Assembly (NCBI GenBank): GCA_030652215.1
Contig: JAUSBC010000042.1
Span: forward strand, 1 to 64,000
Direction: 5' to 3'
DNA length: 64,000 nucleotides
From: Sideroxyarcus sp.
GTDB lineage: Bacteria; Pseudomonadota; Gammaproteobacteria; Burkholderiales; Gallionellaceae
The translations under genes and the position numbers were made by a program. The notes beneath the pieces are model-generated. The model was given only the letters and a program-made list of their open reading frames with translations, was not told where the DNA came from and did no database searches. Positions 1-64,000 of the stretch are shown here, one piece after another. Positions within the stretch are counted from its first letter, which is position 1. Each line of letters begins with the position of its first letter.

Positions 1-108
1 TACTCCGGCGGCATCACGCTGGAGGACATCTGCTTTGTCGCCGAGACGGGCGTGGACCGCATTTCCATCGGTGCGCTGACCAAGGATGTGAAGGCGGTCG
101 ACCTGTAG
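1..108 (+). CDS. nadC: NadC, nicotinate-nucleotide pyrophosphorylase, C-terminal end (partial)
   Basis: Only the last 35 codons are in the window, read from base 1 to a TAG at 106-108. The translated end contains SGGI near its start and [18 protein letters not shown] at its end, which is the usual closing strand and helix of quinolinate phosphoribosyltransferase. The enzyme converts quinolinate and PRPP to nicotinate mononucleotide in NAD synthesis in the cytoplasm. The 5' part lies outside the window, so intactness cannot be judged. Family assignment rests on this short but characteristic C-terminus. Confidence 0.85.
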
Positions 109-143
109 ATGCGCATCGCTCTGCCCTGATTCTGCGGCTGCCC

Positions 144-220
144 GTAGGTTGGGCAAAGCGCAGCGTGCCCAACATGGTTTCCCTCAAAACGTTGGGCACG
201 CTTTGTTTTGCCCAACCTAC
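144..220. repeat. Palindromic REP-like element, family A (GTAGGTTGGGC...GCCCAACCTAC)
   Basis: The two ends are inverted copies of GTAGGTTGGGCAAAGCG / GCCCAACCTAC around an imperfect inner repeat (CGTGCCCAAC / GTTGGGCACG). Together with the next element it fills the nadC-trxC gap (109-469). The same family recurs at 12961-13037, 45463-45599 and 54628-54708, with related forms at 14379 and 27468. The outer GTAG tetranucleotide is typical of REP sequences moved by RAYT transposases; no RAYT gene is in the window. Confidence 0.85.
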
Positions 221-249
221 GACTGCGGCAGTATTGCAGACTGTAGCAC

Positions 250-330
250 GTAGCCCGGATGCAGCGAAACGCAATCCGGGGAGAATTGTGCACACACTTC
301 CCGGATTTCACGTTGTTCCATCCGGGCTAC
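250..330. repeat. Palindromic REP-like element, family B (GTAGCCCGGATG...CATCCGGGCTAC)
   Basis: Inverted arms GTAGCCCGGATG and CATCCGGGCTAC enclose a second inverted pair (CAATCCGGGG / CCCGGATTTC). A second copy is at 49997-50074. I see no gene in 331-469. Confidence 0.85.
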
Positions 331-469
331 GCAAGGCGATGGAACTACATGTGTACGTGCCCCACCATACTGCGGCAGATTGTCGCAGTTTGATTACAAC
401 GGGCTTTTCCGGGTTGAAATGTTCACGCACCCCCGGTATATTAGAAATCCCTGATTTACTAATATCCCC

Positions 470-904
470 ATGAGCGACTCCAAACATATCGTCTGCCCGC
501 ATTGCGATGCAGTGAACCGCGTTCCCTCCGAAAAACTCGCTTCGCAACCCGTCTGCGGCAAGTGCAAACAAGCTTTGTTTACCGCGCATCCCGTCGAACT
601 GAACGACGGCAACTTCATGCTGCATGTTTCGCGCAACGACATTCCGGTGCTGGTGGATTTCTGGGCGCCGTGGTGCGGCCCCTGCCGCATGATGGCGCCT
701 GCCTACGAGAAGGCCGCCCAGCGACTGGAGCCGGAACTGCGCGTCGCCAAGCTGAACACCGAGGATTCACAACAGATCGCCGCGCAGTACAATATCCAGA
801 GCATCCCGACTTTGGCGCTGTTCAAAGGCGGCAAGGAAGTATCCCGCAAATCCGGGGCGATGGATGCGGCGCTGATCGAGGCGTGGATCAAATCGATATC
901 CTGA
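470..904 (+). CDS. trxC: Thioredoxin 2 (zinc-binding TrxC)
   Basis: A 144-residue protein disulfide reductase of the cytoplasm. The N-terminal zinc-ribbon has CPHC at about residues 10-13 and CGKC at 29-32, which separates TrxC from TrxA. The thioredoxin fold follows, with active-site WCGPC near residue 67 and the cis-proline loop SIPTLALF near 109. Length matches TrxC (about 140). The ATG at 470 puts the zinc motif at the usual distance. The ribosome binding site is weak. The next gene, a small lipoprotein, starts 8 bases after the stop and may be co-transcribed. Confidence 0.95.
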   Translation: MSDSKHIVCPHCDAVNRVPSEKLASQPVCGKCKQALFTAHPVELNDGNFMLHVSRNDIPVLVDFWAPWCGPCRMMAPAYEKAAQRLEPELRVAKLNTEDSQQIAAQYNIQSIPTLALFKGGKEVSRKSGAMDAALIEAWIKSIS

Positions 905-912
905 AAGGAGCG

Positions 913-1104
913 ATGATGAAAAGTCTGATTGCGTTGCTGGCCGCACTGGCACTGTCTGCGTGCGGCAGCGATCCTTACCGTAACCTGTACGACGGCATCC
1001 AGACCAACAACGATGCCAAACGCACACCAAGCGAGCGCGCCATGACGCCGACGCCGAGCTACGACGAATACAAGAAAGAACGGGAAGGCGCTCCGAAAGA
1101 GTAA
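913..1104 (+). CDS. Small lipoprotein, unknown function
   Basis: A 63-residue product starting at tandem ATGs (913 and 916), with AAAGGAG a few bases upstream. The N-terminus is a short lipoprotein signal: Met-Lys, a run of Leu/Ala, then the lipobox LSAC with the acylated cysteine at about residue 17. The mature part (about 46 residues) is hydrophilic and charged, ends in GAPKE, and has no domain I recognise. It sits between trxC and a methyltransferase, with 8- and 2-base gaps, so the three are probably one transcript. Function is not known. Confidence 0.8.
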   Translation: MMKSLIALLAALALSACGSDPYRNLYDGIQTNNDAKRTPSERAMTPTPSYDEYKKEREGAPKE

Positions 1105-1106
1105 GC

Positions 1107-1850
1107 ATGAGCCCCGATCATTTTTCACCGGTTGCGGGGCCATACGCGGCGTTTCGCCCCTCCTACCCGGACGAGTTGTTCGCCTGGCTGGCCGGAATAG
1201 CACCGCAGCGCGAACTGGCATGGGATTGCGGCGCGGGCAACGGTCAGGCGACTGTCGCTCTGGCACCGCACTTCGGACAGGTGCTGGGTACGGATATCAG
1301 CGCAGCGCAGCTGGTTTCCGCGCCGGACCTTGCCAATGTCGAGTATCGCGTGACGCCCGCCGAGTGCAGCGGACTGCCTTCCCGCTCCGTCGATCTCGTC
1401 ACCGTCGCACAGGCCATGCACTGGTTCGATCTGCCTAAATTTCATGCCGAAGTGTTGCGGGTGCTGAAACCGGGCGGCGTCATCGCGGCGTGGGGCTACA
1501 ACCGCCTGGCGATAGATCATCCGCATATCCAGAAAACGCTGGATCATTTCTACACCGAGACGATAGGTGCGTATTGGCCACCAGAACGCGCACATGTGGA
1601 GAACGGCTACCGCGACCTGGATTTTCCGTATCGGCGCATCGCCGCACCGCAGTTTTCGCTGTTCAAGGCATGGACGCGCGAACACCTGCTCGGCTATCTG
1701 CGCAGTTGGTCGGCCGTGGGAAGATTCCGGGCCGCGCACGGCAGCGACCCCGTCGACGGATTCGCCGGGGAGATCGGTTCGCACTGGCCGGAAGGCGAAA
1801 CCCGCCGCGTCGAGTGGCCGCTGTTCCTGCACGTCGGGCAGGCAATCTGA
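1107..1850 (+). CDS. Class I SAM-dependent methyltransferase
   Basis: A 247-residue cytoplasmic methyltransferase of the methyltransferase-11 type. The SAM-binding motif I reads DCGAGNGQATVAL at about residues 40-52, followed by the acidic end of strand 2 (GTDIS) and a post-motif with VTVAQAMHWFD near 105-115. That last motif is shared with trans-aconitate methyltransferase-like proteins, but the substrate cannot be read from the sequence. It starts 2 bases after the lipoprotein stop, so it is probably translated from the same message. Confidence 0.85.
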   Translation: MSPDHFSPVAGPYAAFRPSYPDELFAWLAGIAPQRELAWDCGAGNGQATVALAPHFGQVLGTDISAAQLVSAPDLANVEYRVTPAECSGLPSRSVDLVTVAQAMHWFDLPKFHAEVLRVLKPGGVIAAWGYNRLAIDHPHIQKTLDHFYTETIGAYWPPERAHVENGYRDLDFPYRRIAAPQFSLFKAWTREHLLGYLRSWSAVGRFRAAHGSDPVDGFAGEIGSHWPEGETRRVEWPLFLHVGQAI

Positions 1851-1985
1851 CCCGCTTCCGCAATACCGTGGCATATCGCGCACGGCAGCAGGAAAATTCT
1901 TTACTTGCACCAGCCCTGCGGATAAAGTGCCCCGCACAATAATTGCCCCAGACGACACAAGGGCATATTCGGCGGAGAGAACGAT

Positions 1986-3014
1986 ATGAAATACACGCAA
2001 GAAACTGCGGCCAGCGGCGAAATACTGCGCCTGCTACTGCAAAAAATAGTGCTGCATCCGGCCGCATTCACCCCCGCGAATTACGCAGTCTGGTACGAAC
2101 ATCTGGCGGGCATCAATCCCGCACTGAGCGCTGCCATGAATCCGCTGCTGGAAAGCAGGGCCGCGCTCGACAACGAGATCATCGAAAGACTCTACTCGCA
2201 ATATGTCTCCGAATGCAGTTCGGACATGCAGCAGAAATTGCGCGGCGGAATAAGACAATTGCTCGGCAAGCTGGCCGAATGCACCTCGGATGCTTCACGC
2301 GAGGCGCGTCGCTTCGGCAGCAGCCTTTTGTCGCACGGCAAGGCGCTGCAGGGCAATCTGGACTCCGACGAACTGCTCGCGCTGATCAACAACTTGGCCG
2401 GTGATACCGGCAAGATGCACGGCTCGATGCGAACGCTGGAATCACAATTGGAGGCGAGCAAGCTGGAAGTGGAAAAGCTGAACAAGGAAATCGAATCGGC
2501 GCGCGTGGAAGCGGTGACCGATCCGCTGACCGGCGTCCTGAACCGGCGCGGATTCGAGCTCAAGGCCCAGCCCCTATTTTCCGATCCAGAGCCGGCACAA
2601 AAAGGCTTTTGCCTGCTGATGCTCGACATCGACCACTTCAAAAAGGTCAACGATGCCTACGGCCACTTGTTCGGCGACAAAGTCATCTGCGCCGTCGCCA
2701 ACACGCTCAAATCCAAAATGAAGGGACAGGATGCGATTGCGCGCATCGGCGGCGAGGAATTTGCGGTGTTGCTGCCGGAGACGAAGCTGGAGGGGGCTTT
2801 CGTGGTTGCCGAACATATCCGGCAAGCCGTGGAGAACGGCAAAATCCGCCATCAAAATTCGAACGACCCGATTGGCGGCATCTCGGTCTCTATCGGCATC
2901 GCGCCGTACACCCCGGGCGGCAACCTGCCGGAACTGATGGACCGGGCCGACAAGGCGCTGTTTATCTCCAAACATAATGGAAGAAACAAGACTTCCATCT
3001 TTGGTTCCCGTTGA
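1986..3014 (+). CDS. GGDEF diguanylate cyclase with unrecognised N-terminal domain
   Basis: A 342-residue protein. The first 130 residues are a soluble region with YAVWYEH, also found in other diguanylate cyclases of this type. A coiled-coil-like linker (about 130-180, LESQLEASKLEVEKLNKEIE) leads to the catalytic domain starting at DPLTGVLNRRGF. The signature is GGEEF near residue 255, so cyclase activity (2 GTP to c-di-GMP) is expected. No membrane segment and no clear RxxD inhibitory site five residues before the signature were seen. The ATG at 1986 has GGAGAG upstream. It is one of four GGDEF proteins in the window. Confidence 0.9.
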   Translation: MKYTQETAASGEILRLLLQKIVLHPAAFTPANYAVWYEHLAGINPALSAAMNPLLESRAALDNEIIERLYSQYVSECSSDMQQKLRGGIRQLLGKLAECTSDASREARRFGSSLLSHGKALQGNLDSDELLALINNLAGDTGKMHGSMRTLESQLEASKLEVEKLNKEIESARVEAVTDPLTGVLNRRGFELKAQPLFSDPEPAQKGFCLLMLDIDHFKKVNDAYGHLFGDKVICAVANTLKSKMKGQDAIARIGGEEFAVLLPETKLEGAFVVAEHIRQAVENGKIRHQNSNDPIGGISVSIGIAPYTPGGNLPELMDRADKALFISKHNGRNKTSIFGSR

Positions 3015-3081
3015 TGCTGACAAATAATCCTATAAACCGTAGTTGAGGGGTTTGTAGGTGCAGCATCGTGCGGTGACGATC

Positions 3082-3684
3082 TCAACCAGGTTTGCGCGCC
3101 ACCAGATCGATCAGCGCCGACATGCCGTTGTGCCCCGCACCTTCGCGGATGATGTCGTCGTGCTCGGACAGATGCAGGATATCCATGTCGGCGAATTCCT
3201 TGCGCAGCATGGCTTCGGTATACAGGTTCGCGGCCTGCGACGGCCCGCCGGTCTTGAATTCGAGCTGGCGCGGCGTGTAGCCCTGCAGTAACAACAATCC
3301 CCCCGGTTTGAGACAACGCTTGATGTGCGCGAACATCTGTTCGCGTTCAGGAGAGGTCACAAACTGGATGAAGATCGCCACCACGGTATCGAACCTGTTC
3401 GCTCCCCAATTCCATTGCATCAGGTCTGCCTGTTCGAACTTCAACGACACGCCGCGCTGCTGCGCCAGCTTCGCCGCCTTGGCGAGCGCGACGTGGGAAG
3501 AATCCACCGACAGCACTTGCAGTCCATGTTCCGCCAGCCACACGCCGTTGCGTCCTTCGCCGTCGGCCACCGCGAGGCAGCTCATCCCCGGCTTGAGCAG
3601 GCTTTGCTGCGAAACCAGAAAAGCATTCGGCTCGATGCCAAAGTGGAAATCCTCGCCCGCGTAACGCTCGTTCCAGATGCTCAT
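3082..3684 (-). CDS. Class I SAM-dependent methyltransferase (TehB-like)
   Basis: A 200-residue protein starting MSIWNERYAGEDFHFG, the usual opening of a small methyltransferase group related to TehB and thiopurine methyltransferases. SAM motif I is AVADGEGRNGVWLAEHG at about residues 38-54, with VDSS as the strand-2 acidic end. A longer frame upstream exists, but the chosen ATG (3684) overlaps the stop of the upstream permease gene by 4 bases (ATGA), which indicates translational coupling. The substrate is unknown. Confidence 0.85.
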   Translation of the reverse strand: MSIWNERYAGEDFHFGIEPNAFLVSQQSLLKPGMSCLAVADGEGRNGVWLAEHGLQVLSVDSSHVALAKAAKLAQQRGVSLKFEQADLMQWNWGANRFDTVVAIFIQFVTSPEREQMFAHIKRCLKPGGLLLLQGYTPRQLEFKTGGPSQAANLYTEAMLRKEFADMDILHLSEHDDIIREGAGHNGMSALIDLVARKPG

Positions 3685-4586
3685 ACCGCCCCCAGCAAAT
3701 ACCACCACGCGCTGAGCGTGAAAAAAGAAATAATGATGCCCACCGCCACCATCAGGTTCGCGAGCGGCGGATCGAGATCGTGCTGATTGGCCACGATGGC
3801 GGCGGTGATCATCGACGGCATGGCCGCTTCGAATATCGTCACCTGCATGGACAGGCCGTGCGCGCCCAGCAGTTGCACATAGAGCAGGTAGATCGCCAGC
3901 GGCGCGAGTATTAATTTGAAGCCGAGGCCTAACGCAAGATTGCGTTTGTGCTCGGCGATATGCCCCAGACGCAACTGCATTCCCACCGACAACAAGGCGA
4001 GCGGCGCGAGCGTGTCGCCCAGGCGTTTCAACAGCACCGTGAACCATTCCGCATACTCGATCGGAATCAGCAGCAGGGCGACGGCGAGTGAGATGAATGG
4101 CGGAAACAGCGCGATGCGCTTGACGATCTCCGCCGCCGTGGGACGGCCCGAGGAATAGATGCCCGCCACCGTGATGCCCAGCACCGAAAGCGCGAAGAAA
4201 GAACCCAACTGGTCGGCGACGATGGCGACGGGAATTCCCGCCTGGCCATAGAACGCCTCGACCATCGGCAAGCCGAAGAATGAAGTATTGCCCAGACCGC
4301 CGACCAGTATCAGGACCCCGGTGGTGGCACGCGGCAACTGCAGCCAGCGCCCGACCAGCCAGAAAAATCCGGCCGACAAGCCGAACACCAGCCAGGCCAT
4401 CGCCGCGACAAGTATCACGTCGCCTGAGATATGCAGTTCATGGATATACAGGAGCGTCAGCGCGGGCAGCGAGACGTGGATGATGAAGCTGTTGAGCGTC
4501 GCGGGCGCATTGTCCGGCATGCGCCTGAAACGTCGCAACAGCATGCCGGCAATGAAACAGAGGATGAGCAGGGCGAAATTATTCAT
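3681..4586 (-). CDS. AEC family transporter (auxin efflux carrier-like permease)
   Basis: A 301-residue integral membrane protein, about ten hydrophobic segments, beginning MNNFALLILCFIAGMLLRRF. The family includes malonate, malate and other organic-acid or amino-acid exporters. The central GGLGNTSFFGLPMVEAFYG and C-terminal PSMITAAIVANQHDLD are family features around the discontinuous helices. The substrate cannot be deduced. The start at 4586 is preferred over an upstream in-frame codon because it begins directly with the first membrane segment. The gene is coupled to the downstream methyltransferase. Confidence 0.88.
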   Translation of the reverse strand: MNNFALLILCFIAGMLLRRFRRMPDNAPATLNSFIIHVSLPALTLLYIHELHISGDVILVAAMAWLVFGLSAGFFWLVGRWLQLPRATTGVLILVGGLGNTSFFGLPMVEAFYGQAGIPVAIVADQLGSFFALSVLGITVAGIYSSGRPTAAEIVKRIALFPPFISLAVALLLIPIEYAEWFTVLLKRLGDTLAPLALLSVGMQLRLGHIAEHKRNLALGLGFKLILAPLAIYLLYVQLLGAHGLSMQVTIFEAAMPSMITAAIVANQHDLDPPLANLMVAVGIIISFFTLSAWWYLLGAV

Positions 4587-4659
4587 AGGGCGTGATTTTG
4601 ACACAGCCCGACCGCCGTCAGCCAACCTTTACAATTGACGCACGGCATTAGGCGTTTCG

Positions 4660-6816
4660 TTACTCGATGGCAACCTGAAATGTTTCAGCCGACTGCCCTG
4701 CCGCATGCCGCCGCCACATTTCCCGGTAGGCAGTTTCCAGATTGCGCACCTGGCGCTCGGTATCGAACAGCGGCATGGAAAGACGATTGCCTGCGAGTCT
4801 GGCCCTGATCTGCGCCAATTCATCCGGATGAGTAGCGAGATGGCAGGCGCGCTCTTCATATTGTTGCGGGCTGCAGGCGATCATTTCTTCCAGACCGAGA
4901 GCAGTCAACTGGCTGGTAGCCACGCGCGATGCCATGGTTGCACCCGGACAAGTCAGAACCGGCAAACCCGCCCATAACGCTTCGGCTGCCGTCGTGTGGG
5001 CGTTGCAGATTGCCGTATCCAGAAACAGATCGGCCAGGCGATAGCGCGCCAGATGCTCCGCATTCGGCATAGAGGCTGCGAACACCAGTCGATCCGGATT
5101 CACCCCGCGCGCTTCGGCCTCCTTGCGCAGATTGGCGACAACCGCTTCGCCGCCTTTATAAAGCCACAGCACGCTGCCGGTCACGCGCTTCAACACGCGC
5201 ATCCAGATGTCGAAGTCCACGGGGGTAATCTTGTAGTTGGTGTTATGGCAACAGAAGACAAAGCCCTGATCAGGCAAGCCCAATTCGGCGCGCGAGAATT
5301 GCCGCAGGGAAATCTCCTGCCGGTTATCGAACATGCAATAGCTGTTGGGCAGATACGCGATGCTTTCGGAAAAGAATTTGGCGAATGCTGCCGGAACGAC
5401 AACCTGGTCCGCCAGGAAGTAGTCGATGCAATCCGCTCCCGTCGTCTGCGGGTATCCCAGATAGCAAACCTGAAGCGGGGACGGCCGCATGGAAAAAATC
5501 TCCGGGCGGGAATACCGTGTGTAACCTGCCAGGTCGATCAGGATGTCTATGCCATCGCGATGGATCGTTTCTGCGGCTGTGCGATCGTCCAGCCCGTCAA
5601 GTTCCCTGAAAACATCGCAGCCGTTTTCAATCTCGCGCCGGATGCTGCTGCCATCCCCGGGGTGCAATGAGTATCCATAAACCTCGAATTGGCCACGGTC
5701 ATGCAACGCATACATACGGCGCGTCAGTGTGGAGGTCGGGTGAATCCTGAAATCCGGCGATACATAGCCTATCTTCAACTTGCCGTTGGATTTTCCTTCA
5801 TGGACGAATGGCGGAAATAGCGCAGTCTTTTGCGCGATCCGTGCCGCGACACATTTTGCGAGCGCATGACTGGCGGCGCCGGAAACAGGCAAGGCAAGCG
5901 CACGAAACGCCAATGCGGGCTCAGCAATTTCGCCGGGCTGGCCAAGCCTGCTTTCGATCAACGATTCGAAGTCTGCCGACAGACTGGCCCAGTTATTCCA
6001 GTCGCAAGAGTCCATTCGCAGAACTTCCTTGAGCAGGTAAATCACCCTCGGCGTGAAATCGTGCAATTCTCCTTCCGCCAATCGCGCGGCATTGCTGATG
6101 CACTGTTCATATACCGCCGGATCAATGGCTTTGGCAGTCAGAAATGCCTGCTGTGCCTGATCGAATCGTTTCAACATGGAGAGTGCAAGACCTGCTGCAA
6201 AGTGGGCTTTGGCGGAACGCGGGTTGACTGCAACCGCGCGTTCATAGGCGGCAAGCGCATCTGCCCAGCAACTCAAAGCCAGCAGAACTTCACCCAGGTT
6301 GAATTGGGCATGCTCCCAGTCGGGGCGCAAGTCAACCAGTTGCCGGTTATCGTCCAATGCTTCCTGCAACCGTCCCAGCCTGATCAGCAGGGCACCGCGA
6401 TTCAGCAGCGCGGGAACAAATTCCGGATGATGTTTGAGTGCAAGCTCATAGCGTTCAAGCGCTGCGCGCAGGTCGCCCATCTGCTCCAGCACAACGCCCA
6501 TGTTCAGCAGCAATTGTGCATCGGTGGGCGCTAGGTGCAGCGCCTTGCGGTAAACATGCAAGGCCTCCTGCTGACGGCCGAGGCCGCACAACACGGCCCC
6601 CTTGGCGCATCTGGCCTGGATATGGCGCGGCTCCAAGGCAAGCGCACGTTCCAGCGCTTGCAGGGCCTCCTCGAGATTATTGGCTTGATGATGGCACGCG
6701 CCCAACAGAAACCAGGCGTGAGCATCGCGGGGCGTTTTTTCGCATTGAGCGACAAGCAGGGGTAATGCCTGCTGAACATTGCCCTGCTCCAGCCATTGCG
6801 CGGCAAGGTTCAGCAT
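4660..6816 (-). CDS. TPR-containing GT41 glycosyltransferase (SPINDLY/OGT-like)
   Basis: A 718-residue protein. Residues about 1-240 are tandem tetratricopeptide repeats (e.g. AHAWFLLGACHHQANNLEEA). The rest is the GT41 catalytic region, starting KLKIGYVSPDFRIHPTS near 344 with the conserved His, followed by DILIDLAGYT, LGYPQTTGADCIDY and the nucleotide-binding end (NAHTTAAEALWAGLPVLT). The family transfers GlcNAc, glucose or fucose to Ser/Thr or Asn of proteins. HMW1C, which glycosylates an exported adhesin, belongs to it. The gene starts 34 bases after the FecR-domain gene on the same strand, so that exported protein is a reasonable candidate target; this is inference. Confidence 0.88.
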   Translation of the reverse strand: MLNLAAQWLEQGNVQQALPLLVAQCEKTPRDAHAWFLLGACHHQANNLEEALQALERALALEPRHIQARCAKGAVLCGLGRQQEALHVYRKALHLAPTDAQLLLNMGVVLEQMGDLRAALERYELALKHHPEFVPALLNRGALLIRLGRLQEALDDNRQLVDLRPDWEHAQFNLGEVLLALSCWADALAAYERAVAVNPRSAKAHFAAGLALSMLKRFDQAQQAFLTAKAIDPAVYEQCISNAARLAEGELHDFTPRVIYLLKEVLRMDSCDWNNWASLSADFESLIESRLGQPGEIAEPALAFRALALPVSGAASHALAKCVAARIAQKTALFPPFVHEGKSNGKLKIGYVSPDFRIHPTSTLTRRMYALHDRGQFEVYGYSLHPGDGSSIRREIENGCDVFRELDGLDDRTAAETIHRDGIDILIDLAGYTRYSRPEIFSMRPSPLQVCYLGYPQTTGADCIDYFLADQVVVPAAFAKFFSESIAYLPNSYCMFDNRQEISLRQFSRAELGLPDQGFVFCCHNTNYKITPVDFDIWMRVLKRVTGSVLWLYKGGEAVVANLRKEAEARGVNPDRLVFAASMPNAEHLARYRLADLFLDTAICNAHTTAAEALWAGLPVLTCPGATMASRVATSQLTALGLEEMIACSPQQYEERACHLATHPDELAQIRARLAGNRLSMPLFDTERQVRNLETAYREMWRRHAAGQSAETFQVAIE

Positions 6817-6850
6817 TCACTCGAGCCTGATGTCGGCAAAGAAAATGGCT

Positions 6851-8230
6851 CTAATCCCTTGCGAAAGCAGCAACACCTTGGATGCTGTCAAATCCGGAAC
6901 TTCCCGTGCCGAAGATCGAGTAGGACAGTCCGGCCCGCGAAGCATTGGCGCCGGCAAAGAAACCGTTGATCGATGCGCTGCAACCCGAAAAACAACCATT
7001 GGTAGCGGTAGTGCTGATGAACCCGTTGAAGGTCGATGCCCCAGCCGCTATCGACGCCAACCCGTTGATCCCGTATGAATCCGTAGTATTCGCCACCGTC
7101 ATGTCCACGCCGACTTGTGCCGAAGTCGCCGCAAAATCGACCGCAAGACTGCCATTGACACTGTAACCGGTCGATCCATCCGTGGATGTCGGGCTGGTGT
7201 AGCCGATCAGACTGTAAGTGGCCGTTCCGGTTGTCGGCATGGCTGCGGTCGGAATGCCGATCACGTAATCGAACGTGGCATTCGTCAAGGGGGAGAACGC
7301 AACCGTCATATCCCCCACCCAGCGTCCCCAACCGATGATGCCGTCGGTGACCGAGAAGGGGACCGTGGCCGAGCCCAAATCTACCGTTACAAGGCCGTCG
7401 GGATTCCAAGTGAACGCGGTCAACTGGCTGGTGGTTGAGAATGTGGCCGTCACATCTGTTTTCAGATCGGCGGATGTCCCCTCGGTCGCAGTATATGCAT
7501 TTGCCATCACATAGCCGGGGCCTGATGCCAAGCTTGGCGCAACGATAGGATCAACGATAGTTAAATTCCCCGACTCATCGCGCTGGTCAGCCACGGTAAA
7601 TGTAGGCTCCTGCAGCCCGGTCGGCGGCGTGTAAGGCTGCAGGTTTGTCGGGATGGGCGGAGTATTTAGGTCGGCCACGAATGCCGATCCGCCGGCCGCA
7701 ACCACCAGCAGACCCGCGTTATTGGTCAGCGAGATCGCGCCTTCCCCGACATTCACGAACAAGCCATCGTCACGCAATGCCATGTTGTAACCGGTGCCAC
7801 GGATACCGATGGTCGCCACTGACGTCTTGACGCGATAGGTTTGTTTATTGGCGCGACCGATTATGCCGGTAACCGCCCGGAAGCCGCCTTTCAGCAGACT
7901 GAAGAATCCCTTTTCCTGTCCATCCGTCTTGTTCTGGAAATTGAACTCATCCACCCTGAACTGGGTGCCGGGCTGGAGCGAAACAAATCCGCCGTCGGCA
8001 AAACGAACCTGGGCGCGCGCGCCGGTTGCGGTGCTGATCGTCTCGCCGGCATTGATTTCGGCTCCCTTGTTGAGTGGTCGCCGAGTGCCATTCGCTGCGA
8101 CCGACTCCACGTTGCCTATCGCAAAATCCACGCGCCCTGCTGCGGCGTATCCCGATATCGGGAAAGCGGCCGAGATCGTTGCCAGCAACATGGCCTGACG
8201 GGTCAGTTTGAAACGTTTATTGGGAATCAT
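6851..8230 (-). CDS. FecR-domain exported protein with C-terminal TbpB-like barrel region
   Basis: A 459-residue protein with a Sec signal peptide (about 1-30, ending GYAAAG). A FecR domain covers about 33-140 (GRVDFAIGNVES, then STATGARAQVRFADGGFVSL). In these proteins the domain is a periplasmic or surface beta-fold rather than a sigma regulator. The middle is Thr/Ser-rich. The last 170 residues alternate Gly and hydrophobics in short strands and end with INGFFAGANASRAGLSYSIF and IQGVAAFAR, resembling the small C-terminal barrel of Slam (type XI) substrates. It follows the Slam-like barrel gene by 32 bases and precedes a glycosyltransferase. No lipobox is seen. The substrate role is inferred. 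Confidence 0.75.
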   Translation of the reverse strand: MIPNKRFKLTRQAMLLATISAAFPISGYAAAGRVDFAIGNVESVAANGTRRPLNKGAEINAGETISTATGARAQVRFADGGFVSLQPGTQFRVDEFNFQNKTDGQEKGFFSLLKGGFRAVTGIIGRANKQTYRVKTSVATIGIRGTGYNMALRDDGLFVNVGEGAISLTNNAGLLVVAAGGSAFVADLNTPPIPTNLQPYTPPTGLQEPTFTVADQRDESGNLTIVDPIVAPSLASGPGYVMANAYTATEGTSADLKTDVTATFSTTSQLTAFTWNPDGLVTVDLGSATVPFSVTDGIIGWGRWVGDMTVAFSPLTNATFDYVIGIPTAAMPTTGTATYSLIGYTSPTSTDGSTGYSVNGSLAVDFAATSAQVGVDMTVANTTDSYGINGLASIAAGASTFNGFISTTATNGCFSGCSASINGFFAGANASRAGLSYSIFGTGSSGFDSIQGVAAFARD

Positions 8231-8262
8231 GATTGCTCTCCGCTATGCAAGATTACAACTTG

Positions 8263-9663
8263 TTAATAAAAATCCCGGCGCAGTCCGACACTGACGATGC
8301 TGCGCTTGTAGTCATTGATGACGATGTTTGATTTGTTCTTGGTGTAACCAAGCTGGGGAGTAAGCGACCAGTACTTGGTCATCGCATAGTTGATGCCCAA
8401 TTTCAAATCAGACTGGGTGTCTTTACGGTCAACCAGGAAGAAAGGATCATCCCCACCGTAACTGCGCGATTCAACGCTCAGCGAACCGAACAGCCTGGTC
8501 TGCGCGTAGATACTCATCTCGCCGCCAGCCCTTACGCCGTAGAACTTGTGTCCCAGATAAGGCACATCAGCCTGCTTTTCCTTTTCCTGACCGGCATACA
8601 GGCCCGCATAGACAGCAGGCGCATAGTCGCCGCCCATCATGCCGGCGTAAGCCGCACCCAGTACGTAGCGCTTGGCGTCACGCACGGATTGGTCCGGGTA
8701 TTTCAAATCGGTATATTGAAAGTAGCTGCTTGCCTGATTGTTGCTCTTCAAATCGCGCTGCCACTGCAATGTCATACCGGTGCCGTTGCGATACCGTTCA
8801 CCGTCGATGCTAAAACTCTGCAACTGCAGGGCGGCCGAATAGCTGTCTTCCGCTTTGGTCAAAATCAGGCCAACATTGCCGTCCATCCCGCCGGTATTGA
8901 AATCGCTCTCGGTCGAATTCTTGCGCTGGTTTATGTTCGCTCCGCCGAATACCTGCCAATCGGAAGAAAGGAAGTGGCGAACATTGGCCCCGCCGCTGAC
9001 GGTCGCAAAACTGTCACTGGTTTCAACGCCGTTCGCGTTCAAAGTCGCAATCGCTCCTCCAAACACCGGGATTGCAACCTGATTGTTGGCGGTTGCGCTG
9101 TTGACGTTGCTATCGTTGCCAATTGAAACGTCGAGGTAACCGCCCAGTATCGTGCTCTTTCCAACCTGCCCCTGATTAATGGCATCGAGAAATTTCTGGA
9201 TGGTGGCATTCACTTCCTTGGGTGGGTTCTGACGCTGCACGGACTCAAACTCCTGCTTCGCGGCGGCCTTTTCCCCGGTGGCGAAATAGGCCCGCGCGAT
9301 TTCTGCTCGCGCCTGCAAATGATTGGGTTGAACAGCCAGTACGCGCTCCAGCGCAAATATTGCCTGGGTTGGCTTGCCGCTATCCAGCGCCGCAAGACCC
9401 AGCAAGTAATCGTATTCCGGATCGCCGGCGCGATTGGATTGTTCCGGCTCCAGCAATGCATATGCTTCCTCAGCCTTGCCCGACTTGATCAGATTGCCGG
9501 CATCTTGAAGCAGTTTCTGTCGGGAAGCAGATTCCGTCTTCCGGGTTTCGGTGGACGCCTTGACGTTGTCGCTCGGGGCGACTATATCCCGCGCATGCGC
9601 GACACCCGCCATCAGCAACAAACCGGACAAGATCAAACATGGCAATTTCGCAAATTTCATCAT
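8263..9663 (-). CDS. TPR plus outer-membrane beta-barrel protein, Slam/DUF560-like (type XI secretion translocon candidate)
   Basis: A 466-residue protein with a signal peptide (MMKFAKLPCLILSGLLL, cleavage after AHA). TPR-like repeats follow (about 55-160, e.g. YDYLLGLAALDSGKPTQAI). The remainder is an amphipathic beta-barrel of about 280 residues ending NDYKRSIVSVGLRRDFY, with the terminal aromatic of outer-membrane proteins. The order signal-TPR-barrel and the closing strand match surface lipoprotein assembly modulators (DUF560), which export barrel-tagged surface proteins. The double ATG at 9660/9663 was chosen over a TTG/ATG further upstream because it begins the signal peptide. It is the first gene of a unit with the FecR protein and GT41 enzyme. 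Confidence 0.75.
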   Translation of the reverse strand: MMKFAKLPCLILSGLLLMAGVAHARDIVAPSDNVKASTETRKTESASRQKLLQDAGNLIKSGKAEEAYALLEPEQSNRAGDPEYDYLLGLAALDSGKPTQAIFALERVLAVQPNHLQARAEIARAYFATGEKAAAKQEFESVQRQNPPKEVNATIQKFLDAINQGQVGKSTILGGYLDVSIGNDSNVNSATANNQVAIPVFGGAIATLNANGVETSDSFATVSGGANVRHFLSSDWQVFGGANINQRKNSTESDFNTGGMDGNVGLILTKAEDSYSAALQLQSFSIDGERYRNGTGMTLQWQRDLKSNNQASSYFQYTDLKYPDQSVRDAKRYVLGAAYAGMMGGDYAPAVYAGLYAGQEKEKQADVPYLGHKFYGVRAGGEMSIYAQTRLFGSLSVESRSYGGDDPFFLVDRKDTQSDLKLGINYAMTKYWSLTPQLGYTKNKSNIVINDYKRSIVSVGLRRDFY

Positions 9664-10436
9664 TCCACCCCACTCATCGTCTTTAAACATGGCCCAGCAT
9701 ACAACCACCGTCCAACATGATCAAAATACATCCCGTGTCAAACCGCTGACAGAACAACAACTTTGGTTGGCAAAAGCACAGCTATCCAAGTGCGCTTTTC
9801 AACAGGGAGCTGATTATTAACTTCCATCCAAACCATTGCTGACCACTCCGGCTATTCGGGAGCGCAGGTCTCGTGAACATCTGCTATTCCGATACCCGGC
9901 GGTGCAGTTCCGCAACTGGCAGAGCCTCCACATTATCTGTATGGAAAAGCCTACACGCTTGCACAGATTAGCGCCATAGTACAAAAGGACTGGTAAGGGA
10001 TAGTACCCAAGCTATTGAAAGGGAACTAAACGGGCAAAGATGCATGCTTTGCGCTTAATCCCATGCAGTTTGAAGCAATGGTAAACACGTCAGGAAAATG
10101 TAATCTGGAACCTAAGGATAAGTAGCCGCTCGCAGAGTGTGCGTCGTGCCTTGAATGGGATTCTCTGTAGATAGGCTTATTGGAGCAGCGAGTCGCGCTG
10201 ACTTAACAATCAATCGAGTAACCCAATTGGGCGGTCTGCGCAAGTTATCAGGCAAATACAAGTCAGGCACACTCGTCAACCACCTACCGACCAACGCAGC
10301 AGTCTTACACGCCCCACAGGGGTTAGCCCGCGTATGGCACGTCACCGCTATGAGCGTTCATCGCAAACGAACCTAAAGCAGTTGAAAACAGTCCGATTTG
10401 AAACCGTGTTTATTGGGTGGCACCGCAGGTTCCCAA
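9664..10436. other. Gene-poor region with a decayed reading frame
   Basis: No convincing gene was found. One forward frame from 9877 to a TAG at 10123-10125 gives protein-like sequence (e.g. YTLAQISAIVQKDW, then LNPMQFEAMVNTSGK) interrupted by in-frame TAA codons at 9994 and 10027. It could be a pseudogene remnant, but I recognise no family. The region should also hold the promoter of the Slam-like operon. Confidence 0.3.
9961..9990 (-). promoter_or_regulatory. Weak GTAC-N4-GGAC operator-like site upstream of the Slam-like operon
   Basis: GTACAAAAGGAC at 9979-9990 is one base from the GTAC-N4-GTAC palindrome found upstream of the PEP-CTERM and receiver genes. On the minus strand a TAGGCT (TAnnnT) hexamer follows after 25 bp, the same spacing as the stronger sites. 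The predicted leader to the gene at 9663 would be about 275 bases. This is a weak match and could be chance. Confidence 0.3.
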
Positions 10437-10461
10437 TGAAAAATGGGAGCCGAAGCTCCCG
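10437..10461 (-). terminator. Rho-independent terminator of the PEP-CTERM gene
   Basis: On the minus strand GGGAGC-TTCG-GCTCCC (stem 10445-10460) is followed by ATTTTTC. The TTCG loop and T-run make a standard intrinsic terminator about 25 bases after the stop of the gene at 10486. Confidence 0.85.
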
Positions 10462-10485
10462 TCTGTTCGCCGCATCGTGTGCATA

Positions 10486-11160
10486 TCAAGCGGTGGGCTC
10501 TTGCTGCTTCCGGCGACGCGCCATAGTGCCAAGCAGACCCAAGCCGGCCAACATCATTCCGTAGGTCTCGGGTTCAGGCACAGGCGCGGCAATCATGGGG
10601 GAGGTAAAGGAAAGAGTATCGATACCGATAGGATCACGACCGATAATTTGGATTTGGCTGATGCCGGAGTAACCAGCAAAGCTGGCATACCGCAATAGCG
10701 CATCCCCCCCTGACAAAGAAAAAGTAAGTGTACCTAGAACGTTGTTGTTGCTGTCCAGCGCATTCAACCATACACCGTACACATCCACATCGGCGATATA
10801 CATTGCAACGTCCGAAACCGGGGTATCGAACCGAATGCTCCTTGCAAAATTTTCCGGTCGAGTCGAAGCTCGGGCATATGGTAGCCCCGTTTCGTCGTTA
10901 ATGTCCGTCAGAAAGTTGCCACTGAAATTGACTGTGTCATTGTATACAGTATTAAAGCCGTATACGTTCGATCCAAACCCGTAAGCCGAAGAGCCCACTT
11001 CAATAGTTATTAAGTTAGTAAAGGAGACGTTGACTCCACCCATCACAATATCCGGGGTGGCCGTATTGACAGTTTGGTCGTCAAAGTTAAGCGTATCAGC
11101 CCAGGTCTGAGTGCTTGCCAACAGCAGGCATAAAACGGAAACGGCGTACATTTTTTTCAT
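10486..11160 (-). CDS. PEP-CTERM sorting-domain surface protein
   Basis: A 224-residue exported protein. The signal peptide is MKKMYAVSVLCLLLAS...TWA. The body is a beta-rich domain with LNFDDQTVNTATPDIVMGG and later IADVDVYGVWL. The C-terminus is a complete PEP-CTERM tripartite signal: VPEPETYGMM, a hydrophobic stretch LAGLGLLG, then the basic tail ARRRK. Such proteins are cut by an exosortase and are linked to exopolysaccharide/biofilm matrix; no exosortase is in this window. The ATG at 11160 has GAGGTG 6 bases upstream, preferred to a GTG at 11169. A regulatory palindrome lies about 178 bases upstream. Confidence 0.9.
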   Translation of the reverse strand: MKKMYAVSVLCLLLASTQTWADTLNFDDQTVNTATPDIVMGGVNVSFTNLITIEVGSSAYGFGSNVYGFNTVYNDTVNFSGNFLTDINDETGLPYARASTRPENFARSIRFDTPVSDVAMYIADVDVYGVWLNALDSNNNVLGTLTFSLSGGDALLRYASFAGYSGISQIQIIGRDPIGIDTLSFTSPMIAAPVPEPETYGMMLAGLGLLGTMARRRKQQEPTA

Positions 11161-11301
11161 CGATATCACCTCGGTCGGTAGTCATTGGTTGCATGCAGAA
11201 ACATGCACGGAAATGCCATAAATCCAAACGGCTAGATTACGGGCCTCCAGCAAACAGGGAAAACACCATCATGCCCCTAATAAAGTTAGGGATTCCCGAG
11301 G

Positions 11302-11344
11302 AGGGTATCAGTGCTCTGAAAAAAAGGAACCTGTACTTTGGTAC
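11302..11344 (-). promoter_or_regulatory. Putative activator site and -10 of the PEP-CTERM gene
   Basis: The palindrome GTACTTTGGTAC is at 11333-11344. Reading on the minus strand, 25 bp separate it from TACCCT (11302-11307), a TAnnnT -10-like hexamer. The same palindrome-to-(-10) spacing (24-25 bp) occurs at 37977, 55506 and 61583. No good -35 box is present, which fits an activator-dependent promoter. The binding protein is unknown; one of the LuxR-type regulators in the window is a candidate. Confidence 0.55.
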
Positions 11345-11412
11345 TAGGGTGAATTGAATCCGAAGCCAGAATCGGCATCATGACTATTGATGATGCGCCA
11401 CCAATTAGCGGA

Positions 11413-12846
11413 CTATGACGGCACGTTCGCCGTAATAAACGCCTTCAGCTCCGCCAGATCCGCATCCATCACTTCGCAGCGCTGCGGCAAATTCTCGATA
11501 CCTTCCATCGCCGCTGGACGTTCCGGCTGGCGACCGAGCGCTTCCTGAATGGTCTCGGCGAACTTGGCGGGCAAGGCGGTTTCCAGGCAGATCAGCGGCA
11601 GGCTGGGGCGGCGCTGTTCGAGGCCGACTTTCAGGCCGTCGGCGGTGTGCGTGTCTATCATCACGCCATACTCCTGCCAAACTTCTCGGATGGTTTTGAG
11701 TCGGTCCTGGTGCGTGCTCTTGCCGGAGGCGATATCGAACTTCGGCAGCGCGTGCCAGTAGTCGGTACCCTTGATATCAAACGCGCCGCCTGCATCCACC
11801 TTGCTCCAGAACTCGCGCACTTTCGCACCGTCGCGTCCGACCAGATCGAACACGAAACGCTCGAAGTTGGAGGCCTTGCTGATGTCCATCGACGGGCTGC
11901 TGGTCTCGTAAGTGTGGTCAGTGCCGCGAGGACGGTACACGCCGGTGCGGAAGAACTCGTCCAGCACGTCGTTTTCGTTGGTAGCCAGAATCAACTGACC
12001 GATGGGCAACCCCATCATGCGCGCGATGTGCCCGGCGCAGATGTTGCCGAAGTTGCCGGACGGTACCGAGAACGCGACCTGCTCGTCGTTAGATTTGGTC
12101 GCGGCAAAGTAGCCCTTGAAGTAATACACAATCTGAGCCGACACGCGCCCCCAGTTGATGGAGTTGACCGTGCCGATCTTGTGCGCCGCTTTGTAGGCGT
12201 GGTCGTTGGACACGGCTTTCACCAGATCCTGCGCATCGTCGAACATGCCGTTGATGGCGATGTTGAAGATATTGGGGTCTTGCAGCGAATACATTTGCGC
12301 GCGCTGGAAGGCGGACATCTTGCCATTCGGCGACAGCATGAAAACACGGATGCCGCGCTTGCCGCGCATCGCGTATTCGGCGGCAGAGCCGGTGTCGCCG
12401 GAAGTCGCGCCGAGGATATTCAGTTCCTCGTTCTGCTTCGCCAGCGCGTACTCGAACAGGTTGCCGAGCAACTGCATCGCCATGTCCTTGAATGCCAGCG
12501 TCGGGCCGTTTGAGAGTTCCTGGATGAACACGCCCTCGCTCAATTTGCGCAGCGGCGTGATCTGCGTGGCATCGCTGTCGGCGCGGCCATTGCTGTAAAC
12601 CTGCGCGGTGTAGGTCTTGCTGATGATGGCTTTCAGGTCCGCCGCGGGAATGTCGGTGGCGAATTTGGACAGCACGGCGAACGCGAGGTCGGCGTACGAC
12701 AGCGTGCGCCACGCATCCAGCTCGGCACGTGTTACCTGCGGATATTGTTCCGGCAGGTACAGGCCGCCGTCCGGCGCGAGACCACCCAGCAGGATTTCGG
12801 TGAAGGTCTTGGCGGGCGCATTGCCGCGGGTGGAGATGTATTTCAT
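11413..12846 (-). CDS. thrC: Threonine synthase
   Basis: A 477-residue PLP enzyme converting O-phosphohomoserine to threonine. It starts MKYISTRGNAPAKTFTEILL, typical of the bacterial ThrC type 2 group. The PLP-lysine motif is NGPTLAFKDMAMQLLG at about residue 110, and the phosphate-binding ATSGDTGSAAEYAM lies near 148. Length is as expected (about 470). It follows hom and alaA on the same strand, each separated by a palindromic repeat. Confidence 0.96.
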   Translation of the reverse strand: MKYISTRGNAPAKTFTEILLGGLAPDGGLYLPEQYPQVTRAELDAWRTLSYADLAFAVLSKFATDIPAADLKAIISKTYTAQVYSNGRADSDATQITPLRKLSEGVFIQELSNGPTLAFKDMAMQLLGNLFEYALAKQNEELNILGATSGDTGSAAEYAMRGKRGIRVFMLSPNGKMSAFQRAQMYSLQDPNIFNIAINGMFDDAQDLVKAVSNDHAYKAAHKIGTVNSINWGRVSAQIVYYFKGYFAATKSNDEQVAFSVPSGNFGNICAGHIARMMGLPIGQLILATNENDVLDEFFRTGVYRPRGTDHTYETSSPSMDISKASNFERFVFDLVGRDGAKVREFWSKVDAGGAFDIKGTDYWHALPKFDIASGKSTHQDRLKTIREVWQEYGVMIDTHTADGLKVGLEQRRPSLPLICLETALPAKFAETIQEALGRQPERPAAMEGIENLPQRCEVMDADLAELKAFITANVPS

Positions 12847-12864
12847 GCTAGTAATTCCTCAACA

Positions 12865-12946
12865 GTAGGGCGCAATAACCAACGGGCATTGCGCCGCATG
12901 AGCGATCAAACATTCGGTGCAATGCGCTACGCTTATTGCACCCTAC
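12865..12946. repeat. Palindromic element, family C
   Basis: Outer arms GTAGGGCGCAATAA and TTATTGCACCCTAC are inverted, and the inner pair GGGCATTGCGCC / GGTGCAATGCGC is also inverted. A related composite lies at 31970-32104. It sits upstream of thrC, between hom and thrC. Confidence 0.8.
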
Positions 12947-12960
12947 AAATTTCCGAGCGA

Positions 12961-13037
12961 GTAGGTTGGGTGGAGCGTAGCGATACCCAACGTTGACAAT
13001 CCAAGCGATGGGTATCGCTTTGCTCAACCCATCCTAC
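12961..13037. repeat. Palindromic element, family A variant
   Basis: Arms GTAGGTTGGGTGGAGCG and CAACCCATCCTAC are inverted, with an inner CGATACCCAACG / GATGGGTATCG pair. It lies 3 bases after the hom stop codon, directly beside the family C element. Confidence 0.8.
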
Positions 13038-13040
13038 ATA

Positions 13041-14360
13041 TTATTTTCCGAGTTCTTCCAACCGCAGCTTGGTCACCTTGCCTGCCACCACGCCCAACGC
13101 CTCGATCTTCGCAATCGCCGCGTTGATGCGCTTCTCGCGCGTCTGGTGGGTCAGCATGATGAGGTCGGTCTGGTCTTCGCCTTCGCCGGGTTCTTTCTGG
13201 ATCACGGCATCGATGGAGATTTGCTCGTCCGCGAGGATGCGCGTGATATCGGCCAGCACGCCAGGCTTGTCCTGCACATGCAGGCGCAGGTAGTAGCTGG
13301 TGATCACCTCGTCCATCGACAGGATCTTGATGTCGGCCATCGCGTTCGGCTGGAACGCCAGATGCGGCACGCGATTCTGCGGATCGGAAGTCGCCATGCG
13401 CGTCACGTCCACTAGGTCGGCGATCACCGCGCTGGCCGTGGGCTCCGCACCCGCGCCCTTGCCGTAATAAAGGGTTGAGCCGACTGCATCGCCCTGCACC
13501 AGCACGGCATTCATCGCGCCTTCCACATTGGCGATCAGGCGTTTGCTCGGGATCAGTGTGGGATGCACGCGCAATTCCACACCCTCATCCGTGCGCTTGG
13601 TGATGCCCAGCAGCTTGATGCGATAGCCGAGCTGTTCGGCGTACTTGATATCGACCGCATCCAGTTTGGAAATGCCCTCGATAAAGGCTTTGTCGAACTG
13701 CATGGGAATGCCAAACGCCAGAGACGACAGGATGGTGATCTTGTGCGCCGCATCCACACCTTCGATGTCGAAGGTCGGGTCGGCTTCGGCGTAGCCGAGG
13801 CGCTGCGCTTCTTTCAGCACGGTATCGAAGCTCAAGCCCTTGTCGCGCATTTCGGACAGGATGAAATTGGTGGTGCCGTTGATGATGCCCGCGATCCATT
13901 CGATGCGATTGGCGGAAAGGCCTTCGCGCAGTGCCTTGATGATGGGGATACCACCGGCCACGGCCGCCTCGAAGGCAACCATCACACCCTTGTCTTGGGC
14001 GGCCTTGAAAATTTCGTTGCCGTGCACGGCCAGCAGCGCCTTGTTGGCGGTGACTACGTGCTTGCCGTTGGCGATGGCTTTGAGTACCAGTTCTTTGGCC
14101 ACGCCGTAACCGCCGATAAGTTCGATGACGATATCCACTTCCGGATCGGCAACCACCGCGAAGGCGTCGTCCGTTACGCGACAGGCCCCGCCGGTGACTT
14201 TTTTCGCAAGTTCCACGTTCTTGTCCGCTACCACGGTGATGCGAATGGGGCGACCGGCGCGGCGCGTGATTTCTTCCGCGTTGCGCTGCAATACGGTGAA
14301 GGTGCCGCCGCCGACCGTGCCGATACCGAGGAGTCCTACGTTGATGGGTTTGATGCTCAT
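13041..14360 (-). CDS. hom: Homoserine dehydrogenase with C-terminal ACT domain
   Basis: A 439-residue NAD(P)-dependent enzyme reducing aspartate semialdehyde to homoserine. The N-terminus MSIKPINVGLLGIGTVGGG is the Rossmann nucleotide-binding loop. The catalytic core has GGIPIIKALREG and NGTTNFILSEM, with YAEADPTFDIEG near residue 210. The last 85 residues are an ACT domain (LRLHVQDKPGVLADITRIL), which usually senses threonine. The ATG at 14360 was chosen because an upstream in-frame extension comes from the neighbouring palindromic repeat. Confidence 0.96.
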   Translation of the reverse strand: MSIKPINVGLLGIGTVGGGTFTVLQRNAEEITRRAGRPIRITVVADKNVELAKKVTGGACRVTDDAFAVVADPEVDIVIELIGGYGVAKELVLKAIANGKHVVTANKALLAVHGNEIFKAAQDKGVMVAFEAAVAGGIPIIKALREGLSANRIEWIAGIINGTTNFILSEMRDKGLSFDTVLKEAQRLGYAEADPTFDIEGVDAAHKITILSSLAFGIPMQFDKAFIEGISKLDAVDIKYAEQLGYRIKLLGITKRTDEGVELRVHPTLIPSKRLIANVEGAMNAVLVQGDAVGSTLYYGKGAGAEPTASAVIADLVDVTRMATSDPQNRVPHLAFQPNAMADIKILSMDEVITSYYLRLHVQDKPGVLADITRILADEQISIDAVIQKEPGEGEDQTDLIMLTHQTREKRINAAIAKIEALGVVAGKVTKLRLEELGK

Positions 14361-14378
14361 GACTCTCTTTCGCTTATT

Positions 14379-14443
14379 GTAGGGTGGGCACGTTTTTGTG
14401 CCCACCGTTTATCCGCGTGGGCACAAAGACGTGCCCACCCTGC
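14379..14443. repeat. Palindromic repeat between alaA and hom
   Basis: GTAGGGTGGGCACGT and ACGTGCCCACCCTGC form the outer arms, with an inner GTGCCCACC / GCGTGGGCAC pair. It ends 4 bases before the alaA stop codon. Confidence 0.8.
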
Positions 14444-14447
14444 TTGC

Positions 14448-15665
14448 TTAATTCGTGCCGTGCTGCTTGCGATAATGTTCCAGGAAACGGGCGATGCGAG
14501 CGATGGCTTCCGTCAGATCGTCCGCATTGGGCAGGAACACGATGCGCAAATGGTCGGGATGCTTCCAGTTAAAGCCTGTGCCCTGCACCACCAGCACCTT
14601 CTCCGCCTCCAGCAATTCCAGGATGAACTTCTGGTCGTCTTTGATCGGGTACATCTTGGGATCGAGCTTCGGGAACATGTACAAAGCCGCCTTGGGTTTG
14701 ACGCAGGTCACACCGGGAATCGCGGTAAGCAGGTTGTAGGCGAGCTCGCGTTGTTTGTACAGACGACCGCCGGGTGCGACCAGGTCGTTGATGCTCTGGT
14801 AGCCGCCGAGCGCGGTCTGGATGGCGTATTGTCCCGGCACGTTGGAGCACAAGCGCATCGAGGCAAGGATGTTCAGGCCGTCCAGATAGTCCTTCGCGTT
14901 TTTCTTCGCGCCCGAGACAACCATCCAGCCCGAGCGGTAACCGCAGGCACGGTAGTTCTTGGACAGGCCGTTCAAGGTGACGAACAACACATCATCCGCA
15001 AGCGAAGCCATGGAAGTGTGCGTCACGCCGTCGTACAACACCTTGTCGTATATCTCGTCGGCGAAGATGATGAGATTGTGCTCGCGCGCGATCTGGACGA
15101 TCTCTTTCAAAATCTCGTCGGAATACACCGCGCCGGTGGGATTGTTGGGATTGATGACAACAATTGCCCTGGTATTGGGCGTAATCTTGCTGCGCATGTC
15201 CTTGAGATCGGGGTTCCACTCGTTTGCTTCGTCACACAAATAGTGGCGCGGCGTACCGGTGGCCAGCGCAACTGCAGCCGTCCACAACGGATAGTCGGGT
15301 GCGGGCACCAGCACTTCGTCGCCCGGATTGAGCAGGCCCTGCATGCACATGACGATGAGCTCGGACGCACCGTTGCCGATGTAAATATCGTCGATGGTGA
15401 CGCCCTGAATCTTCTTCAACTGGGTGTAGTGCATGATCGCCTTGCGCGCTGCGAACAAGCCCTTGGAATCGGAATAACCGGATGAGTTCGGCAGGTTCAG
15501 GATCACGTCCTTCTGCACCTCTTCCGGCGCGTCGAAGCCGAACGGCGCCAGATTGCCGATGTTCAGCTTGATGATGCGCTGGCCTTCCTCCTCCATCTGC
15601 TTGGAACGCGCCATCACCGGACCTCGGATGTCGTAGCAGACGTTGGCCAGTTTTGAGGATTTCAT
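14448..15665 (-). CDS. alaA: Alanine-synthesising aminotransferase AlaA-like
   Basis: A 405-residue PLP aminotransferase of fold type I, similar along its length to E. coli AlaA, which makes alanine from pyruvate with glutamate. Visible features are SSKLANVCYDIRGPV at the N-terminus, NPNNPTGAVYS, FADEIYDKVLYD and the PLP-lysine in TLNGLSKNYRACGYRSGW. The frame runs 37 codons further upstream to a TTG, but the ATG at 15665 gives the normal family length of 405. The upstream extension is either non-coding or a lineage-specific tail. It leads the alaA-hom-thrC series. Confidence 0.92.
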   Translation of the reverse strand: MKSSKLANVCYDIRGPVMARSKQMEEEGQRIIKLNIGNLAPFGFDAPEEVQKDVILNLPNSSGYSDSKGLFAARKAIMHYTQLKKIQGVTIDDIYIGNGASELIVMCMQGLLNPGDEVLVPAPDYPLWTAAVALATGTPRHYLCDEANEWNPDLKDMRSKITPNTRAIVVINPNNPTGAVYSDEILKEIVQIAREHNLIIFADEIYDKVLYDGVTHTSMASLADDVLFVTLNGLSKNYRACGYRSGWMVVSGAKKNAKDYLDGLNILASMRLCSNVPGQYAIQTALGGYQSINDLVAPGGRLYKQRELAYNLLTAIPGVTCVKPKAALYMFPKLDPKMYPIKDDQKFILELLEAEKVLVVQGTGFNWKHPDHLRIVFLPNADDLTEAIARIARFLEHYRKQHGTN

Positions 15666-15827
15666 CACCGGTTTGATCGCAGGGGTATCTTTTTCGGATT
15701 TCACTTTGAGTGCTTCCCAGTCTGCCCGGCCAGTGCCGATGGTAGAATCATCGACATTAAAGACAGGGCGTTGCAAAGGCGCGATTCTACCGCGCCGCAG
15801 CTATACGCCGCAAATGGAGACCAAGCT

Positions 15828-16196
15828 TTGGCATTGCATCTGAATACAAACACCAACCTGTATTTGTTCACCGGGCACGGCGCGGGATATGTCGCCATCA
15901 ACGGCAGGGAGTTCCGGCAGCCCGTTGCAGTGATGGCCGGACAGGTGCGCACGGACTGGCCTGCCACGGATTTCGCCTCGCTGACTGCGGCGCATTTCGA
16001 CTATTTCCTTGAGTTGAAACCGGATGTTCTGCTGCTGGGCACCGGAACCAAACAGCAATTCGCCCATCCGACCCTGTACAAGAAACTCATTGAGGCACGT
16101 ATCGGCATCGAATTCATGGATACCCCGGCCGCCTGCCGCACCTACAACATTCTGGTCGCCGAGGACCGGCATGTGATTGCGGCCGTGTTGCCATGA
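15828..16196 (+). CDS. Mth938-like domain protein (DUF498)
   Basis: A 122-residue cytoplasmic protein of the Mth938/NDUFAF3 fold: LYLFTGHGAGYVAINGREF, then LKPDVLLLGTGTKQQF and IEFMDTPAACRTYNILVAEDR. The function is not established in bacteria. The frame is open further upstream, but a TTG at 15828 preceded by GGAG (15816-15819) with 8-base spacing begins exactly where family members begin (LALHLNTN). It is divergent from alaA. Confidence 0.8.
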   Translation: MALHLNTNTNLYLFTGHGAGYVAINGREFRQPVAVMAGQVRTDWPATDFASLTAAHFDYFLELKPDVLLLGTGTKQQFAHPTLYKKLIEARIGIEFMDTPAACRTYNILVAEDRHVIAAVLP

Positions 16197-16216
16197 TTGA
16201 GTTCCAACCAGAAATA

Positions 16217-16302
16217 CAAACCCCTCCCAGCCTCCCCTTATCAGGGGAGGAGCTACGATTCCTCCCCTGATATAGGGGAGGTTAGGAGGGGTTGGGGGTT
16301 TA
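16217..16302. repeat. Palindromic repeat, family F (AACCCCTCCCA...TGGGAGGGGTT type)
   Basis: Arms AAACCCCTCCCAGCC and TTAGGAGGGGTTGGGGG enclose CTCCCCTTATCAGGGG / CCCCTGATATAGGGGAG. Related copies are at 62805-62893 and, remarkably, inside mfd at 29448-29560. Confidence 0.8.
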
Positions 16303-16328
16303 GCCTCGAATAAACAACTAGGACAATA

Positions 16329-17246
16329 ATGAGCCACCCACTGCACGCCGTCATCACGCAAACCGAGCAAGTCATCCTGGGCAAACCCCGCCAGATCAGG
16401 CTGGCGCTCACTTGCCTGCTGGCGCGCGGGCATTTGCTGATCGAAGACCTGCCCGGCGTGGGCAAGACCACACTGGCGCATGTGCTGGCGAGAACCCTTG
16501 GCCTGCAGTTCCAGCGCATCCAGTTCACCAGCGACATGCTGCCTGCCGACATCCTGGGCGTTTCCATCTACCAGCGCGACAGCGGCGAGTTCAAGTTCCA
16601 CGCAGGGCCGATCTTCGCGCAGATGATCCTGGCCGACGAAGTCAACCGCGCCACGCCCAAGACGCAAAGCGCGCTGCTGGAAGCAATGGAAGAACAACAG
16701 GTCACCAGCGAAGGCGAAACGCGCCCGCTGCCCGCGCCGTTCTTCGTCATCGCCACGCAAAATCCGACCAACCAGATCGGCACCTTCCCGCTGCCGGAGT
16801 CTCAGCTCGACCGTTTCCTGATGCGCATCCAGCTGGGTTATCCGGACGCACAGGCCGAGCGCGGCCTGCTTTCGGGCGTGGACAGGCGCGACCTCATTGC
16901 CGGACTCACGCCGCAGATGAATACCGCCGAACTGACCGATCTGCAGCTGCAAGTCCGGCAGGTATTCGTCTCCCCCGCGCTGCTCGACTATGTGCAAGCC
17001 ATCCTGCGCCACAGCCGTGAATCGGCACGCTACGTACACGGCCTTTCACCGCGCGCCGGCCTGTCGCTGATCGCCGCCGCCCGCGCCTGGGCCCTGCTCG
17101 ACGGTCGCAATGCGGTCATCCCCGAAGATATCCAGGCCGTATTGCCCGGCGTCGCCAGCCACCGCCTGCAAAGCGTGCAGGATGTGCAAGCCTCGGATGG
17201 CGACAGGCTGGCCCGAGAACTGATCGAAGCGGTTGCCATTCCCTGA
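16329..17246 (+). CDS. MoxR family AAA ATPase
   Basis: A 305-residue cytoplasmic ATPase. Walker A is LIEDLPGVGKTTLAHVLA near residue 45; Walker B is MILADEVNRATPKTQSALLE near 105; sensor 1 is FFVIATQNPTNQIGTF near 142. MoxR proteins act as chaperones for metal insertion or assembly. The next two genes (DUF58 and a transglutaminase) form the standard MoxR-DUF58-TgpA operon, whose cellular role is not well defined. Confidence 0.94.
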   Translation: MSHPLHAVITQTEQVILGKPRQIRLALTCLLARGHLLIEDLPGVGKTTLAHVLARTLGLQFQRIQFTSDMLPADILGVSIYQRDSGEFKFHAGPIFAQMILADEVNRATPKTQSALLEAMEEQQVTSEGETRPLPAPFFVIATQNPTNQIGTFPLPESQLDRFLMRIQLGYPDAQAERGLLSGVDRRDLIAGLTPQMNTAELTDLQLQVRQVFVSPALLDYVQAILRHSRESARYVHGLSPRAGLSLIAAARAWALLDGRNAVIPEDIQAVLPGVASHRLQSVQDVQASDGDRLARELIEAVAIP

Positions 17247-17247
17247 T

Positions 17248-18201
17248 GTGTTAGCCGCCCTTAAACAACAATTCCGCAACTGGGCCTTCCGCCGCACCGT
17301 CGAGACCGGCACGGTGGTGCTCAACCAGCGCCGCATCTACATTCTCCCGACCAGACAAGGTTTTGCGTTCGCCTTCACGCTGCTGCTGATGCTGCTGGGC
17401 GACATCAACTACAACCTGAGCCTGGGCTATGTGCTCACCTTCCTGCTCACCACAACGGCGGGCATGACCATGCTGCATGCCTTCCGCAACATGGCGCAGT
17501 TGGAGATTCACGCGGGTTATGTCGAATCCGTGTTCGCGGGCGAGCAGGCGAAGTTCGTGTTCCATTTCAACAATCCCGGCAGTTTGGATCGCTACCAGAT
17601 CCATCTGCAGGATGACGAAGAACACCACACAGTGTTTGATCTGCCCGCGCAACGCTCCACTCCGGTAGAACTGACCATTCCCGCAAGACAGCGCGGCTGG
17701 CTGGACAGCGGACGACTGACGCTGTACACCCGTTTCCCGCTCGGCTTGTTTCACGCTTGGTCCTACCTCCATTTCGAGGTGAAGTGCCTGGTCTATCCCA
17801 AACCCGCCGCGCCCCAGCCTTTGCCTGCCACATCCGTGCAGGACGGCACCGGCAAGACGACGGCGGCAGGCGACGAGGACTTTTCCGGCCTGCGCAACTA
17901 CACGGCGGGCGATGCGATGCCGCGCATTGCCTGGAAGGCATTTGCGCGCGAGCAGGGCCTGCAGGTCAAGCAATTCTCCGCACCACAGGGGCGTTCGCTG
18001 TGGCTGGACTGGTCGCAGTTGCCGAACATCGCGCAGGAACGCAAGCTGGAACTGCTCACGCGCTGGGTGCTGGATGCGGACGCGCAAGGCATGTTGTACG
18101 GGATGCGCCTGCCGGGCGGCGAAGTACCGCCCGGGCACAATCCGACACACCGCGCCGAATGTCTGCGCAGGTTGGCGTTGTTTGGGATGGATGAATCATG
18201 A
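17248..18201 (+). CDS. DUF58 domain protein
   Basis: About 317 residues. Two adjacent hydrophobic segments (about 30-70, GFAFAFTLLLMLLGDINYNL then LTFLLTTTAGMTML) anchor it, followed by a soluble beta-rich region and the DUF58 core GDEDFSGLRNYTAGDAMPRI near residue 215. A GTG at 17248 begins just after the moxR stop; a TTG at 17233, overlapping moxR, is an equally possible start. The end overlaps the next gene by 4 bases (ATGA). Confidence 0.9.
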   Translation: MLAALKQQFRNWAFRRTVETGTVVLNQRRIYILPTRQGFAFAFTLLLMLLGDINYNLSLGYVLTFLLTTTAGMTMLHAFRNMAQLEIHAGYVESVFAGEQAKFVFHFNNPGSLDRYQIHLQDDEEHHTVFDLPAQRSTPVELTIPARQRGWLDSGRLTLYTRFPLGLFHAWSYLHFEVKCLVYPKPAAPQPLPATSVQDGTGKTTAAGDEDFSGLRNYTAGDAMPRIAWKAFAREQGLQVKQFSAPQGRSLWLDWSQLPNIAQERKLELLTRWVLDADAQGMLYGMRLPGGEVPPGHNPTHRAECLRRLALFGMDES

Positions 18202-20132
18202 AACTCACCGCCCCGCTCCTGTACGGTCTCATAGCTTGCATCCTGATGGTCAGTGCGCCGCATGCCGCGCACTTGCCGCTGTGGGTCAGCGTGCTATGCG
18301 TGGCCCTGTTGGCCTGGCGTTTCTATCTCACCTACAGCGGACGCCCGTTACCTTCGCGCTGGCTCCTGCTCGGGGTCACCGTCGCCTGCGTGCTGGCCAT
18401 CGCGATCACGTTCCACACCCTGTTCGGTCGCGAGGTCGGCGTCACTTTGCTGATCCTGCTCGTCACGCTCAAGTTGCTGGAGCTGCGCACCGCGCGCGAC
18501 GCCACGGTGCTGATCTATCTGTCCAGCTTCATCATCATCACCAATTTCTTCTATTCGCAAAGTATCCCGACTGCACTGTTCATGCTGCTCACCCTGCTGG
18601 TCATCATGGCGACCTGGGTGCATATGCAGACGGGCAATCTCACCTTCAAGCCGCGCCTGCGCATTGCGGTGATCTTGCTGCTGCAGGCCATTCCGCTGTC
18701 GCTCGTCATTTTCGTGCTGTTTCCGCGCGTGCAGGGCCCGCTGTGGGGCATGCCGCAGGATGCTTATGCCAGCAGCGGGCTGTCCGACACAATGGCGCCG
18801 GGCACCATGAGCAATCTGTCGCTGTCGGATGCGGTGGCGTTTCGCGCGACTTTCGACGGCAAAGTCCCGGAGCGCCAGCAACTGTACTGGCGCGGGCCGG
18901 TGCTGTGGGACTTCGACGGAACGACGTGGAAGCGCGGACGCAACATCACCACACAACGTCCCTCGCTTGCCGACGCAACCACCCCCGTGGGCTATGCGGT
19001 AACTCTGGAGCCGCACAACAAGCCTTGGCTGTTCGTGCTGGACATGCCGTCCAAGCTATCCATCCCCGCCTTTGTCGCGCCGGACTTTCAGGTACTCAAC
19101 GATAAGCCGGTCAACGCGCGTATCCGCTATACCGCCACTTCGCTGCTCGACTATCGCGCCAATGCCGACGAACCTCCGCAGCAATTGCAGCGCGCGCTGG
19201 CATTGCCGCAGGGACTCAATCCGCGCAGCAGACAACTCGCCGCGGAATGGCGCAGGCAAGCCGACTCACCCGAAACCGTGATACGCACCGCCCTCGCCCA
19301 TTTTAACCAGCAGGAATTCGAGTACACGCTGGAACCGCCGCTGCTCGGTTTCAACAGCGTGGATGATTTTATGTTCACGACGAAACAGGGATTCTGCGAA
19401 CACTATGCCGGCAGTTTTGTGGTGCTGATGCGCGCGGCCGGCATTCCGGCACGGGTGGTGACGGGCTATCAGGGAGGCGAGTACAACGACTTGGGCGGCT
19501 ATTACGTTCTGCGCCAGTACGACGCGCATGCCTGGGCGGAAGTCTGGCTGCAAAACCGAGGCTGGGTGCGCATAGACCCGACTGCGGCCATTTCGCCGGA
19601 ACGGATACAAAGCGGCCTGAACGCCGCGCTCGGCGACAACGTCATATTGCCCTTCTTCGCCCGCACCCAATCGCCGTTCCTGCTCAAACTGCGCGTCAAC
19701 CTCGACGCGCTGACCAACCAGTGGAACCAATGGGTGCTGGGTTACGACACCGAGCGCCAGTTCGCCTTTCTCACGCGCCTGGGTATGGAAGACGTGAGCT
19801 GGAAAAACATGGCGCTCAACTTGCTAGCCTGGATCGCCTTGTTGGTGGGCATTTTCACGCTGATCATGCTGCGCCGCCTGGTGGTGCGGCGCAAGGATGC
19901 GGTGCAGGCAGCCTGGCTGAAGGTTTGCCGCAAACTGGAAAAAGCCGGCTTGCCGCGCGCGCCGCATGAAGGCGCGATGGATTATGCCGCCCGCATCGCC
20001 ACCGCACGCCCCGATCTGGCCGAAGATTTACACGACATCGCCGCGCGCTATGCCGCCCTGCGCTACGGCGGAGAAGCCGAAATGGAAGGCATGGCTGCTT
20101 TCAAGGATGCGGTGCGCGCCTTCAAGCTATAA
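18198..20132 (+). CDS. TgpA-like membrane transglutaminase (DUF3488/DUF4129)
   Basis: A 644-residue protein with about six N-terminal membrane segments (about 1-190), a periplasmic transglutaminase domain, a further membrane segment near 550 and a C-terminal DUF4129 region. The Cys-His-Asp triad is visible in GFCEHYAGSF, YDAHAWAEVW and RIDPTAA (about residues 397, 440 and 457). It resembles Pseudomonas TgpA, an essential protein of unknown physiological substrate. It is translationally coupled to the DUF58 gene. Confidence 0.93.
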   Translation: MKLTAPLLYGLIACILMVSAPHAAHLPLWVSVLCVALLAWRFYLTYSGRPLPSRWLLLGVTVACVLAIAITFHTLFGREVGVTLLILLVTLKLLELRTARDATVLIYLSSFIIITNFFYSQSIPTALFMLLTLLVIMATWVHMQTGNLTFKPRLRIAVILLLQAIPLSLVIFVLFPRVQGPLWGMPQDAYASSGLSDTMAPGTMSNLSLSDAVAFRATFDGKVPERQQLYWRGPVLWDFDGTTWKRGRNITTQRPSLADATTPVGYAVTLEPHNKPWLFVLDMPSKLSIPAFVAPDFQVLNDKPVNARIRYTATSLLDYRANADEPPQQLQRALALPQGLNPRSRQLAAEWRRQADSPETVIRTALAHFNQQEFEYTLEPPLLGFNSVDDFMFTTKQGFCEHYAGSFVVLMRAAGIPARVVTGYQGGEYNDLGGYYVLRQYDAHAWAEVWLQNRGWVRIDPTAAISPERIQSGLNAALGDNVILPFFARTQSPFLLKLRVNLDALTNQWNQWVLGYDTERQFAFLTRLGMEDVSWKNMALNLLAWIALLVGIFTLIMLRRLVVRRKDAVQAAWLKVCRKLEKAGLPRAPHEGAMDYAARIATARPDLAEDLHDIAARYAALRYGGEAEMEGMAAFKDAVRAFKL

Positions 20133-20162
20133 TCCGCGCCACTTTTCAGATATTCCCAAATC

Positions 20163-20603
20163 ATGCAAATCACCCGCCGCCTTGAGTTCGATGCCGGACA
20201 CCGCATCCCCAACCACAACAGCCAGTGCAAGCATTTGCATGGCCACCGCTACACCATCGAGATCACGCTTTCGGGCGAGGTCATCACTACCGAAGGCGTG
20301 TCGGAACAGGGCATGGTGATGGATTTTTCGGATGTAAAGCGCATCGCCAAGGAGCGCGTGGTGGATGCGTGGGATCACGCATTCCTGGTGTATCGCGGGG
20401 ACAAGGTGGTGCTGGATTTTCTGAACTCGCTGCCGGGCCACAAGACAGTGGTGCTGGAAGTCATTCCGACTGCGGAGAATCTGGCGCAGGTCGCGTTCGG
20501 TTTGCTGCAGGATGCTTACCGCGATACCTATGGCAACCACCTGCAACTGGAACGCGTGCGCCTGTACGAAACGCCCAATAACTGGGCGGACCACACGCGC
20601 TAG
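20163..20603 (+). CDS. queD: 6-carboxytetrahydropterin synthase QueD
   Basis: A 146-residue enzyme of queuosine/7-deazaguanine synthesis, converting dihydroneopterin triphosphate to 6-carboxytetrahydropterin. Zinc and catalytic residues are visible in FDAGHRIPNHNSQCKHLHGH near residues 9-28 (the three His ligands and the catalytic Cys). A second motif is AWDHAFLVYRGD, and the C-terminal VRLYETPNNWADH carries the Glu/Thr pterin-binding segment. The last 22 bases are duplicated downstream (see repeat). Confidence 0.95.
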   Translation: MQITRRLEFDAGHRIPNHNSQCKHLHGHRYTIEITLSGEVITTEGVSEQGMVMDFSDVKRIAKERVVDAWDHAFLVYRGDKVVLDFLNSLPGHKTVVLEVIPTAENLAQVAFGLLQDAYRDTYGNHLQLERVRLYETPNNWADHTR

Positions 20604-20686
20604 TATCGTACCCCGCTAATCACGAAACATACCTGCGCTTTGCCCAACCTACAGGAATGTATGACTGGGCGGACCATACGCGCTAG
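20582..20686 (+). repeat. Duplicated 3' end of queD around a half REP element
   Basis: The last 22 bases of queD (20582-20603, CTGGGCGGACCACACGCGC + TAG) recur at 20665-20686 with one mismatch. Between them lies one arm of the family A palindrome (CGCTTTGCCCAACCTAC, 20637-20653). This suggests the repeat was inserted or partly deleted together with a short target duplication. Confidence 0.75.
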
Positions 20687-20689
20687 CCG

Positions 20690-21658
20690 TTACACTTTCC
20701 CGTAGTCGTTCACCACCACTTTGTCGCGTCCCGCTTCCTTGGCCTGGTACAGGGCGCGGTCCGCGGAACGCAGCAGCGTTTCGAGCGATTGGCCGCTTTG
20801 CGGCAGTATGGAAGATACGCCGCAGCTGATGGTGACGCGCCGCGAAGGCGTGGCATGCAAAATACCGAGTTCGGACACGTGCTGGCGCACGTTCTCGGCC
20901 ACCCAGCGCGCCCCGTCGGCATCGGTTTCCCCCAACACCAGCACGAACTCTTCGCCGCCGTAACGCGCCGCAAGGTCGGCCGCGCGCGGTGCGGCGCGCG
21001 CCACCTGTGCCGCCACGGCACGCAGACAGTCGTCCCCGGCCTGGTGCCCGTATTCGTCGTTGAACAGTTTGAAGTTGTCGATATCCAGCATCACCAGCGC
21101 AATGGGTTTCTTCATGCGCTCGCAACGGCGCCATTCGCGTATGGACAGCTCGTCGAACATGCGGCGGTTGGGTATCCCCGTCAGGCCATCGGTGGTGGAA
21201 AGGCGCTGCAATTCCTTGTTGGCCGCATTCAGCTGCTGGGTCAGATAGACCAGCGAACGCTGCATCTCCACCAAACGCTGCATGGCGCGCACCTTGGCAT
21301 GCAGCACCACTTCGCTCACGGGTTTCAGCAGGTAGTCGTCGCCGCCGACTTCGATGCCGCGCGCCAGATCCGCATCCTTGGTCATGCTGGTCAGAAATAT
21401 GATCGCCGTCCAGTCGTCGTTCTTTTCCTTCGCGCGTATCTGCTTGGCGATCTCGAAGCCGTCGATGTCGGGCAACTGCGCATCCAGCAGGATGATGTCC
21501 GGGCGTTCCTTGCGATACAAGTCGATGGCTGCGGCGCCGGTCTCGGCTGTCAGGAGTTGGTTGATGCCCATGCGTTCGAGGAAATTGCACAGGACTTTCA
21601 GGGTAACCTTGCTGTCTTCCACCACCAGCACTTTGAGTGCGTCTGCTCGCTTTTTCAT
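20690..21658 (-). CDS. Response regulator with GGDEF output (PleD-like diguanylate cyclase)
   Basis: A 322-residue cytoplasmic protein. The receiver domain covers about 8-125, with phosphoacceptor Asp in PDIILLDAQLPDIDGF (near 58) and conserved Lys in DDYLLKPVSE. A helical linker leads to the GGDEF domain starting at STTDGLTGIPNRRMF. The signature is GGEEF near residue 245, so it should make c-di-GMP. No partner kinase is adjacent. The next gene upstream on this strand is another GGDEF protein, 73 bases away. Confidence 0.93.
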   Translation of the reverse strand: MKKRADALKVLVVEDSKVTLKVLCNFLERMGINQLLTAETGAAAIDLYRKERPDIILLDAQLPDIDGFEIAKQIRAKEKNDDWTAIIFLTSMTKDADLARGIEVGGDDYLLKPVSEVVLHAKVRAMQRLVEMQRSLVYLTQQLNAANKELQRLSTTDGLTGIPNRRMFDELSIREWRRCERMKKPIALVMLDIDNFKLFNDEYGHQAGDDCLRAVAAQVARAAPRAADLAARYGGEEFVLVLGETDADGARWVAENVRQHVSELGILHATPSRRVTISCGVSSILPQSGQSLETLLRSADRALYQAKEAGRDKVVVNDYGKV

Positions 21659-21731
21659 ATACGACCGTTCAAGGTTTATGAATCATTATAAAGCCGAAAC
21701 ACCGTTCAAGCGGCTTGGTCAGCCGCACCGC

Positions 21732-24700
21732 CTAATCCTGCTTTTCGCCGGATATGCTCTCGATTATCGAGGTCCATTTTTGCTGCATGTCGTGATCGTA
21801 AAAACACACCTTGTTGCGCCCCGCCTCCTTGGCCCGATACATCGCCATATCGGCGTACTTGAGCAGGGTATCCATAGACTCCCCGTTGCCATGATACAGG
21901 CTGATGCCGATACTGGGAGAGCTGGCGTGTTCGTGCTCCCTGAGACGGTAGGGGCGGGATAAGGACTCGCGTATCTTCTCCGCCACCCCGCCCGCCTTGT
22001 ATGCGGCAATTTCATCGTCGCCGCTGATGTTCTCCAGCAGCACGACGAATTCGTCCCCGCCCAGACGCGCCACCGTATCGATCTCGCGCACGCAGGATTT
22101 GATGCGCGCGGCCACTTCGATCAGCATCAGGTCGCCGTAGTCGTGCCCCAGCGTGTCGTTCAGGATCTTGAAGCGATCCAGGTCGATGAACAGCAGCGCG
22201 CCGTGGTCGCCATAGCGTGCCGACGCTGCCAGCGCCTCATGAAAGCGTTCCAGGAACAGACGTCGGTTGGGAAGCTGGGTCAGCGCGTCGTAGAACGCCA
22301 TGCTGCGTATTTCTTCCTCCTCCTGTTTGCGGGCCGTGATATCGCTGAAGATAGCCACATACTGCGTGGTTGCGCCGTGTTCGTCCTTGATGGCGGTAAT
22401 GGTCATCCACTTCGGATAGATTTCGCCGTCGTGGCGCCGATCCCATATCTCGCCCGCCCAGGAACCCGTTTCCAGAATCTGCTGCCACATCGCGTCATAA
22501 AAAGCCTTGTCGTGCCGCCCCGAGCTCATCAGTTTCGGGTCCCGGCCGAGCACTTCTGCTGCGCTGTATCCGGTGATTTGGGTAAAGGCGCGATTGACGC
22601 GGATGATCTTGTTTCCCGCATCGGTAATAAGAATGGCGTCCTGTGCATCGAAGGTTGCAGCCGCAATTCTGAGTTCCTGTTCGTTCTGCTTGCGCTGGGT
22701 GATGTTGTGGCAGAAAACAAAGAGCCGTCCGCTTTCCTGCAGGTAGGTGGCCGCCACCTCGATGTCGACTACCCTTCCGTCCTTGCGCCTGTGTTTCGTC
22801 TCGAAGCGGTCGTAGCCGCGCGCCATGATCAATTCGATATGCGCCCTAGTTTCTTCTTCCCGCTCGCTCGCTTCCAAATGGCTGATGTGCATGCCCACCA
22901 GTTCCTGCATCGTGTAGCCGGAGATCTTGGCATACGCCTCGTTCACCTCTTCCAGAAAACCGTTTGCATCGGTCATCCAGAACCCGTCCATCGCGGTTTC
23001 GATCACTTTCCGCTGCCGCTGCAACACGGCTTGCACCTTCTTGCGCTCGGTAATATCGCGGCTGCTGGCGTACAGATACCCCTTGCCGTCGATCTCCACG
23101 CCCGTGGCGCACACTTCCACATCCAGCAGGCTGCCGTCCTTGTGCTTATGCACGGTCTCAAACGTGCCGCTGTTGCCCATGAAGGACTTCAGCCTTTCGC
23201 GCAGTTCTTCTGCGGAGAATTGGACATTCCAGTCTTTCACATTGAGCCGCAATGCCTCTTCGCGCGTGTACCCCAGCATGCGGCAGAATGCATCATTGAC
23301 TTCCAGCACATTCCCGTCGACATCCAGCACATGGATGCCTTCCATGGAATTCTGCATCAACGCCTGGTTGCGCTGCAGCAGCGCCTCGCGTACACGCGCG
23401 CTTTCGCGTTGCGCGGAGATATCCAGACCAAGGCCGATCAACACCGGCGCCCCGTCGCGCATCACGCGGCGCCCGGTGAAATGATACGGAGTTTTCGTGC
23501 CGTCTTTCGCCACCAGCACCGCTTCCGTGGAAGCATCGCCCGCTTCGAATACCCGGGTTATCGTGTTTTCGATGGCGGTTTTGTCCGCGCCCTCGAAAAA
23601 ATCCAGCGGTTGAGCGGACGCCAATTCCTCCGGACTGCGCTGCAACACCCGTTCCAGATTGCGGTTCCACATCAGGAAACGCCCCTGCGCATCGAACATG
23701 TAGAAAACCCCGGGCAGCGACTCGATAAGCTCTTTGCGGAACGCGTTTTCCCGTTCGATCGACTCGCCGTCCGACAGCTTGTCCAGCATGGTATTCAACG
23801 CCGAACTCAGCTCGCCGATTTCACCGCCCGCCGTTTCGGACAGCCGGAACTGGCGGTTACCCGCCGATATCTCGTGCGCGGCTGCGGTAATGCGTTTGAG
23901 CGGGGAGAAAGTGTGGCGCAACATCAGCATGAGCGCCGCGCCGACCAGCAACGTGATCAATATCGTGTCGAGCAGCCAGGGCAAAGGGATGCCGGATTCC
24001 TGCTGGGCAAGCATCTGTCCGGGCAGGTGATAGGCCAGCAGCAGGAAGCGCGCGGGATCGCTGGCATCAAAAAAAACCCGTTCCGCAGCCAGATAGCCGC
24101 TTTCACCTTTCGTCACCTCGTGGAAGTGCAACTCGTTTTGCTTGGTCTGCGATTCGTACATCGGCTTGAGCGAGGGAAAATCGTCGGATATTTTGTCCTG
24201 ACTGCCGAACTCGAATGCGAATGCGCGCGCGGCATCCGGATGGAGCAGATAGTGTCCCTGCTGGTCGGCGACGTATCCCCGCACCCCGGGAGGCAAGTCC
24301 GTCGACAGCGGTTTGAACAGGGTGCGCGCATCCTTGTTGATCACCACCATCCCGAACACGCGGCCGCTCGCGTCGAATACCGGCGTGATGGCGCGCAGGG
24401 TGGGACGGGACGGCTCCTCTATCCTGCCCCACTCGCGATTGAGGGTGAATTCGGAAAGGTACACGCGCCCGACCGTGAGCATCAGGCCTGCCCTGAAATA
24501 ATCCTGGTCGCCTTTGGCCTGCAACGCCTCGCGCGGCGCGACTTCGACACGACCGTCGCGATTCTCAACCCGGACCAGTTCCCGACCTTCGCCCGCCGCG
24601 CCTATATAGCGCACCTGGAAGTAGTCCGGATGGGCGCGCAGGAAGGCCGCAAAAATATCCTGCAGACGCGCTTCCCAAGTGGCATAGGTATTTTTGTCGC

Positions 24701-24974
24701 GCGGATCTAAGCCGTTGTTTGCGCTGGCGCGAACGATGCCGGAAATGGGCGGCGTGTTGGCAAGAAACACCACATCCTGGCGCAGTGTCTCGATGGACTG
24801 GTTCAGGCGCACCTGCTCGACGTGCAGCGCCGATTCGAGGTCGGCACTGCGACTGCTCAAGTAGGCCGCATGCAGTTTGTCGTTTTCTTTTTCGATCCAC
24901 AGCAAGCCGCCGGCCAGCACGAGCAGCAGCACCCCGAGGGTGACGCGCGCCGAGAGGCCGACGTTGAATCTCAT
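21732..24974 (-). CDS. Membrane sensor diguanylate cyclase: Cache-like, HAMP, four PAS, GGDEF
   Basis: A 1080-residue protein. One membrane segment near 12-28 and a second near 325-348 bracket a periplasmic Cache-like sensor of about 300 residues. A HAMP linker (about 345-395) follows, then four PAS domains starting near 415, 535, 658 and 775 (e.g. GYTREEALRLNVKDWN). The GGDEF domain is at about 890-1060, with RLGGDEFVVLLE intact. No EAL domain is present. Its start overlaps the udg stop by 4 bases, so it is tied to the ispF-tsaB-rimI-udg transcript, although its function is unrelated. Confidence 0.92.
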   Translation of the reverse strand: MRFNVGLSARVTLGVLLLVLAGGLLWIEKENDKLHAAYLSSRSADLESALHVEQVRLNQSIETLRQDVVFLANTPPISGIVRASANNGLDPRDKNTYATWEARLQDIFAAFLRAHPDYFQVRYIGAAGEGRELVRVENRDGRVEVAPREALQAKGDQDYFRAGLMLTVGRVYLSEFTLNREWGRIEEPSRPTLRAITPVFDASGRVFGMVVINKDARTLFKPLSTDLPPGVRGYVADQQGHYLLHPDAARAFAFEFGSQDKISDDFPSLKPMYESQTKQNELHFHEVTKGESGYLAAERVFFDASDPARFLLLAYHLPGQMLAQQESGIPLPWLLDTILITLLVGAALMLMLRHTFSPLKRITAAAHEISAGNRQFRLSETAGGEIGELSSALNTMLDKLSDGESIERENAFRKELIESLPGVFYMFDAQGRFLMWNRNLERVLQRSPEELASAQPLDFFEGADKTAIENTITRVFEAGDASTEAVLVAKDGTKTPYHFTGRRVMRDGAPVLIGLGLDISAQRESARVREALLQRNQALMQNSMEGIHVLDVDGNVLEVNDAFCRMLGYTREEALRLNVKDWNVQFSAEELRERLKSFMGNSGTFETVHKHKDGSLLDVEVCATGVEIDGKGYLYASSRDITERKKVQAVLQRQRKVIETAMDGFWMTDANGFLEEVNEAYAKISGYTMQELVGMHISHLEASEREEETRAHIELIMARGYDRFETKHRRKDGRVVDIEVAATYLQESGRLFVFCHNITQRKQNEQELRIAAATFDAQDAILITDAGNKIIRVNRAFTQITGYSAAEVLGRDPKLMSSGRHDKAFYDAMWQQILETGSWAGEIWDRRHDGEIYPKWMTITAIKDEHGATTQYVAIFSDITARKQEEEEIRSMAFYDALTQLPNRRLFLERFHEALAASARYGDHGALLFIDLDRFKILNDTLGHDYGDLMLIEVAARIKSCVREIDTVARLGGDEFVVLLENISGDDEIAAYKAGGVAEKIRESLSRPYRLREHEHASSPSIGISLYHGNGESMDTLLKYADMAMYRAKEAGRNKVCFYDHDMQQKWTSIIESISGEKQD

Positions 24975-25843
24975 GGGGACATCCTTTGCACGGCGAAAAG
25001 CAAATCCTGCCAGGCTTTGGCTTTCTCGGCCGGGCTGCGCAGCAGATAGGCGGGGTGGAAAGTGACAATGAGCGGAACGCCCTCAAACTCATGCACCGTT
25101 CCGCGCAGCGAACCCAGCGTGGCATCGCGTCCCAACAAAGATGTCGCGGCAGTCTTGCCTAGCGCGACAATAAGCTTGGGCTGGATCAGCGCGATCTGGC
25201 GGCGCAGATAAGGCAGGCAGGTGGCGATTTCGTCCGCTTCCGGCGTGCGATTGTCGGGCGGACGGCATTTGACGATGTTGGCGATGTACACGTTTTCGCC
25301 GCGCTTGAGCTTGATCGCCGCCAGCATGTTGTCGAGCAGTTTGCCCGCCTGACCCACAAACGGTTCGCCCTGCGCATCCTCGTCCGCGCCGGGGCCTTCG
25401 CCTACAAACAGCCAGTCGGCGTTTTCGTCGCCGACGCCGAACACCGTCTGCGTGCATCCCGCGCGTAATTTGCAGGCCGTGCAATCGTAGACTTTCTGTT
25501 TGAGTTCGGGCCAGTCCAGTTCGCTCAGATTGGTTGGATTCAACCCCGACGGCTCGCTGACGAGGACGTCGTCATTCCGGCGAAGGCCCGAATCCAGTTG
25601 ATTAACAATTTCCCGCGGATGCGGGTCTACACTTTTTGCATCGAGCCACTCATTTTGTCCGCTCTGCGGAGTTTTGGTTGTTGCTGGATTCCGGCCTTCG
25701 CCGGAATGACGGGTTGAAGGACTGTTCGGAGTTGTCGAAACAGGAGGGGGAATTTCTTTTTCAATCGCCACGGGCGCATCGCGCCGTACCCAGAGCGGAT
25801 ACAGATTCAACTCGCGCAATACGTTTTCGTCTCTTATGTTCAC
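24971..25843 (-). CDS. Family 4-type uracil-DNA glycosylase (iron-sulfur), with an in-frame repeat insertion
   Basis: A 290-residue DNA repair enzyme removing uracil. The catalytic half starts [12 protein letters not shown] and contains [29 protein letters not shown] and [10 protein letters not shown]. Four Cys for a 4Fe-4S cluster are seen in CTAC, VKCRPP and ATCLPY. The N-terminus [22 protein letters not shown] is family-like. Residues about 44-91 are the translation of a family D palindromic repeat ([10 protein letters not shown] and [10 protein letters not shown]). This insertion falls in the variable linker between the N-terminal helix and the catalytic domain, so activity may be retained. 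Confidence 0.92.
25571..25710. repeat. Family D palindromic element inside the uracil-DNA glycosylase gene
   Basis: Inverted arms GTCATTCCGGCGAAGGC and GCCTTCGCCGGAATGAC lie 140 bases apart from end to end, entirely inside the coding sequence, with no stop created in the reading frame. Other copies are intergenic: 41766-41885, 49862-49984, 55558-55685 and 61651-61718. Confidence 0.9.
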
Positions 25844-26277
25844 AACTCTCGCCCCATCAGGATCGCATCTTCGCGCCCGTTCTCTGCCGCATAGTATTCG
25901 CGGCGCAATCCAATATCGGCAAACCCGGCACAGCGGTACAGACCGATGGCTGCCGCATTGGATGCGCGCACTTCCAGCACCATGCGCCGCATGTCGTGCC
26001 GACGCGCCAGCGCCATCATTTCGTCCAGCAACTTGCGCCCCCAGCCGTGGCGTTGCCGTTTTGAATCGACCGCGATATCCAGCAATTCCGCTTCATCCAC
26101 CGCCAGCATGAGCACCGCGTAGCCCAGTATCGTCCCGTCCGACTCGTACACCTTGCATTGGTACTTGCTGCGCAGCGCATCGCTAAAATTTCCCAGCGTC
26201 CACGGGTGCGCATGCGCCTCGCGCTCGATGCGCAGCACCGTGTCCAGATCGGCTTCGGTCATGTCGCGCAAAATCAT
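25840..26277 (-). CDS. rimI: Ribosomal protein S18-alanine N-acetyltransferase RimI
   Basis: A 145-residue GNAT acetyltransferase. It starts MILRDMTEADLDTVLRIERE and contains the acetyl-CoA pocket KRQRHGWGRKLLDEM near residue 77, then LEVRASNAAAIGLYRCAGF and RREYYAAENGREDAILM, the classic RimI C-terminal signature. It lies between tsaB and udg, as in many betaproteobacteria, and overlaps udg by 4 bases. Confidence 0.95.
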   Translation of the reverse strand: MILRDMTEADLDTVLRIEREAHAHPWTLGNFSDALRSKYQCKVYESDGTILGYAVLMLAVDEAELLDIAVDSKRQRHGWGRKLLDEMMALARRHDMRRMVLEVRASNAAAIGLYRCAGFADIGLRREYYAAENGREDAILMGREL

Positions 26278-26291
26278 GTGCGCTGACCTGC

Positions 26292-26984
26292 TCAGCGTGC
26301 AGCCGCCAGCAGATTGCGTTCGCTGGTCTTCAACGCCACTTTATCGCGCAGGTAAAGCGGCAAGGCCAGGGCCGCATCGACCGCATTTCCCTTGGCGAAT
26401 TCGACGGCAGCAAGTGTTGCAACCGCCCCGGCCTGTGGCATTGCCTGGGCATCCGCGTCGGCCAGTTGCCTGCCGTAGCGCGCCGTCAGCGCCGCGTCGC
26501 CCACGGCAAAACCGCTACCCGCACCGAACCAGCCTTCGCCCGCAATCTGCGGTGCATCGCCGGGCTTGCACAAACACGGTTCAATCACTGTCGCCCACTC
26601 GCCATTCCGCTTTTCGTAAGCCGCGAGATACAACTCGCCCATGCGCGCATCCAGCGCCGCGATGACTTTGTCTTTGCCGGAAGCTTCGGCCAGTGCCTGC
26701 AAGGTACACACGCCCACCACGTCGACATCCGTGCCGAGCGCCAATCCCTGCGCCACGCCGCAGGCAATGCGCACGCCAGTGAAGGAACCCGGCCCTTTGC
26801 CGAAGCCGATGCCATCGACATCCCGAATGCGGCATCCCGCATCACCAAGCACGCCGTCGACCATCGCCATCAGCACTTCGGAATGCTTTTGTCCAACCAG
26901 CTCGCAGCGCTCGCTCAGCGCGCCGTCCTGCCACAGTGCGACCGAGCAGTATTCGGTGGAGGTTTCAAGTGCAAGTATTTTCAT
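26292..26984 (-). CDS. tsaB: tRNA threonylcarbamoyladenosine modification protein TsaB
   Basis: A 230-residue ASKHA-fold protein, [18 protein letters not shown] at the N-terminus and GFGKGPGSFTGVRIACGVAQ near residue 65. TsaB partners TsaD and TsaE in making t6A at position 37 of ANN-decoding tRNAs. Its ATG overlaps the ispF stop by one base (TGATG), so the two are coupled. Confidence 0.95.
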   Translation of the reverse strand: MKILALETSTEYCSVALWQDGALSERCELVGQKHSEVLMAMVDGVLGDAGCRIRDVDGIGFGKGPGSFTGVRIACGVAQGLALGTDVDVVGVCTLQALAEASGKDKVIAALDARMGELYLAAYEKRNGEWATVIEPCLCKPGDAPQIAGEGWFGAGSGFAVGDAALTARYGRQLADADAQAMPQAGAVATLAAVEFAKGNAVDAALALPLYLRDKVALKTSERNLLAAAR

Positions 26985-27454
26985 CAGGCCAACAACAATG
27001 CGACTGCCTGCGCCGCGATGCCCTCGCCGCGCCCGGTGTAGCCGAGGTGTTCGGTGGTGGTCGCCTTCACGTTCACCGCGCCGGCTTCAATGCCGAGATC
27101 GGCGGCGATGTTGGCGATCATTTGCGGGATGTGCGGCGCCATCTTGGGCGCTTGCGCGATGATGGTGGCATCCACGTTGCCGACACGATAACCCGCTTCC
27201 CTGATCTTGCCGGCCACGACGCGCAGCAAGACGCGGCTGTCTATGTCTTTGTACTTGGCATCGGTATCGGAAAAGTGCTTGCCGATGTCGCCCAGTGCAG
27301 CAGCGCCCAATATCGCATCGCAAACGGCATGCAGCAGCACATCCGCATCGGAATGGCCGAGCAGACCTTTTTCATAGGGAATATCCACGCCGCCGATGAT
27401 GAGTTTGCGGCCCGCAACCAGTTGGTGAACGTCGAAACCCTGCCCAATTCGCAT
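26984..27454 (-). CDS. ispF: 2-C-methyl-D-erythritol 2,4-cyclodiphosphate synthase
   Basis: A 156-residue enzyme of the MEP isoprenoid pathway. The N-terminus [12 protein letters not shown] carries the zinc-binding Asp-x-His pair; [20 protein letters not shown] and the [11 protein letters not shown] loop follow. The C-terminus has [20 protein letters not shown]. The ATG at 27454 is the family start; upstream in-frame codons belong to the palindromic repeat next to it. It follows ispD with the repeat in the gap. Confidence 0.96.
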
Positions 27455-27467
27455 ATTGCTTGCCTCC

Positions 27468-27547
27468 GTAGGGTGGGTTAGCGAAGCGTAACCCACCATC
27501 ATTTTTCAGCGGCGGGTTACGGCGCATTCGCGCCTAACCCACCCTAC
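27468..27547. repeat. Palindromic repeat between ispD and ispF
   Basis: GTAGGGTGGGTTAGCG and CGCCTAACCCACCCTAC form the outer arms, with CGTAACCCACC / GGCGGGTTACG inside. It starts 14 bases upstream of ispF and ends 3 bases after the ispD stop, so it fills the whole gap. Confidence 0.8.
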
Positions 27548-27549
27548 AT

Positions 27550-28233
27550 CTAATTGTTTTTATGTTTTAACAAAAGCTCAGCCAACACGATGTCGTGCGG
27601 ATATGTCACCTTGAAATTGCTTGAGTCGCTCGCCACCAGCTTCGGTTGCAACCCCATCGCCTCGATGGCGGAAGCTTCGTCGGTAACGGTTTTGCAGTGA
27701 GCCAGCGCCCCGGCCAGCAATCCGGCGCGGAACATCTGCGGCGTTTGCGCCTGCCACAGGCCTTCGCGCGGTTCGGTGCAGGCGATGCGCTGCTGCGCAT
27801 CGGCACGTTTCAGGGTATCCGCCACGGGCACGGCTAGGATGCCGCCCACCGGGTCGTCGCGCAGTTCGGAAATCATCCGCGACAGCAAATGCTGCGTGAG
27901 GCAGGGCCGCGCCGCATCGTGCACCAGCACCCAGTCGTCCGGCTCCAGTTCGGCAGCCAGCAGGCCGTTCGCCACGCTCTCGGCGCGTGTCGCGCCGCCA
28001 CAATACAGCGGAGCCAGTTTGCCCTCGCAATGCGACCAGTCATATTGCGAAAAATACTCGTCGTCGGGTGCCAGCACCACATAAACGGTCTTGATGTCGG
28101 GACAGGCACACAATGTGGAAATCGCGTGCCAGATCATTGGCTGCCCGGCCAGGTCGAGATACTGCTTGGGCACTTCGATGCCCATGCGTGCGCCGAAACC
28201 GGCGGCGGGGACTAAAGCGTGAAATTCAGACAT
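27550..28233 (-). CDS. ispD: 2-C-methyl-D-erythritol 4-phosphate cytidylyltransferase
   Basis: A 227-residue MEP-pathway enzyme joining CTP and MEP. The nucleotide-binding start is HALVPAAGFGARMGIEVPKQY, with VLVHDAARPCL near residue 103 and VTDEASAIEAMG near 192. Its length is normal. It is first in the ispD-ispF-tsaB-rimI-udg series. Confidence 0.96.
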   Translation of the reverse strand: MSEFHALVPAAGFGARMGIEVPKQYLDLAGQPMIWHAISTLCACPDIKTVYVVLAPDDEYFSQYDWSHCEGKLAPLYCGGATRAESVANGLLAAELEPDDWVLVHDAARPCLTQHLLSRMISELRDDPVGGILAVPVADTLKRADAQQRIACTEPREGLWQAQTPQMFRAGLLAGALAHCKTVTDEASAIEAMGLQPKLVASDSSNFKVTYPHDIVLAELLLKHKNN

Positions 28234-28246
28234 GCCGCGATTGTAA

Positions 28247-28389
28247 GGGGCACCTCTAATAATTCAAAGTTTTATACAAGACAAGGCGCGAGCAAAAAAT
28301 TACGACGCGGCATATATGTGATATGTAAGGAGTAATTTTTTGGGAGCAACGCAGTATTGTGACGAAATTTGGATTATTAGAGGTGCCCT
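28247..28389. mobile_element. MITE-like element with 21-bp terminal inverted repeats
   Basis: About 142 bp bounded by inverted GGGCACCTCTAATAATTCAAA (28247-28268) and TTTGGATTATTAGAGGTGCCC (28368-28389, one mismatch). The interior has a second imperfect inverted pair (AAGGCGCGAGCAAAAAATTA / AGTAATTTTTTGGGAGCAAC). There is no coding capacity. It lies between divergent ispD and mfd and may carry their promoters. Confidence 0.75.
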
Positions 28390-28444
28390 AAAGGAAACGG
28401 GCCTGCCTGGCTTATAATGCGCGCCTTTGCAACGATCAATTTCC

Positions 28445-31400
28445 ATGCTTTTCCAGTCTTCCCATTCCCGCCCGCGCTATACGAACCTGCAAGGCTCGTC
28501 GGACGCGCTGGCCCTGGCGCAATACGCGCCGAAGCACGCCCCCCTGATCGTGATCGCCGCCAACGCGCTGGAAGCGCAACGGCTGGTGGAGGAGATTCCA
28601 TTCTTCGATCCCAAGCTGCGGGTACACCTGCTGCCGGACTGGGAAACCCTGCCCTACGACCACTTTTCGCCGCACCAGGATTTGATCTCGGAACGGCTGG
28701 CGACGCTGCACCATATCCGCACCAATGCCTGCGACGTGGTCGTGGTGCCGATCACCACCGCCTTGTACCCGTTGCCGCCGGTAAGCTATCTGGCGGCTTA
28801 CACCTTCTTTCTGAAGAAAGGCGAACGCCTCGACCTGGACGCCTTCCGCCAGCAGATGACGCTGGCCGGATACAACCACGTGCAGCAGGTACTCACCCCC
28901 GGCGAATATTGCGTGCGCGGCGGTATCATCGACTTGTTCGCCATGGGCAGCCTGCTGCCCTACCGCATCGACCTGTTCGACGACGAGATCGAGAGCATCG
29001 CCACCTTCGACGTCGACACCCAGCGCACCCTGTATCCGGTGCCTGAAATTCGCCTGCTGCCCGCGCGCGAATTCCCCATGGACGAGAAGGGACAAGCCAC
29101 CTTCCGCCAAAACTTCCGCGACCGCTTCGAAGGCGACCCGTCCAAATCGCGCATCTATAAAGACGTGAGCAAGGGCATTGCCCCGGCAGGCATCGAGTAT
29201 TACCTGCCACTATTCTTCGAACAGACCGCCACACTGCTCGACTACCTGCCCAAGAATGCGACGCTGTGCCTGCACCACAATGTGGACGAGGCTATCGCGA
29301 TCTTCGGCAAGGATGCGGCTTCGCGCTACAACCTGTTGCGCGGCGATCCGCAACGGCCGTTGCTGGAGACGAAAGAGTTGTTTCTGGATGGAGAGCAGTT
29401 TTTTATTCGGGCGAAGGAGTTTGCTCGGGTGGACATACTGCAAAAACCAACCCCTCCCAACCTCCCCTTGTCAGGGGATGAGCCAGGTTCTCCCCCTGAT
29501 TTACTCCCCCCTGACAAGGGGGGCATGGGGGGGGTAGGGGAGTTAGAGGGGGTTGGGGTTAGCTCCAAAAATGTCACCCCCTGCGCCACCGCCCCCATCC
29601 CCCCCATCGCCGTAGATCGCAAAGCCGAAGTCCCCACCCACGCCTTCCAGAACTTCCTGGAAATCTACACCGGCCGCGTACTCCTTCTCGCCGACAGCCT
29701 CGGCCGCCGCGAAATCATGTCCGGCTACCTCAAGGAATACGGCCTGCTGCCCGCCGTGTGCGAAGACTACGCATCGTTCCTCGCCAGCAAAGACAAGTTC
29801 ATGCTCGGCGTCGGCCCCATCCAGATCGGCTTCGCGCTGCCGGACGAGAAGCTCGCCATCATCACCGAAACCGAACTCTATGCCGCACAGCCCAGAAGCC
29901 GTGCCGCGCGCGCCGCGAAGAAAAGCAATGTCGAAGGCATGCTGCGCGACCTGTCCGAGCTCAAGCCGGGCGATCCGGTGGTGCACGAGCAGCACGGCAT
30001 CGCACGCTATCAGGGACTGGTAAACCTCGACCTCGGCGAAGGCGAGAACGAATTTCTGCTGCTGGAATACGCGGGCAGCGACAAGCTGTATGTGCCCGTC
30101 TCGCAACTGCACGTCATCAGCCGTTACAGCGGCGGCGCACCGGAAGCAGCACCTTTGCACAAGCTGGGCAGTGGCGCCTGGGACAAAGCCAAACGACGCG
30201 CCATGCAGCAAGTGCGCGACACCGCTGCCGAACTGCTCAACATCTACGCCCAGCGCGCCACGCGCAAAGGCCATGCCTTCAAGCTCACCTACCACGACTA
30301 CGAAGCGTTCTCTGCCGGTTTCGGTTTCGAGGAAACTGCCGATCAGGCCGCCGCCATCGAAGCGGTGTTGCTCGACCTGCAATCCGGCAAGCCGATGGAC
30401 CGGCTCATCTGCGGCGACGTGGGTTTCGGCAAGACCGAAGTCGCCCTGCGTGCCGCCTTTGTCGCGGTGATGGACGGCAAACAGGTGGCGGTGCTGGTGC
30501 CCACCACCCTGCTGGCCGAGCAGCATTTCCAGAATTTCTCCGACCGCTTCGCCGATTGGCCGATCAAGATCGCCGAGTTGTCGCGCTTCCGCTCGGCCAA
30601 GGAAGTGACGCAGGCGCTGAAGGACCTGGCAGACGGCAAACTCGACATCGTCATCGGCACGCACAAGCTGATCCAGAAGGATGTGAAGTTCCACAACCTC
30701 GGTTTGGTGATCCTCGACGAAGAACACCGATTCGGCGTGCAGCAGAAGGAACGCCTCAAGGCCTTGCGCGCCGAAGTGGACGTGCTCACGCTCACCGCCA
30801 CGCCAATCCCGCGCACGCTGGCGATGTCGCTGGAAGGCCTGCGCGATTTCTCCGTGATCGCCACCGCGCCGCAGCGCCGCCTCTCGATTAAGACCTTCAT
30901 TGCCGGTTTCAGCCAGGGCATCATCCGCGAAGCCGTACTGCGCGAACTCAAGCGCGGCGGGCAGGTGTACTTCCTGCACAACGAAGTCGACACCATCAAC
31001 AACATGCTGGAGAAACTGGAGACGCTGCTGCCGGAAGCGCGTATCCGCGTGGCACACGGACAGATGGGCGAACGCGATCTGGAAGCCGTGATGCGCGACT
31101 TCACCCACCAGCGCTTCAACGTGCTGCTGTGCTCCACGATCATCGAAACCGGCATCGACGTGCCCACCGCCAACACCATCATCATGAACCGCGCCGACCG
31201 TTTCGGCCTGGCGCAACTGCACCAGTTGCGCGGCCGCGTCGGTCGTTCGCACCACCAGGCTTATGCCTATCTGCTGGTGGACAGCATGGACGGCCTCACG
31301 GCGCAGGCGAAGAAACGCCTCGAAGCGATCCAGGCCATGGAGCAATTAGGTTCAGGATTCTTCCTCGCCATGCACGATCTGGAAATACGCGGTGCGGGCG

Positions 31401-31960
31401 AAGTGCTGGGCGAATCGCAAAGCGGCGAGATGCAGGAGATCGGCTTTTCGCTCTACAACGACATGCTCAGTGCCGCCATCTCCTCGCTCAGGCAAGGCCA
31501 CGAGCCGGACATGGCACACCCGCTGGGCGTGACCACCGAAATCAACCTGCACAACCCCGCGCTGTTGCCTAACGATTACTGCGGCGACATCCACCAGCGT
31601 CTGGTCATCTACAAACGCCTCGCGCATTGCAACACACAGCAAGACCTGGACGACATGCAGCAGGAGTTGATTGATCGTTTCGGCCTGCTGCCCGAACCCG
31701 CGCAGACCCTGCTCGACAGCCACCGCCTGCGCATCATGGCCAAACCGCTTGGCATCAGCAAGGTGGACGCTTCATCGGAAGCCATCGTGATTCAATTCGT
31801 ACCCAACCCTCCCATCGACCCGATGAAGGTCATCACCATGATCCAGAGCAAACGGCATATCAAGATGGCGGGACAGGATAAGTTACGAATTGAGTTGAAG
31901 TATGGGGATTTGCAGCAGAGGGTGTTGGCGGTTAAGAATTTCTTTGGGGAGTTGAAGTAG
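28445..31960 (+). CDS. mfd: Transcription-repair coupling factor Mfd, with an in-frame repeat insertion
   Basis: A 1171-residue SF2 translocase that removes stalled RNA polymerase and recruits UvrA. Residues 1 to about 330 are the UvrB-like module. The RNA-polymerase-interacting CarD-like domain starts near 510 (LKPGDPVVHEQHGIARYQG). Walker A GDVGFGKTEVALRAAF is near 656 and ILDEEHRFGV near 757; the C-terminal TRCF domain closes the protein. Residues about 334-372 are the translation of a palindromic repeat (PTPPNLPLSGDEPG and so on), placed in the linker after the UvrB-like module. The ATG at 28445 is preferred over a TTG at 28427. Confidence 0.95.
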   Translation: MLFQSSHSRPRYTNLQGSSDALALAQYAPKHAPLIVIAANALEAQRLVEEIPFFDPKLRVHLLPDWETLPYDHFSPHQDLISERLATLHHIRTNACDVVVVPITTALYPLPPVSYLAAYTFFLKKGERLDLDAFRQQMTLAGYNHVQQVLTPGEYCVRGGIIDLFAMGSLLPYRIDLFDDEIESIATFDVDTQRTLYPVPEIRLLPAREFPMDEKGQATFRQNFRDRFEGDPSKSRIYKDVSKGIAPAGIEYYLPLFFEQTATLLDYLPKNATLCLHHNVDEAIAIFGKDAASRYNLLRGDPQRPLLETKELFLDGEQFFIRAKEFARVDILQKPTPPNLPLSGDEPGSPPDLLPPDKGGMGGVGELEGVGVSSKNVTPCATAPIPPIAVDRKAEVPTHAFQNFLEIYTGRVLLLADSLGRREIMSGYLKEYGLLPAVCEDYASFLASKDKFMLGVGPIQIGFALPDEKLAIITETELYAAQPRSRAARAAKKSNVEGMLRDLSELKPGDPVVHEQHGIARYQGLVNLDLGEGENEFLLLEYAGSDKLYVPVSQLHVISRYSGGAPEAAPLHKLGSGAWDKAKRRAMQQVRDTAAELLNIYAQRATRKGHAFKLTYHDYEAFSAGFGFEETADQAAAIEAVLLDLQSGKPMDRLICGDVGFGKTEVALRAAFVAVMDGKQVAVLVPTTLLAEQHFQNFSDRFADWPIKIAELSRFRSAKEVTQALKDLADGKLDIVIGTHKLIQKDVKFHNLGLVILDEEHRFGVQQKERLKALRAEVDVLTLTATPIPRTLAMSLEGLRDFSVIATAPQRRLSIKTFIAGFSQGIIREAVLRELKRGGQVYFLHNEVDTINNMLEKLETLLPEARIRVAHGQMGERDLEAVMRDFTHQRFNVLLCSTIIETGIDVPTANTIIMNRADRFGLAQLHQLRGRVGRSHHQAYAYLLVDSMDGLTAQAKKRLEAIQAMEQLGSGFFLAMHDLEIRGAGEVLGESQSGEMQEIGFSLYNDMLSAAISSLRQGHEPDMAHPLGVTTEINLHNPALLPNDYCGDIHQRLVIYKRLAHCNTQQDLDDMQQELIDRFGLLPEPAQTLLDSHRLRIMAKPLGISKVDASSEAIVIQFVPNPPIDPMKVITMIQSKRHIKMAGQDKLRIELKYGDLQQRVLAVKNFFGELK
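29448..29560. repeat. Family F palindromic repeat inside mfd
   Basis: Arms CAACCCCTCCCAACC and GGGGGTTGGGGTT enclose CTCCCCTTGTCAGGGG / CCCCTGACAAGGGGGG. The element lies fully in the mfd reading frame and adds about 38 Pro/Gly-rich codons without a stop. Intergenic relatives are at 16217 and 62805. Confidence 0.88.
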
Positions 31961-31969
31961 ATTTCTGAG

Positions 31970-32104
31970 TGCAATATCCCCGCAAGGGGGAGGCCGGGGG
32001 TACCCGGCGGCTTTGCCGCCCCCCCTTCCGCACAGCGTAGCGCATTGCACCGGATGTTAACCAGCAATACATACGGCGCAATGCCCGTTGGTTATTGCTC
32101 CCTA
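31970..32104. repeat. Composite palindromic repeat downstream of mfd
   Basis: The family C arms TGCAAT... and GGTTATTGCTCCCTAC are separated by an inserted CCCCGCAAGGGGGAGGCCGG segment and a GGCGGCTTTGCCGCC hairpin. The CCCCGCAAGGGGG piece recurs inside repeats near 45537 and 49903, so elements are nested in one another. Confidence 0.65.
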
Positions 32105-32150
32105 CCGCGCTAGAATGCTGCCAAGTCACCTCACTGCAAGGAGTGTCGTC

Positions 32151-32381
32151 ATGCAACAACTAGACCGCATCACCAGCAATCCCCTCGTCATGGGCGGCAA
32201 GCCGTGTATCCGTGATCAACGTGTGACTGTAGGCACGCTCATCGGCCTGGTCGCCAGCGGCAAAACAACGGCGCAAATTCTGGCCCTTTACCCCTACATT
32301 GAAGCTGAAGATATAACCCAGGCATTGCGCTACGCCGCATGGCGCTCTGAAGAAATCGAATTACCACTGATTGCAGCATGA
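32151..32381 (+). CDS. DUF433 antitoxin-like protein
   Basis: A 76-residue protein with RITSNPLVMGGKPCIRDQRV, the DUF433 opening, and a helix-turn-helix-like segment (TTAQILALYPYIEAEDITQA). DUF433 proteins are commonly the upstream partners of DUF5615 PIN-like proteins and are treated as antitoxins. AAGGAG lies about 7 bases before the ATG. The stop overlaps the next gene by 4 bases, as in type II toxin-antitoxin pairs. Confidence 0.88.
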   Translation: MQQLDRITSNPLVMGGKPCIRDQRVTVGTLIGLVASGKTTAQILALYPYIEAEDITQALRYAAWRSEEIELPLIAA

Positions 32382-32767
32382 CATTGCGTCTGTTGGTCGA
32401 TATGAACCTCTCACCTTCATGGGTGGAGGCTTTATGCAAGGGTGGATTTGAGGCAGAACATTGGTCCAGAATTGGCAAGCACAATGCCCCTGACAGTGAA
32501 CTTTTTGGATGGGCAAGAACGCATGGATACATCGTCTTTACCCATGATCTCGATTTCGGTGCAATGCTGAACGCAACCCAAACAGAATCCCCAAGCGTTT
32601 TCCAAGTGCGAACCAACGATGTAAGCCCCGAGGCACTCTCGCCACGCACCATTGAACTGTTGCATCGCTTCACGCCTCAGCTTTTATCAGGTGCGCTGGT
32701 AGTCGTGGATGAAGTGCGCGAGCGTGTCAGAATATTGCCGTTAAGAAATGAGTCTCCTTCAAAGTAA
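32378..32767 (+). CDS. DUF5615 PIN-like toxin candidate
   Basis: A 129-residue protein beginning MTLRLLVDMNLSPSWVEAL, with the PIN-like acidic residues in LLVDMNL, HNAPDSELFGWA and FTHDLDFGAML. These match the Mut7-C/DUF5615 nuclease-like group. The pairing with DUF433 suggests a toxin-antitoxin module acting on RNA, but toxicity has not been shown for most such pairs. It is coupled by an ATGA overlap. Confidence 0.85.
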   Translation: MTLRLLVDMNLSPSWVEALCKGGFEAEHWSRIGKHNAPDSELFGWARTHGYIVFTHDLDFGAMLNATQTESPSVFQVRTNDVSPEALSPRTIELLHRFTPQLLSGALVVVDEVRERVRILPLRNESPSK

Positions 32768-32814
32768 ATCTCGAAGCTGCCCACAAGCTCTCACGCATCT
32801 TAGGAAAATCCAAA

Positions 32815-34014
32815 ATGATCAAACACTATAGACAGCAATGGGCCGTGGGACATGGCTTTTTTCATTCTGGAAAAATTGAGACGGATACTGCTTCTTACCG
32901 CTACGTGTACGATTGCGGTTCGCACCACAGCAATCATCTTGCCAATAAACGAGTTAACGAGCTTTATGGCATTGAATCACTTGATAGCGACAAGCCATCC
33001 ATTGACATGGTTGTTATCTCTCATTTTCACGCCGACCATATCAATGGCGTTCCTCGTCTTTTTCAACAATTCAAAATAAGGCAATTAGTTCTCCCCTTCT
33101 TATCAGAGGACTCACAAATTGTCGCGTTGGCTCAATTAGCAGCGACTTCGCCAAACGCGTGGAATGAACTCCACGAATTAGTTACAAATCCTCGGGGATG
33201 GGTTAATCAACATAACGGAGAAGAAACTCTGATAGTTCAAATATCAGAGAACGCAGGGGAAGTTGAGGTTCACAGAGAAAACGACGATGGATTATTTATA
33301 GGACCACCTGGAATAGTAAACCACAATAGCACTTCCGGAATTTGTCAATCTCAGAAGGTTATATGGAATTTCAAGTTCTTCATCCAGAACAACTCAAGCG
33401 CATCACAGTCTGTCATACAAAAACTACAAAGCAGTTTATCAATTCCGAGCAGGCAAATCTTGCTAGACAACCTAAAAAATGAAACCTGGATCAAAAATAA
33501 TTGGGACACAATTAAGAAATGCTACACAGGCTTAGGCTCTAGCAAACAAAATGCGACAACCCTCTGCATGTTTTCTGGCCCTGCAGGAGACTACCAGCTA
33601 CACGACGCGAGAATCTCGGGGAAGCCTCTGTGTTATTTCCAAGACTGTTGGTGGATACATTTACATTATGGAATTGGATGGTTAGGAACTGGCGATGCAG
33701 AACTCAAAAGCAAAACCAACTTTCAAGCTTTCATGAATCATTTCAACGGGCACATTGAAAAAACATCGACCACCTCTATTCCACACCATGGCTCCATTAA
33801 CAACTACCATCCGAAGCTAGGAGAAATAGGTTTCCGACATACTATTACTTCCGATTATGCAGTCGATCCAAAGGGCCACCACCCCTCACCGACAGTAGTC
33901 TCCGATATTCAAGCAAAGTGCGGCACTCCCATTATCGTAACCAAATCCAGCCATTTCTCCGAGCGATTTTTCTTGGAAATAAACGCGGGTTCAAATTTGA
34001 AGTGCGGTGCCTGA
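32815..34014 (+). CDS. Metallo-beta-lactamase-fold hydrolase of unknown role
   Basis: A 399-residue protein. The metal site is VVISHFHADHINGVPRLF near residue 72, with later His in SIPHHGSINN (about 322) and a KSSHFSERF motif near the end. The arrangement resembles ComEC-type or nuclease/phosphodiesterase MBL proteins, with a central insertion of about 180 residues that I do not recognise. The coding sequence is clearly AT-richer than its neighbours (long runs such as aatcaacataacggagaag), suggesting horizontal transfer. It follows the DUF433/DUF5615 pair by 47 bases. There is no signal peptide. A defence or conflict role is possible but unproven. Confidence 0.7.
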   Translation: MIKHYRQQWAVGHGFFHSGKIETDTASYRYVYDCGSHHSNHLANKRVNELYGIESLDSDKPSIDMVVISHFHADHINGVPRLFQQFKIRQLVLPFLSEDSQIVALAQLAATSPNAWNELHELVTNPRGWVNQHNGEETLIVQISENAGEVEVHRENDDGLFIGPPGIVNHNSTSGICQSQKVIWNFKFFIQNNSSASQSVIQKLQSSLSIPSRQILLDNLKNETWIKNNWDTIKKCYTGLGSSKQNATTLCMFSGPAGDYQLHDARISGKPLCYFQDCWWIHLHYGIGWLGTGDAELKSKTNFQAFMNHFNGHIEKTSTTSIPHHGSINNYHPKLGEIGFRHTITSDYAVDPKGHHPSPTVVSDIQAKCGTPIIVTKSSHFSERFFLEINAGSNLKCGA

Positions 34015-34048
34015 CATCTCGACGAACGGATCACATTTACTTTCCTTT

Positions 34049-34996
34049 TCACCGCCCCCACCACTCCCTCTGCTGCCCCTTGTCCATAAACGTCCACGCA
34101 AGAATCCGACTCTTCTTCTGCCCCTGCGACATCTCGATAGTGCGATTGACTGTTGCACCGGCGTATTTCAAGGCGCGGTACACATGCGGCAAGGTGGCTG
34201 ACTTGGAAATCAGCGTGGTGAACCACAAGCAATGGTTACCGCCTGAGACGCTCTCTTCTATCATGCGCTTCACGAATGCCTCTTCGCCGCCTTCGTAGCA
34301 AAGCTCCAAGCTCTGTCCGCCGAAGTTCAGCACGGGATTCTTGTGCTTGTCGTCTTCCTTACCGAGGTTCTTCCATTTGCGTTGCGAGCCTTGCCTGGCT
34401 TCGGCGAGGGAGGCGTGGAACGGCGGGTTGCACAGCGTGAGGTCGAAGTACTCGTCGTTATAGGTCACGCCCTCGAAGATCGACGAGGGGGATTCTTGCA
34501 GACGCAGCTCGATGGCTTCATCACCCAACTGATTCGCATCCAGGATGCGCCGCGCATTTTTGAGCGCTACTTCATCGACATCCGTGCCAACAAAGTGCCA
34601 GCCGTAGCTGCGATGGCCGATGAGCGGGTAGATGCAGTTCGCGCCCACGCCGATGTCGAGTACATGTACCTTGTTTCCGCACGGGATGTTGCCGCCATTA
34701 CTCTCGGCCAGCAGGTCGGCGAGATAGTGCACGTAGTCTGCGCGCCCTGGGATAGGCGGACACAGGTATTGCGGCGGGACGTCCCAATCCTTGATGTCGT
34801 AGTAGTGAAGCAGCAGTGCGCGGTTGAGCGCTTTGACGGCGGCCGGATCGACGAAGTCGATGGACTCGTTGCCATATTGATTTTTTGCCACAAACTTCGC
34901 CAGTTCCGGGCTGCTCTTGATGAGTTGTGCGAAGTCATAGCGCCCGCGATGCGGATTGCGCGGGTGGAGATTGTCTTTTGTTGCAGTTTGGGTCAT
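34049..34996 (-). CDS. rlmF: 23S rRNA (adenine-1618-N6)-methyltransferase RlmF
   Basis: About 315 residues, near E. coli RlmF (308). The N-terminus has [17 protein letters not shown], and motif I is [16 protein letters not shown]. The catalytic N6-adenine motif is [15 protein letters not shown], and a further segment is [17 protein letters not shown]. Starts at 34996 (MTQTATK) or 35008 (MSCVMTQ) are both possible and neither has a clear ribosome binding site. It converges with the MBL-fold gene. Confidence 0.95.
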
Positions 34997-35128
34997 GACA
35001 CAGCTCATAGCATGTTGGTCATGCGATTGTAACAAGCAGTGTCAGTATACGTATGAATTCAGGCTGTCGACTGCCGGGCGACCAATAGTCCACCAAGGAA
35101 GGGCCGGCCATCAGTCGGCCCTCGCCTG

Positions 35129-35977
35129 TTAAAGCGCCGCTTTAACTGCCGTTGCCAATGGCGTGGTTGCCCTGCCGATGAGTTTGCTGAGCTGACGCCC
35201 TTCATCGAACAGCGCTCCCTTTGACACGCCCGTGTCGGAATTCGCCAGCAATTCAGCAACAAATTCCGGCAGTCCTGCACCCAGCAGCGCTTTCTTGTAA
35301 TCCGTTTCCGGCAAATTGACATAACCGATGACCTTGCCGCTCTGGCGCGAAATTTCTGCCGCGAATTCGCTGAGAGTAAAGGCCGTATCGCCTGCCAGCT
35401 CATAGACTTTCCCGGCCTGATTGTCTGCAGTCAGCACAGCGACATCCGCTTCGGCATAGTCGGCACGCGTGGCAGAGGAAATACGTCCGTCACCTGCGCA
35501 ACCATACACGGCACCCAGCGACAATGCGGTAGGTATGCCTGCCGTGTAGTTCTCGGTGTACCAGCCGTGGCGCAGGAGAACCGAGGGCACGCCAGAGGCG
35601 CGGATGTATGTTTCGGTTTCTCTGTGTTCACCAGCCAGTCCGAGTACCGAGGTGTCGGCGCGCAACACGCTGGTGTAAGCCAGCAGTTTCACGCCAGCCC
35701 GCTTGGCAGCATCAATGACGGTTTTATGTTGCCTCGCGCGTTGCCCGATCTCGCTGGAGGAAATCAGCAACACCTTGTCTGCACCCTTCAATGCTGCATC
35801 CCAGCTTGCAGGCTCGTTGTAATCAGCCCGGCACACTTGCACGCCCAGTGCTGCCAGATCCTTGGCCTTCTCCACATTGCGCACTGCGGCGACGATGTTG
35901 GTTGCAGGGACTTTCTTCAGCAAAGCCTTGATGGCCAGGTGGCCCAGTTGGCCGGTTGCTCCGGTGACGACGATCAT
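35129..35977 (-). CDS. qorB: QorB-like NAD(P)H-binding oxidoreductase
   Basis: A 282-residue NmrA-like atypical SDR protein, similar to E. coli QorB (YtfG, quinone oxidoreductase). The Rossmann loop is VVTGATGQLGHLAIKALL, followed by ISSSEIGQRARQHK and LRHGWYTENYTAGI. The ATG at 35977 has AAGGAAAC upstream. It is divergent from an HxlR-type regulator, the same arrangement as E. coli ytfG/ytfH, so it is probably redox- or quinone-regulated. Confidence 0.88.
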   Translation of the reverse strand: MIVVTGATGQLGHLAIKALLKKVPATNIVAAVRNVEKAKDLAALGVQVCRADYNEPASWDAALKGADKVLLISSSEIGQRARQHKTVIDAAKRAGVKLLAYTSVLRADTSVLGLAGEHRETETYIRASGVPSVLLRHGWYTENYTAGIPTALSLGAVYGCAGDGRISSATRADYAEADVAVLTADNQAGKVYELAGDTAFTLSEFAAEISRQSGKVIGYVNLPETDYKKALLGAGLPEFVAELLANSDTGVSKGALFDEGRQLSKLIGRATTPLATAVKAAL

Positions 35978-36029
35978 GATGTTTCCTTTCTTCTTCGTTG
36001 ATTGATGGATTTGGTGAACGAAGAATACC

Positions 36030-36070
36030 CTGTACAATTACTTTTAGTAAGTACGTACAAAAAGGTAAGT
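36030..36070. promoter_or_regulatory. Candidate HxlR operator region between qorB and hxlR
   Basis: The divergent gap contains TTACTTTTAGTAA (inverted TTAC/GTAA) overlapping AGTACGTAC, with another GTAAGTAC close by. These GTA(A)-rich repeats are where an HxlR dimer would be expected to act on both genes. No consensus could be checked. Confidence 0.4.
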
Positions 36071-36073
36071 ACC

Positions 36074-36463
36074 ATGGCCAGAGGGGAGAATGCAAAACTG
36101 TCAGCCAAGATGCGGCGCGGAGAAATCTTTGCCGTCGAGTGTCCTTCGCGCGAAATTCTCAAGCACGTCACCAGCCGCTGGGGCGTGCTGGTGCTGGTCG
36201 CCCTGAGGGAAGGGACGCACCGTTTCAGTGACTTGCGCCGCAAGATCGGCGGTGTGAGCGAGAAAATGCTGGCTCAGACGCTGCAACAACTGGAGCAGGA
36301 CGGCTTTATCGACCGGGTATCGCATCCGGTTGTTCCTCCGCATGTGGAATATTCGCTGACCTCGCTGGGCGAGGACATCGGCAGACAGGTGGAGTCGCTG
36401 ACCGACTGGATCGAGACCAACCTGCCGAAGATCATGACGGAGCAGCAGAAACGCTTGGGATGA
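36074..36463 (+). CDS. HxlR/MarR-like winged-helix regulator
   Basis: A 129-residue regulator of the HxlR family. The N-terminal Cys of these proteins is present (FAVECPSREILKHVTSRWG), followed by the winged helix HRFSDLRRKIGGVSEKMLAQ and the wing VSHPVVPPHVEYSLT. HxlR proteins often sense aldehydes, diamide or quinones by that Cys. The ATG at 36074 gives family length; a longer in-frame start at 36002 overlaps the probable operator. It is likely to control qorB. Confidence 0.9.
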   Translation: MARGENAKLSAKMRRGEIFAVECPSREILKHVTSRWGVLVLVALREGTHRFSDLRRKIGGVSEKMLAQTLQQLEQDGFIDRVSHPVVPPHVEYSLTSLGEDIGRQVESLTDWIETNLPKIMTEQQKRLG

Positions 36464-36613
36464 GCAGTTGCTGAAATCGTCTTTTGTTATGGCATTTAGT
36501 GCGCTCGGAGTAAAAATCGAATGGGCAATTTTGGTAGTGTAGAATTCATTTGTTAATTTCATTAACGACTTTTCCTTCATCCGATTGAGCGTTTTCTATC
36601 CAGCCTTGAACTC

Positions 36614-37774
36614 ATGAGTACATTTAGAGAAATCGCGACGAAAATCATTCGCAAACTCGTATCGCCCTCCACGCGCTTTGAACTAAGAGAGTCCGCCGCC
36701 TGGTTGCGGGAACAGCTTGATCGGGCATGTCTTTGGCGCTGGGAAATTGTCAGACTCCCTCAACGACACGGTAGCCCGCACGAAATCGTCTACGTGGGCC
36801 GCAAAGCTCACCGCGTGGAACTTGCGAATACTCTTCCCACAATCTCCGGTGTTTTCGATACCAACCAGGCGAATGCAACCCAGTCATCCCAAACAGTATT
36901 CGTTAGCGAGATGCCGATCCCGGGTGCATTGTGTGTACCCCAGTTTCTGAACACCATCATTCCACTCGGGAGGCCTATCGAAGCGATTCTGGCTGAATAC
37001 GACGATAAGTTGCACCGAAGTCTTCTGAAACAACGTCTCCGTTATCACCTGCGACAAGCACGCAGTACAGAAGAAGTCGACCAGGCATATCGGGATATGC
37101 TCCACCCCTTTGCCGCAGCAAGGCACGGCAACTCAGCCGTTCAAAGGTCGTCGGAAGCAGTTCGAAGATCGGCGTTAGGCTATGGACGACTCGACTTTTT
37201 GCTATCCGAGGACGAAGTGGTGGGTTGTATGCTTGGAAACGAGAGCGTCCGGAAAGGGAAGCGTTATTGGGTAACTGACCGTTGCGGGTATCCAGAAGCG
37301 GTGTATACCGACTTGAAGCGATTTGGCGAAATCAATTCAATCAACCATCACTTGGCAATTGAGCATGCGATTGAGAATGGTTTTGACTACTGCGAATTGG
37401 GGCGATGCTTTGCTAATCCGGACAACGGCCTGCTGCAGCATAAGAGACACCGGGGAGCCAAGCTGGATATGATTGGACTGCGTGGCTACGGATATTTCCA
37501 TATCCGGCTACCCAGAGTGGGCGCGGCGCAGTTTCTCTGGGACACTCCCCTGTTTGCAGTTGAGAATAGAAAATTGACGCTTCATCTTGGGTTGCCGGAC
37601 GGGATTGACGACGAAGAATTCTCGAAACGCTATCGCCAAATGGGCTTCGGAGGGTTGTTCAAGATTTACCTGCACTGCGCCAGGGTGCTTGGCGAACGCG
37701 TGCCGGCTACGCTGCACGATTTGTACTGTCATCAAAATCCCCCGCCCATTGTGAAAACCATCCCGTCGACCTAA
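36614..37774 (+). CDS. FemAB/GNAT-like protein, copy 1
   Basis: A 386-residue soluble protein. The C-terminal half has GNAT/FemAB-like features: LGYGRLDFLLSEDEVVGCML, then NSINHHLAIEHAIENGFDYC and LLQHKRHRGAKLDM, the usual 'lineage to glycine-rich acceptor' pattern. The acyl donor and acceptor are unknown. It is a clear paralog of the gene at 39832 (same length, near-identical ends such as PPIVKTIPST). Upstream leaders are also alike (TCTATCCAG.CTTGAAC before each ATG). The PEP-CTERM gene lies between the two copies. Confidence 0.7.
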   Translation: MSTFREIATKIIRKLVSPSTRFELRESAAWLREQLDRACLWRWEIVRLPQRHGSPHEIVYVGRKAHRVELANTLPTISGVFDTNQANATQSSQTVFVSEMPIPGALCVPQFLNTIIPLGRPIEAILAEYDDKLHRSLLKQRLRYHLRQARSTEEVDQAYRDMLHPFAAARHGNSAVQRSSEAVRRSALGYGRLDFLLSEDEVVGCMLGNESVRKGKRYWVTDRCGYPEAVYTDLKRFGEINSINHHLAIEHAIENGFDYCELGRCFANPDNGLLQHKRHRGAKLDMIGLRGYGYFHIRLPRVGAAQFLWDTPLFAVENRKLTLHLGLPDGIDDEEFSKRYRQMGFGGLFKIYLHCARVLGERVPATLHDLYCHQNPPPIVKTIPST

Positions 37775-37976
37775 GCACCAGACACACATCAGCACATTCT
37801 TCTCTTGGCAATTCCCATTGCGTTTGATTTAGCACGCCCGATTTCAAGTAAATCCTGCAAGGCGGAAATTCTCAGCTTCGTGTGAGCTTATCTGGTGATG
37901 GTGCAGCATGCAGATTCGGTAATGATGCAAAGCCAATCCGCCGAGTGACGGCAACCAAATTACATTTTATACACCT

Positions 37977-38019
37977 GTACGTTAGTACAGTATCTCCTGT
38001 CGCAGGACGCTGTTATGTT
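37977..38019 (+). promoter_or_regulatory. Putative activator site and -10 of the second PEP-CTERM gene
   Basis: CTGTAC-GTTA-GTACAG (core 37977-37988) is a palindrome with 6-bp arms. After 25 bp comes TATGTT (38014-38019), a plausible -10, giving a start near 38026 and a leader of about 118 bases. Spacing matches the sites at 11333, 55506 and 61583. It lies in the 369-base gap 37775-38143, where I see nothing else. Confidence 0.6.
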
Positions 38020-38143
38020 TTAATAGTTGACAAGTCATTGTGCCATTATGGAGCTTGCGGCAAATCGTCAATATCTCAAGCAACTGTTTCTGTTGTGTAG
38101 TTTTCTGCACCTTGCTCGGATTAACATCACAAAGGGGAGCATC

Positions 38144-39556
38144 ATGAACAATACAAGTATTGTTGCACTACTAATAGGGCTAATTCTGTCGGGCGCCCCC
38201 ACCTATGCACAGAGCTACCAGATTGCACCAAATCCAAATCCTTCTGGATCTACCATCTCAGTAACCGGATTTGGTGCGGAAAATCTCTCAAGTTTTGAGA
38301 ACGATGGTATTTTGGTTATTGAAGGCACTCTGAGCAATTCCGGTATCCTGAATAGCAACGCTGGCGGTTCGCTGACAATCAGCGGAAGCGGCGCCCTGGA
38401 TAACTACGGCGCACTGAACAATGCAGGAAACTTCCAGTTTTCCGTGGATGCGCACACCGGCACCTTGAATAACTACAACACCTTCACCAATTCCAGCACA
38501 GACAACGGCAACTACCTCGGCATCCTGAACAACTTCAGCACATTCAACAACTCCGGGGTCTTGTATACAGTGTTCGCGCATAACACCGGCGACGCGGCCA
38601 ACAACACCGGCGCGACCTTGGGGACAGTTAATCTGCGCAACTCCGGCACCCTGAACAATTCCGGTACTGTAGTAACAGATGCCGTAGGGACAATAACCAA
38701 TACCGGCACCTTGAACAATGCAGGCATTCTTAATAACACCCCGTCCGGCCAGTTGGATAATTCCGGTATCTTGAACAACTCAGGCACCTTGTACACCGGT
38801 CAATCACTGAACAATTCAGGAACTCTAAACAACACCAGCAATTTGCGTTCTGCCAGACAAACCAACAATTCAGGTAGCCTCAACAACTTCGGCATCCTGG
38901 AAATTTATTACCCCGAAGACACCTTGAACAACACCGGCACGCTGAACAACACCGGCACAATGCATAATGATGGAACGATTGCCGGAACAGGCACGTATAT
39001 CCAGGCCGCAGGGCAAACCGTTAACAACGGAAGCCTCAGCCAGGCTTCCATCCAATTCGACGGCGGCGGTTTAAGCGGAACCGGCACGATCACGGGCGAT
39101 GTAAGCATAGGTAGCGGTGCAAGTGTAAATCCTGGAAATTCACCGGGAACAATGACCATCAATGGGAACTTTACCAGCGAAGGAACGCTTGCATTCGAGA
39201 TCGCGGGCCTAGGTTCGGGGTTATACGACTTCCTGGATATCGATGGCAACGCCAGTTTTTCCGGCGGCAACATCCAGTTTGATTTCATTGACGGCTTTAA
39301 CGCCGCAGCCGGAAACTACTGGGATTTTATGTCTGCCGACACCATCTCCGGATGGGACACACTCAGTTTCACATTTAACGGCTTAGGTGCGGAACTGGGA
39401 TGGAGCTTCGCGCATCTTGATACCGGCGAAGAACGTCTGTGGATCACTTCAAATCCGGTAACGCCTGTACCCGAGCCCGGGTCTTACGCCATGCTGATGA
39501 CTGGTTTGGGTTTGTTTGGTCTTGCGTCGCGTCGCAAGAAAAAATACGTCGCATAA
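38144..39556 (+). CDS. PEP-CTERM protein with Asn/Gly-rich short repeats
   Basis: A 470-residue surface protein. The signal peptide is MNNTSIVALLIGLILSG...TYA. Residues about 60-300 are many imperfect repeats of 6-8 residues such as NNSGTLNN and NNTGTLNN, predicted to form a beta-solenoid-like stack. The domain after it has NPGNSPGTMTINGNFTSEG, also common in autotransporter and PEP-CTERM proteins. The C-terminus is a complete PEP-CTERM signal: PVPEPGSYAMLMTGLGLFG then ASRRKKK. The ATG at 38144 has GGGGAG upstream. An unknown exosortase elsewhere should process it. Confidence 0.9.
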   Translation: MNNTSIVALLIGLILSGAPTYAQSYQIAPNPNPSGSTISVTGFGAENLSSFENDGILVIEGTLSNSGILNSNAGGSLTISGSGALDNYGALNNAGNFQFSVDAHTGTLNNYNTFTNSSTDNGNYLGILNNFSTFNNSGVLYTVFAHNTGDAANNTGATLGTVNLRNSGTLNNSGTVVTDAVGTITNTGTLNNAGILNNTPSGQLDNSGILNNSGTLYTGQSLNNSGTLNNTSNLRSARQTNNSGSLNNFGILEIYYPEDTLNNTGTLNNTGTMHNDGTIAGTGTYIQAAGQTVNNGSLSQASIQFDGGGLSGTGTITGDVSIGSGASVNPGNSPGTMTINGNFTSEGTLAFEIAGLGSGLYDFLDIDGNASFSGGNIQFDFIDGFNAAAGNYWDFMSADTISGWDTLSFTFNGLGAELGWSFAHLDTGEERLWITSNPVTPVPEPGSYAMLMTGLGLFGLASRRKKKYVA

Positions 39557-39577
39557 TCAAAACTTCAGTTCGACTCG

Positions 39578-39605
39578 GAACGGGGGCTCAAGCCCCCGCT
39601 TCTAT
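39578..39605 (+). terminator. Rho-independent terminator after the PEP-CTERM gene
   Basis: GGGGGCT-CA-AGCCCCC forms a strong stem (39582-39597) followed by a moderately T-rich run (GCTTCTATTT) about 25 bases after the stop. Confidence 0.75.
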
Positions 39606-39831
39606 TTCCGTGAACCGACGAGAATTAACTTATGCCGAGGTTCGGCTGCGACTGCAATCGACCAGGAAATACCCTTGCGCTGTACCACGTGACGCCTCAT
39701 GATTAGTTGAGGGATTATTGAGCATTGGGCATAAGTTCAGTGAAAAACAAGACAGTGTAAAATACGCGCAGGAATTTCATATCTAGCTCTCCCGCGATCC
39801 GATAAAACAGTCTCTATCCAGTCTTGAACCC

Positions 39832-40989
39832 ATGGGCAACTTCAGAAAATACAAATCAATAATCATTAAGAAACTCATTTCACCCTCAATGCGCTTCGAG
39901 ATTAACCAAACGCTCGCATGGATACGGGAACAGCTTAACCGCGCATGCCTTTGGCGTTGGGAAATCACCGGTTTCCCGCAACGCGATGGCAGTGCTTACT
40001 CCTTCCTCTATGTGGGTCGAAAAGCCCACCGGGAATTGGCCAGGATAATCCTGGGGATCGAGAATGGTACCGATACCAAACAGGGACGAGCAGAGCCCCC
40101 CTGTCAGCGGGTTCTCATCAGTGAAATGCCGTTCCCGGGCTCAATATGCGTACCACACTATCTGCGAGCAGTCATACCGCTAGGGAGAACCGTCGAAGAG
40201 ATAATGGCTGCATACAACGACAAGTTGCGCAGAAGTATTCGCAAGAGTCGTCCACTTTATCGTATGCAGCAAGCGTTTAGCGATGCAGAGATCGATTATG
40301 CAAATAGAGAGTTGCTCCGGCCTTATGCAACTGCAAGACACGGCAGCGCCGCAACTCTGAAATTGACGGATGAAGTTCGCAGGTGCGCGCAGGAGTTTGG
40401 GCGATTGGATCTTGTGCTATCAGGAGACGAGGTTGTCGCGTGCCTTCTGGGTAACGAACACATCCGCAAAGGGAAACGTTATTGGCTGGTAGACCGTTTC
40501 GGATATCCCGAATCAGTGTTTTCAGATCCAAAACGGCTCGCCATCATCAATTCTATCAACAACCACATGGCGCTTGAATGGGCAATTGCGAACGGGTACG
40601 ACTACTACGACATTGGACTTTGTTTCGGACGTCCGGACGATGGTCTGCTGCAGTGGAAAAAACGCCGTGGGGCAGAACTTGATCGAACTGGTCTACGGGG
40701 CTATGGCTTTTTCCATGTCAGGCTACCCAAAGTGGGCGCGGCGCAGCTACTTTGGGATACTCCATTATTCGCGGTTGAACAGCAAAATCTGACTCTTCAT
40801 CTTGGGCTGCCTGACGAGCCAAGCGACGTTGAGTTCCTAGCGCGATATAGCCAAATGAATTTTGCAGGGTTATCGAAAATTTATCTTCGCTGCAAAAGAC
40901 CGCCTGGCAAGCATCTTCTAGATACCCTGCGCGGTTTTTACCAACATGTGGATTCCCCTCCCGTGCTGGAAACCATCATATCCACCTGA
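39832..40989 (+). CDS. FemAB/GNAT-like protein, copy 2
   Basis: A 385-residue paralog of the gene at 36614. It contains FGRLDLVLSGDEVVACLLGN, NSINNHMALEWAIANGYDYY and GLLQWKKRRGAELDRTGLRG, where the Lys-rich segment and glycine-rich tail match FemAB-type acyltransferases. The two proteins share start (MGNFRKYKSIIIKKLISP versus MSTFREIATKIIRKLVSP) and end motifs. The function is not known; a role in modifying an extracellular polymer together with the PEP-CTERM protein is an inference from position. It ends 36 bases before a convergent DUF218 gene. Confidence 0.7.
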   Translation: MGNFRKYKSIIIKKLISPSMRFEINQTLAWIREQLNRACLWRWEITGFPQRDGSAYSFLYVGRKAHRELARIILGIENGTDTKQGRAEPPCQRVLISEMPFPGSICVPHYLRAVIPLGRTVEEIMAAYNDKLRRSIRKSRPLYRMQQAFSDAEIDYANRELLRPYATARHGSAATLKLTDEVRRCAQEFGRLDLVLSGDEVVACLLGNEHIRKGKRYWLVDRFGYPESVFSDPKRLAIINSINNHMALEWAIANGYDYYDIGLCFGRPDDGLLQWKKRRGAELDRTGLRGYGFFHVRLPKVGAAQLLWDTPLFAVEQQNLTLHLGLPDEPSDVEFLARYSQMNFAGLSKIYLRCKRPPGKHLLDTLRGFYQHVDSPPVLETIIST

Positions 40990-41025
40990 GCGATTGGCAA
41001 CCGCTTTGATAAGTGCTGCACGGCC

Positions 41026-41712
41026 TCATGCCCACTTTTCCTTCCCTGAACCGTGCGGCCCCGGCCAGAAGCAGCACTTCACCCAAACGTAAGCAAACGA
41101 CTGGAAGAACATTTGCTCCACTCCCGTGCTGCTCCGCCACCAAGCATCAGGGTTGAAATTTTCCGGTCTTGCGGCCAACACGCCCACACGTACGTTCTGC
41201 CCCAAAGCCATCTGGAAAAGCAAGCGCGAGCGGCGTGCGTGTGGACCGGATGAAAAGACATCAATCGCCTCAAGCGTAATCCCCAAGTTTCGGGCTGCTT
41301 CCCGAAACATGACTGCACTCAGAAACGTGCGCTCCTGCGCCGACCTTGGTGCAGGCACAGAAATGATCACATCGCGACGAATTCCGTGCTGTGCCAGATA
41401 ACTCGCCGCCAACTCAGCATACGAAGTGTCCTTGCTCACTCCGGGCCAACCCGACACCGGACCGCCCGTTGTTACGATGCGTTCATACTTTCCATTCTTG
41501 AAAATTTCAATCGCCTGATCGAGTTCCTCGGGTGCGAGCCATCCTTCAATAACCAGTATTCGAGCGCCTGACGGATTATTGGGAGCAAGGAAGGAATAAA
41601 GGCTGTTGACCAGAAGTAGACCTGTCACAAAGCAGATGAACAACAGAGCCAGCCATCCGTATATCGTCGGCATCCAAATCTGGCGTTGCCTGAATAAGGT
41701 TACACGTTTCAT
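41026..41712 (-). CDS. DUF218 (YdcF-like) membrane-anchored protein
   Basis: A 228-residue protein with one N-terminal membrane segment (about 15-38, IYGWLALLFICFVTGLLLVN) and an outside DUF218 domain: ARILVIEGWLAPEELDQAI, then YERIVTTGGPVSGWPG and a later AARPENFNPDAWWRS. DUF218 proteins are often found in cell-envelope or vancomycin-sensitivity clusters (SanA/YdcF); the reaction is not known. It lies beside the GNAT/PEP-CTERM genes. Confidence 0.8.
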   Translation of the reverse strand: MKRVTLFRQRQIWMPTIYGWLALLFICFVTGLLLVNSLYSFLAPNNPSGARILVIEGWLAPEELDQAIEIFKNGKYERIVTTGGPVSGWPGVSKDTSYAELAASYLAQHGIRRDVIISVPAPRSAQERTFLSAVMFREAARNLGITLEAIDVFSSGPHARRSRLLFQMALGQNVRVGVLAARPENFNPDAWWRSSTGVEQMFFQSFAYVWVKCCFWPGPHGSGKEKWA

Positions 41713-41765
41713 TGTTCTTTCGATTTCCGTTTATTAACACCCAATAATCCATTGGCAGAAGCTGC

Positions 41766-41885
41766 GTCATTCCGGCGCAGGCCGGAATCCAGAAAAAAAT
41801 GCTGCGGAGCAAACAAAATTTTGATGTTGCACCACTTGCGTGGGAAATTATTAATCATCTGGATTCCGGCCTGCGCCGGAATGAC
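41766..41885. repeat. Family D palindromic element
   Basis: GTCATTCCGGCGCAGGCCGG and its inverted copy CCGGCCTGCGCCGGAATGAC are the ends of a 120-bp element in the gap between the DUF218 and patB-like genes. Each arm is itself a small hairpin (ATTCCGGC-GCAG-GCCGGAAT). Confidence 0.88.
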
Positions 41886-41924
41886 GGCCTTTTTGGATAT
41901 TTTGGACAAATAGTCCAGACAACT

Positions 41925-43085
41925 TCACTTGCCCAGCGCCCTCTCGATCCGCTCCAGCGCCTCCGCAATCACATGCCGCGGCGATGCAATATTCAACCGC
42001 ATAAATCCGCTGCCGCTCTTGCCGAACGCCGTGCCCGGATTCATGCCCACTTTGGCCTTGCGCACGAAGAATTCGCGCAATTCCGCATCGCCCATTCCCA
42101 GACCGCGACAATCCAGCCAGAGCAGATATGTGCCTTCGGCATGGATGACATTGATGGCGGGCAGGTGCCGCGCCACAAAATCGCCGACGAAGTCGCGGTT
42201 GCCCTGCAGATAAACCATCAGGCTGTCCAGCCACACTTCGCCGCCGCGATAGGCGGCTTCGAAAGCGGCGATGCTGAACGGGTTGGTGTTGCTGATATGC
42301 AAGGTCTCGAAGGCCCGCTTGATCGCATGCCGGTGATCGGCATTGCTCGCAATCACGCAGGAGAGACCCAGGCCGGGAATGTTGAAGGTCTTGCTCGGGG
42401 CGACGGTGGTGATGACCTTGTCCGATTCTTCGGCCAGTGTGGCAAGCGCGATATGGCGTTCGCCGGGATAGACAAGATCGGCATGAATTTCGTCCGCCAA
42501 GATGGTGAGGTCGTAGCGACGTGCGATGCGCAGCAACTCGGTGAGCTCTTGCCTGCTCCACACGCGCCCCATCGGATTGTGCGGCGAACAGAACAGCATG
42601 AGTTTTGCACCGTCGGCGGCGCATTGCTCCAGATGCTCGAAATCGATTTCGTATCGGCCGCCCGCCAAGCGCAACGGATTTTCGATGAGGCGCCTGTGGT
42701 TGGCGGTCACCGCAGAGAAGAACGGAAAATACACCGGTGGCTGGATAATGACGCCCTCGCCTTCCCGTGCAAACGCCATGACGCTAGCATACAGAGAGGG
42801 CACCACGCCGGGCGCCATGAATACCCAATCGCGTTTCACTTCCCAGCCGTGGCGTTTTTTCAGCCAGCGCATGAGCGCTTCATATGCGCTTTCCGGATAT
42901 TGGGTATAGCCGTAGATCGGATGCGCGGCGCGTTTCTGCAAGGCACGCGTCACGGCCTCCGGCGATGCAAAATCCATGTCCGCCACCCACAAGGGCAGTA
43001 AGTCGTCCGTACCAAAATAGGCGGCTCGACCGTCATGTTTGAAGGAATTGGTGCCGCTGCGCGGAATGTCTGTGTCGAAGTTCAT
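41925..43085 (-). CDS. PatB/MalY-like aminotransferase (C-S lyase)
   Basis: A 386-residue PLP enzyme. Features are LLPLWVADMDFASPEAV near the N-terminus, YGYTQYPESAYEALMRW, SPHNPMGRVWS, ILADEIHADLVYPGERHIAL and the PLP-lysine in TTVAPSKTFNIPGLG. MalY/PatB proteins cleave cystathionine or related C-S bonds, releasing ammonia and pyruvate, and some also regulate. The name is by family; the specific substrate is not shown. Confidence 0.9.
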   Translation of the reverse strand: MNFDTDIPRSGTNSFKHDGRAAYFGTDDLLPLWVADMDFASPEAVTRALQKRAAHPIYGYTQYPESAYEALMRWLKKRHGWEVKRDWVFMAPGVVPSLYASVMAFAREGEGVIIQPPVYFPFFSAVTANHRRLIENPLRLAGGRYEIDFEHLEQCAADGAKLMLFCSPHNPMGRVWSRQELTELLRIARRYDLTILADEIHADLVYPGERHIALATLAEESDKVITTVAPSKTFNIPGLGLSCVIASNADHRHAIKRAFETLHISNTNPFSIAAFEAAYRGGEVWLDSLMVYLQGNRDFVGDFVARHLPAINVIHAEGTYLLWLDCRGLGMGDAELREFFVRKAKVGMNPGTAFGKSGSGFMRLNIASPRHVIAEALERIERALGK

Positions 43086-43182
43086 GGCCGGAAAGGCCCT
43101 CCGGGTTTCCGTTCCCGGCTCGCGGGAACGGACTGAATTGAGGCTGATTGCTTGTGCCCGAAATTGCGCCGGGCATTTCCCC

Positions 43183-43935
43183 TCAGAAATCCATGCCTAT
43201 ACCGGCAACAGGGCCGGAAAAGACCATGCGAAGATCAGATGTGCCCGCCCCGCCCGAACCGTTGACTTCCCATTTGGTATAGCCGGCCCGCAACGAGAAG
43301 TTATCCCCCAACGCCTGAGCCAGATAGAAATCGTACCGCCCCAAGTCGGTTATGCCTGTGGTTCCCCGCGACGCGAACCCGGACAGGCGCGCATGCAAGC
43401 TGGTGCTGGGTTGTATGCGCCAGATAAAACCGACTCCGCCCTGCACTCCATAACTGCCGTAGCGCATAGAGGTGCTTTGGGTATCCGAGGCAACTGCCAT
43501 ATCGAGAGAGGCGTATCCGGCCCCGCCGGCCAGTTCGAGACCAAACGAACGCTCCCTGAAAAACTTGCGCCAACGAAACGAAAGGTCGGCATAAGTAATG
43601 TCGAATTCATTCTTGAGCGTGACCGGCGCGACGAAGGTGTTGTTATTGAAAATAACGGACTGTTGCCCCGTTGCAAGTGTCTGTTCGTCGCTGCCTTTCG
43701 CCCTGGTCAAGCCGAACTCGATGACACGCCCGGTTTGCGGTTTGGCGGAGCCGGGCCGATCCTCCTCCACGCTGGAGGTTATCCTGAACGAAGGCTGGAA
43801 AACGCGATTATCTTTGGCCACAATCGGGGAAGCCGTCTCGCAACCCGCCAGCACCAGCGTGGCGAGCAAGGCGGCAACCAAGCGCGCAATTGGGGCGCGG
43901 GTTGTTGCAATTACCTGAAGCACATTGCGATTCAT
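43183..43935 (-). CDS. Lipoprotein with outer-membrane barrel-like body, unknown function
   Basis: A 250-residue product. It has an unusually long basic start (MNRNVLQVIATTRAPIARL), a hydrophobic core and lipobox VLAGC near residue 31. The mature part alternates polar and aromatic residues in amphipathic strands (e.g. ELAGGAGYASLDMAV, SLHARLSGFASRG) and ends GPVAGIGMDF with a terminal Phe, as outer-membrane barrels do. A lipid anchor plus barrel is unusual. GGGGAG lies 5 bases before the ATG (43935). It is divergent from the DUF1015 gene. I do not recognise the family. Confidence 0.7.
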   Translation of the reverse strand: MNRNVLQVIATTRAPIARLVAALLATLVLAGCETASPIVAKDNRVFQPSFRITSSVEEDRPGSAKPQTGRVIEFGLTRAKGSDEQTLATGQQSVIFNNNTFVAPVTLKNEFDITYADLSFRWRKFFRERSFGLELAGGAGYASLDMAVASDTQSTSMRYGSYGVQGGVGFIWRIQPSTSLHARLSGFASRGTTGITDLGRYDFYLAQALGDNFSLRAGYTKWEVNGSGGAGTSDLRMVFSGPVAGIGMDF

Positions 43936-44107
43936 TTCATCTCCCCACTGTAATGTCCGGGCAGACAATAGCAAACATGCAATCTGAAAAGCAATCAATC
44001 CGCCGCCGGCGCATTACCCCCGCAACTTTTATGTGGGCCGGGCTTTGCCGGAACGGTAAAATAGCGAAATTGGCATTTCATCGTCCCTATAATTCCAGGA
44101 GTTTCAA

Positions 44108-45349
44108 TTGAGTCTGATCCGCCCCTTTTCCGGCTTGCGCCCCGCGCCATCCCGTGCCTCCGAAATCGCCGCCCCGCCCTACGATGTGCTGTCCACCGAC
44201 GAGGCCCGGGTACGCGCCCAAGGAAAGCCGTGGAGCTTCTTGCACATTTCCAAGCCGGAAATCGATCTGCCGGTCGGCACCGACCCCTACGCGGCCGAGG
44301 TTTACGCCAAGGCAGCCGAGAATCTCGGCAAGATGCTGGCCGAGGGCGTGCTGGTGCGCGATGCGGCGCCTTGCTATTACGTATATCGCCTGATCATGGG
44401 CGGCCACAGCCAGACCGGACTGGTGGCTGCAGCCTCGGTGGCGGACTACAACACCAACCGCATTCGCAAACATGAATTCACGCGTCCCGACAAGGAAGAC
44501 GACCGCGTGCGCCAGATTGATGCACTCAATGCGCAGACCGGGCCGGTATTGCTGGCCTATCCGGCCGCACCGCAAGTGGATGCGATATTGGCCAAGGCCT
44601 CAAGCGGCGCGCCCGATGCGGATGTGACTGCGGAAGATGGCATCCGCCACACCATCTGGGTAATACGCGATACGGCCGTGCTCGGCCAGTTGACCGCCGC
44701 CTTCGATGCCATGCGCGCGCTTTATATCGCCGACGGACACCACCGTTCCGCCGCCGCGTCGCGCGTGGCCGCCGCACGTCAGGCCGCCAACCCGAAACAC
44801 AACGGCGAAGAGAGCTACAACTACTTCCTGTCGGTGATCTTTCCCCACCACCAGATGAAGATCATGGATTACAACCGCGTGATGACCGACCTCAACGGCA
44901 TGGATGCCGCGACTTTCCTTAAGCGCATCGCAGAGGACTTCTCGGTGCAGCCCAGCGCGACAGCGGTCAAGCCCGCCAAACCCGGCGAGTTCGGCATGTA
45001 TCTGCCTGGCCAGTGGTATCGCCTGAATATCCGCGCCGACCTGATTCCCGTGAACGATCCCGTGGCGCGCCTGGACGTGAGCCTGCTGCAGAACCACCTG
45101 ATCGCGCCGGTGCTCGGCATCAACGATCCGCGCCGCGACAAGCGCATCGACTTTGTCGGCGGCATTCGCGGCTTGCCCGAGCTGGAAAAGCGCGTGAACA
45201 GCGACGGCATGGCCGTGGCCTTCGCCCTGTTTGCCACGCGCATGGAAGACCTGATGGCGGTGGCCGATGCCAATGAAGTGATGCCGCCAAAATCCACCTG
45301 GTTCGAGCCCAAACTGGCGGACGGTCTGGTGTCGCACGTGCTGGACTGA
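44108..45349 (+). CDS. DUF1015 family protein
   Basis: A 413-residue cytoplasmic protein of the YcgL/DUF1015 type: LIRPFSGLRPAPSRASEIAA at the start, then PPYDVLSTDEARV, and the conserved LYIADGHHRSAAASRVA. The function is not established; in many genomes it lies near serine or phosphoglycerate enzymes. The start is TTG at 44108, supported by CCAGGAG 7-12 bases upstream, because the family begins just before RPFSGLRP. Confidence 0.9.
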   Translation: MSLIRPFSGLRPAPSRASEIAAPPYDVLSTDEARVRAQGKPWSFLHISKPEIDLPVGTDPYAAEVYAKAAENLGKMLAEGVLVRDAAPCYYVYRLIMGGHSQTGLVAAASVADYNTNRIRKHEFTRPDKEDDRVRQIDALNAQTGPVLLAYPAAPQVDAILAKASSGAPDADVTAEDGIRHTIWVIRDTAVLGQLTAAFDAMRALYIADGHHRSAAASRVAAARQAANPKHNGEESYNYFLSVIFPHHQMKIMDYNRVMTDLNGMDAATFLKRIAEDFSVQPSATAVKPAKPGEFGMYLPGQWYRLNIRADLIPVNDPVARLDVSLLQNHLIAPVLGINDPRRDKRIDFVGGIRGLPELEKRVNSDGMAVAFALFATRMEDLMAVADANEVMPPKSTWFEPKLADGLVSHVLD

Positions 45350-45462
45350 AGTAGTTCGGCGGGGGAAATTATCGACTTCGCCGCACTATTGATCCGGCCA
45401 TGAGAAGTTTGAAGTCAGCAGTTGCAGGGATTGCCAACGCTCCAATTTAAGGTCGCTCCCGC

Positions 45463-45599
45463 GTAGGTTGGGCAGAGCGCAGCGTGCCCAACAAATAAGG
45501 CATGCTTATTGGTGTTGGGCACGCTACGCTTCCCCCGCAAGGGGGAGGCCGATGGGTCCCAACGGCTGCGCCGTTACCCATTCGCTCTGCCCAACCTAC
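45463..45599. repeat. Family A palindromic element with a nested insertion
   Basis: The arms are GTAGGTTGGGCAGAGCGCAG and GCTCTGCCCAACCTAC. The interior includes CCCCCGCAAGGGGGAGGCCG and a GGGTCCCAACGGCTGCGCCG / TTACCC pair, also part of the composite at 31970, indicating one repeat inside another. It fills most of the gap 45350-45706. Confidence 0.8.
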
Positions 45600-45648
45600 G
45601 CATCTTCGCCGCGCTCGCCGACACAACGCGCCCCAAGCCGGTATCGCT

Positions 45649-45710
45649 ATAACCAATGACTTACCCGGCGTCGTTTGCCGGGTTAGTCAGATGACTGGTA
45701 GTTTCATCAG
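45649..45710. repeat. 62-nt hairpin element, copy 1
   Basis: It contains GACTTACCCGGC-gtcgttt-GCCGGGTTAGTC, a 12-bp stem with one T:T mismatch, followed by ATGACTGGTAGTTTCATC. A second 62-nt copy is at 55572-55633. Both start ATAACCA and end ATCAG. Several stem differences are paired changes (see findings). The last bases overlap the stop codon of the BLUF gene. Confidence 0.75.
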
Positions 45711-48700
45711 TCGCTGTGCCCCTTGAAGGCAGTGATATAGGTATAACAGGTGCGCGCGTCCTCGGCGAGTTCCATGAAACTGATGGTGCGCTGCCGCCAT
45801 TCCGTGAAATCCGGTTCGCCCTCGATTCTGGACAAATCGCGAAAACCCATGTTCCAGTCGAGAAAGACCCGGCGTTGCTCGTATCCCTGAATGACAACCC
45901 GCACGTCCTTGTGGCGCGGGTCTTTCTTTAACTGCTCCAACAATTCCAGCACATTCTCGCGGCTGCCTTCGAGCATTTGCATGAAGCAACCATCCTGGTA
46001 AAGCAGACAACCTGTGACACCGAGAGACTGGTTGTGGCGCCGCGACAATTCGACAATATTTTCCAGCGTCTCCTTGCCGACAGCCTCGCTGACCCGGCTG
46101 ACATAGAGCATGAAGAACAAGGTCGGATCGGAGCCCCCGGGGACGCTGGCCAGTTCGCGATCCACGGTCTCGATGAAGGTCTGCTCGTCGAGCGGGCGAT
46201 AGAAAAAATAGCCCTGGATGAAATCGCAGCCGTTGGAACGCAATTCCTGCAACTGCGCCTCGTTTTCCACGCCCTCGGCCACCAGTTTCAGCCCGAGCGA
46301 GCGGCCCAGTCCGATGATGGCGCGAATAATGGTGCGGCTGTTGGCCTGCTTGTCGACGCCGTCGACAAAGGCCTTGTCGATCTTCAGCACGCTGACCGGC
46401 ATGCGCGTGAGTTGCGCCAGCGATGAATAGCCGGTGCCAAAGTCGTCCACCGCCACGCGCAAACCCAGATCGGCCAGTTGCCTGAGCACATGCAGATTGG
46501 TTTCTACATCAGCCATCAACGATGTCTCGGTGATCTCGATCAGCATGCGGGCCGGATCGGCCCCCGTTTCGCGCAGGATGTCGGCAAAGTCCTGAGCCAG
46601 CGTGTCCTCGTTCAACTGGCGCGTCGATACGTTCACCGACACATAGGCCGGCGCCTGTTCCCCCCAGCGCTTGCGCCACTTGACCTCGGCCATGCATCCC
46701 TGACGGAACACCCATAAACCGATGACCACGATGGGGCCGGTCATTTCGGCGATGGGGATAAAGACTGCGGGCGAAATTTCGCCTTCCGCCGAATGCCAGC
46801 GCAACAACAATTCGGCGCCGGCAATGCGCCCGCTTTCGGCCGAAACAATGGGCTGAAAGCGGCAGGAAAACTCGTTGCGCTCCAGCGCATGACGCAGCCC
46901 CTGGGTCACAGACAGGCGCTGGCGCACCTTCTGCTCCAGGTTGGCGCTGAAAAACTGCCAGCCGTCGCGCCCCTTTTGCTTCACTTCGTTCATGGCCGTA
47001 TCGGCCGACCGCAACAGATCGTCTGCGGAATGGGTACTGCCATGCCCGACCGCGATGCCGATACTGGCCGTGACGAACAGGGAGCGTCCATCGATATCGA
47101 AAGGGGTGCGCATTGCTTCGTTGATGCGTTCGGCGAGTGCCGAGATGGTTGCGGGTTGTTCCAGTTGCTCGCACAACACGACGAACTCGTCGCCGGCCAG
47201 CCGCGCCACGGTATCACCCGGTCGCACTATTTCGATCAGGAGCATGGCTGCCTGCTTCAACAGCGCATCGCCGGTTGCATGTCCGTAGGTGTCGTTCACC
47301 AGCTTGAACCCGTCCAGATCGATGAACAGCAAAGCCACGCTCAGGCCCTGGCGCTGCGAACGTTGCAGCGCACCGACGAGGCGTTCGCGGATCAATGCGC
47401 GGTTCGGCAATTCCGTCAGCGCATCGTGGGTCGCCCGCCGTAACACGTCCTCTTCCGCGTGCTTGCGCACGGAAATGTCGCTCATGGTGACCACCAGCGT
47501 CCATTCATCGCCGTTCCGGATCTTGGCGATGGCCGCTTCCAGCGGGAAAAAACTGCCGTCCTTGCGATACCCTGCAACCTCGCGCCGCCCGGACATGCGC
47601 CGCTCCGTTTCCGCGCCTTCCACGAACCGCTGCACCATATCTACATGGGCTTGGCGCAAGTGCGGCGGCAGCAGCAGGTGGATAGACATGCCGAGCATCT
47701 CTTCCAGGGTATAACCGAACATCGCGCACGCGCTGTGATTGGCTTCGGCAATGATGCCTTTATCATTGGCGGCGATAATCCCCATGTCGGCAATGGACAA
47801 TATCTGCCGCGCCTTGTTGGATAGTTCGGCGGCTGCAGCCGTTTCCGCCGACAAGCGTTGCACCACCTGTGCAGAGGGCGGGGATTCGTGCAGCTTCAAG
47901 CCTTGCGCCTGATTCCGGTAGCGTTCCGGCAGCAGCGGAGGATTGCGGCCGAAACTTTCGACGATGCTGAAGCTGCCGGCTGCATTGCAGCGGGCCAGAT
48001 AAGTGTTCACATGCGCGCAATGGGTAAGCGCATCCATTGTCACTTCGCCTTGCGGCGCGCTCACCCGGATGTTTTCCAGCGCGGCCACCACTGCTTCGGA
48101 TTCCGTGGTCCCCGCCGCTTCAACCGCTTGGGCGTAGGCGCGCACGCACAGATAGGCACCTTCGCCGAAATTGGTCAGGATGCCGTTGCCGTCGGGCCAG
48201 ATTCCGTCGACACCGGGCAGTTGTGCGAGTTGATCGAGAAAGGTCATGTTTTCCGGCGTGTTCACCGACATGAAGTAGGTGTTGCTGGAGTAGAAGCCCT
48301 CCCGGACTTGCGCCGGCAAACGGCTGACCATCATCTCGTCGTAGTGCCCCATCACCACAGCCATGTGCTTCTTCATGCCCATTTCGGTGAAACGCATCAG
48401 CAGTTGCAGCTGGTCATCCCCGGCAAAATACGGAACAAACACGTCCGCCCCGGAACGGAAGACCTGTTCAAGCAGCGCATTGATCTCCTGCAACCCCGCC
48501 CCGATGGGCAGGTACTCCTCGCCGACGATGTCGCCGCCGAGCGCGAGCAAAGAACGTTTTGCCGCGTCGATCGAGCCGCGCGGCCATTCGTAGTTGTTGC
48601 CCGCAAAGAACATCTTCAGTCCAAAGCGTCTAGCCATGAACGGGATCATCTTGTCGATCTGCTGGTTGGGCAGCGCGGCAAAATGGAAGAAATAGCGGCC

Positions 48701-49060
48701 CGCGATGCTGCCTTCGGAAAACGAGAAGTTCAGATAAGGGATGCGTTTCGGTTCGGCGACCTGGGTGGCGACGGCGATGCGCGAGTTGGACAACAGGTTG
48801 CCTATCATCGCAACGCAACGGTGTTCTTCAACCAGGCGCAAAGCGGCCGGAACGGCGGTCTGGGGCTGGCTGCCGTCGTCCTCGATGAGCAGCTCCAGGG
48901 GACGCCCGAGCACTCCGCCTGCGGCATTGATCTCCTTGCATGCGATTCTGGCTGCGTTGACGATCTCGGCGCCATAAAGCCCGACAATGCCGGTCATCGG
49001 GGGCATCAACCCCAACCGGATCGGTTCAACCGTAGCCATGTCTCTCTTGTACTCGCTCAT
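45707..49060 (-). CDS. PBP-PAS-GGDEF-EAL-BLUF sensor protein (1117 aa)
   Basis: Five modules in order. Residues about 13-390 are a type I periplasmic-binding-protein fold like AmiC/FmdD/UrtA (LGLMPPMTGIVGLYGAEIV). A PAS domain is near 410-540 (ADMGIIAANDKGIIAEANHS). GGDEF at about 555-720 has AGDEF near 621, so the first Gly is replaced. EAL at about 735-980 has GAELLLRW (E kept, motif ELL), VDDFGTGYSSL near 870 and EGVENEAQL. BLUF is at 983-1117 (FFMLYVSRVSEAV, then HNQSLGVTGCLLYQDGCFMQ), with the flavin-contact Tyr, Asn and Gln present and Trp in FLDWNMGF. There is no signal peptide or membrane segment, so all parts are cytoplasmic. Start 49060, or 49039 as an alternative. Confidence 0.9.
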   Translation of the reverse strand: MSEYKRDMATVEPIRLGLMPPMTGIVGLYGAEIVNAARIACKEINAAGGVLGRPLELLIEDDGSQPQTAVPAALRLVEEHRCVAMIGNLLSNSRIAVATQVAEPKRIPYLNFSFSEGSIAGRYFFHFAALPNQQIDKMIPFMARRFGLKMFFAGNNYEWPRGSIDAAKRSLLALGGDIVGEEYLPIGAGLQEINALLEQVFRSGADVFVPYFAGDDQLQLLMRFTEMGMKKHMAVVMGHYDEMMVSRLPAQVREGFYSSNTYFMSVNTPENMTFLDQLAQLPGVDGIWPDGNGILTNFGEGAYLCVRAYAQAVEAAGTTESEAVVAALENIRVSAPQGEVTMDALTHCAHVNTYLARCNAAGSFSIVESFGRNPPLLPERYRNQAQGLKLHESPPSAQVVQRLSAETAAAAELSNKARQILSIADMGIIAANDKGIIAEANHSACAMFGYTLEEMLGMSIHLLLPPHLRQAHVDMVQRFVEGAETERRMSGRREVAGYRKDGSFFPLEAAIAKIRNGDEWTLVVTMSDISVRKHAEEDVLRRATHDALTELPNRALIRERLVGALQRSQRQGLSVALLFIDLDGFKLVNDTYGHATGDALLKQAAMLLIEIVRPGDTVARLAGDEFVVLCEQLEQPATISALAERINEAMRTPFDIDGRSLFVTASIGIAVGHGSTHSADDLLRSADTAMNEVKQKGRDGWQFFSANLEQKVRQRLSVTQGLRHALERNEFSCRFQPIVSAESGRIAGAELLLRWHSAEGEISPAVFIPIAEMTGPIVVIGLWVFRQGCMAEVKWRKRWGEQAPAYVSVNVSTRQLNEDTLAQDFADILRETGADPARMLIEITETSLMADVETNLHVLRQLADLGLRVAVDDFGTGYSSLAQLTRMPVSVLKIDKAFVDGVDKQANSRTIIRAIIGLGRSLGLKLVAEGVENEAQLQELRSNGCDFIQGYFFYRPLDEQTFIETVDRELASVPGGSDPTLFFMLYVSRVSEAVGKETLENIVELSRRHNQSLGVTGCLLYQDGCFMQMLEGSRENVLELLEQLKKDPRHKDVRVVIQGYEQRRVFLDWNMGFRDLSRIEGEPDFTEWRQRTISFMELAEDARTCYTYITAFKGHSD

Positions 49061-49259
49061 GCCGCTGTTTGTTGCAGAAATCGCAATTCCCGAAGTATCC
49101 CATTCGCGACCAAAATTCGCCATATATATAGAGTCAGGGGCGAAAACCGGCGAAACATGCCCAAGCGGACAATCCGCGCCCGATGGGCGGGATTTCAAGC
49201 CCGTGAGGGTGTGCTAGAGTGCGGGCGCTTTTCACCGAACAATGGAGTCAAGGATAGTT

Positions 49260-49832
49260 ATGCGCGAAGTCCTTTTAAGACTGGTCGATGTCCCCATCGC
49301 ACGAATTCTCGTGCTCGCCGGGTTCATTTTTGTATTGGTTGGCATTTTGGGCAAGATCGAGGGCAAGATCGAACCCGGCACTGCAGGGCGCATCAGTTCC
49401 GCCATTCTCGGTGTGATGCTGCTCGGTATCGGCGTCTTCATGCAATATTCGGAACTCAAATATGCCGAGTTGCACGAAATCAACGCCAAGGCCCAGATGG
49501 ATCAAGCCGCCCTGTCGCTCGCCGCATCTTCTGCGCCAGCCAGTGCCGTCGCGGCTGCGCCAGTGATTCCCATCAAAGTCGTCTCCGGCACTTACGGCCG
49601 CAACTGCAATGCCAAAGTCGGCAATGCGACCGCGCCGCTGTCCGTGACATGCGACGGGCAAAGCAGTTGCGACTTTGTGATCGACACGACCGCGCTGGCA
49701 GATCCGGCCCCGAATTGCAGCAAAGACTTTGCGGCCGAATGGAAATGCGGCGAAGGAAGCGCAGTCTATTCCGCCGCCCTACCCAGCCTCAACGGCAGCA
49801 ACGATAAGCTGCGGTTGAGCTGTTTCTATTAA
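49260..49832 (+). CDS. Membrane protein with SUEL-lectin-like C-terminal domain
   Basis: A 190-residue protein. Two membrane segments lie at about 14-32 and 45-65 (RILVLAGFIFVLVGILG; AILGVMLLGIGVFM). After an Ala/Ser linker comes a cysteine-rich domain of about 85 residues: IKVVSGTYGRNCNAKV, CDGQSSCDFVID, PAPNCSKDFAAEWKC, ending LRLSCFY. The YGR...C, C-x5-C and D-P-x-P-x-C-x-K spacing resemble the rhamnose-binding (SUEL) lectin domain, but this is by eye. The ATG at 49260 with AAGGA is chosen over 49242. Confidence 0.65.
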   Translation: MREVLLRLVDVPIARILVLAGFIFVLVGILGKIEGKIEPGTAGRISSAILGVMLLGIGVFMQYSELKYAELHEINAKAQMDQAALSLAASSAPASAVAAAPVIPIKVVSGTYGRNCNAKVGNATAPLSVTCDGQSSCDFVIDTTALADPAPNCSKDFAAEWKCGEGSAVYSAALPSLNGSNDKLRLSCFY

Positions 49833-49861
49833 TCCCGAATAATCCAACAGGCCCCAAAGCC

Positions 49862-49984
49862 GTCATACCGGCGAAGGCCGGTATCCAGCCGATTAAAGAT
49901 TCCCCCGCAAGGGGGCAACATCAGGGTTTTGTCCGCTACGCGGAATGTAATTTCTTGCTGGATTACGGCCTTCGCCGGAATGAC
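49862..49984. repeat. Family D palindromic element
   Basis: GTCATACCGGCGAAGGCCGG and GGCCTTCGCCGGAATGAC end the element. The first arm has CATACCGGC/GCCGGTAT where other copies have CATTCCGGC/GCCGGAAT, a paired change that keeps the hairpin. CCCCCGCAAGGGGG is nested inside. Confidence 0.85.
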
Positions 49985-49996
49985 CCGCCGACGCAC

Positions 49997-50115
49997 GTAG
50001 CCCAGATGGAATGAAATGAAATCCGGGAAAACAGGCGCAAATCCCCGGATTCCGCTGCGCTGCATCCGGGCTACGCAACTCATTTGTTGGGCACGCTTCG
50101 CTTTGCCCAACCTAC
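49997..50115. repeat. Family B palindrome followed by half of a family A element
   Basis: GTAGCCCAGATGGAAT... and TGCATCCGGGCTAC (49997-50074) form a family B element. It is followed by one arm of family A, GTTGGGCACGC...GCCCAACCTAC (50086-50115). I see no gene between 50116 and the nrdJ promoter. Confidence 0.8.
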
Positions 50116-50299
50116 GATTGATCCGGCAATACCCACACAGGCTTCTCAACTAGTTGCGGCAATTCCGAGCGCGACATTCCAAACCCTGAATCGCCAAACT
50201 GGAACCTGTCCAAGCAGTTACGAAAAACCAGTCTTGTTCGACCGTGTTTTGCTAACTCTTCCCGCGCGCCAAGTCAATTTTCCGCAGCCAATATATTCC

Positions 50300-50364
50300 T
50301 TGAAAAAACTTACCGACCCCCTACAATTAGTCAATTCCAAATGACTAACCACTATATATAGTGG
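50300..50364 (+). promoter_or_regulatory. nrdJ promoter with NrdR box(es)
   Basis: TTGAAA (50300-50305), 16 bp, TACAAT (50322-50327) forms a sigma-70-type promoter. CCACTATATATAGTGG at 50349-50364 matches the NrdR box consensus (ACACWATATATWGTGT) almost perfectly. A degenerate second box, CCCCTACAATTAGTCA (50318-50333), lies 31 bp upstream and overlaps the -10; NrdR boxes typically pair at about three helical turns. The palindrome is also followed by a T-rich run. No cobalamin-riboswitch B12 box was seen. Confidence 0.8.
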
Positions 50365-50583
50365 TTTTTCTTTTTCGCCTGAAGTAGCGTGCACATTCAA
50401 GGGGGTAGCGCCGTGTTCGATTCCGAAAGCGTTTCAGCATCTGCTCGCAACGATTCCGATTCCAGCTCAAGCTCCACAAACACCCCGGACCGACACCAGG
50501 CCAACCAGCGCAAGAACACAGGACCGTCCTCCGAACTCGCCAATAACGTAGCAAACAAATCAGCTACTGAAGGAATACATACC

Positions 50584-53500
50584 ATGACACAAGAAATAAG
50601 CACCGAAGTCCTGCTGGAAAAATACGCGGAAGCGGATGAAACGTCGGTGCAGGACGTGCGCCGCCGCGTCGCGCGCGGTCTGGCGCAGAACGAAAGCCCC
50701 GAACAGCGCGCCAAGTGGGAACAAGCTTTCTTCGACGCGCAGGAAAACGGTTTCGTGCCGGCCGGTCGCATCAACTCCGCCGCCGGATTGAAGATTCAGG
50801 CAACCCTCATCAATTGCTTCGTGCAACCCGTGGGCGACGCCATCTCCGGCACCACCGACGGCAAGCCCGACATCTACGATGCGCTGCAGCAAGCCGCTGA
50901 AACCATGCGCCGCGGCGGCGGCGTGGGCTACGACTTCTCCTCCATCCGCCCCGAAGGCGCCCACGTCAAAGGCACGAACTCTCGCGCCAGCGGCCCCATC
51001 TCTTATATGCGCGTGTTCGACCGCTCCTGCGAGACCGTGGAATCCGCCGGTGCGCGCCGCGGCGCCCAGATGGGCGTGCTGCGCTGCGATCACCCGGACA
51101 TCGAGAAATTCATCGGCGCCAAGGATCAGGGCGACCTGCGCAACTTCAATATCTCGGTCGGCGTGACCGATGCGCTGATGCAGGCCGTGGAAAAAGACGA
51201 GGAGTTCGAACTGGTGCACAGCGCCGAGCCTTCCGCCGCAATCAAGGCTGCGGGTGCGACGCGCCGCGACGACGGCAAGTGGGTGTATCGCAAAGTGCGC
51301 GCCACCGACCTGTGGAAGCAGATCATCGCCAGCACCTACGACCATGCCGAGCCGGGTGTGCTGTTCATCGACCTGATGAACCGCGACAACAACCTGTCGT
51401 ATTGCGAGATTATCGAAGCCACGAATCCATGCGTCACCACCGACACCTGGGTGATGACAGAACAAGGCACACGTCAGGTCAGCGATCTGATCGGCAAACC
51501 CTTCGCCGCAATGATCGACGGCAAGTCCTACCCGACCGAATCACAGGGATTTTTCTTCACCGGCACCAAGCCGGTACTGCGCCTGAAGACTGCCGAAGGG
51601 CATTCGCTGCGACTGACTGCCGACCATAAGGTGCTGCGCGTTTCCCGTATGTCGCGCCATACGCGCGAAACAGAATGGATCAACGCGGGCGAGTTGCATA
51701 CCGACGATCAAATCGTGTTGCACGATCATCGCGCCATGCAGGCTTGGGGCGGCGCACACAATGAAGATGAAGGCTACCTGATCGGTTTGCTGATCGGCGA
51801 CGGCACACTCAAGACCGACAAAGCGGTGCTGAGCGTTTGGGACTCCGCGTCCCTGAAAATCGCCAACGGCGCAGACATGCTTCCTGCATCCGGTGTTGCC
51901 GGTGTCATGCGCGCCGCCGAACAAGCAGCGCGTTCGATGCCGCACCGCTCCGATTTCAACGGCTGGCAAAAGCCGATTGACGGTCGCGGCGAATACCGTC
52001 TGGCGACCGGCGCATTGCGCACACTGGCACTGGAGTTGGGCTTAACTCCCGGCAACAAACGTTTCACGCCGGCAATTGAAACCGGTTCTTCCGATTTTTA
52101 TCGCGGCGTGTTGCGCGGCATGTTCGACGCCGACGGCTCGGTGCAAGGCTCACAGGAAAAAGGCATCAGCGTTCGCTTGACGCAGATCGACCTCGGCAAC
52201 CTGGAGGCGGTGCAGCGCATGCTGCAGCGTCTCGGCATCATCTCCACTATCTATCAAAATCGCCGCCCCGCTGAAATGAAGGCGTTGCCGGACGGCAAAG
52301 GCGGTTCCAGGGAGTACACCTGCCAGGCGCTGCACGAACTCATCATCAGCGGAGAAAACATCGGACGTTATGCCGAACTGATCGGATTTGCGGATAGCGA
52401 CAAGATGGACAAGCTGAACACTTTGCTGGCCAAGTATCAGCGCAAGCCCAATTCAGAGCGTTTCGTCGCAACCGTGCTGTCGCTGGAAGAAGATGGCGTG
52501 GAAGACGTGTATGACGTGACCGTGGCCGAGGTGCATGCATTCGATGCCAATGGACTGTATGTCCACAACTGTGCCGAGCAACCCTTGCCCCCTTCCGGCT
52601 GCTGCTGCCTGGGTTCCATCGACATGACACGCATGGTGAAGAACCCGTTCTCCAAGCTCGCCGGTTTCGATTACGAACCGTTCATACAACTGGTGCGCGT
52701 CTCGGTGCGCATGCTGGACAACGTGCTGGATGTGACCGCATGGCCGTTGCCGGAACAACAAAAGGAAGCGCAAAACAAACGCCGCGTCGGGCTGGGCTTC
52801 ACCGGCTTGGGCGATGCGCTGGTGATGCTGGGCCTGCGCTACGACACGGACGAGGCGCGCAACTTTGCCGCCGACATCACGCGCATCATGCGCGACGAGG
52901 CGTATCTCGCCTCTATCGACCTGGCCATCGAGCGCGGCAAATTCCCGCTGCTGGATGCGGACAAGTATCTGTCCGCCCCGCGCTTCGCCTCGCGCCTGCC
53001 AGACGAGATCAAGGACAAGATACGCAAGCACGGTCTGCGCAACAGCCACCTGCTTTCCATCGCACCCACGGGCACCATCTCGCTGGCTTTTGCCGACAAT
53101 GCCTCCAACGGCATCGAGCCGGCTTTCTCCTGGTTCTACACGCGCAAGAAACGCATGATGGACGGCACCACCAAGGATTACTCGGTGGAAGACCACGCCT
53201 GGCGCGTGTTCAAGCAGCAGGGCGGCGATGTCAAAAATCTGCCGCCGGCTTTCGTCACCGCGCTGGAAATTTCCGCCATCGATCACATGAAGATGGTCGC
53301 CGCCGTGGCGCCGTTCATCGACACCTCGATCAGCAAGACCGTCAACGTGCCCGCCGAGTATCCGTATGAGGATTTCAAGGACCTCTACACCGAAGCCTGG
53401 AAAGCCGGACTGAAGGGGCTGGCGACCTATCGCCCGAACAGCGTGCTGGGTTCGGTGCTGTCCGTCACGCCGGAGAAAAAGGAAGAGGAACAACCGCAGG

Positions 53501-54549
53501 ACTTCGTGTTCGACCAGGACCGCCGCATCGTGCTGGAAACTGCCCCCAATCCCGCGCTCGCCTCGTTGCGCTGGCCCGGCCGCCCGGCCCTGCCGTCAGG
53601 CAGCGAAGGCTGGACGTCACCGGTGGTCAAACATCCGCTCGGCAGTTTCGTGGCGTTCGTATCGCATACAAAAAATGGCTGCAATCATCCCTTCGAAGTC
53701 TGGGTAAACGGTTCCGAACAACCGCGCGGCCTGGGCGCGCTGGCAAAATCTCTGTCCATGGACATGCGCACGCGCGACCCGGTGTGGATACGCATGAAAC
53801 TGGAGATGCTGATGAAGTCGGCGGGCGACGACGCCTTCGACATGCCGATGCCGCCGGACGGTGAAGTGAAACGCATGCCCAGCCTGGTCGCCGCGTTCGC
53901 GCACCTGCTGAAATTCCGCATCGAGGAACTGGGTGCGCTGGAGATTTGCGACGGCATGACCACGCCGATGATGGACGCGCTGTTCGCCAAAAAAGAGCCC
54001 AAGACCGGCACCGACGGCACCATGAGCTGGACGGTAGACATCTCCAACGCGGGCAGCGGCGACGACTTTGTGCTGGGCCTGAAAGAACTGGTATTACCGG
54101 ACGGCCAGCGCCGCCCCTACTCGATGTGGCTCTCGGGCGTGTACCCGCGCGCACTCGACGGATTGTGCAAAGTGCTGAGCCTGGACATGCGCGTGATCGA
54201 CCCGGCCTGGATAGGCATGAAACTGCGCAAGCTGCTGAACTTCGGCGAGCCGTTGGGCGACTTCATGGCGCGCGTGCCGGGCGGCAACAAGATGGAAAGC
54301 TATCCGTCGACGGTTTCGTACGTCGCCAAACTCATCATCCACCGCTATGCGATGCTCGGCATCCTCGACGAACACGGCTACCCGGTGCAACAAATGGGCG
54401 TGCTGGAGATTCCCGAAGGCCACATCAAACCCACCACCATCAAACCCATCGTCGGCAAGCTGTGCAAGGAATGCGGCAATGCCACGCTGATCAAAAAGGA
54501 TGGTTGCGAGTTTTGTACGAGTTGCGGGGCGATTGGGGCGTGCGGTTAG
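50584..54549 (+). CDS. nrdJ: Adenosylcobalamin-dependent ribonucleotide reductase NrdJ with an intein
   Basis: A 1321-residue precursor, 941 after intein removal. Class II reductase converting ribonucleotides to deoxyribonucleotides without oxygen requirement. It starts [31 protein letters not shown] holds the first redox Cys, and [19 protein letters not shown] follows. The radical site is split: ATNP, then the intein at residues 283-662, then [19 protein letters not shown], so Cys663 is the NPC-x-E thiyl-radical cysteine. Two TSCPD-type domains (about 975-1275) and a C-terminal [18 protein letters not shown] zinc ribbon end it. The ATG at 50584 has AAGGA 9 bases upstream; the frame is open to 50389, but that stretch is Ser-rich and not family-like. 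Confidence 0.95.
51430..52569 (+). other. Intein with LAGLIDADG homing endonuclease, within nrdJ
   Basis: A 380-residue element. Block A begins with Cys1 ([17 protein letters not shown]). Block B is [14 protein letters not shown] (TxxH). Two LAGLIDADG-type motifs are [14 protein letters not shown] (near intein residue 115) and [15 protein letters not shown] (near 225). Block F/G is [20 protein letters not shown], ending His-Asn with Cys as the +1 residue. All splicing residues are present, so self-splicing is expected. Joined exteins read [12 protein letters not shown], the normal NrdJ sequence. Confidence 0.95.
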
Positions 54550-54627
54550 CACGTTGTTGGATGTAGCGCGAGTTGCCGTTGTCGATTGTGTTGAAAATAT
54601 GAAATCCAAGCTACTACCGGATCAATC

Positions 54628-54708
54628 GTAGGTTGGGCAAAGCGCAGCGTGCTCAACACCAATAAGCACCGCTCATTTGTTGGGCACGCTGCGCTTTGCC
54701 CAACCTAC
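54628..54708. repeat. Family A palindromic element downstream of nrdJ
   Basis: GTAGGTTGGGCAAAGCGCAG and CTGCGCTTTGCCCAACCTAC are near-perfect inverted arms, with GTGCTCAACA / TGTTGGGCAC inside. In the remainder of the gap (54709-54904), ATAACCAGCAACTTGCCCGC at 54825 resembles the start of the 62-nt hairpin element. Nothing else is seen there. Confidence 0.85.
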
Positions 54709-54904
54709 GCGGGAGCAACTACGTTGGCTATTGTTATATTGCTCCAGCACGGTGAAGTTTTGACTCAGCCGGACAAAACGGATGTCGTGAGTCTCAGGTA
54801 GGGGGCGCCTGCGCACCCTTCGACATAACCAGCAACTTGCCCGCTTGCGGGTGCAGGGCGAACGGACTTAATCGGCGTTCCCGTGGAAGACCGCTGCTGC
54901 TTCC

Positions 54905-55402
54905 CTAATTCAGAATCCGGTCCGTGATATCACCGAGCATTTTGCGCGGAACCCACGCTTCGCCGCGGCCTACCACTTGCACTGCTTTTGAGATATGCAG
55001 CCCGGCAGTCTCGTGTTTCAGGTAGCCACGCGCGCCGATCTCCAATGCCTGAATAATCTGGCTATCGTGAATCGTGTCGTCGGCCAGCAGCACAATATAC
55101 GACTCCGGACAGACGCACCGCAGGGACAGCAATAAAGCGTGATCCTCATCCGCGTTCATATCCAGGCTGACCAACGTCACGCTTGGATTAAGCCGCTTGA
55201 TTCTGGCCACCTCGTTTTCGCATGCCGAAACATCGGTGCGCTGCTCGAAACGACGATTCGCGAACGTATGGTCATTCCTGTCCCCAATGTTCGGTCCCGC
55301 ATTTGAAAGCAGCGTGATGCCATCCTCGCCATGCAGCATGCGTTCATAACCCGCACGGCGATTGCGATCAACGTCTGCAACAGCAACGGTTACAGTTTGC
55401 AT
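54905..55402 (-). CDS. Orphan receiver-domain protein, copy 1
   Basis: A 165-residue protein with a CheY-like fold and no output domain. MQTVTVAVADVDRNRRAGYE is the first strand with its acidic residues, Asp81 in TLVSLDMNADED is the likely phosphoacceptor, and GARGYLKHE is the final Lys region. An extra segment of about 28 residues precedes the Asp compared with the LuxR-type neighbour. The C-terminus VGRGEAWVPRKMLGDI looks like a NarL-type linker cut before the helix-turn-helix; copy 2 at 60984 ends at the same point, so the end is conserved rather than a recent break. It probably acts as a phosphate sink or partner of the LuxR-type protein upstream. Confidence 0.8.
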   Translation of the reverse strand: MQTVTVAVADVDRNRRAGYERMLHGEDGITLLSNAGPNIGDRNDHTFANRRFEQRTDVSACENEVARIKRLNPSVTLVSLDMNADEDHALLLSLRCVCPESYIVLLADDTIHDSQIIQALEIGARGYLKHETAGLHISKAVQVVGRGEAWVPRKMLGDITDRILN

Positions 55403-55475
55403 AAAAATTTGCCCTCCTCCGTACTGCCATTATTTTCGCTTTCATGTCATTGGATGATTCCAAGCATGCCAGTCG

Positions 55476-55517
55476 ATTGTATTCACTTCAACAACTAGAA
55501 CAACTGTACTTTAGTAC
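55476..55517 (-). promoter_or_regulatory. Activator site and -10 of receiver copy 1
   Basis: The palindrome TGTACTTTAGTACA (core 55506-55517) lies 24 bp from TACAAT (55476-55481) on the minus strand. It would be centred near -42, the place of a class II activator site, and the -35 (TTGTTC) is weak. Copy 2 at 61553-61594 has the same layout, with the palindrome changed symmetrically to TGCACTTTAGTGCA. Confidence 0.65.
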
Positions 55518-55539
55518 ATGATTTTGCAGTCAAACCTTA

Positions 55540-55710
55540 GGAAGGTCTGATTAAGTCCGTCACACCGGCGAATAACCAGCGACTTGGCTGGCGTTGTTTG
55601 CCAGCTTAGTCGAATGGCTAGTAGTTCTATCAGGCCGGTGTCCAGCTCATTGAAAGTACTGGATTCCGGCCTTCGCCGGAATGACGAATGAGGACTTAAT
55701 CAGACCTTCC
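55540..55710. mobile_element. Nested repeat: outer 19-bp inverted repeat, family D, and 62-nt hairpin
   Basis: GGAAGGTCTGATTAAGTCC (55540-55558) and its exact inverse GGACTTAATCAGACCTTCC (55692-55710) bound the element. Inside are family D arms (CACACCGGCG ... CCGGTGTCCAG and GGATTCCGGCCTTCGCCGG). Inside those, at 55572-55633, is the 62-nt hairpin element. The nesting implies three successive insertions. Confidence 0.8.
55572..55633. repeat. 62-nt hairpin element, copy 2
   Basis: GACTTGGCTGGC-gttgttt-GCCAGCTTAGTC forms the same 12-bp stem with a T:T mismatch as copy 1 at 45649. Here C:G pairs are replaced by G:C and T:A pairs and A:T by G:T. Both copies are exactly 62 nt, beginning ATAACCA and ending ATCAG. 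Confidence 0.75.
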
Positions 55711-55761
55711 CTTATGGATTTGCTGCAAAAAAAAACCATCAACTTCGAATTGAAAGGCCAA

Positions 55762-56484
55762 TCACAGACTGGGCTGACTGGCAATTGCCGAACGATTCAC
55801 TTCATGCTTACCCATTAGTGGCACGCTCGAAGTCTTGCGGACTGTGGCTCTTTCGTCCGCCGACAGAACCAAAGCCAGGTTAAGGCGATCCGTAACACCC
55901 AGCTTGTTGAACACTTCGGTCAAGTGAGCTTTTACCGTGCGCTCGGTAATTCCGCATGCCTTGGCGATCAGCTTGTTGCTTTCGCCGTTCTTCACGCGCA
56001 CGGCAATGTCGTATTCGCGCTGCGTCAGCTTGTTAAGCATGCCCAAAGAGTCGCGATAGACTTTGTTCTTGGCCGTGGCCCTGCCCAGCTCATCTATCAG
56101 CCGGCAAGTCAGCGTGCGGCGTATCCACAATTCCCCCATGTGCACAGCCATCACCACCTGCTTGAGCAGTTTCGGGTCTGCATCGCTGCGGCAGCATCCC
56201 CTTACTCCGGCCTTCAATAATTGCCACTCCGTCTCTTCGGATATGTCGCTGCCGATGACGATTATTTTGGTGGCCTTGCTTATACCGCGCAGGCTGGCAA
56301 CATCAGCCGAGCCCAACAAATCATAGTCCAGCAACATAACCTTGGGCTTGATCTGAGTAACAACATCCCCGAGCGTGTCCAACTTGTCCATTACGAGAGT
56401 AGTGCTCACCAAGCTGTTCAACTCGCGCGTCCACGCGGCGAGTCTGTCATGGCAAGAGCTGGCAATCATCAAGTTGTTTGTCAT
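55762..56484 (-). CDS. LuxR/NarL-family response regulator, copy 1
   Basis: A 240-residue regulator. The receiver domain has Asp53 in VMLLDYDLLG as likely phosphoacceptor, but the usual Lys near GVRGCCRSDADP is replaced, so phosphorylation may be atypical. The LuxR-type helix-turn-helix is at about 150-210: LTQREYDIAVRVKNGESNKL and ITERTVKAHLTEVFNKLGV. It has a sigma-54 promoter (56576-56593). It lies upstream of and parallel to the orphan receiver gene. Nearly the same protein is encoded at 61758. Confidence 0.9.
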   Translation of the reverse strand: MTNNLMIASSCHDRLAAWTRELNSLVSTTLVMDKLDTLGDVVTQIKPKVMLLDYDLLGSADVASLRGISKATKIIVIGSDISEETEWQLLKAGVRGCCRSDADPKLLKQVVMAVHMGELWIRRTLTCRLIDELGRATAKNKVYRDSLGMLNKLTQREYDIAVRVKNGESNKLIAKACGITERTVKAHLTEVFNKLGVTDRLNLALVLSADERATVRKTSSVPLMGKHEVNRSAIASQPSL

Positions 56485-56575
56485 AATGTTCTCTGGTTTT
56501 TTTTAAGTTATTCGTTAACACCGAGTCATTCATAGTTTGAAGCCCTTGAGCACTTCACCACCACACCAGCACGGG

Positions 56576-56593
56576 TAAGCAATAGTTGTGCCA
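56576..56593 (-). promoter_or_regulatory. Sigma-54 promoter of LuxR copy 1
   Basis: On the minus strand TGGCAC-AACTA-TTGCTTA matches the -24/-12 consensus TGGCAC-N5-TTGCW exactly (GC-to-GC spacing correct). The start would be near 56567, giving a leader of about 83 bases. The identical sequence is at 62568-62585 in copy 2. Confidence 0.85.
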
Positions 56594-56690
56594 CTATTGG
56601 CATTCAACGACTTTATTCATACAGTGTTAAGGTTTAGCGCATTACAGGAAATTTAATACAGCGGAAGCAGCCCCACCTTCAGAAAAAAAA

Positions 56691-56728
56691 TGACGTGAAT
56701 TTGACGCTTACTTGACGCAAGAGTGACC
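56691..56728 (-). promoter_or_regulatory. 11-bp-phased TGACG iterons, probable enhancer of LuxR copy 1
   Basis: TGACG at 56691, 56702 and 56713 and TGACC at 56724 are spaced exactly 11 bp (one helical turn), so all lie on one DNA face. They are about 124-161 bp upstream of the predicted sigma-54 start, the usual position of an enhancer-binding-protein site. Copy 2 has the same layout at 62681-62718. Confidence 0.7.
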
Positions 56729-56874
56729 AATTTGCGACTCGTAATGGAGCGCTACAAAAGTAAGCGGGGACGTGCCTGGATAACTACGCATGCCTTGATT
56801 TTACATTTAAACAGTCAGCCTCATGGCGATGCTTTCTTTGAAAAAAAGCAACAACTCAAGAAGCATCACAAGTC

Positions 56875-57069
56875 GTCGACTGCCAGCGCCAGGCATCGGG
56901 CACATCTCTTCTTGACGCCTGCTTCAGCCATGGCTTCGAACAGCACCAGACTACCGTGAATATTGTTGTCGTAATAGCGTAACGGCTGAGCCACAGATTC
57001 GCCCACCGCCTTGAGGCCGGCATAGTGAATCACAGCGTCAAGTTGATAATCTGCAAACAATGTCCGCAT
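56875..57069 (-). pseudogene. galE: galE remnant with internal deletion
   Basis: Two pieces of the intact galE at 62992 are joined here. The last 11 or so codons (56875-56908, TCGACTGCCAGCGCCAGGC) match the gene's C-terminal end. They are fused directly to the stretch encoding [20 protein letters not shown]...EAMAEAGVK (56910-57069). About 600 bp between them and the first 62 or so codons are missing, so no epimerase can be made. A 67-codon frame remains by chance. It marks the edge of the duplicated block. Confidence 0.88.
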
Positions 57070-57294
57070 CCCGTACTAAATCAGAGCAATGCCACAAGAG
57101 CGATTCTTCAGAAAGGGGCCGTCGCAGCTTATGAGGTATTTTAGTTTCGGGTTATGATGCGCCGTAGTGCAGTAACTCATTGAATTGCTGACGTAGGTAA
57201 TTGCGACTTATGCGTCAACCCACGGCCTCTTTTTTCCACAGTCATTCTGGTGTGGTATTAATAGCCGAAGCACTTCGCGATAAAGGACAATTAG

Positions 57295-58350
57295 TTGAAC
57301 CATAACAGGTACGCTTTCTTAGATGGCATTAGAGGTATGGCTGCCATATTTGTACTTACGCGCCATACAGGCAACTACTGGAATCATAGCTTTTACAGAA
57401 GTTATTTGGCTGTAGATCTATTTTTTATATTGAGCGGGTTCGTTATCGCTTATGCATATGACGAGAAGATCAAAAACAACATCATTACTTTTCGTCAATT
57501 TGTATTAATCCGTCTAATCAGACTTTACCCTGTGTTTCTTTTGTCGTTACTTATTTGTTCTCTGCTGCTGGTTGGATCACTACTAACACATCAAAATAGT
57601 TTTGCCAGTTTTTCAGAGGCTTTGAGTGTTATAGCGCTTACTGCATTATTCCTTCCTTCGCATATGGCAAGTAACAATAGTCTTTTTCCAATCAATGGCC
57701 CTTACTGGAGCCTATTTTTTGAACTTGTTGCGAATTTTATATACGCCGCAATAAGGCCAATTTTGAATAATTCTGTTTTAGCAGCAATTATTGTTCTATT
57801 TGGATTATTAGTGGCCAGCGCTTCTCACAACCACGGCAATCTCGACATTGGTTTTCTATGGGGAAGTGAATCAGTTGTCGGCGGATTCTCCCGTTCAATG
57901 TTTGGAATTTTTACGGGGTTGTTTCTTTATAGGCATCAAGCCAAGTTCGGGCACTTTTTTTCCAGGCCCAATAGCGCATGGTTAGCCTTCTTCTCTATCG
58001 CAGTTATTTTGGCATCGCCAAGTGCGGTAAGATTTAATTGGCTAATAGATGTGATTTCCGTAGGTGTTGTTTTTCCAATAGCTGTACTTTGCGCATCGCA
58101 AGGTAAAAGCACCAGACTACAAAGCACGCTAGTTTTGCTTGGTTCGGCTAGTTATCCGATTTATGTTCTACATGTTCCTTTTGTTGAAATTTTATCCAGT
58201 ACAATCGCTGGAAAAGTTGAAGCTATTGCGCCAGTTAGTGGCATTATTTTGGTTACTTTCCTCATAGCACTTTCTGTTTGGATTGAAAAAAACTATGACA
58301 TTCCGTTTCGTCGTAAGCTCAGTTCCTACATTTTTCAAACTCGACCATAG
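57295..58350 (+). CDS. Acyltransferase 3 family membrane protein, copy A
   Basis: A 351-residue protein with about ten membrane segments. RYAFLDGIRGMAAIFVLTRH contains the family motif with catalytic His, followed by LAVDLFFILSGFVIAYAYDE. The family O-acylates (usually O-acetylates) sugars on the membrane. The start is a TTG at 57295 with AAAGGA upstream. The sequence is AT-rich compared with its neighbours, as is common for polysaccharide-modification genes gained by transfer. It lies downstream of the galE remnant. Confidence 0.88.
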   Translation: MNHNRYAFLDGIRGMAAIFVLTRHTGNYWNHSFYRSYLAVDLFFILSGFVIAYAYDEKIKNNIITFRQFVLIRLIRLYPVFLLSLLICSLLLVGSLLTHQNSFASFSEALSVIALTALFLPSHMASNNSLFPINGPYWSLFFELVANFIYAAIRPILNNSVLAAIIVLFGLLVASASHNHGNLDIGFLWGSESVVGGFSRSMFGIFTGLFLYRHQAKFGHFFSRPNSAWLAFFSIAVILASPSAVRFNWLIDVISVGVVFPIAVLCASQGKSTRLQSTLVLLGSASYPIYVLHVPFVEILSSTIAGKVEAIAPVSGIILVTFLIALSVWIEKNYDIPFRRKLSSYIFQTRP

Positions 58351-58444
58351 ACCTATTGAGTCTATACCACTGTGGCTTGGTATAACTTATCGGCTTACAA
58401 GCAATAGCACATCAACAATGCTGCATTAACCACCGCTGCAATAC

Positions 58445-59521
58445 ATGATAAACACTGACACGACTGATGTGACTATTGATCCCATCATTCCAACAAACAA
58501 GTTTGATGTAAAACGGGAAAGAACGCTTTGGGTAGACTATGCCAAGGCGATAGGAATAATCCTGGTCGTCTACGCACATGTGGCACGCGGGATATTCAAT
58601 GCCGGCCTTAATCTTGATCAAGGCTCATACAAGCTAATAGACAGCGTGATCTACACCTTTCACATGCCGCTGTTTTTCTTCTTGTCCGGAGTATTTTTGC
58701 TGGCATCGATGGCGAAGCGGAGTTCAATGAGTTTGCTTCGCACCAAGGTCGACACCATTTTTTATCCGTACGTAGTCTGGTCGCTGCTTCAGGGTTTGAT
58801 CGAAGTGGCAATGTCTCTGTACGTGAACGGCCAACCAACATTGAGCGAGGTGTTTTCGTTTGCCTGGTCCCCAAGAGCTCAATTCTGGTTTCTATATGTG
58901 CTCTTCTTTGTTTTTGCATTCGCGATGCTGGTTTTTCGCCGTTCAAGCTTAATGTGGAGCTCCGGCATTTTTATTGGATCGTTAGTTCTGTATTTTTTCG
59001 GCAGTCAGTTATCGGATCTATACCTCTTCAATACATTGAGTCACTATTTTGTGTACTTTGCCGCGGGCGTAATATCGTCTTTCCTGCTCTTGAAACTTAA
59101 CAGCATCGAAACGAGATGGATGATCCTGTTTCTTGCGCTGTTCATTTTTTCGCAATGGGTGTACCACTATGAGTTGGGACTGCGCTACAACAGTAATGCG
59201 GCATTCGAGCAACTGCTTCTCGGCTTGATTGGCATATGCTTTGTGGTGTTGCTTGCACAATGGCTCAGCAGATTTAATCTGCGATGGCTAACGTTTCTTG
59301 GCCGGCATTCAATGACGATTTATCTGGTGCATATCCTTACCGGAAGCGGCTGCAGGATTATCTTGCAGAAAGGGTTCGGGGTTACCGATGTTGGCGTCCA
59401 TTTGGTAGTTGGCACTTTGGGCGGCCTGCTATTGCCCCTCGTGTTTTACTTTGGCTGCATGCGCTTTGGTTTGGGTGCGTTGTTTAGCCCGCCAAGGGCA
59501 TTGGCTGTTGGCAAGCCTTAA
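58445..59521 (+). CDS. Acyltransferase 3 family membrane protein, copy B (Fucose4NAc-transferase-like)
   Basis: A 358-residue membrane protein with ten or so segments. RTLWVDYAKAIGIILVVYAH holds the conserved Asp-x3-(K/G) start and the His, then FHMPLFFFLSGVFL. The pattern is of the acyltransferase 3 group that acylates surface sugars. It has an N-terminal 25-residue hydrophilic tail. It follows copy A by 94 bases on the same strand. Confidence 0.88.
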   Translation: MINTDTTDVTIDPIIPTNKFDVKRERTLWVDYAKAIGIILVVYAHVARGIFNAGLNLDQGSYKLIDSVIYTFHMPLFFFLSGVFLLASMAKRSSMSLLRTKVDTIFYPYVVWSLLQGLIEVAMSLYVNGQPTLSEVFSFAWSPRAQFWFLYVLFFVFAFAMLVFRRSSLMWSSGIFIGSLVLYFFGSQLSDLYLFNTLSHYFVYFAAGVISSFLLLKLNSIETRWMILFLALFIFSQWVYHYELGLRYNSNAAFEQLLLGLIGICFVVLLAQWLSRFNLRWLTFLGRHSMTIYLVHILTGSGCRIILQKGFGVTDVGVHLVVGTLGGLLLPLVFYFGCMRFGLGALFSPPRALAVGKP

Positions 59522-59575
59522 CATCGCCCCGGTAAAAATATTGCCTCGGATGAGGCCTTTGAATAATTCTGCGAT

Positions 59576-60754
59576 TTATCGTGTAGATATTTGGCTAGGC
59601 AAAGGTGCCAACCTCTTTGCAAGTCTATGTCCGACAGATATTAGCGGTTTTTCAATTAGGTACAGACTGAGCGATGCACAAGCGAATGCAAGAATTATAT
59701 TAACAGGAAGACTTTGTAGCGGACTTAGATAGGGAACACGGACCTCATTCCAAACCAGGAAAAGCTGCTGCCAAAGGTAGAGACTGTAAGAAATCCTCCC
59801 TACCCATCGGAATACGGTGCTTTCTAAAACCCGACCTGGAAAATTGGTACTACTTATAAGGGTACCCAGGATAATAAGTGGTATGACAATGGCTTTTACA
59901 GTAAGCAATGCAAAAGCCATCTTCCAGCCAAGCACATGCAATGCAATTAATGTAGCCATGCCAAACGCCAGCAAGACAAGGACTGGCCAAACAGCAGGGA
60001 TGGAGAGCAACCTTCGAAGGCGAAGCTTCCAAACCGGGTCGCTATAAAGTAATGCAACAAGCACGCCGCAAAGAATGCTATCAGCTTGAATATCTGTTCT
60101 TCCCCAGAATACCGCAGGTGTTGAGCCGGTAAGTTGAAATTTGAAATCCACCGCACGCCACAAAGCCAATAGTAAAACCCCTGCAACAGCGAAAATGACG
60201 CGGCGACTGTTGTTCGTGAGCGTGAGAAATGCAAGCGGCCAAATGAAATAGAAATGTTCTTCCACGGCCAATGACCAGAAGTGCCCCAGATACCATGAAC
60301 CTTCTGCAGTGGAATAATTGGCGAAAAAAAGAAGTGTGCTGAGCCACCGCCCAAAGCTAACCTGAATAACTCCACTCAAACTTAATAGCGCAATCGCCAA
60401 GAGGAACACCAAAGATGCCGGCAGTATCCGAAAGGCACGCCTGATGTAAAACGACTTAAGTGAGATGCTGCCCCGTTGCGCCTCATCCGCCACAAGTCGC
60501 GTAGTAATTAGAAAGCCACTTAAACCGAAAAAGATTTGTACGCCGACAAGTCCAAAGAGTTTTAGGAAATCAAAAATGGCATTTCCCACATCCGGCATCA
60601 GCGCATTTTGGATCGAGTCAGATGAGTGCGCAATAATCACCAGGGCGATTGCAATCGTTCTCCAACCATCCAGTGTCGGGAGGTAAGTACCGTCCCGCCC
60701 AGAACTAACGAGACGAGACGCACCCATTTGAGAGCAGTCTTCTTTCAATTTCAT
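59576..60754 (-). CDS. Acyltransferase 3 family membrane protein, copy C (OafA-like)
   Basis: A 392-residue protein. The family start TYLPTLDGWRTIAIALVIIA and the ensuing HSSDSIQNA carry the catalytic His, followed by VGVQIFFGLSGFLITTRLVA and SFYIRRAFRILPA, characteristic of OafA/YrhL. The ATG at 60754 is chosen over longer in-frame starts, which give a basic tail without homology. It is convergent with copy B. The acyl group and the target sugar are unknown; cell-surface or exopolysaccharide O-acetylation is most likely. Confidence 0.9.
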   Translation of the reverse strand: MKLKEDCSQMGASRLVSSGRDGTYLPTLDGWRTIAIALVIIAHSSDSIQNALMPDVGNAIFDFLKLFGLVGVQIFFGLSGFLITTRLVADEAQRGSISLKSFYIRRAFRILPASLVFLLAIALLSLSGVIQVSFGRWLSTLLFFANYSTAEGSWYLGHFWSLAVEEHFYFIWPLAFLTLTNNSRRVIFAVAGVLLLALWRAVDFKFQLTGSTPAVFWGRTDIQADSILCGVLVALLYSDPVWKLRLRRLLSIPAVWPVLVLLAFGMATLIALHVLGWKMAFALLTVKAIVIPLIILGTLISSTNFPGRVLESTVFRWVGRISYSLYLWQQLFLVWNEVRVPYLSPLQSLPVNIILAFACASLSLYLIEKPLISVGHRLAKRLAPLPSQISTR

Positions 60755-60861
60755 CAGGTATTTTGGGCGTTTTCGAGGCTTATAAATGTAGAGAGTATTG
60801 CGGGTATGTTTTTGATTCCGCGCGCACCTTAACCCGAAAGCTGCGCACTTGTCCAATCAAG

Positions 60862-60955
60862 AACCCTCTCCCGCCGGAAGAGGGGTGGGGTGAGGGATGA
60901 CTCGTTGAATTCCCATCCTCATCCCGGCCCTCCCCCAGGGGGGGGAGGGAGGAAA
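60862..60955. repeat. Palindromic repeat (CCCTCTCCC / GGGGGAGGG type)
   Basis: ACCCTCTCCCGCCGG... and ...CCCCCAGGGGGGGGAGGGAGG form an imperfect inverted pair with GGGGTGAGGGATGA / TCATCCTCATCCC inside. It lies between the third acyltransferase and the second receiver gene. Confidence 0.65.
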
Positions 60956-60983
60956 GCAAACTTTAATCAGCGCTTCCTAATTC

Positions 60984-61481
60984 CTAATTCAAAATCCGAT
61001 CCATTATGCTTCCCAGCATTTTGTTTGGAACCCACGATTCGCCGCGGCCGACTACTTGCACGGCTCTTGAAAGGTAGTCCTCGACAGCATCATTTTCCAG
61101 ATAGCCCTGCGCTCCGATCTCCAGGGCTTGAATGATTTTGTTTTCATTCACGGCGTCATCGGCCAACAATACAATCCGCGACGCCGGGCACATACTTCGC
61201 AGCGACAGAAACAAAGCCAAGTCCTCGTCGGCACACATATCCAGATTTACCAGCGTGACAGCAGGCCTGAGACGCCGGATTCTGGCAACTTCGTTCTCAA
61301 ATGAAGAAACCTCTGCCCGTTGTCCAAACCGACGACTCGCGAACGTATGGTCGTTTCCACCCTCATCATCCGGCCCTGCATTCGAAAGCACAGTAATGCC
61401 GTTCTCGCCATACAAGAGGCGTTCAAAGCCCTCACGGCGAACGCGATCAATACCTGCAACGGCTACGGTCACAGTTTGCAT
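60984..61481 (-). CDS. Orphan receiver-domain protein, copy 2
   Basis: A 165-residue paralog of the protein at 54905, equal in length and ending in the same DRILN. MQTVTVAVAGIDRVRREGFE has lost one N-terminal acidic residue (AD to AG), so phosphorylation chemistry may differ. The likely phosphoacceptor is Asp81 in LVNLDMCADEDLALFLSLRS. It lacks a DNA-binding domain. It is transcribed after the LuxR-type gene at 61758 but has its own promoter-like region. Confidence 0.8.
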   Translation of the reverse strand: MQTVTVAVAGIDRVRREGFERLLYGENGITVLSNAGPDDEGGNDHTFASRRFGQRAEVSSFENEVARIRRLRPAVTLVNLDMCADEDLALFLSLRSMCPASRIVLLADDAVNENKIIQALEIGAQGYLENDAVEDYLSRAVQVVGRGESWVPNKMLGSIMDRILN

Positions 61482-61552
61482 ATTTGACTCTCCTCGCTAC
61501 TACTATTATTTTTCGCCAGCACGTCATTGGATAAATCCACGCGGGCCAGTCG

Positions 61553-61594
61553 ATTGTATTCAATTCAACAACAAGAACTACTGCACTTTAGTGC
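61553..61594 (-). promoter_or_regulatory. Activator site and -10 of receiver copy 2
   Basis: TGCACTTTAGTGCA (core 61583-61594) is a perfect palindrome 24 bp from TACAAT (61553-61558). Compared with copy 1, both arms changed T to C and A to G symmetrically, so the dyad is preserved although the bases differ. Confidence 0.65.
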
Positions 61595-61650
61595 ATGCTT
61601 CAAAAGCATAAATGCGAACAATTAAGAAGGGGATGATTCAGTCCTCATTC

Positions 61651-61718
61651 GTTATTCCGGCGCAGGCCGGAATCCTGCGCTTTTTACTTAACTGGACACC
61701 GGCCTGCGCCGGTGTGAC
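61651..61718. repeat. Family D element between receiver and LuxR copy 2
   Basis: GTTATTCCGGCGCAGGCCGG and ACACCGGCCTGCGCCGGTGT are the two arms. Each arm is its own hairpin (ATTCCGGC/GCCGGAAT and ACACCGGC/GCCGGTGT), which shows paired changes between arms. Confidence 0.8.
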
Positions 61719-61757
61719 AGACTTACCCAAATTCAAACAACCTGTTAGCAGCGCAAA

Positions 61758-62480
61758 TCAGTTTGTGAATTGAGTGGCAACTGCAGAAAGATTCAAATCA
61801 AGCTTCCCCAGTACCGCACCGCCTGAACTCCTGCGAACACTAGATCGCTCATCAGCCGACAGAACCAATGCCAGATTGAGCCGGTCCGAAACGCCCAGTT
61901 TGATGAACACTTCGGTCAAGTGCGCTTTCACCGTGCGCTCGGTAATTCCGCACGCTTTGGCAATAAGCTTGTTGCTTTCTCCATTTCCGACACGCACCGC
62001 AATGTCGTACTCGCGTTGAGTGAGCTTGTTAAGCAGCCCCAGTGACTCGCGATAGGCTTTGTTTTTTGCCGTTGTCCGGCCCAGCTCATCTATCAGACGG
62101 CAAGTGAGCGACCTGCGTATCCACAATTCGCCATCGTGTACAGCCGTCACCACTTGTTTAAGGAATTTCGGGGCCGCATCGCTGCGGCAGCATCCCCTGA
62201 CCCCGGCCTTCAATAATTGCCATTCGGTCTCTTCGGGGATGTCGTTACCAACGACAATAATCTTGGTTTCCTTGCTGATTCTGCGCAAGCCGGCAATATC
62301 ATCCTCACCCAGCAATTCATAGTCCAGCAGAATTACCTTGGGCTTGATTTGTATAACGTCATCGCGGAGCGAGCCTAGGCTGCTCATTAGTGAAGTTGTG
62401 CTGACAAAGCCGTTCAGCTCCTGTTTCCAGGTTTCAAGCCTGACATGGCAAGAGCTAGCGATCATCAAGTTGTTTGTCAT
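61758..62480 (-). CDS. LuxR/NarL-family response regulator, copy 2
   Basis: A 240-residue paralog of the gene at 55762. The likely phosphoacceptor is in VILLDYELLG, and the same altered GVRGCCRSDAAP segment is present. The helix-turn-helix is nearly identical (ITERTVKAHLTEVFIKLGV), so both copies probably recognise the same DNA site. The C-terminal tail differs. The promoter is the same sigma-54 type with upstream iterons. Confidence 0.9.
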   Translation of the reverse strand: MTNNLMIASSCHVRLETWKQELNGFVSTTSLMSSLGSLRDDVIQIKPKVILLDYELLGEDDIAGLRRISKETKIIVVGNDIPEETEWQLLKAGVRGCCRSDAAPKFLKQVVTAVHDGELWIRRSLTCRLIDELGRTTAKNKAYRESLGLLNKLTQREYDIAVRVGNGESNKLIAKACGITERTVKAHLTEVFIKLGVSDRLNLALVLSADERSSVRRSSGGAVLGKLDLNLSAVATQFTN

Positions 62481-62567
62481 AATGCTCTCTGGTAAAAATT
62501 AGTTTACTAACACCGAGTCATTCATTGAGGGAAGCACCAAGCCTCTTCCCCATCACACCAGAATGGT

Positions 62568-62585
62568 TAAGCAATAGTTGTGCCA
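62568..62585 (-). promoter_or_regulatory. Sigma-54 promoter of LuxR copy 2
   Basis: TGGCAC-AACTA-TTGCTTA on the minus strand, identical to copy 1 at 56576-56593, although surrounding leader sequence has diverged. Predicted start near 62559, leader about 79 bases. Confidence 0.85.
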
Positions 62586-62680
62586 CGAATGACCTTCTGA
62601 AGTTTTATTCATGCTGGTTAGGCTGTAACGCGATTTGCGGAACATCAGGCAGCCGTTGCACCAGTCGCATTTCGCAAATT

Positions 62681-62718
62681 TGACGTAAATTTGACGCAAG
62701 CCTGACGCCAGAGTGTCC
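62681..62718 (-). promoter_or_regulatory. 11-bp-phased TGACG iterons, probable enhancer of LuxR copy 2
   Basis: TGACG at 62681, 62692 and 62703 with TGTCC at 62714, again spaced exactly 11 bp. They lie at about -122 to -159 relative to the predicted start. The interval between iterons has changed more than the TGACG cores. Confidence 0.7.
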
Positions 62719-62804
62719 GATTCTCGACTTGGATTGGATGCTACGGAAGTAATAATGAATGCGCCTTGTTAATTTCGTGTTACTTCTACCTGGATTTGTC
62801 TTCA

Positions 62805-62893
62805 GGCTCAAACCCCCTCCAACTCCCCCTTATCAGGGGGAGAGTCAAGCCTGCTCCTCCCCTGATAAGGGGAGGTTGGGAGGGGTTTGAGCC
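62805..62893. repeat. Family F palindromic repeat
   Basis: GGCTCAAACCCCCTCC and GGAGGGGTTTGAGCC are the outer arms, with CCCCCTTATCAGGGGG / CCCCTGATAAGGGG inside. It sits between LuxR copy 2 and galE and is absent from the equivalent place in copy 1. Confidence 0.82.
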
Positions 62894-62991
62894 CAACAAT
62901 AGGTTCCAGCCTGATGGATTATCCGGGTTGAATTCTCAACGTAAACGACCTTCTACAGGATATTTGTTATTGACCAACAAAAACCCATGTT

Positions 62992-63996
62992 TTATTCAGC
63001 CTCCGCGGACATCGACTGCCAGCGCCAGGCATCGCGACACATCTCATCAATGCCGTACTGCGCCTGCCAGCCCAGCAACGTCTTTGCAAGCGAAGGGTCT
63101 GCGTAACACGCGGCAATATCGCCGGGGCGACGCCCAACAATCTTGTACGGCACTTTCTTCCCGCATGCCGCCTCGAACGCCCTAACCACATCCAGCACGC
63201 TATACCCTTGGCCGGTGCCCAGATTGGTAGTAATAATCCCTTCCGCCACCTTCAGCGCTTTAAGCGCAGCAAGGTGCCCGCGCGCCAAGTCCACCACATG
63301 AATGTAATCGCGCACCCCTGTTCCGTCATGGGTAGGATAGTCACTGCCAAACACCGATAGCTCGGCCAGCGCCCCAACAGCAACTTTCGAAATATACGGC
63401 ATCAGATTATTGGGAATTCCGTTTGGATCTTCACCGATCAAACCGGACTCATGCGCCCCGACAGGGTTGAAGTAACGCAGCAAGGCGATACGCCAGGTAG
63501 CATCGGCGAGCGCAATGTCACCCAGGATGTCTTCCACAATCAGTTTGGAGCGCCCATACGGATTGGTTGCAGAAAGAGGGAAGTCTTCGCGAATGGGCAC
63601 CGCATGCGGATCGCCATAAACAGTTGCCGAAGAGGAAAACACCAGCGTCTTCACGCCCGCTTCGGCCATTGCCTCGAACAGCACCAGACTGCCGTGAATG
63701 TTGTTGTCGTAATAACGCAATGGCTGAGCCACGGATTCACCCACCGCCTTGAGACCTGCAAAGTGAATCACAGCGTCAAATTGATAATCCGCAAATAGAG
63801 TCCGCATCGACTCGCGACTGCGAACATCGGCCTCCACAAAGTGCGGCCGACGCCCGACAATACGTTCAATACGATCAAGCACCGACACCTTGCTGTTGCA
63901 GAAATTGTCGAGGATCAAAACTTCAAACCCGGCCTGCATCAACTCGACAACTGTATGCGAACCGATGTATCCGGCGCCACCGGTAACAAGAATCAT
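62992..63996 (-). CDS. galE: UDP-glucose 4-epimerase
   Basis: A 334-residue extended SDR enzyme interconverting UDP-glucose and UDP-galactose (possibly the GlcNAc/GalNAc pair) for polysaccharide synthesis. [20 protein letters not shown] is the NAD loop; [10 protein letters not shown] and [14 protein letters not shown] give the Ser-Tyr-x3-Lys catalytic residues; [20 protein letters not shown] is typical. The ATG is 4 bases from the window edge, so the promoter is not visible. It is the intact parent of the remnant at 56875. Confidence 0.95.
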
Positions 63997-64000
63997 AGTA

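Follow-up and report, generated by a model that had tools for sequence, protein, structure and literature searches.

Sites in the Window

The window analyzed here, a stretch of 64,000 nucleotides from Sideroxyarcus sp. (contig JAUSBC010000042.1), carries the palindrome GTAC-N4-GTAC or a symmetric variant of it in front of two PEP-CTERM genes and two genes for receiver-like proteins, which raises the question of whether these genes answer to a common regulator and, if so, to which one. The initial annotation had reported four such sites, each followed at a nearly constant distance by a −10-like hexamer: All four are present, as are the four hexamers in gene orientation (Table 1). Shuffling predicts 0.10 copies of the exact palindrome, whereas the window has three, a count that none of 100 shuffles reached; the relaxed form GYAC-N4-GTRC, with six sites compared to 3.98 expected, is not significantly enriched in the window. 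With an 18-bp matrix, trained on 11 sites including these four, the four sites score 18.6–22.9 and the next best position in the window 11.1. The position of box 55506 is conserved in L059, L060 and G030. A small inverted-repeat element adjoins this site.

Table 1. Features of the putative operator system in the window.
Feature	Position	Strand	Remarks
PEP-CTERM gene a, C-terminal sorting signal	10486..11160	−	PF07589 39.8 bits, cut-off 20.7; genome match C30:10510
TACCCT, weak −10-like hexamer 25 bp past box 11333	11302..11307	−	Under counting threshold
Operator box of PEP-CTERM gene a, GTACCAAAGTAC in gene orientation	11333..11344	−	Leave-one-out matrix score 19.4
Operator box of PEP-CTERM gene b, GTACGTTAGTAC	37977..37988	+	Leave-one-out matrix score 20.0
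TATGTT, −10-like hexamer 25 bp past box 37977	38014..38019	+	
PEP-CTERM gene b, repeat-rich by eye	38144..39556	+	PF07589 32.7 bits
Receiver-like protein 1, stand-alone, 165 aa	54905..55402	−	Weak NarL-type receiver similarity alone
TACAAT, −10-like hexamer 24 bp past box 55506	55476..55481	−	
Operator box GTACTAAAGTAC, separating LuxR gene 1 and receiver gene 1	55506..55517	−	
LuxR/NarL-type regulator 1, candidate box binder	55762..56484	−	GerE 56.6 bits; NarL 1a04 E 6.6e-12; distribution
Receiver-like protein 2, stand-alone, 68% identical to receiver-like protein 1	60984..61481	−	PF00072 17.2 bits, below cut-off 30.2
TACAAT, −10-like hexamer 24 bp past box 61583	61553..61558	−	
Operator box GCACTAAAGTGC, symmetric variant, separating LuxR gene 2 and receiver gene 2	61583..61594	−	
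LuxR/NarL-type regulator 2, second candidate, 76% identical to regulator 1	61758..62480	−	GerE 52.3 bits

The Box in the Genome and in Related Genomes

Across the genome (90% complete), the sites form a set of 11: one before every PEP-CTERM gene found (eight in total), one before each of the two receiver genes, and one before a UDP-sugar dehydrogenase gene on the same contig as the window. The operator first proposed for two PEP-CTERM genes is hence common to eight out of eight, and these are spread over seven contigs; judged by eye, the target genes share little except the sorting signal, and their flanks differ. In a leave-one-out analysis, the eight PEP-CTERM boxes score 13.0–23.5, while 690 control segments have a 99% quantile of 10.5 and a maximum of 13.9, so that the lowest genuine sites (13.0 here, 13.5 in relatives) score under the control maximum. 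The symmetrised matrix consensus, ACTGTACTTAAGTACAGG, contains the CTG-N10-CAG dyad of a lux-type box; the outer letters differ between single sites, as does the orientation of the box relative to the gene.

The initial annotation had suggested a genome scan as its own check, in which the motif should stand before such genes rather than elsewhere. For the extended site, this is what we observed: Scoring the best 150 of 194 first-look candidates with the site model R1 gave 12 matches at E ≤ 10. Eleven of them precede genes for PEP-CTERM proteins, receivers or the UDP-sugar dehydrogenase, and the remaining one (E 0.24) is located in a cytochrome-like ORF; this result is circular because the 11 sites had trained the model. 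The bare GTAC-N4-GTAC, on the other hand, is ruled out as a specific marker: Only seven of its 21 genomic sites belong to the set and 14 lie elsewhere, for example inside a 1525-aa ORF (C125:12643; open frames were inspected at 16 of the 21).

The relatives provide the independent test of the model, although some genes there are probably orthologues of trained ones. Applied to 60 related genomes, the site model found 14 places in five genomes, and all 14 precede the same three gene classes (10 PEP-CTERM genes, three receiver genes adjoining a LuxR gene, and the same dehydrogenase gene once), so that the target classes seen in the genome recur out of sample. By the matrix, a box precedes 21 of the 24 PEP-CTERM genes examined, out of 28 found, in the genus relatives (a PEP-CTERM gene of another genus, G034 with a score of 3.8, is not counted among the 24); the other three lie near a different regulator, EpsA. 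Moreover, a LuxR gene adjoins box and target in G004, G010 and G030, where the target is a receiver gene, and in G023, where it is a PEP-CTERM gene.

A NarL/LuxR-Type Protein as Candidate Regulator

Both window LuxR proteins, which the initial annotation had named as candidates, contain a GerE helix-turn-helix above the cut-off of 23.5 bits, and neither matches PF00072 at E ≤ 0.01. Structure prediction yields a receiver plus helix-turn-helix fold (mean pLDDT 62.8) with NarL as best PDB match; NarL is likewise the nearest named model, with 65.1 bits far under its cut-off of 250 bits. Within the family, D53 is invariant and aligns with the phospho-acceptor of NarL, an arginine or a different amino acid takes the place of the receiver lysine, and no N-terminal acidic pair is visible by eye. 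Given the roles of these residues in NarL, the proteins would not qualify by sequence as canonical phosphorylated response regulators. The helix-turn-helix residues ITERTVKAHLT are invariant in seven aligned family members; a W-I-R-R stretch after the receiver is invariant as well. A third paralogue is encoded on contig C39. No box precedes either window LuxR gene (best scores 4.9 and 3.3), and none was found near the C39 paralogue or near the other copy in G004, on contig C20 (best score 6.7). The receiver pair corresponds to a duplicated cassette; receiver-like protein 1 gave no Pfam match at E ≤ 0.01 and no DNA-binding domain. A predicted receiver structure (mean pLDDT 50.5) is too uncertain for use.

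The distribution of this family supports the original suggestion: In a comparison of the 17 GerE genes of the genome, the window LuxR family alone matches the distribution of the box. Orthologues with 46–80% identity occur in all four box-bearing relatives (G004, G010, G023, G030), and nothing above 35% was found in seven box-free genomes; six listed places (three in G004, one each in G010, G028 and G000) stand outside this comparison, which G012 and G051 entered through a LuxR-like gene only. Among 34 genomes of the genus, a LuxR gene of this family is present in six of the eight with PEP-CTERM genes and in none of the 26 without (Fisher 2e-5, omitting one weak partial match in G014, which has no PEP-CTERM gene; 1.4e-4 if it is counted). 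The two incomplete genomes G029 (64%) and G018 (62%; box by matrix, 15.5) have a box and no LuxR match. Because the LuxR gene sits in a polysaccharide locus, the co-distribution could partly reflect linkage.

The comparison covered the GerE family, and the box might be regulatory and yet be bound by an autoinducer-dependent LuxR in quorum sensing, by another GerE protein or by a regulator of a different family. We consider this unlikely, even though the consensus resembles a lux box and the genome encodes one autoinducer-binding LuxR (C108:48274; PF03472, 101.9 bits). The best identities of the latter amount to 28–39% in the four box-bearing relatives, while its top match (58%) is in the box-free G020; this autoinducer-type LuxR, the only one found, is thereby rejected as the conserved regulator. 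PF03472 was detected in neither window LuxR protein. A search for LuxI gave no match in the genome, a weak test, since the control genomes gave none either. A kinase/REC-GerE pair about 3 kb from the PEP-CTERM gene on contig C79 is a further candidate. G030 is the only box-bearing relative with a near counterpart of its regulator (89%), which also has reciprocal matches in the box-free G020 (73%), G017 (52%) and G028 (42%).

Spacing and Probable Mode of Action

A −10-like hexamer is found 24 or 25 bp past the box at nine of the 11 sites of this genome; the two remaining hexamers, TCAAAT and TACCCT, fall under the −10 threshold, and at the dehydrogenase site TATAAA at +23 is the better reading. 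The spacing recurs in other genomes, at 11 of 25 sites (shuffles: mean 1.24, maximum 6 in 2000), with 14 of 25 hexamers under the threshold, and over all sites at 20 of 36 (mean 1.7, maximum 7 in 2000). Of the earlier claim of fixed spacing combined with a poor −35 element, the first half is thus substantiated, whereas the second is a judgement by eye. Taken together, the fixed distance and the lack of a good −35 by eye fit a contact between activator and polymerase. Provided that the hexamers are true −10 elements, the dyad centre, roughly 30 bp before the −10 start, would be located at about −42.5, which is the position of LuxR at class II promoters.

Since the box occupies a fixed place before all eight PEP-CTERM genes found, a single LuxR-type regulator probably switches them on together. 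We accordingly favor, with a probability of about 0.8, the reading that the PEP-CTERM genes belong to a regulon of their own, with the box as its operator and, as its class II activator, an orphan protein of the NarL/LuxR type with an atypical receiver. A dimer of this protein, which may be either window LuxR or the C39 paralogue, would bind the dyad, abut or overlap the −35 region and recruit RNA polymerase. In response to its signal, it would co-activate the eight PEP-CTERM genes, the UDP-sugar dehydrogenase gene and the receiver-like gene that immediately follows LuxR; the product of this receiver gene would probably act as a feedback modulator.

A bound dimer overlapping the −35 region could also block the polymerase and thus repress, as the position by itself does not separate the two modes and a receiver gene adjoining LuxR could belong to a negative loop. 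We regard repression as distinctly improbable: A hexamer fixed at +24/25 (20 of 36 sites) without a good −35 by eye is the arrangement that activator–polymerase contact requires, and the LuxR genes themselves have no upstream box.

Comparison with Known Systems

Control of PEP-CTERM genes has been attributed to sigma-54/PrsR (PMC1569441) or RpoN (PMC9850573). Haft et al. (2006, PMC1569441) describe a PrsK/PrsR/sigma-54 regulon whose 17-nt motif lies some 63 nt upstream of a −24/−12 promoter; PrsR is an NtrC-type activator, usually encoded near polysaccharide genes. Both systems unite scattered PEP-CTERM genes through a common upstream site and have a regulator near polysaccharide genes. They differ in the site itself, here a dyad of 12–18 bp located 24–25 bp before a −10-like hexamer, and in the candidate, here of NarL/LuxR type. 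In this genus, the proposed circuit would fill the role that PrsK/PrsR/sigma-54 has in some other PEP-CTERM bacteria.

That the genes instead use the PrsR/sigma-54 system, with the box as an accessory, is very unlikely. Sigma-54 motifs are reported (PMC1569441) upstream of 99 of 167 PEP-CTERM genes from proteobacteria, and the best −24/−12 matches in our genome reach nine out of 12 letters in two of the eight regions. These matches do not exceed controls, however, and so simple a pattern discriminates poorly between our regions, PrsR genomes and controls. PrsR itself (TIGR02915, at most the 22 best candidates scored per genome) exceeds its cut-off in none of the 34 genomes of the genus and in five of the 61 overall. 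Chance palindromes, or repeats copied by a mobile element or gene duplication, can practically be dismissed: The duplicated receiver cassette, the inverted repeat beside 55506 and the 14 bare motifs outside the set are compatible with such an origin, but by eye the targets have little in common other than the sorting signal, their surroundings are dissimilar, and other genomes show the spacing and the target classes again.

EpsA, an XrtB/PEP-CTERM-associated protein, is likewise a GerE-domain regulator linked to an exosortase system. Unlike the box system, EpsA genes in two relatives lie near PEP-CTERM genes without a box. The window LuxR proteins are not EpsA: TIGR03020 requires 170 bits, and their scores of 37.1 and 33.1 bits come from the helix-turn-helix only; all 17 matches of this model in the genome stay below the cut-off. 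The resemblance to LuxR at class II promoters comprises the CTG-N10-CAG type of dyad, the predicted −42.5 position and the GerE fold of the candidate, whose other domain, unlike that of LuxR, is receiver-like and not autoinducer-binding. The term lux box is used as in PMC4427320.

According to Haft et al. (PMC1569441), further regulators and DNA motifs were still to be found, and among the papers listed by searches of open-licence PMC, no title or abstract opening describes control of PEP-CTERM genes by a LuxR-type protein or a lux box. The route proposed here probably differs from the control already described; it offers such a motif, together with predicted targets in one genome and a few candidate regulator genes. 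It also predicts joint production of a set of surface proteins and a sugar precursor for the polysaccharide thought to be its partner.

More tentatively, each exosortase system in the genus might have a GerE regulator of its own. An orphan NarL/VpsT-like protein would govern the main PEP-CTERM regulon via a lux-like class II box, with the box-controlled stand-alone receiver as feedback, while EpsA would govern the XrtB-type genes. This arrangement would have replaced the sigma-54 PrsK/PrsR control, reported as universal for the PEP-CTERM proteobacteria known in 2006, and the invariant W-I-R-R may make the regulator a sensor of a second messenger rather than a phosphorylated protein. VpsT and CsgD both control matrix genes; CsgD scores 49 bits, far below its cut-off of 250, and the PDB matches of the window LuxR protein include VpsT (3kln).

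Recurrence of the Box Upstream of PEP-CTERM Genes

The four dyads of the GTAC-N4-GTAC type that the initial annotation had placed in the window were each recovered at their positions (see the table), followed after 24–25 bp by the −10-like hexamers it had described. The gene classes held as well: profile matches identify two downstream genes as PEP-CTERM genes, and the other two encode stand-alone receiver-like proteins, each directly 3′ of a LuxR-type gene. By composition the motif is rare in the window (3 observed vs 0.10 expected).

Coordinates of the boxes and neighboring features in the window
Feature	Position	Strand	Remark
Box	11333		before PEP-CTERM gene
Box	37977		before PEP-CTERM gene
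Box	55506		before receiver-like gene
Box	61583		before receiver-like gene
Receiver-like gene	54905–55402	−	
Receiver-like gene	60984–61481	−	
LuxR gene	55762–56484	−	
LuxR gene	61758–62480	−	
LuxR-receiver cassette	54905–56484		
LuxR-receiver cassette	60984–62480		
galE-like remnant	56910–57070		within 56876–57070
Matching part of galE-like gene	63648–63808		
Repeat-bounded stretch	55540–55710		
Related stretch	~61621–61725		opposite orientation

In the genome (3.64 Mb in 128 contigs, 90% complete) the PF07589 profile identifies eight PEP-CTERM genes, and all eight carry the box 80–163 bp 5′ of the first possible start codon, the distance for the gene at 38144 being counted to its ATG. Their leave-one-out scores range from 13.0 to 23.5, and 690 control segments gave a 99% quantile of 10.5 and a maximum of 13.9, so that the weakest site (contig C3, 13.0) lies inside the control tail; a second box is found there 16 bp from the first. 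Such 16-bp pairs occur at three PEP-CTERM promoters, namely C3 (L046), G004 C41:101147 (L242) and G030 C12:262620 (L109). One box half reads GTCC at two of the eight genes (C44, C79).

A model of box and −10 sequence was trained on the eight PEP-CTERM, two receiver and one UDP-sugar dehydrogenase sites. The genome-wide scan suggested in the initial annotation, carried out at E≤10 with 150 of 194 candidates scored, returned these 11 sites, for which it is circular, and one other place, in a cytochrome-c-like ORF (E 0.24); it shows the 11 sites to have few look-alikes elsewhere in the genome. Exact GTACNTTRGTAC occurs at seven places, six in the set and one (C125) within a 1525-aa ORF.

A supra-threshold −10-like hexamer stands at +24/25 at 20/36 sites (9/11 own, the dehydrogenase site being scored through TAAACT at +25 with TATAAA at +23 as the likelier element; 11/25 in relatives), whereas 2000 shufflings of the downstream DNA gave 1.7 on average and never more than 7 (relatives alone: mean 1.24, maximum 6). 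The own sites below threshold are those on C1 (TCAAAT) and at 11333 (TACCCT). On the opposite side of the box, no comparable peak was seen at the 36 sites. If the hexamers are genuine −10 elements, the usual offset would center the dyad at about −42.5, as in class II activation at the luxI promoter.

Conservation within the Genus

Under stricter filters and with scoring limited to 94 candidates per genome, the model matched 14 places in 5/60 related genomes, every one of the same genus. By coordinates, ten lie directly 5′ of a PEP-CTERM gene, three between a LuxR orthologue and a receiver, and one 5′ of an orthologue of the UDP-sugar dehydrogenase; none of the 14 precedes any other gene class. 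The 18-bp weight matrix (score ≥13.5) placed a box before 21 of the 24 PEP-CTERM genes examined, of 28 found in seven PEP-CTERM-bearing genus relatives; these relatives' counts are not fully independent, because some genes look like orthologues of own ones. Among 15 PEP-CTERM upstream regions of other genera the best score was 8.8.

The three box-less genes (two on G004:C31, one at G023:C1:1048449) lie within ~10 kb of a true gene for EpsA (TIGR03020; 198.7 and 198.2 bits, cut-off 170), an XrtB/PEP-CTERM-associated GerE regulator, and are therefore probably members of another exosortase system; these loci probably represent a second such system in the genus. By eye, both EpsA genes (L141, L160) stand between ankyrin-repeat-like and thioredoxin-fold-like genes.

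Direct observations are the sites, the gene classes they precede, their constant spacing, their conservation and one regulator family whose distribution matches theirs, and we regard the box as a real regulatory element of its downstream genes with a probability of about 0.97.

A LuxR Family as Candidate Regulator

We compared 17 own GerE-type genes with the GerE-type genes of 11 relatives, four that bear the box and seven that have no PEP-CTERM genes. Alone of the 17, the family formed by the two window LuxR genes and C39:56527 is represented by orthologues in each of the four box-bearing relatives (46–80%), and its matches in the other seven do not exceed 35%. Among 34 genus genomes it occurs in 6/8 with PEP-CTERM genes and 0/26 without (Fisher 2e-5 leaving out G014, whose weak partial LuxR-like match was not counted; 1.4e-4 when counted); the two PEP-CTERM genomes lacking it have a completeness of 62% and 64%. 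G004, G010 and G030 preserve the order LuxR, box, receiver. In G023, a distant member, a PEP-CTERM gene directly follows the LuxR gene, with a box between. The G012 LuxR gene lies within 3 kb of two box-bearing PEP-CTERM genes and adjoins an XrtA-type ATPase-like gene (286 bits against a cut-off of 324.5), which the gene preceding the G023 LuxR gene resembles by eye.

A structure model of moderate confidence predicts a NarL-like fold, and D53 and the HTH are invariant in the family members aligned; the LuxR protein has no Pfam receiver match and, by eye, lacks the normal acidic pair and Lys. The LuxR family is likely the binder of the box, as we predict. Bound LuxR would activate the box genes, a signal would reach the LuxR regulator, and the receiver-like protein may feed back on the circuit. 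The matrix search found no box 5′ of the LuxR genes, which are therefore probably not self-controlled.

The third paralogue (C39:56527, L252) stands beside an apparent PAS-kinase/FixJ-like pair; neither a box nor a PEP-CTERM gene lies nearby. The sole autoinducer-binding LuxR found in the genome is at C108:48274 (L040); a weak test found no LuxI in this genome. The PEP-CTERM gene on C79 has a sensor kinase/REC-GerE pair (L051) ~3 kb away, and the REC-GerE protein has reciprocal matches only in G030, G020, G017 and G028 (42%) among 11 relatives compared.

Relation to Sigma-54 Control

Haft et al. (PMC1569441) report a sigma-54 site before 99/167 proteobacterial PEP-CTERM genes and in every PEP-CTERM proteobacterium of a 13-species set, and a later study (PMC9850573) showed RpoN dependence of one gene in Aquincola. 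The present genus departs from the pattern of Haft et al. PrsR (TIGR02915), the known sigma-54 PEP-CTERM regulator, exceeds its cut-off in 5/61 genomes, all five outside the genus and with PEP-CTERM genes, and in 0/34 genus genomes (scoring limited to 22 candidates per genome). Five of the ten PEP-CTERM genomes outside the genus (G034, G040, G041, G046, G060) have neither a supra-cut-off PrsR nor a model match, and a simple swap of systems does not fit every genome there. That half of these genomes have neither system slightly lowers our estimate that the LuxR/box circuit replaced sigma-54 PrsK/PrsR control, a reading that we rate as rather unlikely.

Duplicated Cassette

The LuxR-receiver cassette is present twice, 6 kb apart (LuxR 76%, receiver 68% identity). 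A 161-nt remnant with 88% identity to part of a galE-like gene looks as if a larger block than the cassette had been copied. The stretch adjoining the box at 55506 has perfect 19-nt inverted repeats at its ends (GGAAGGTCTGATTAAGTCC) and resembles a small mobile element without coding sequence; a stretch related to it is present in the opposite orientation.
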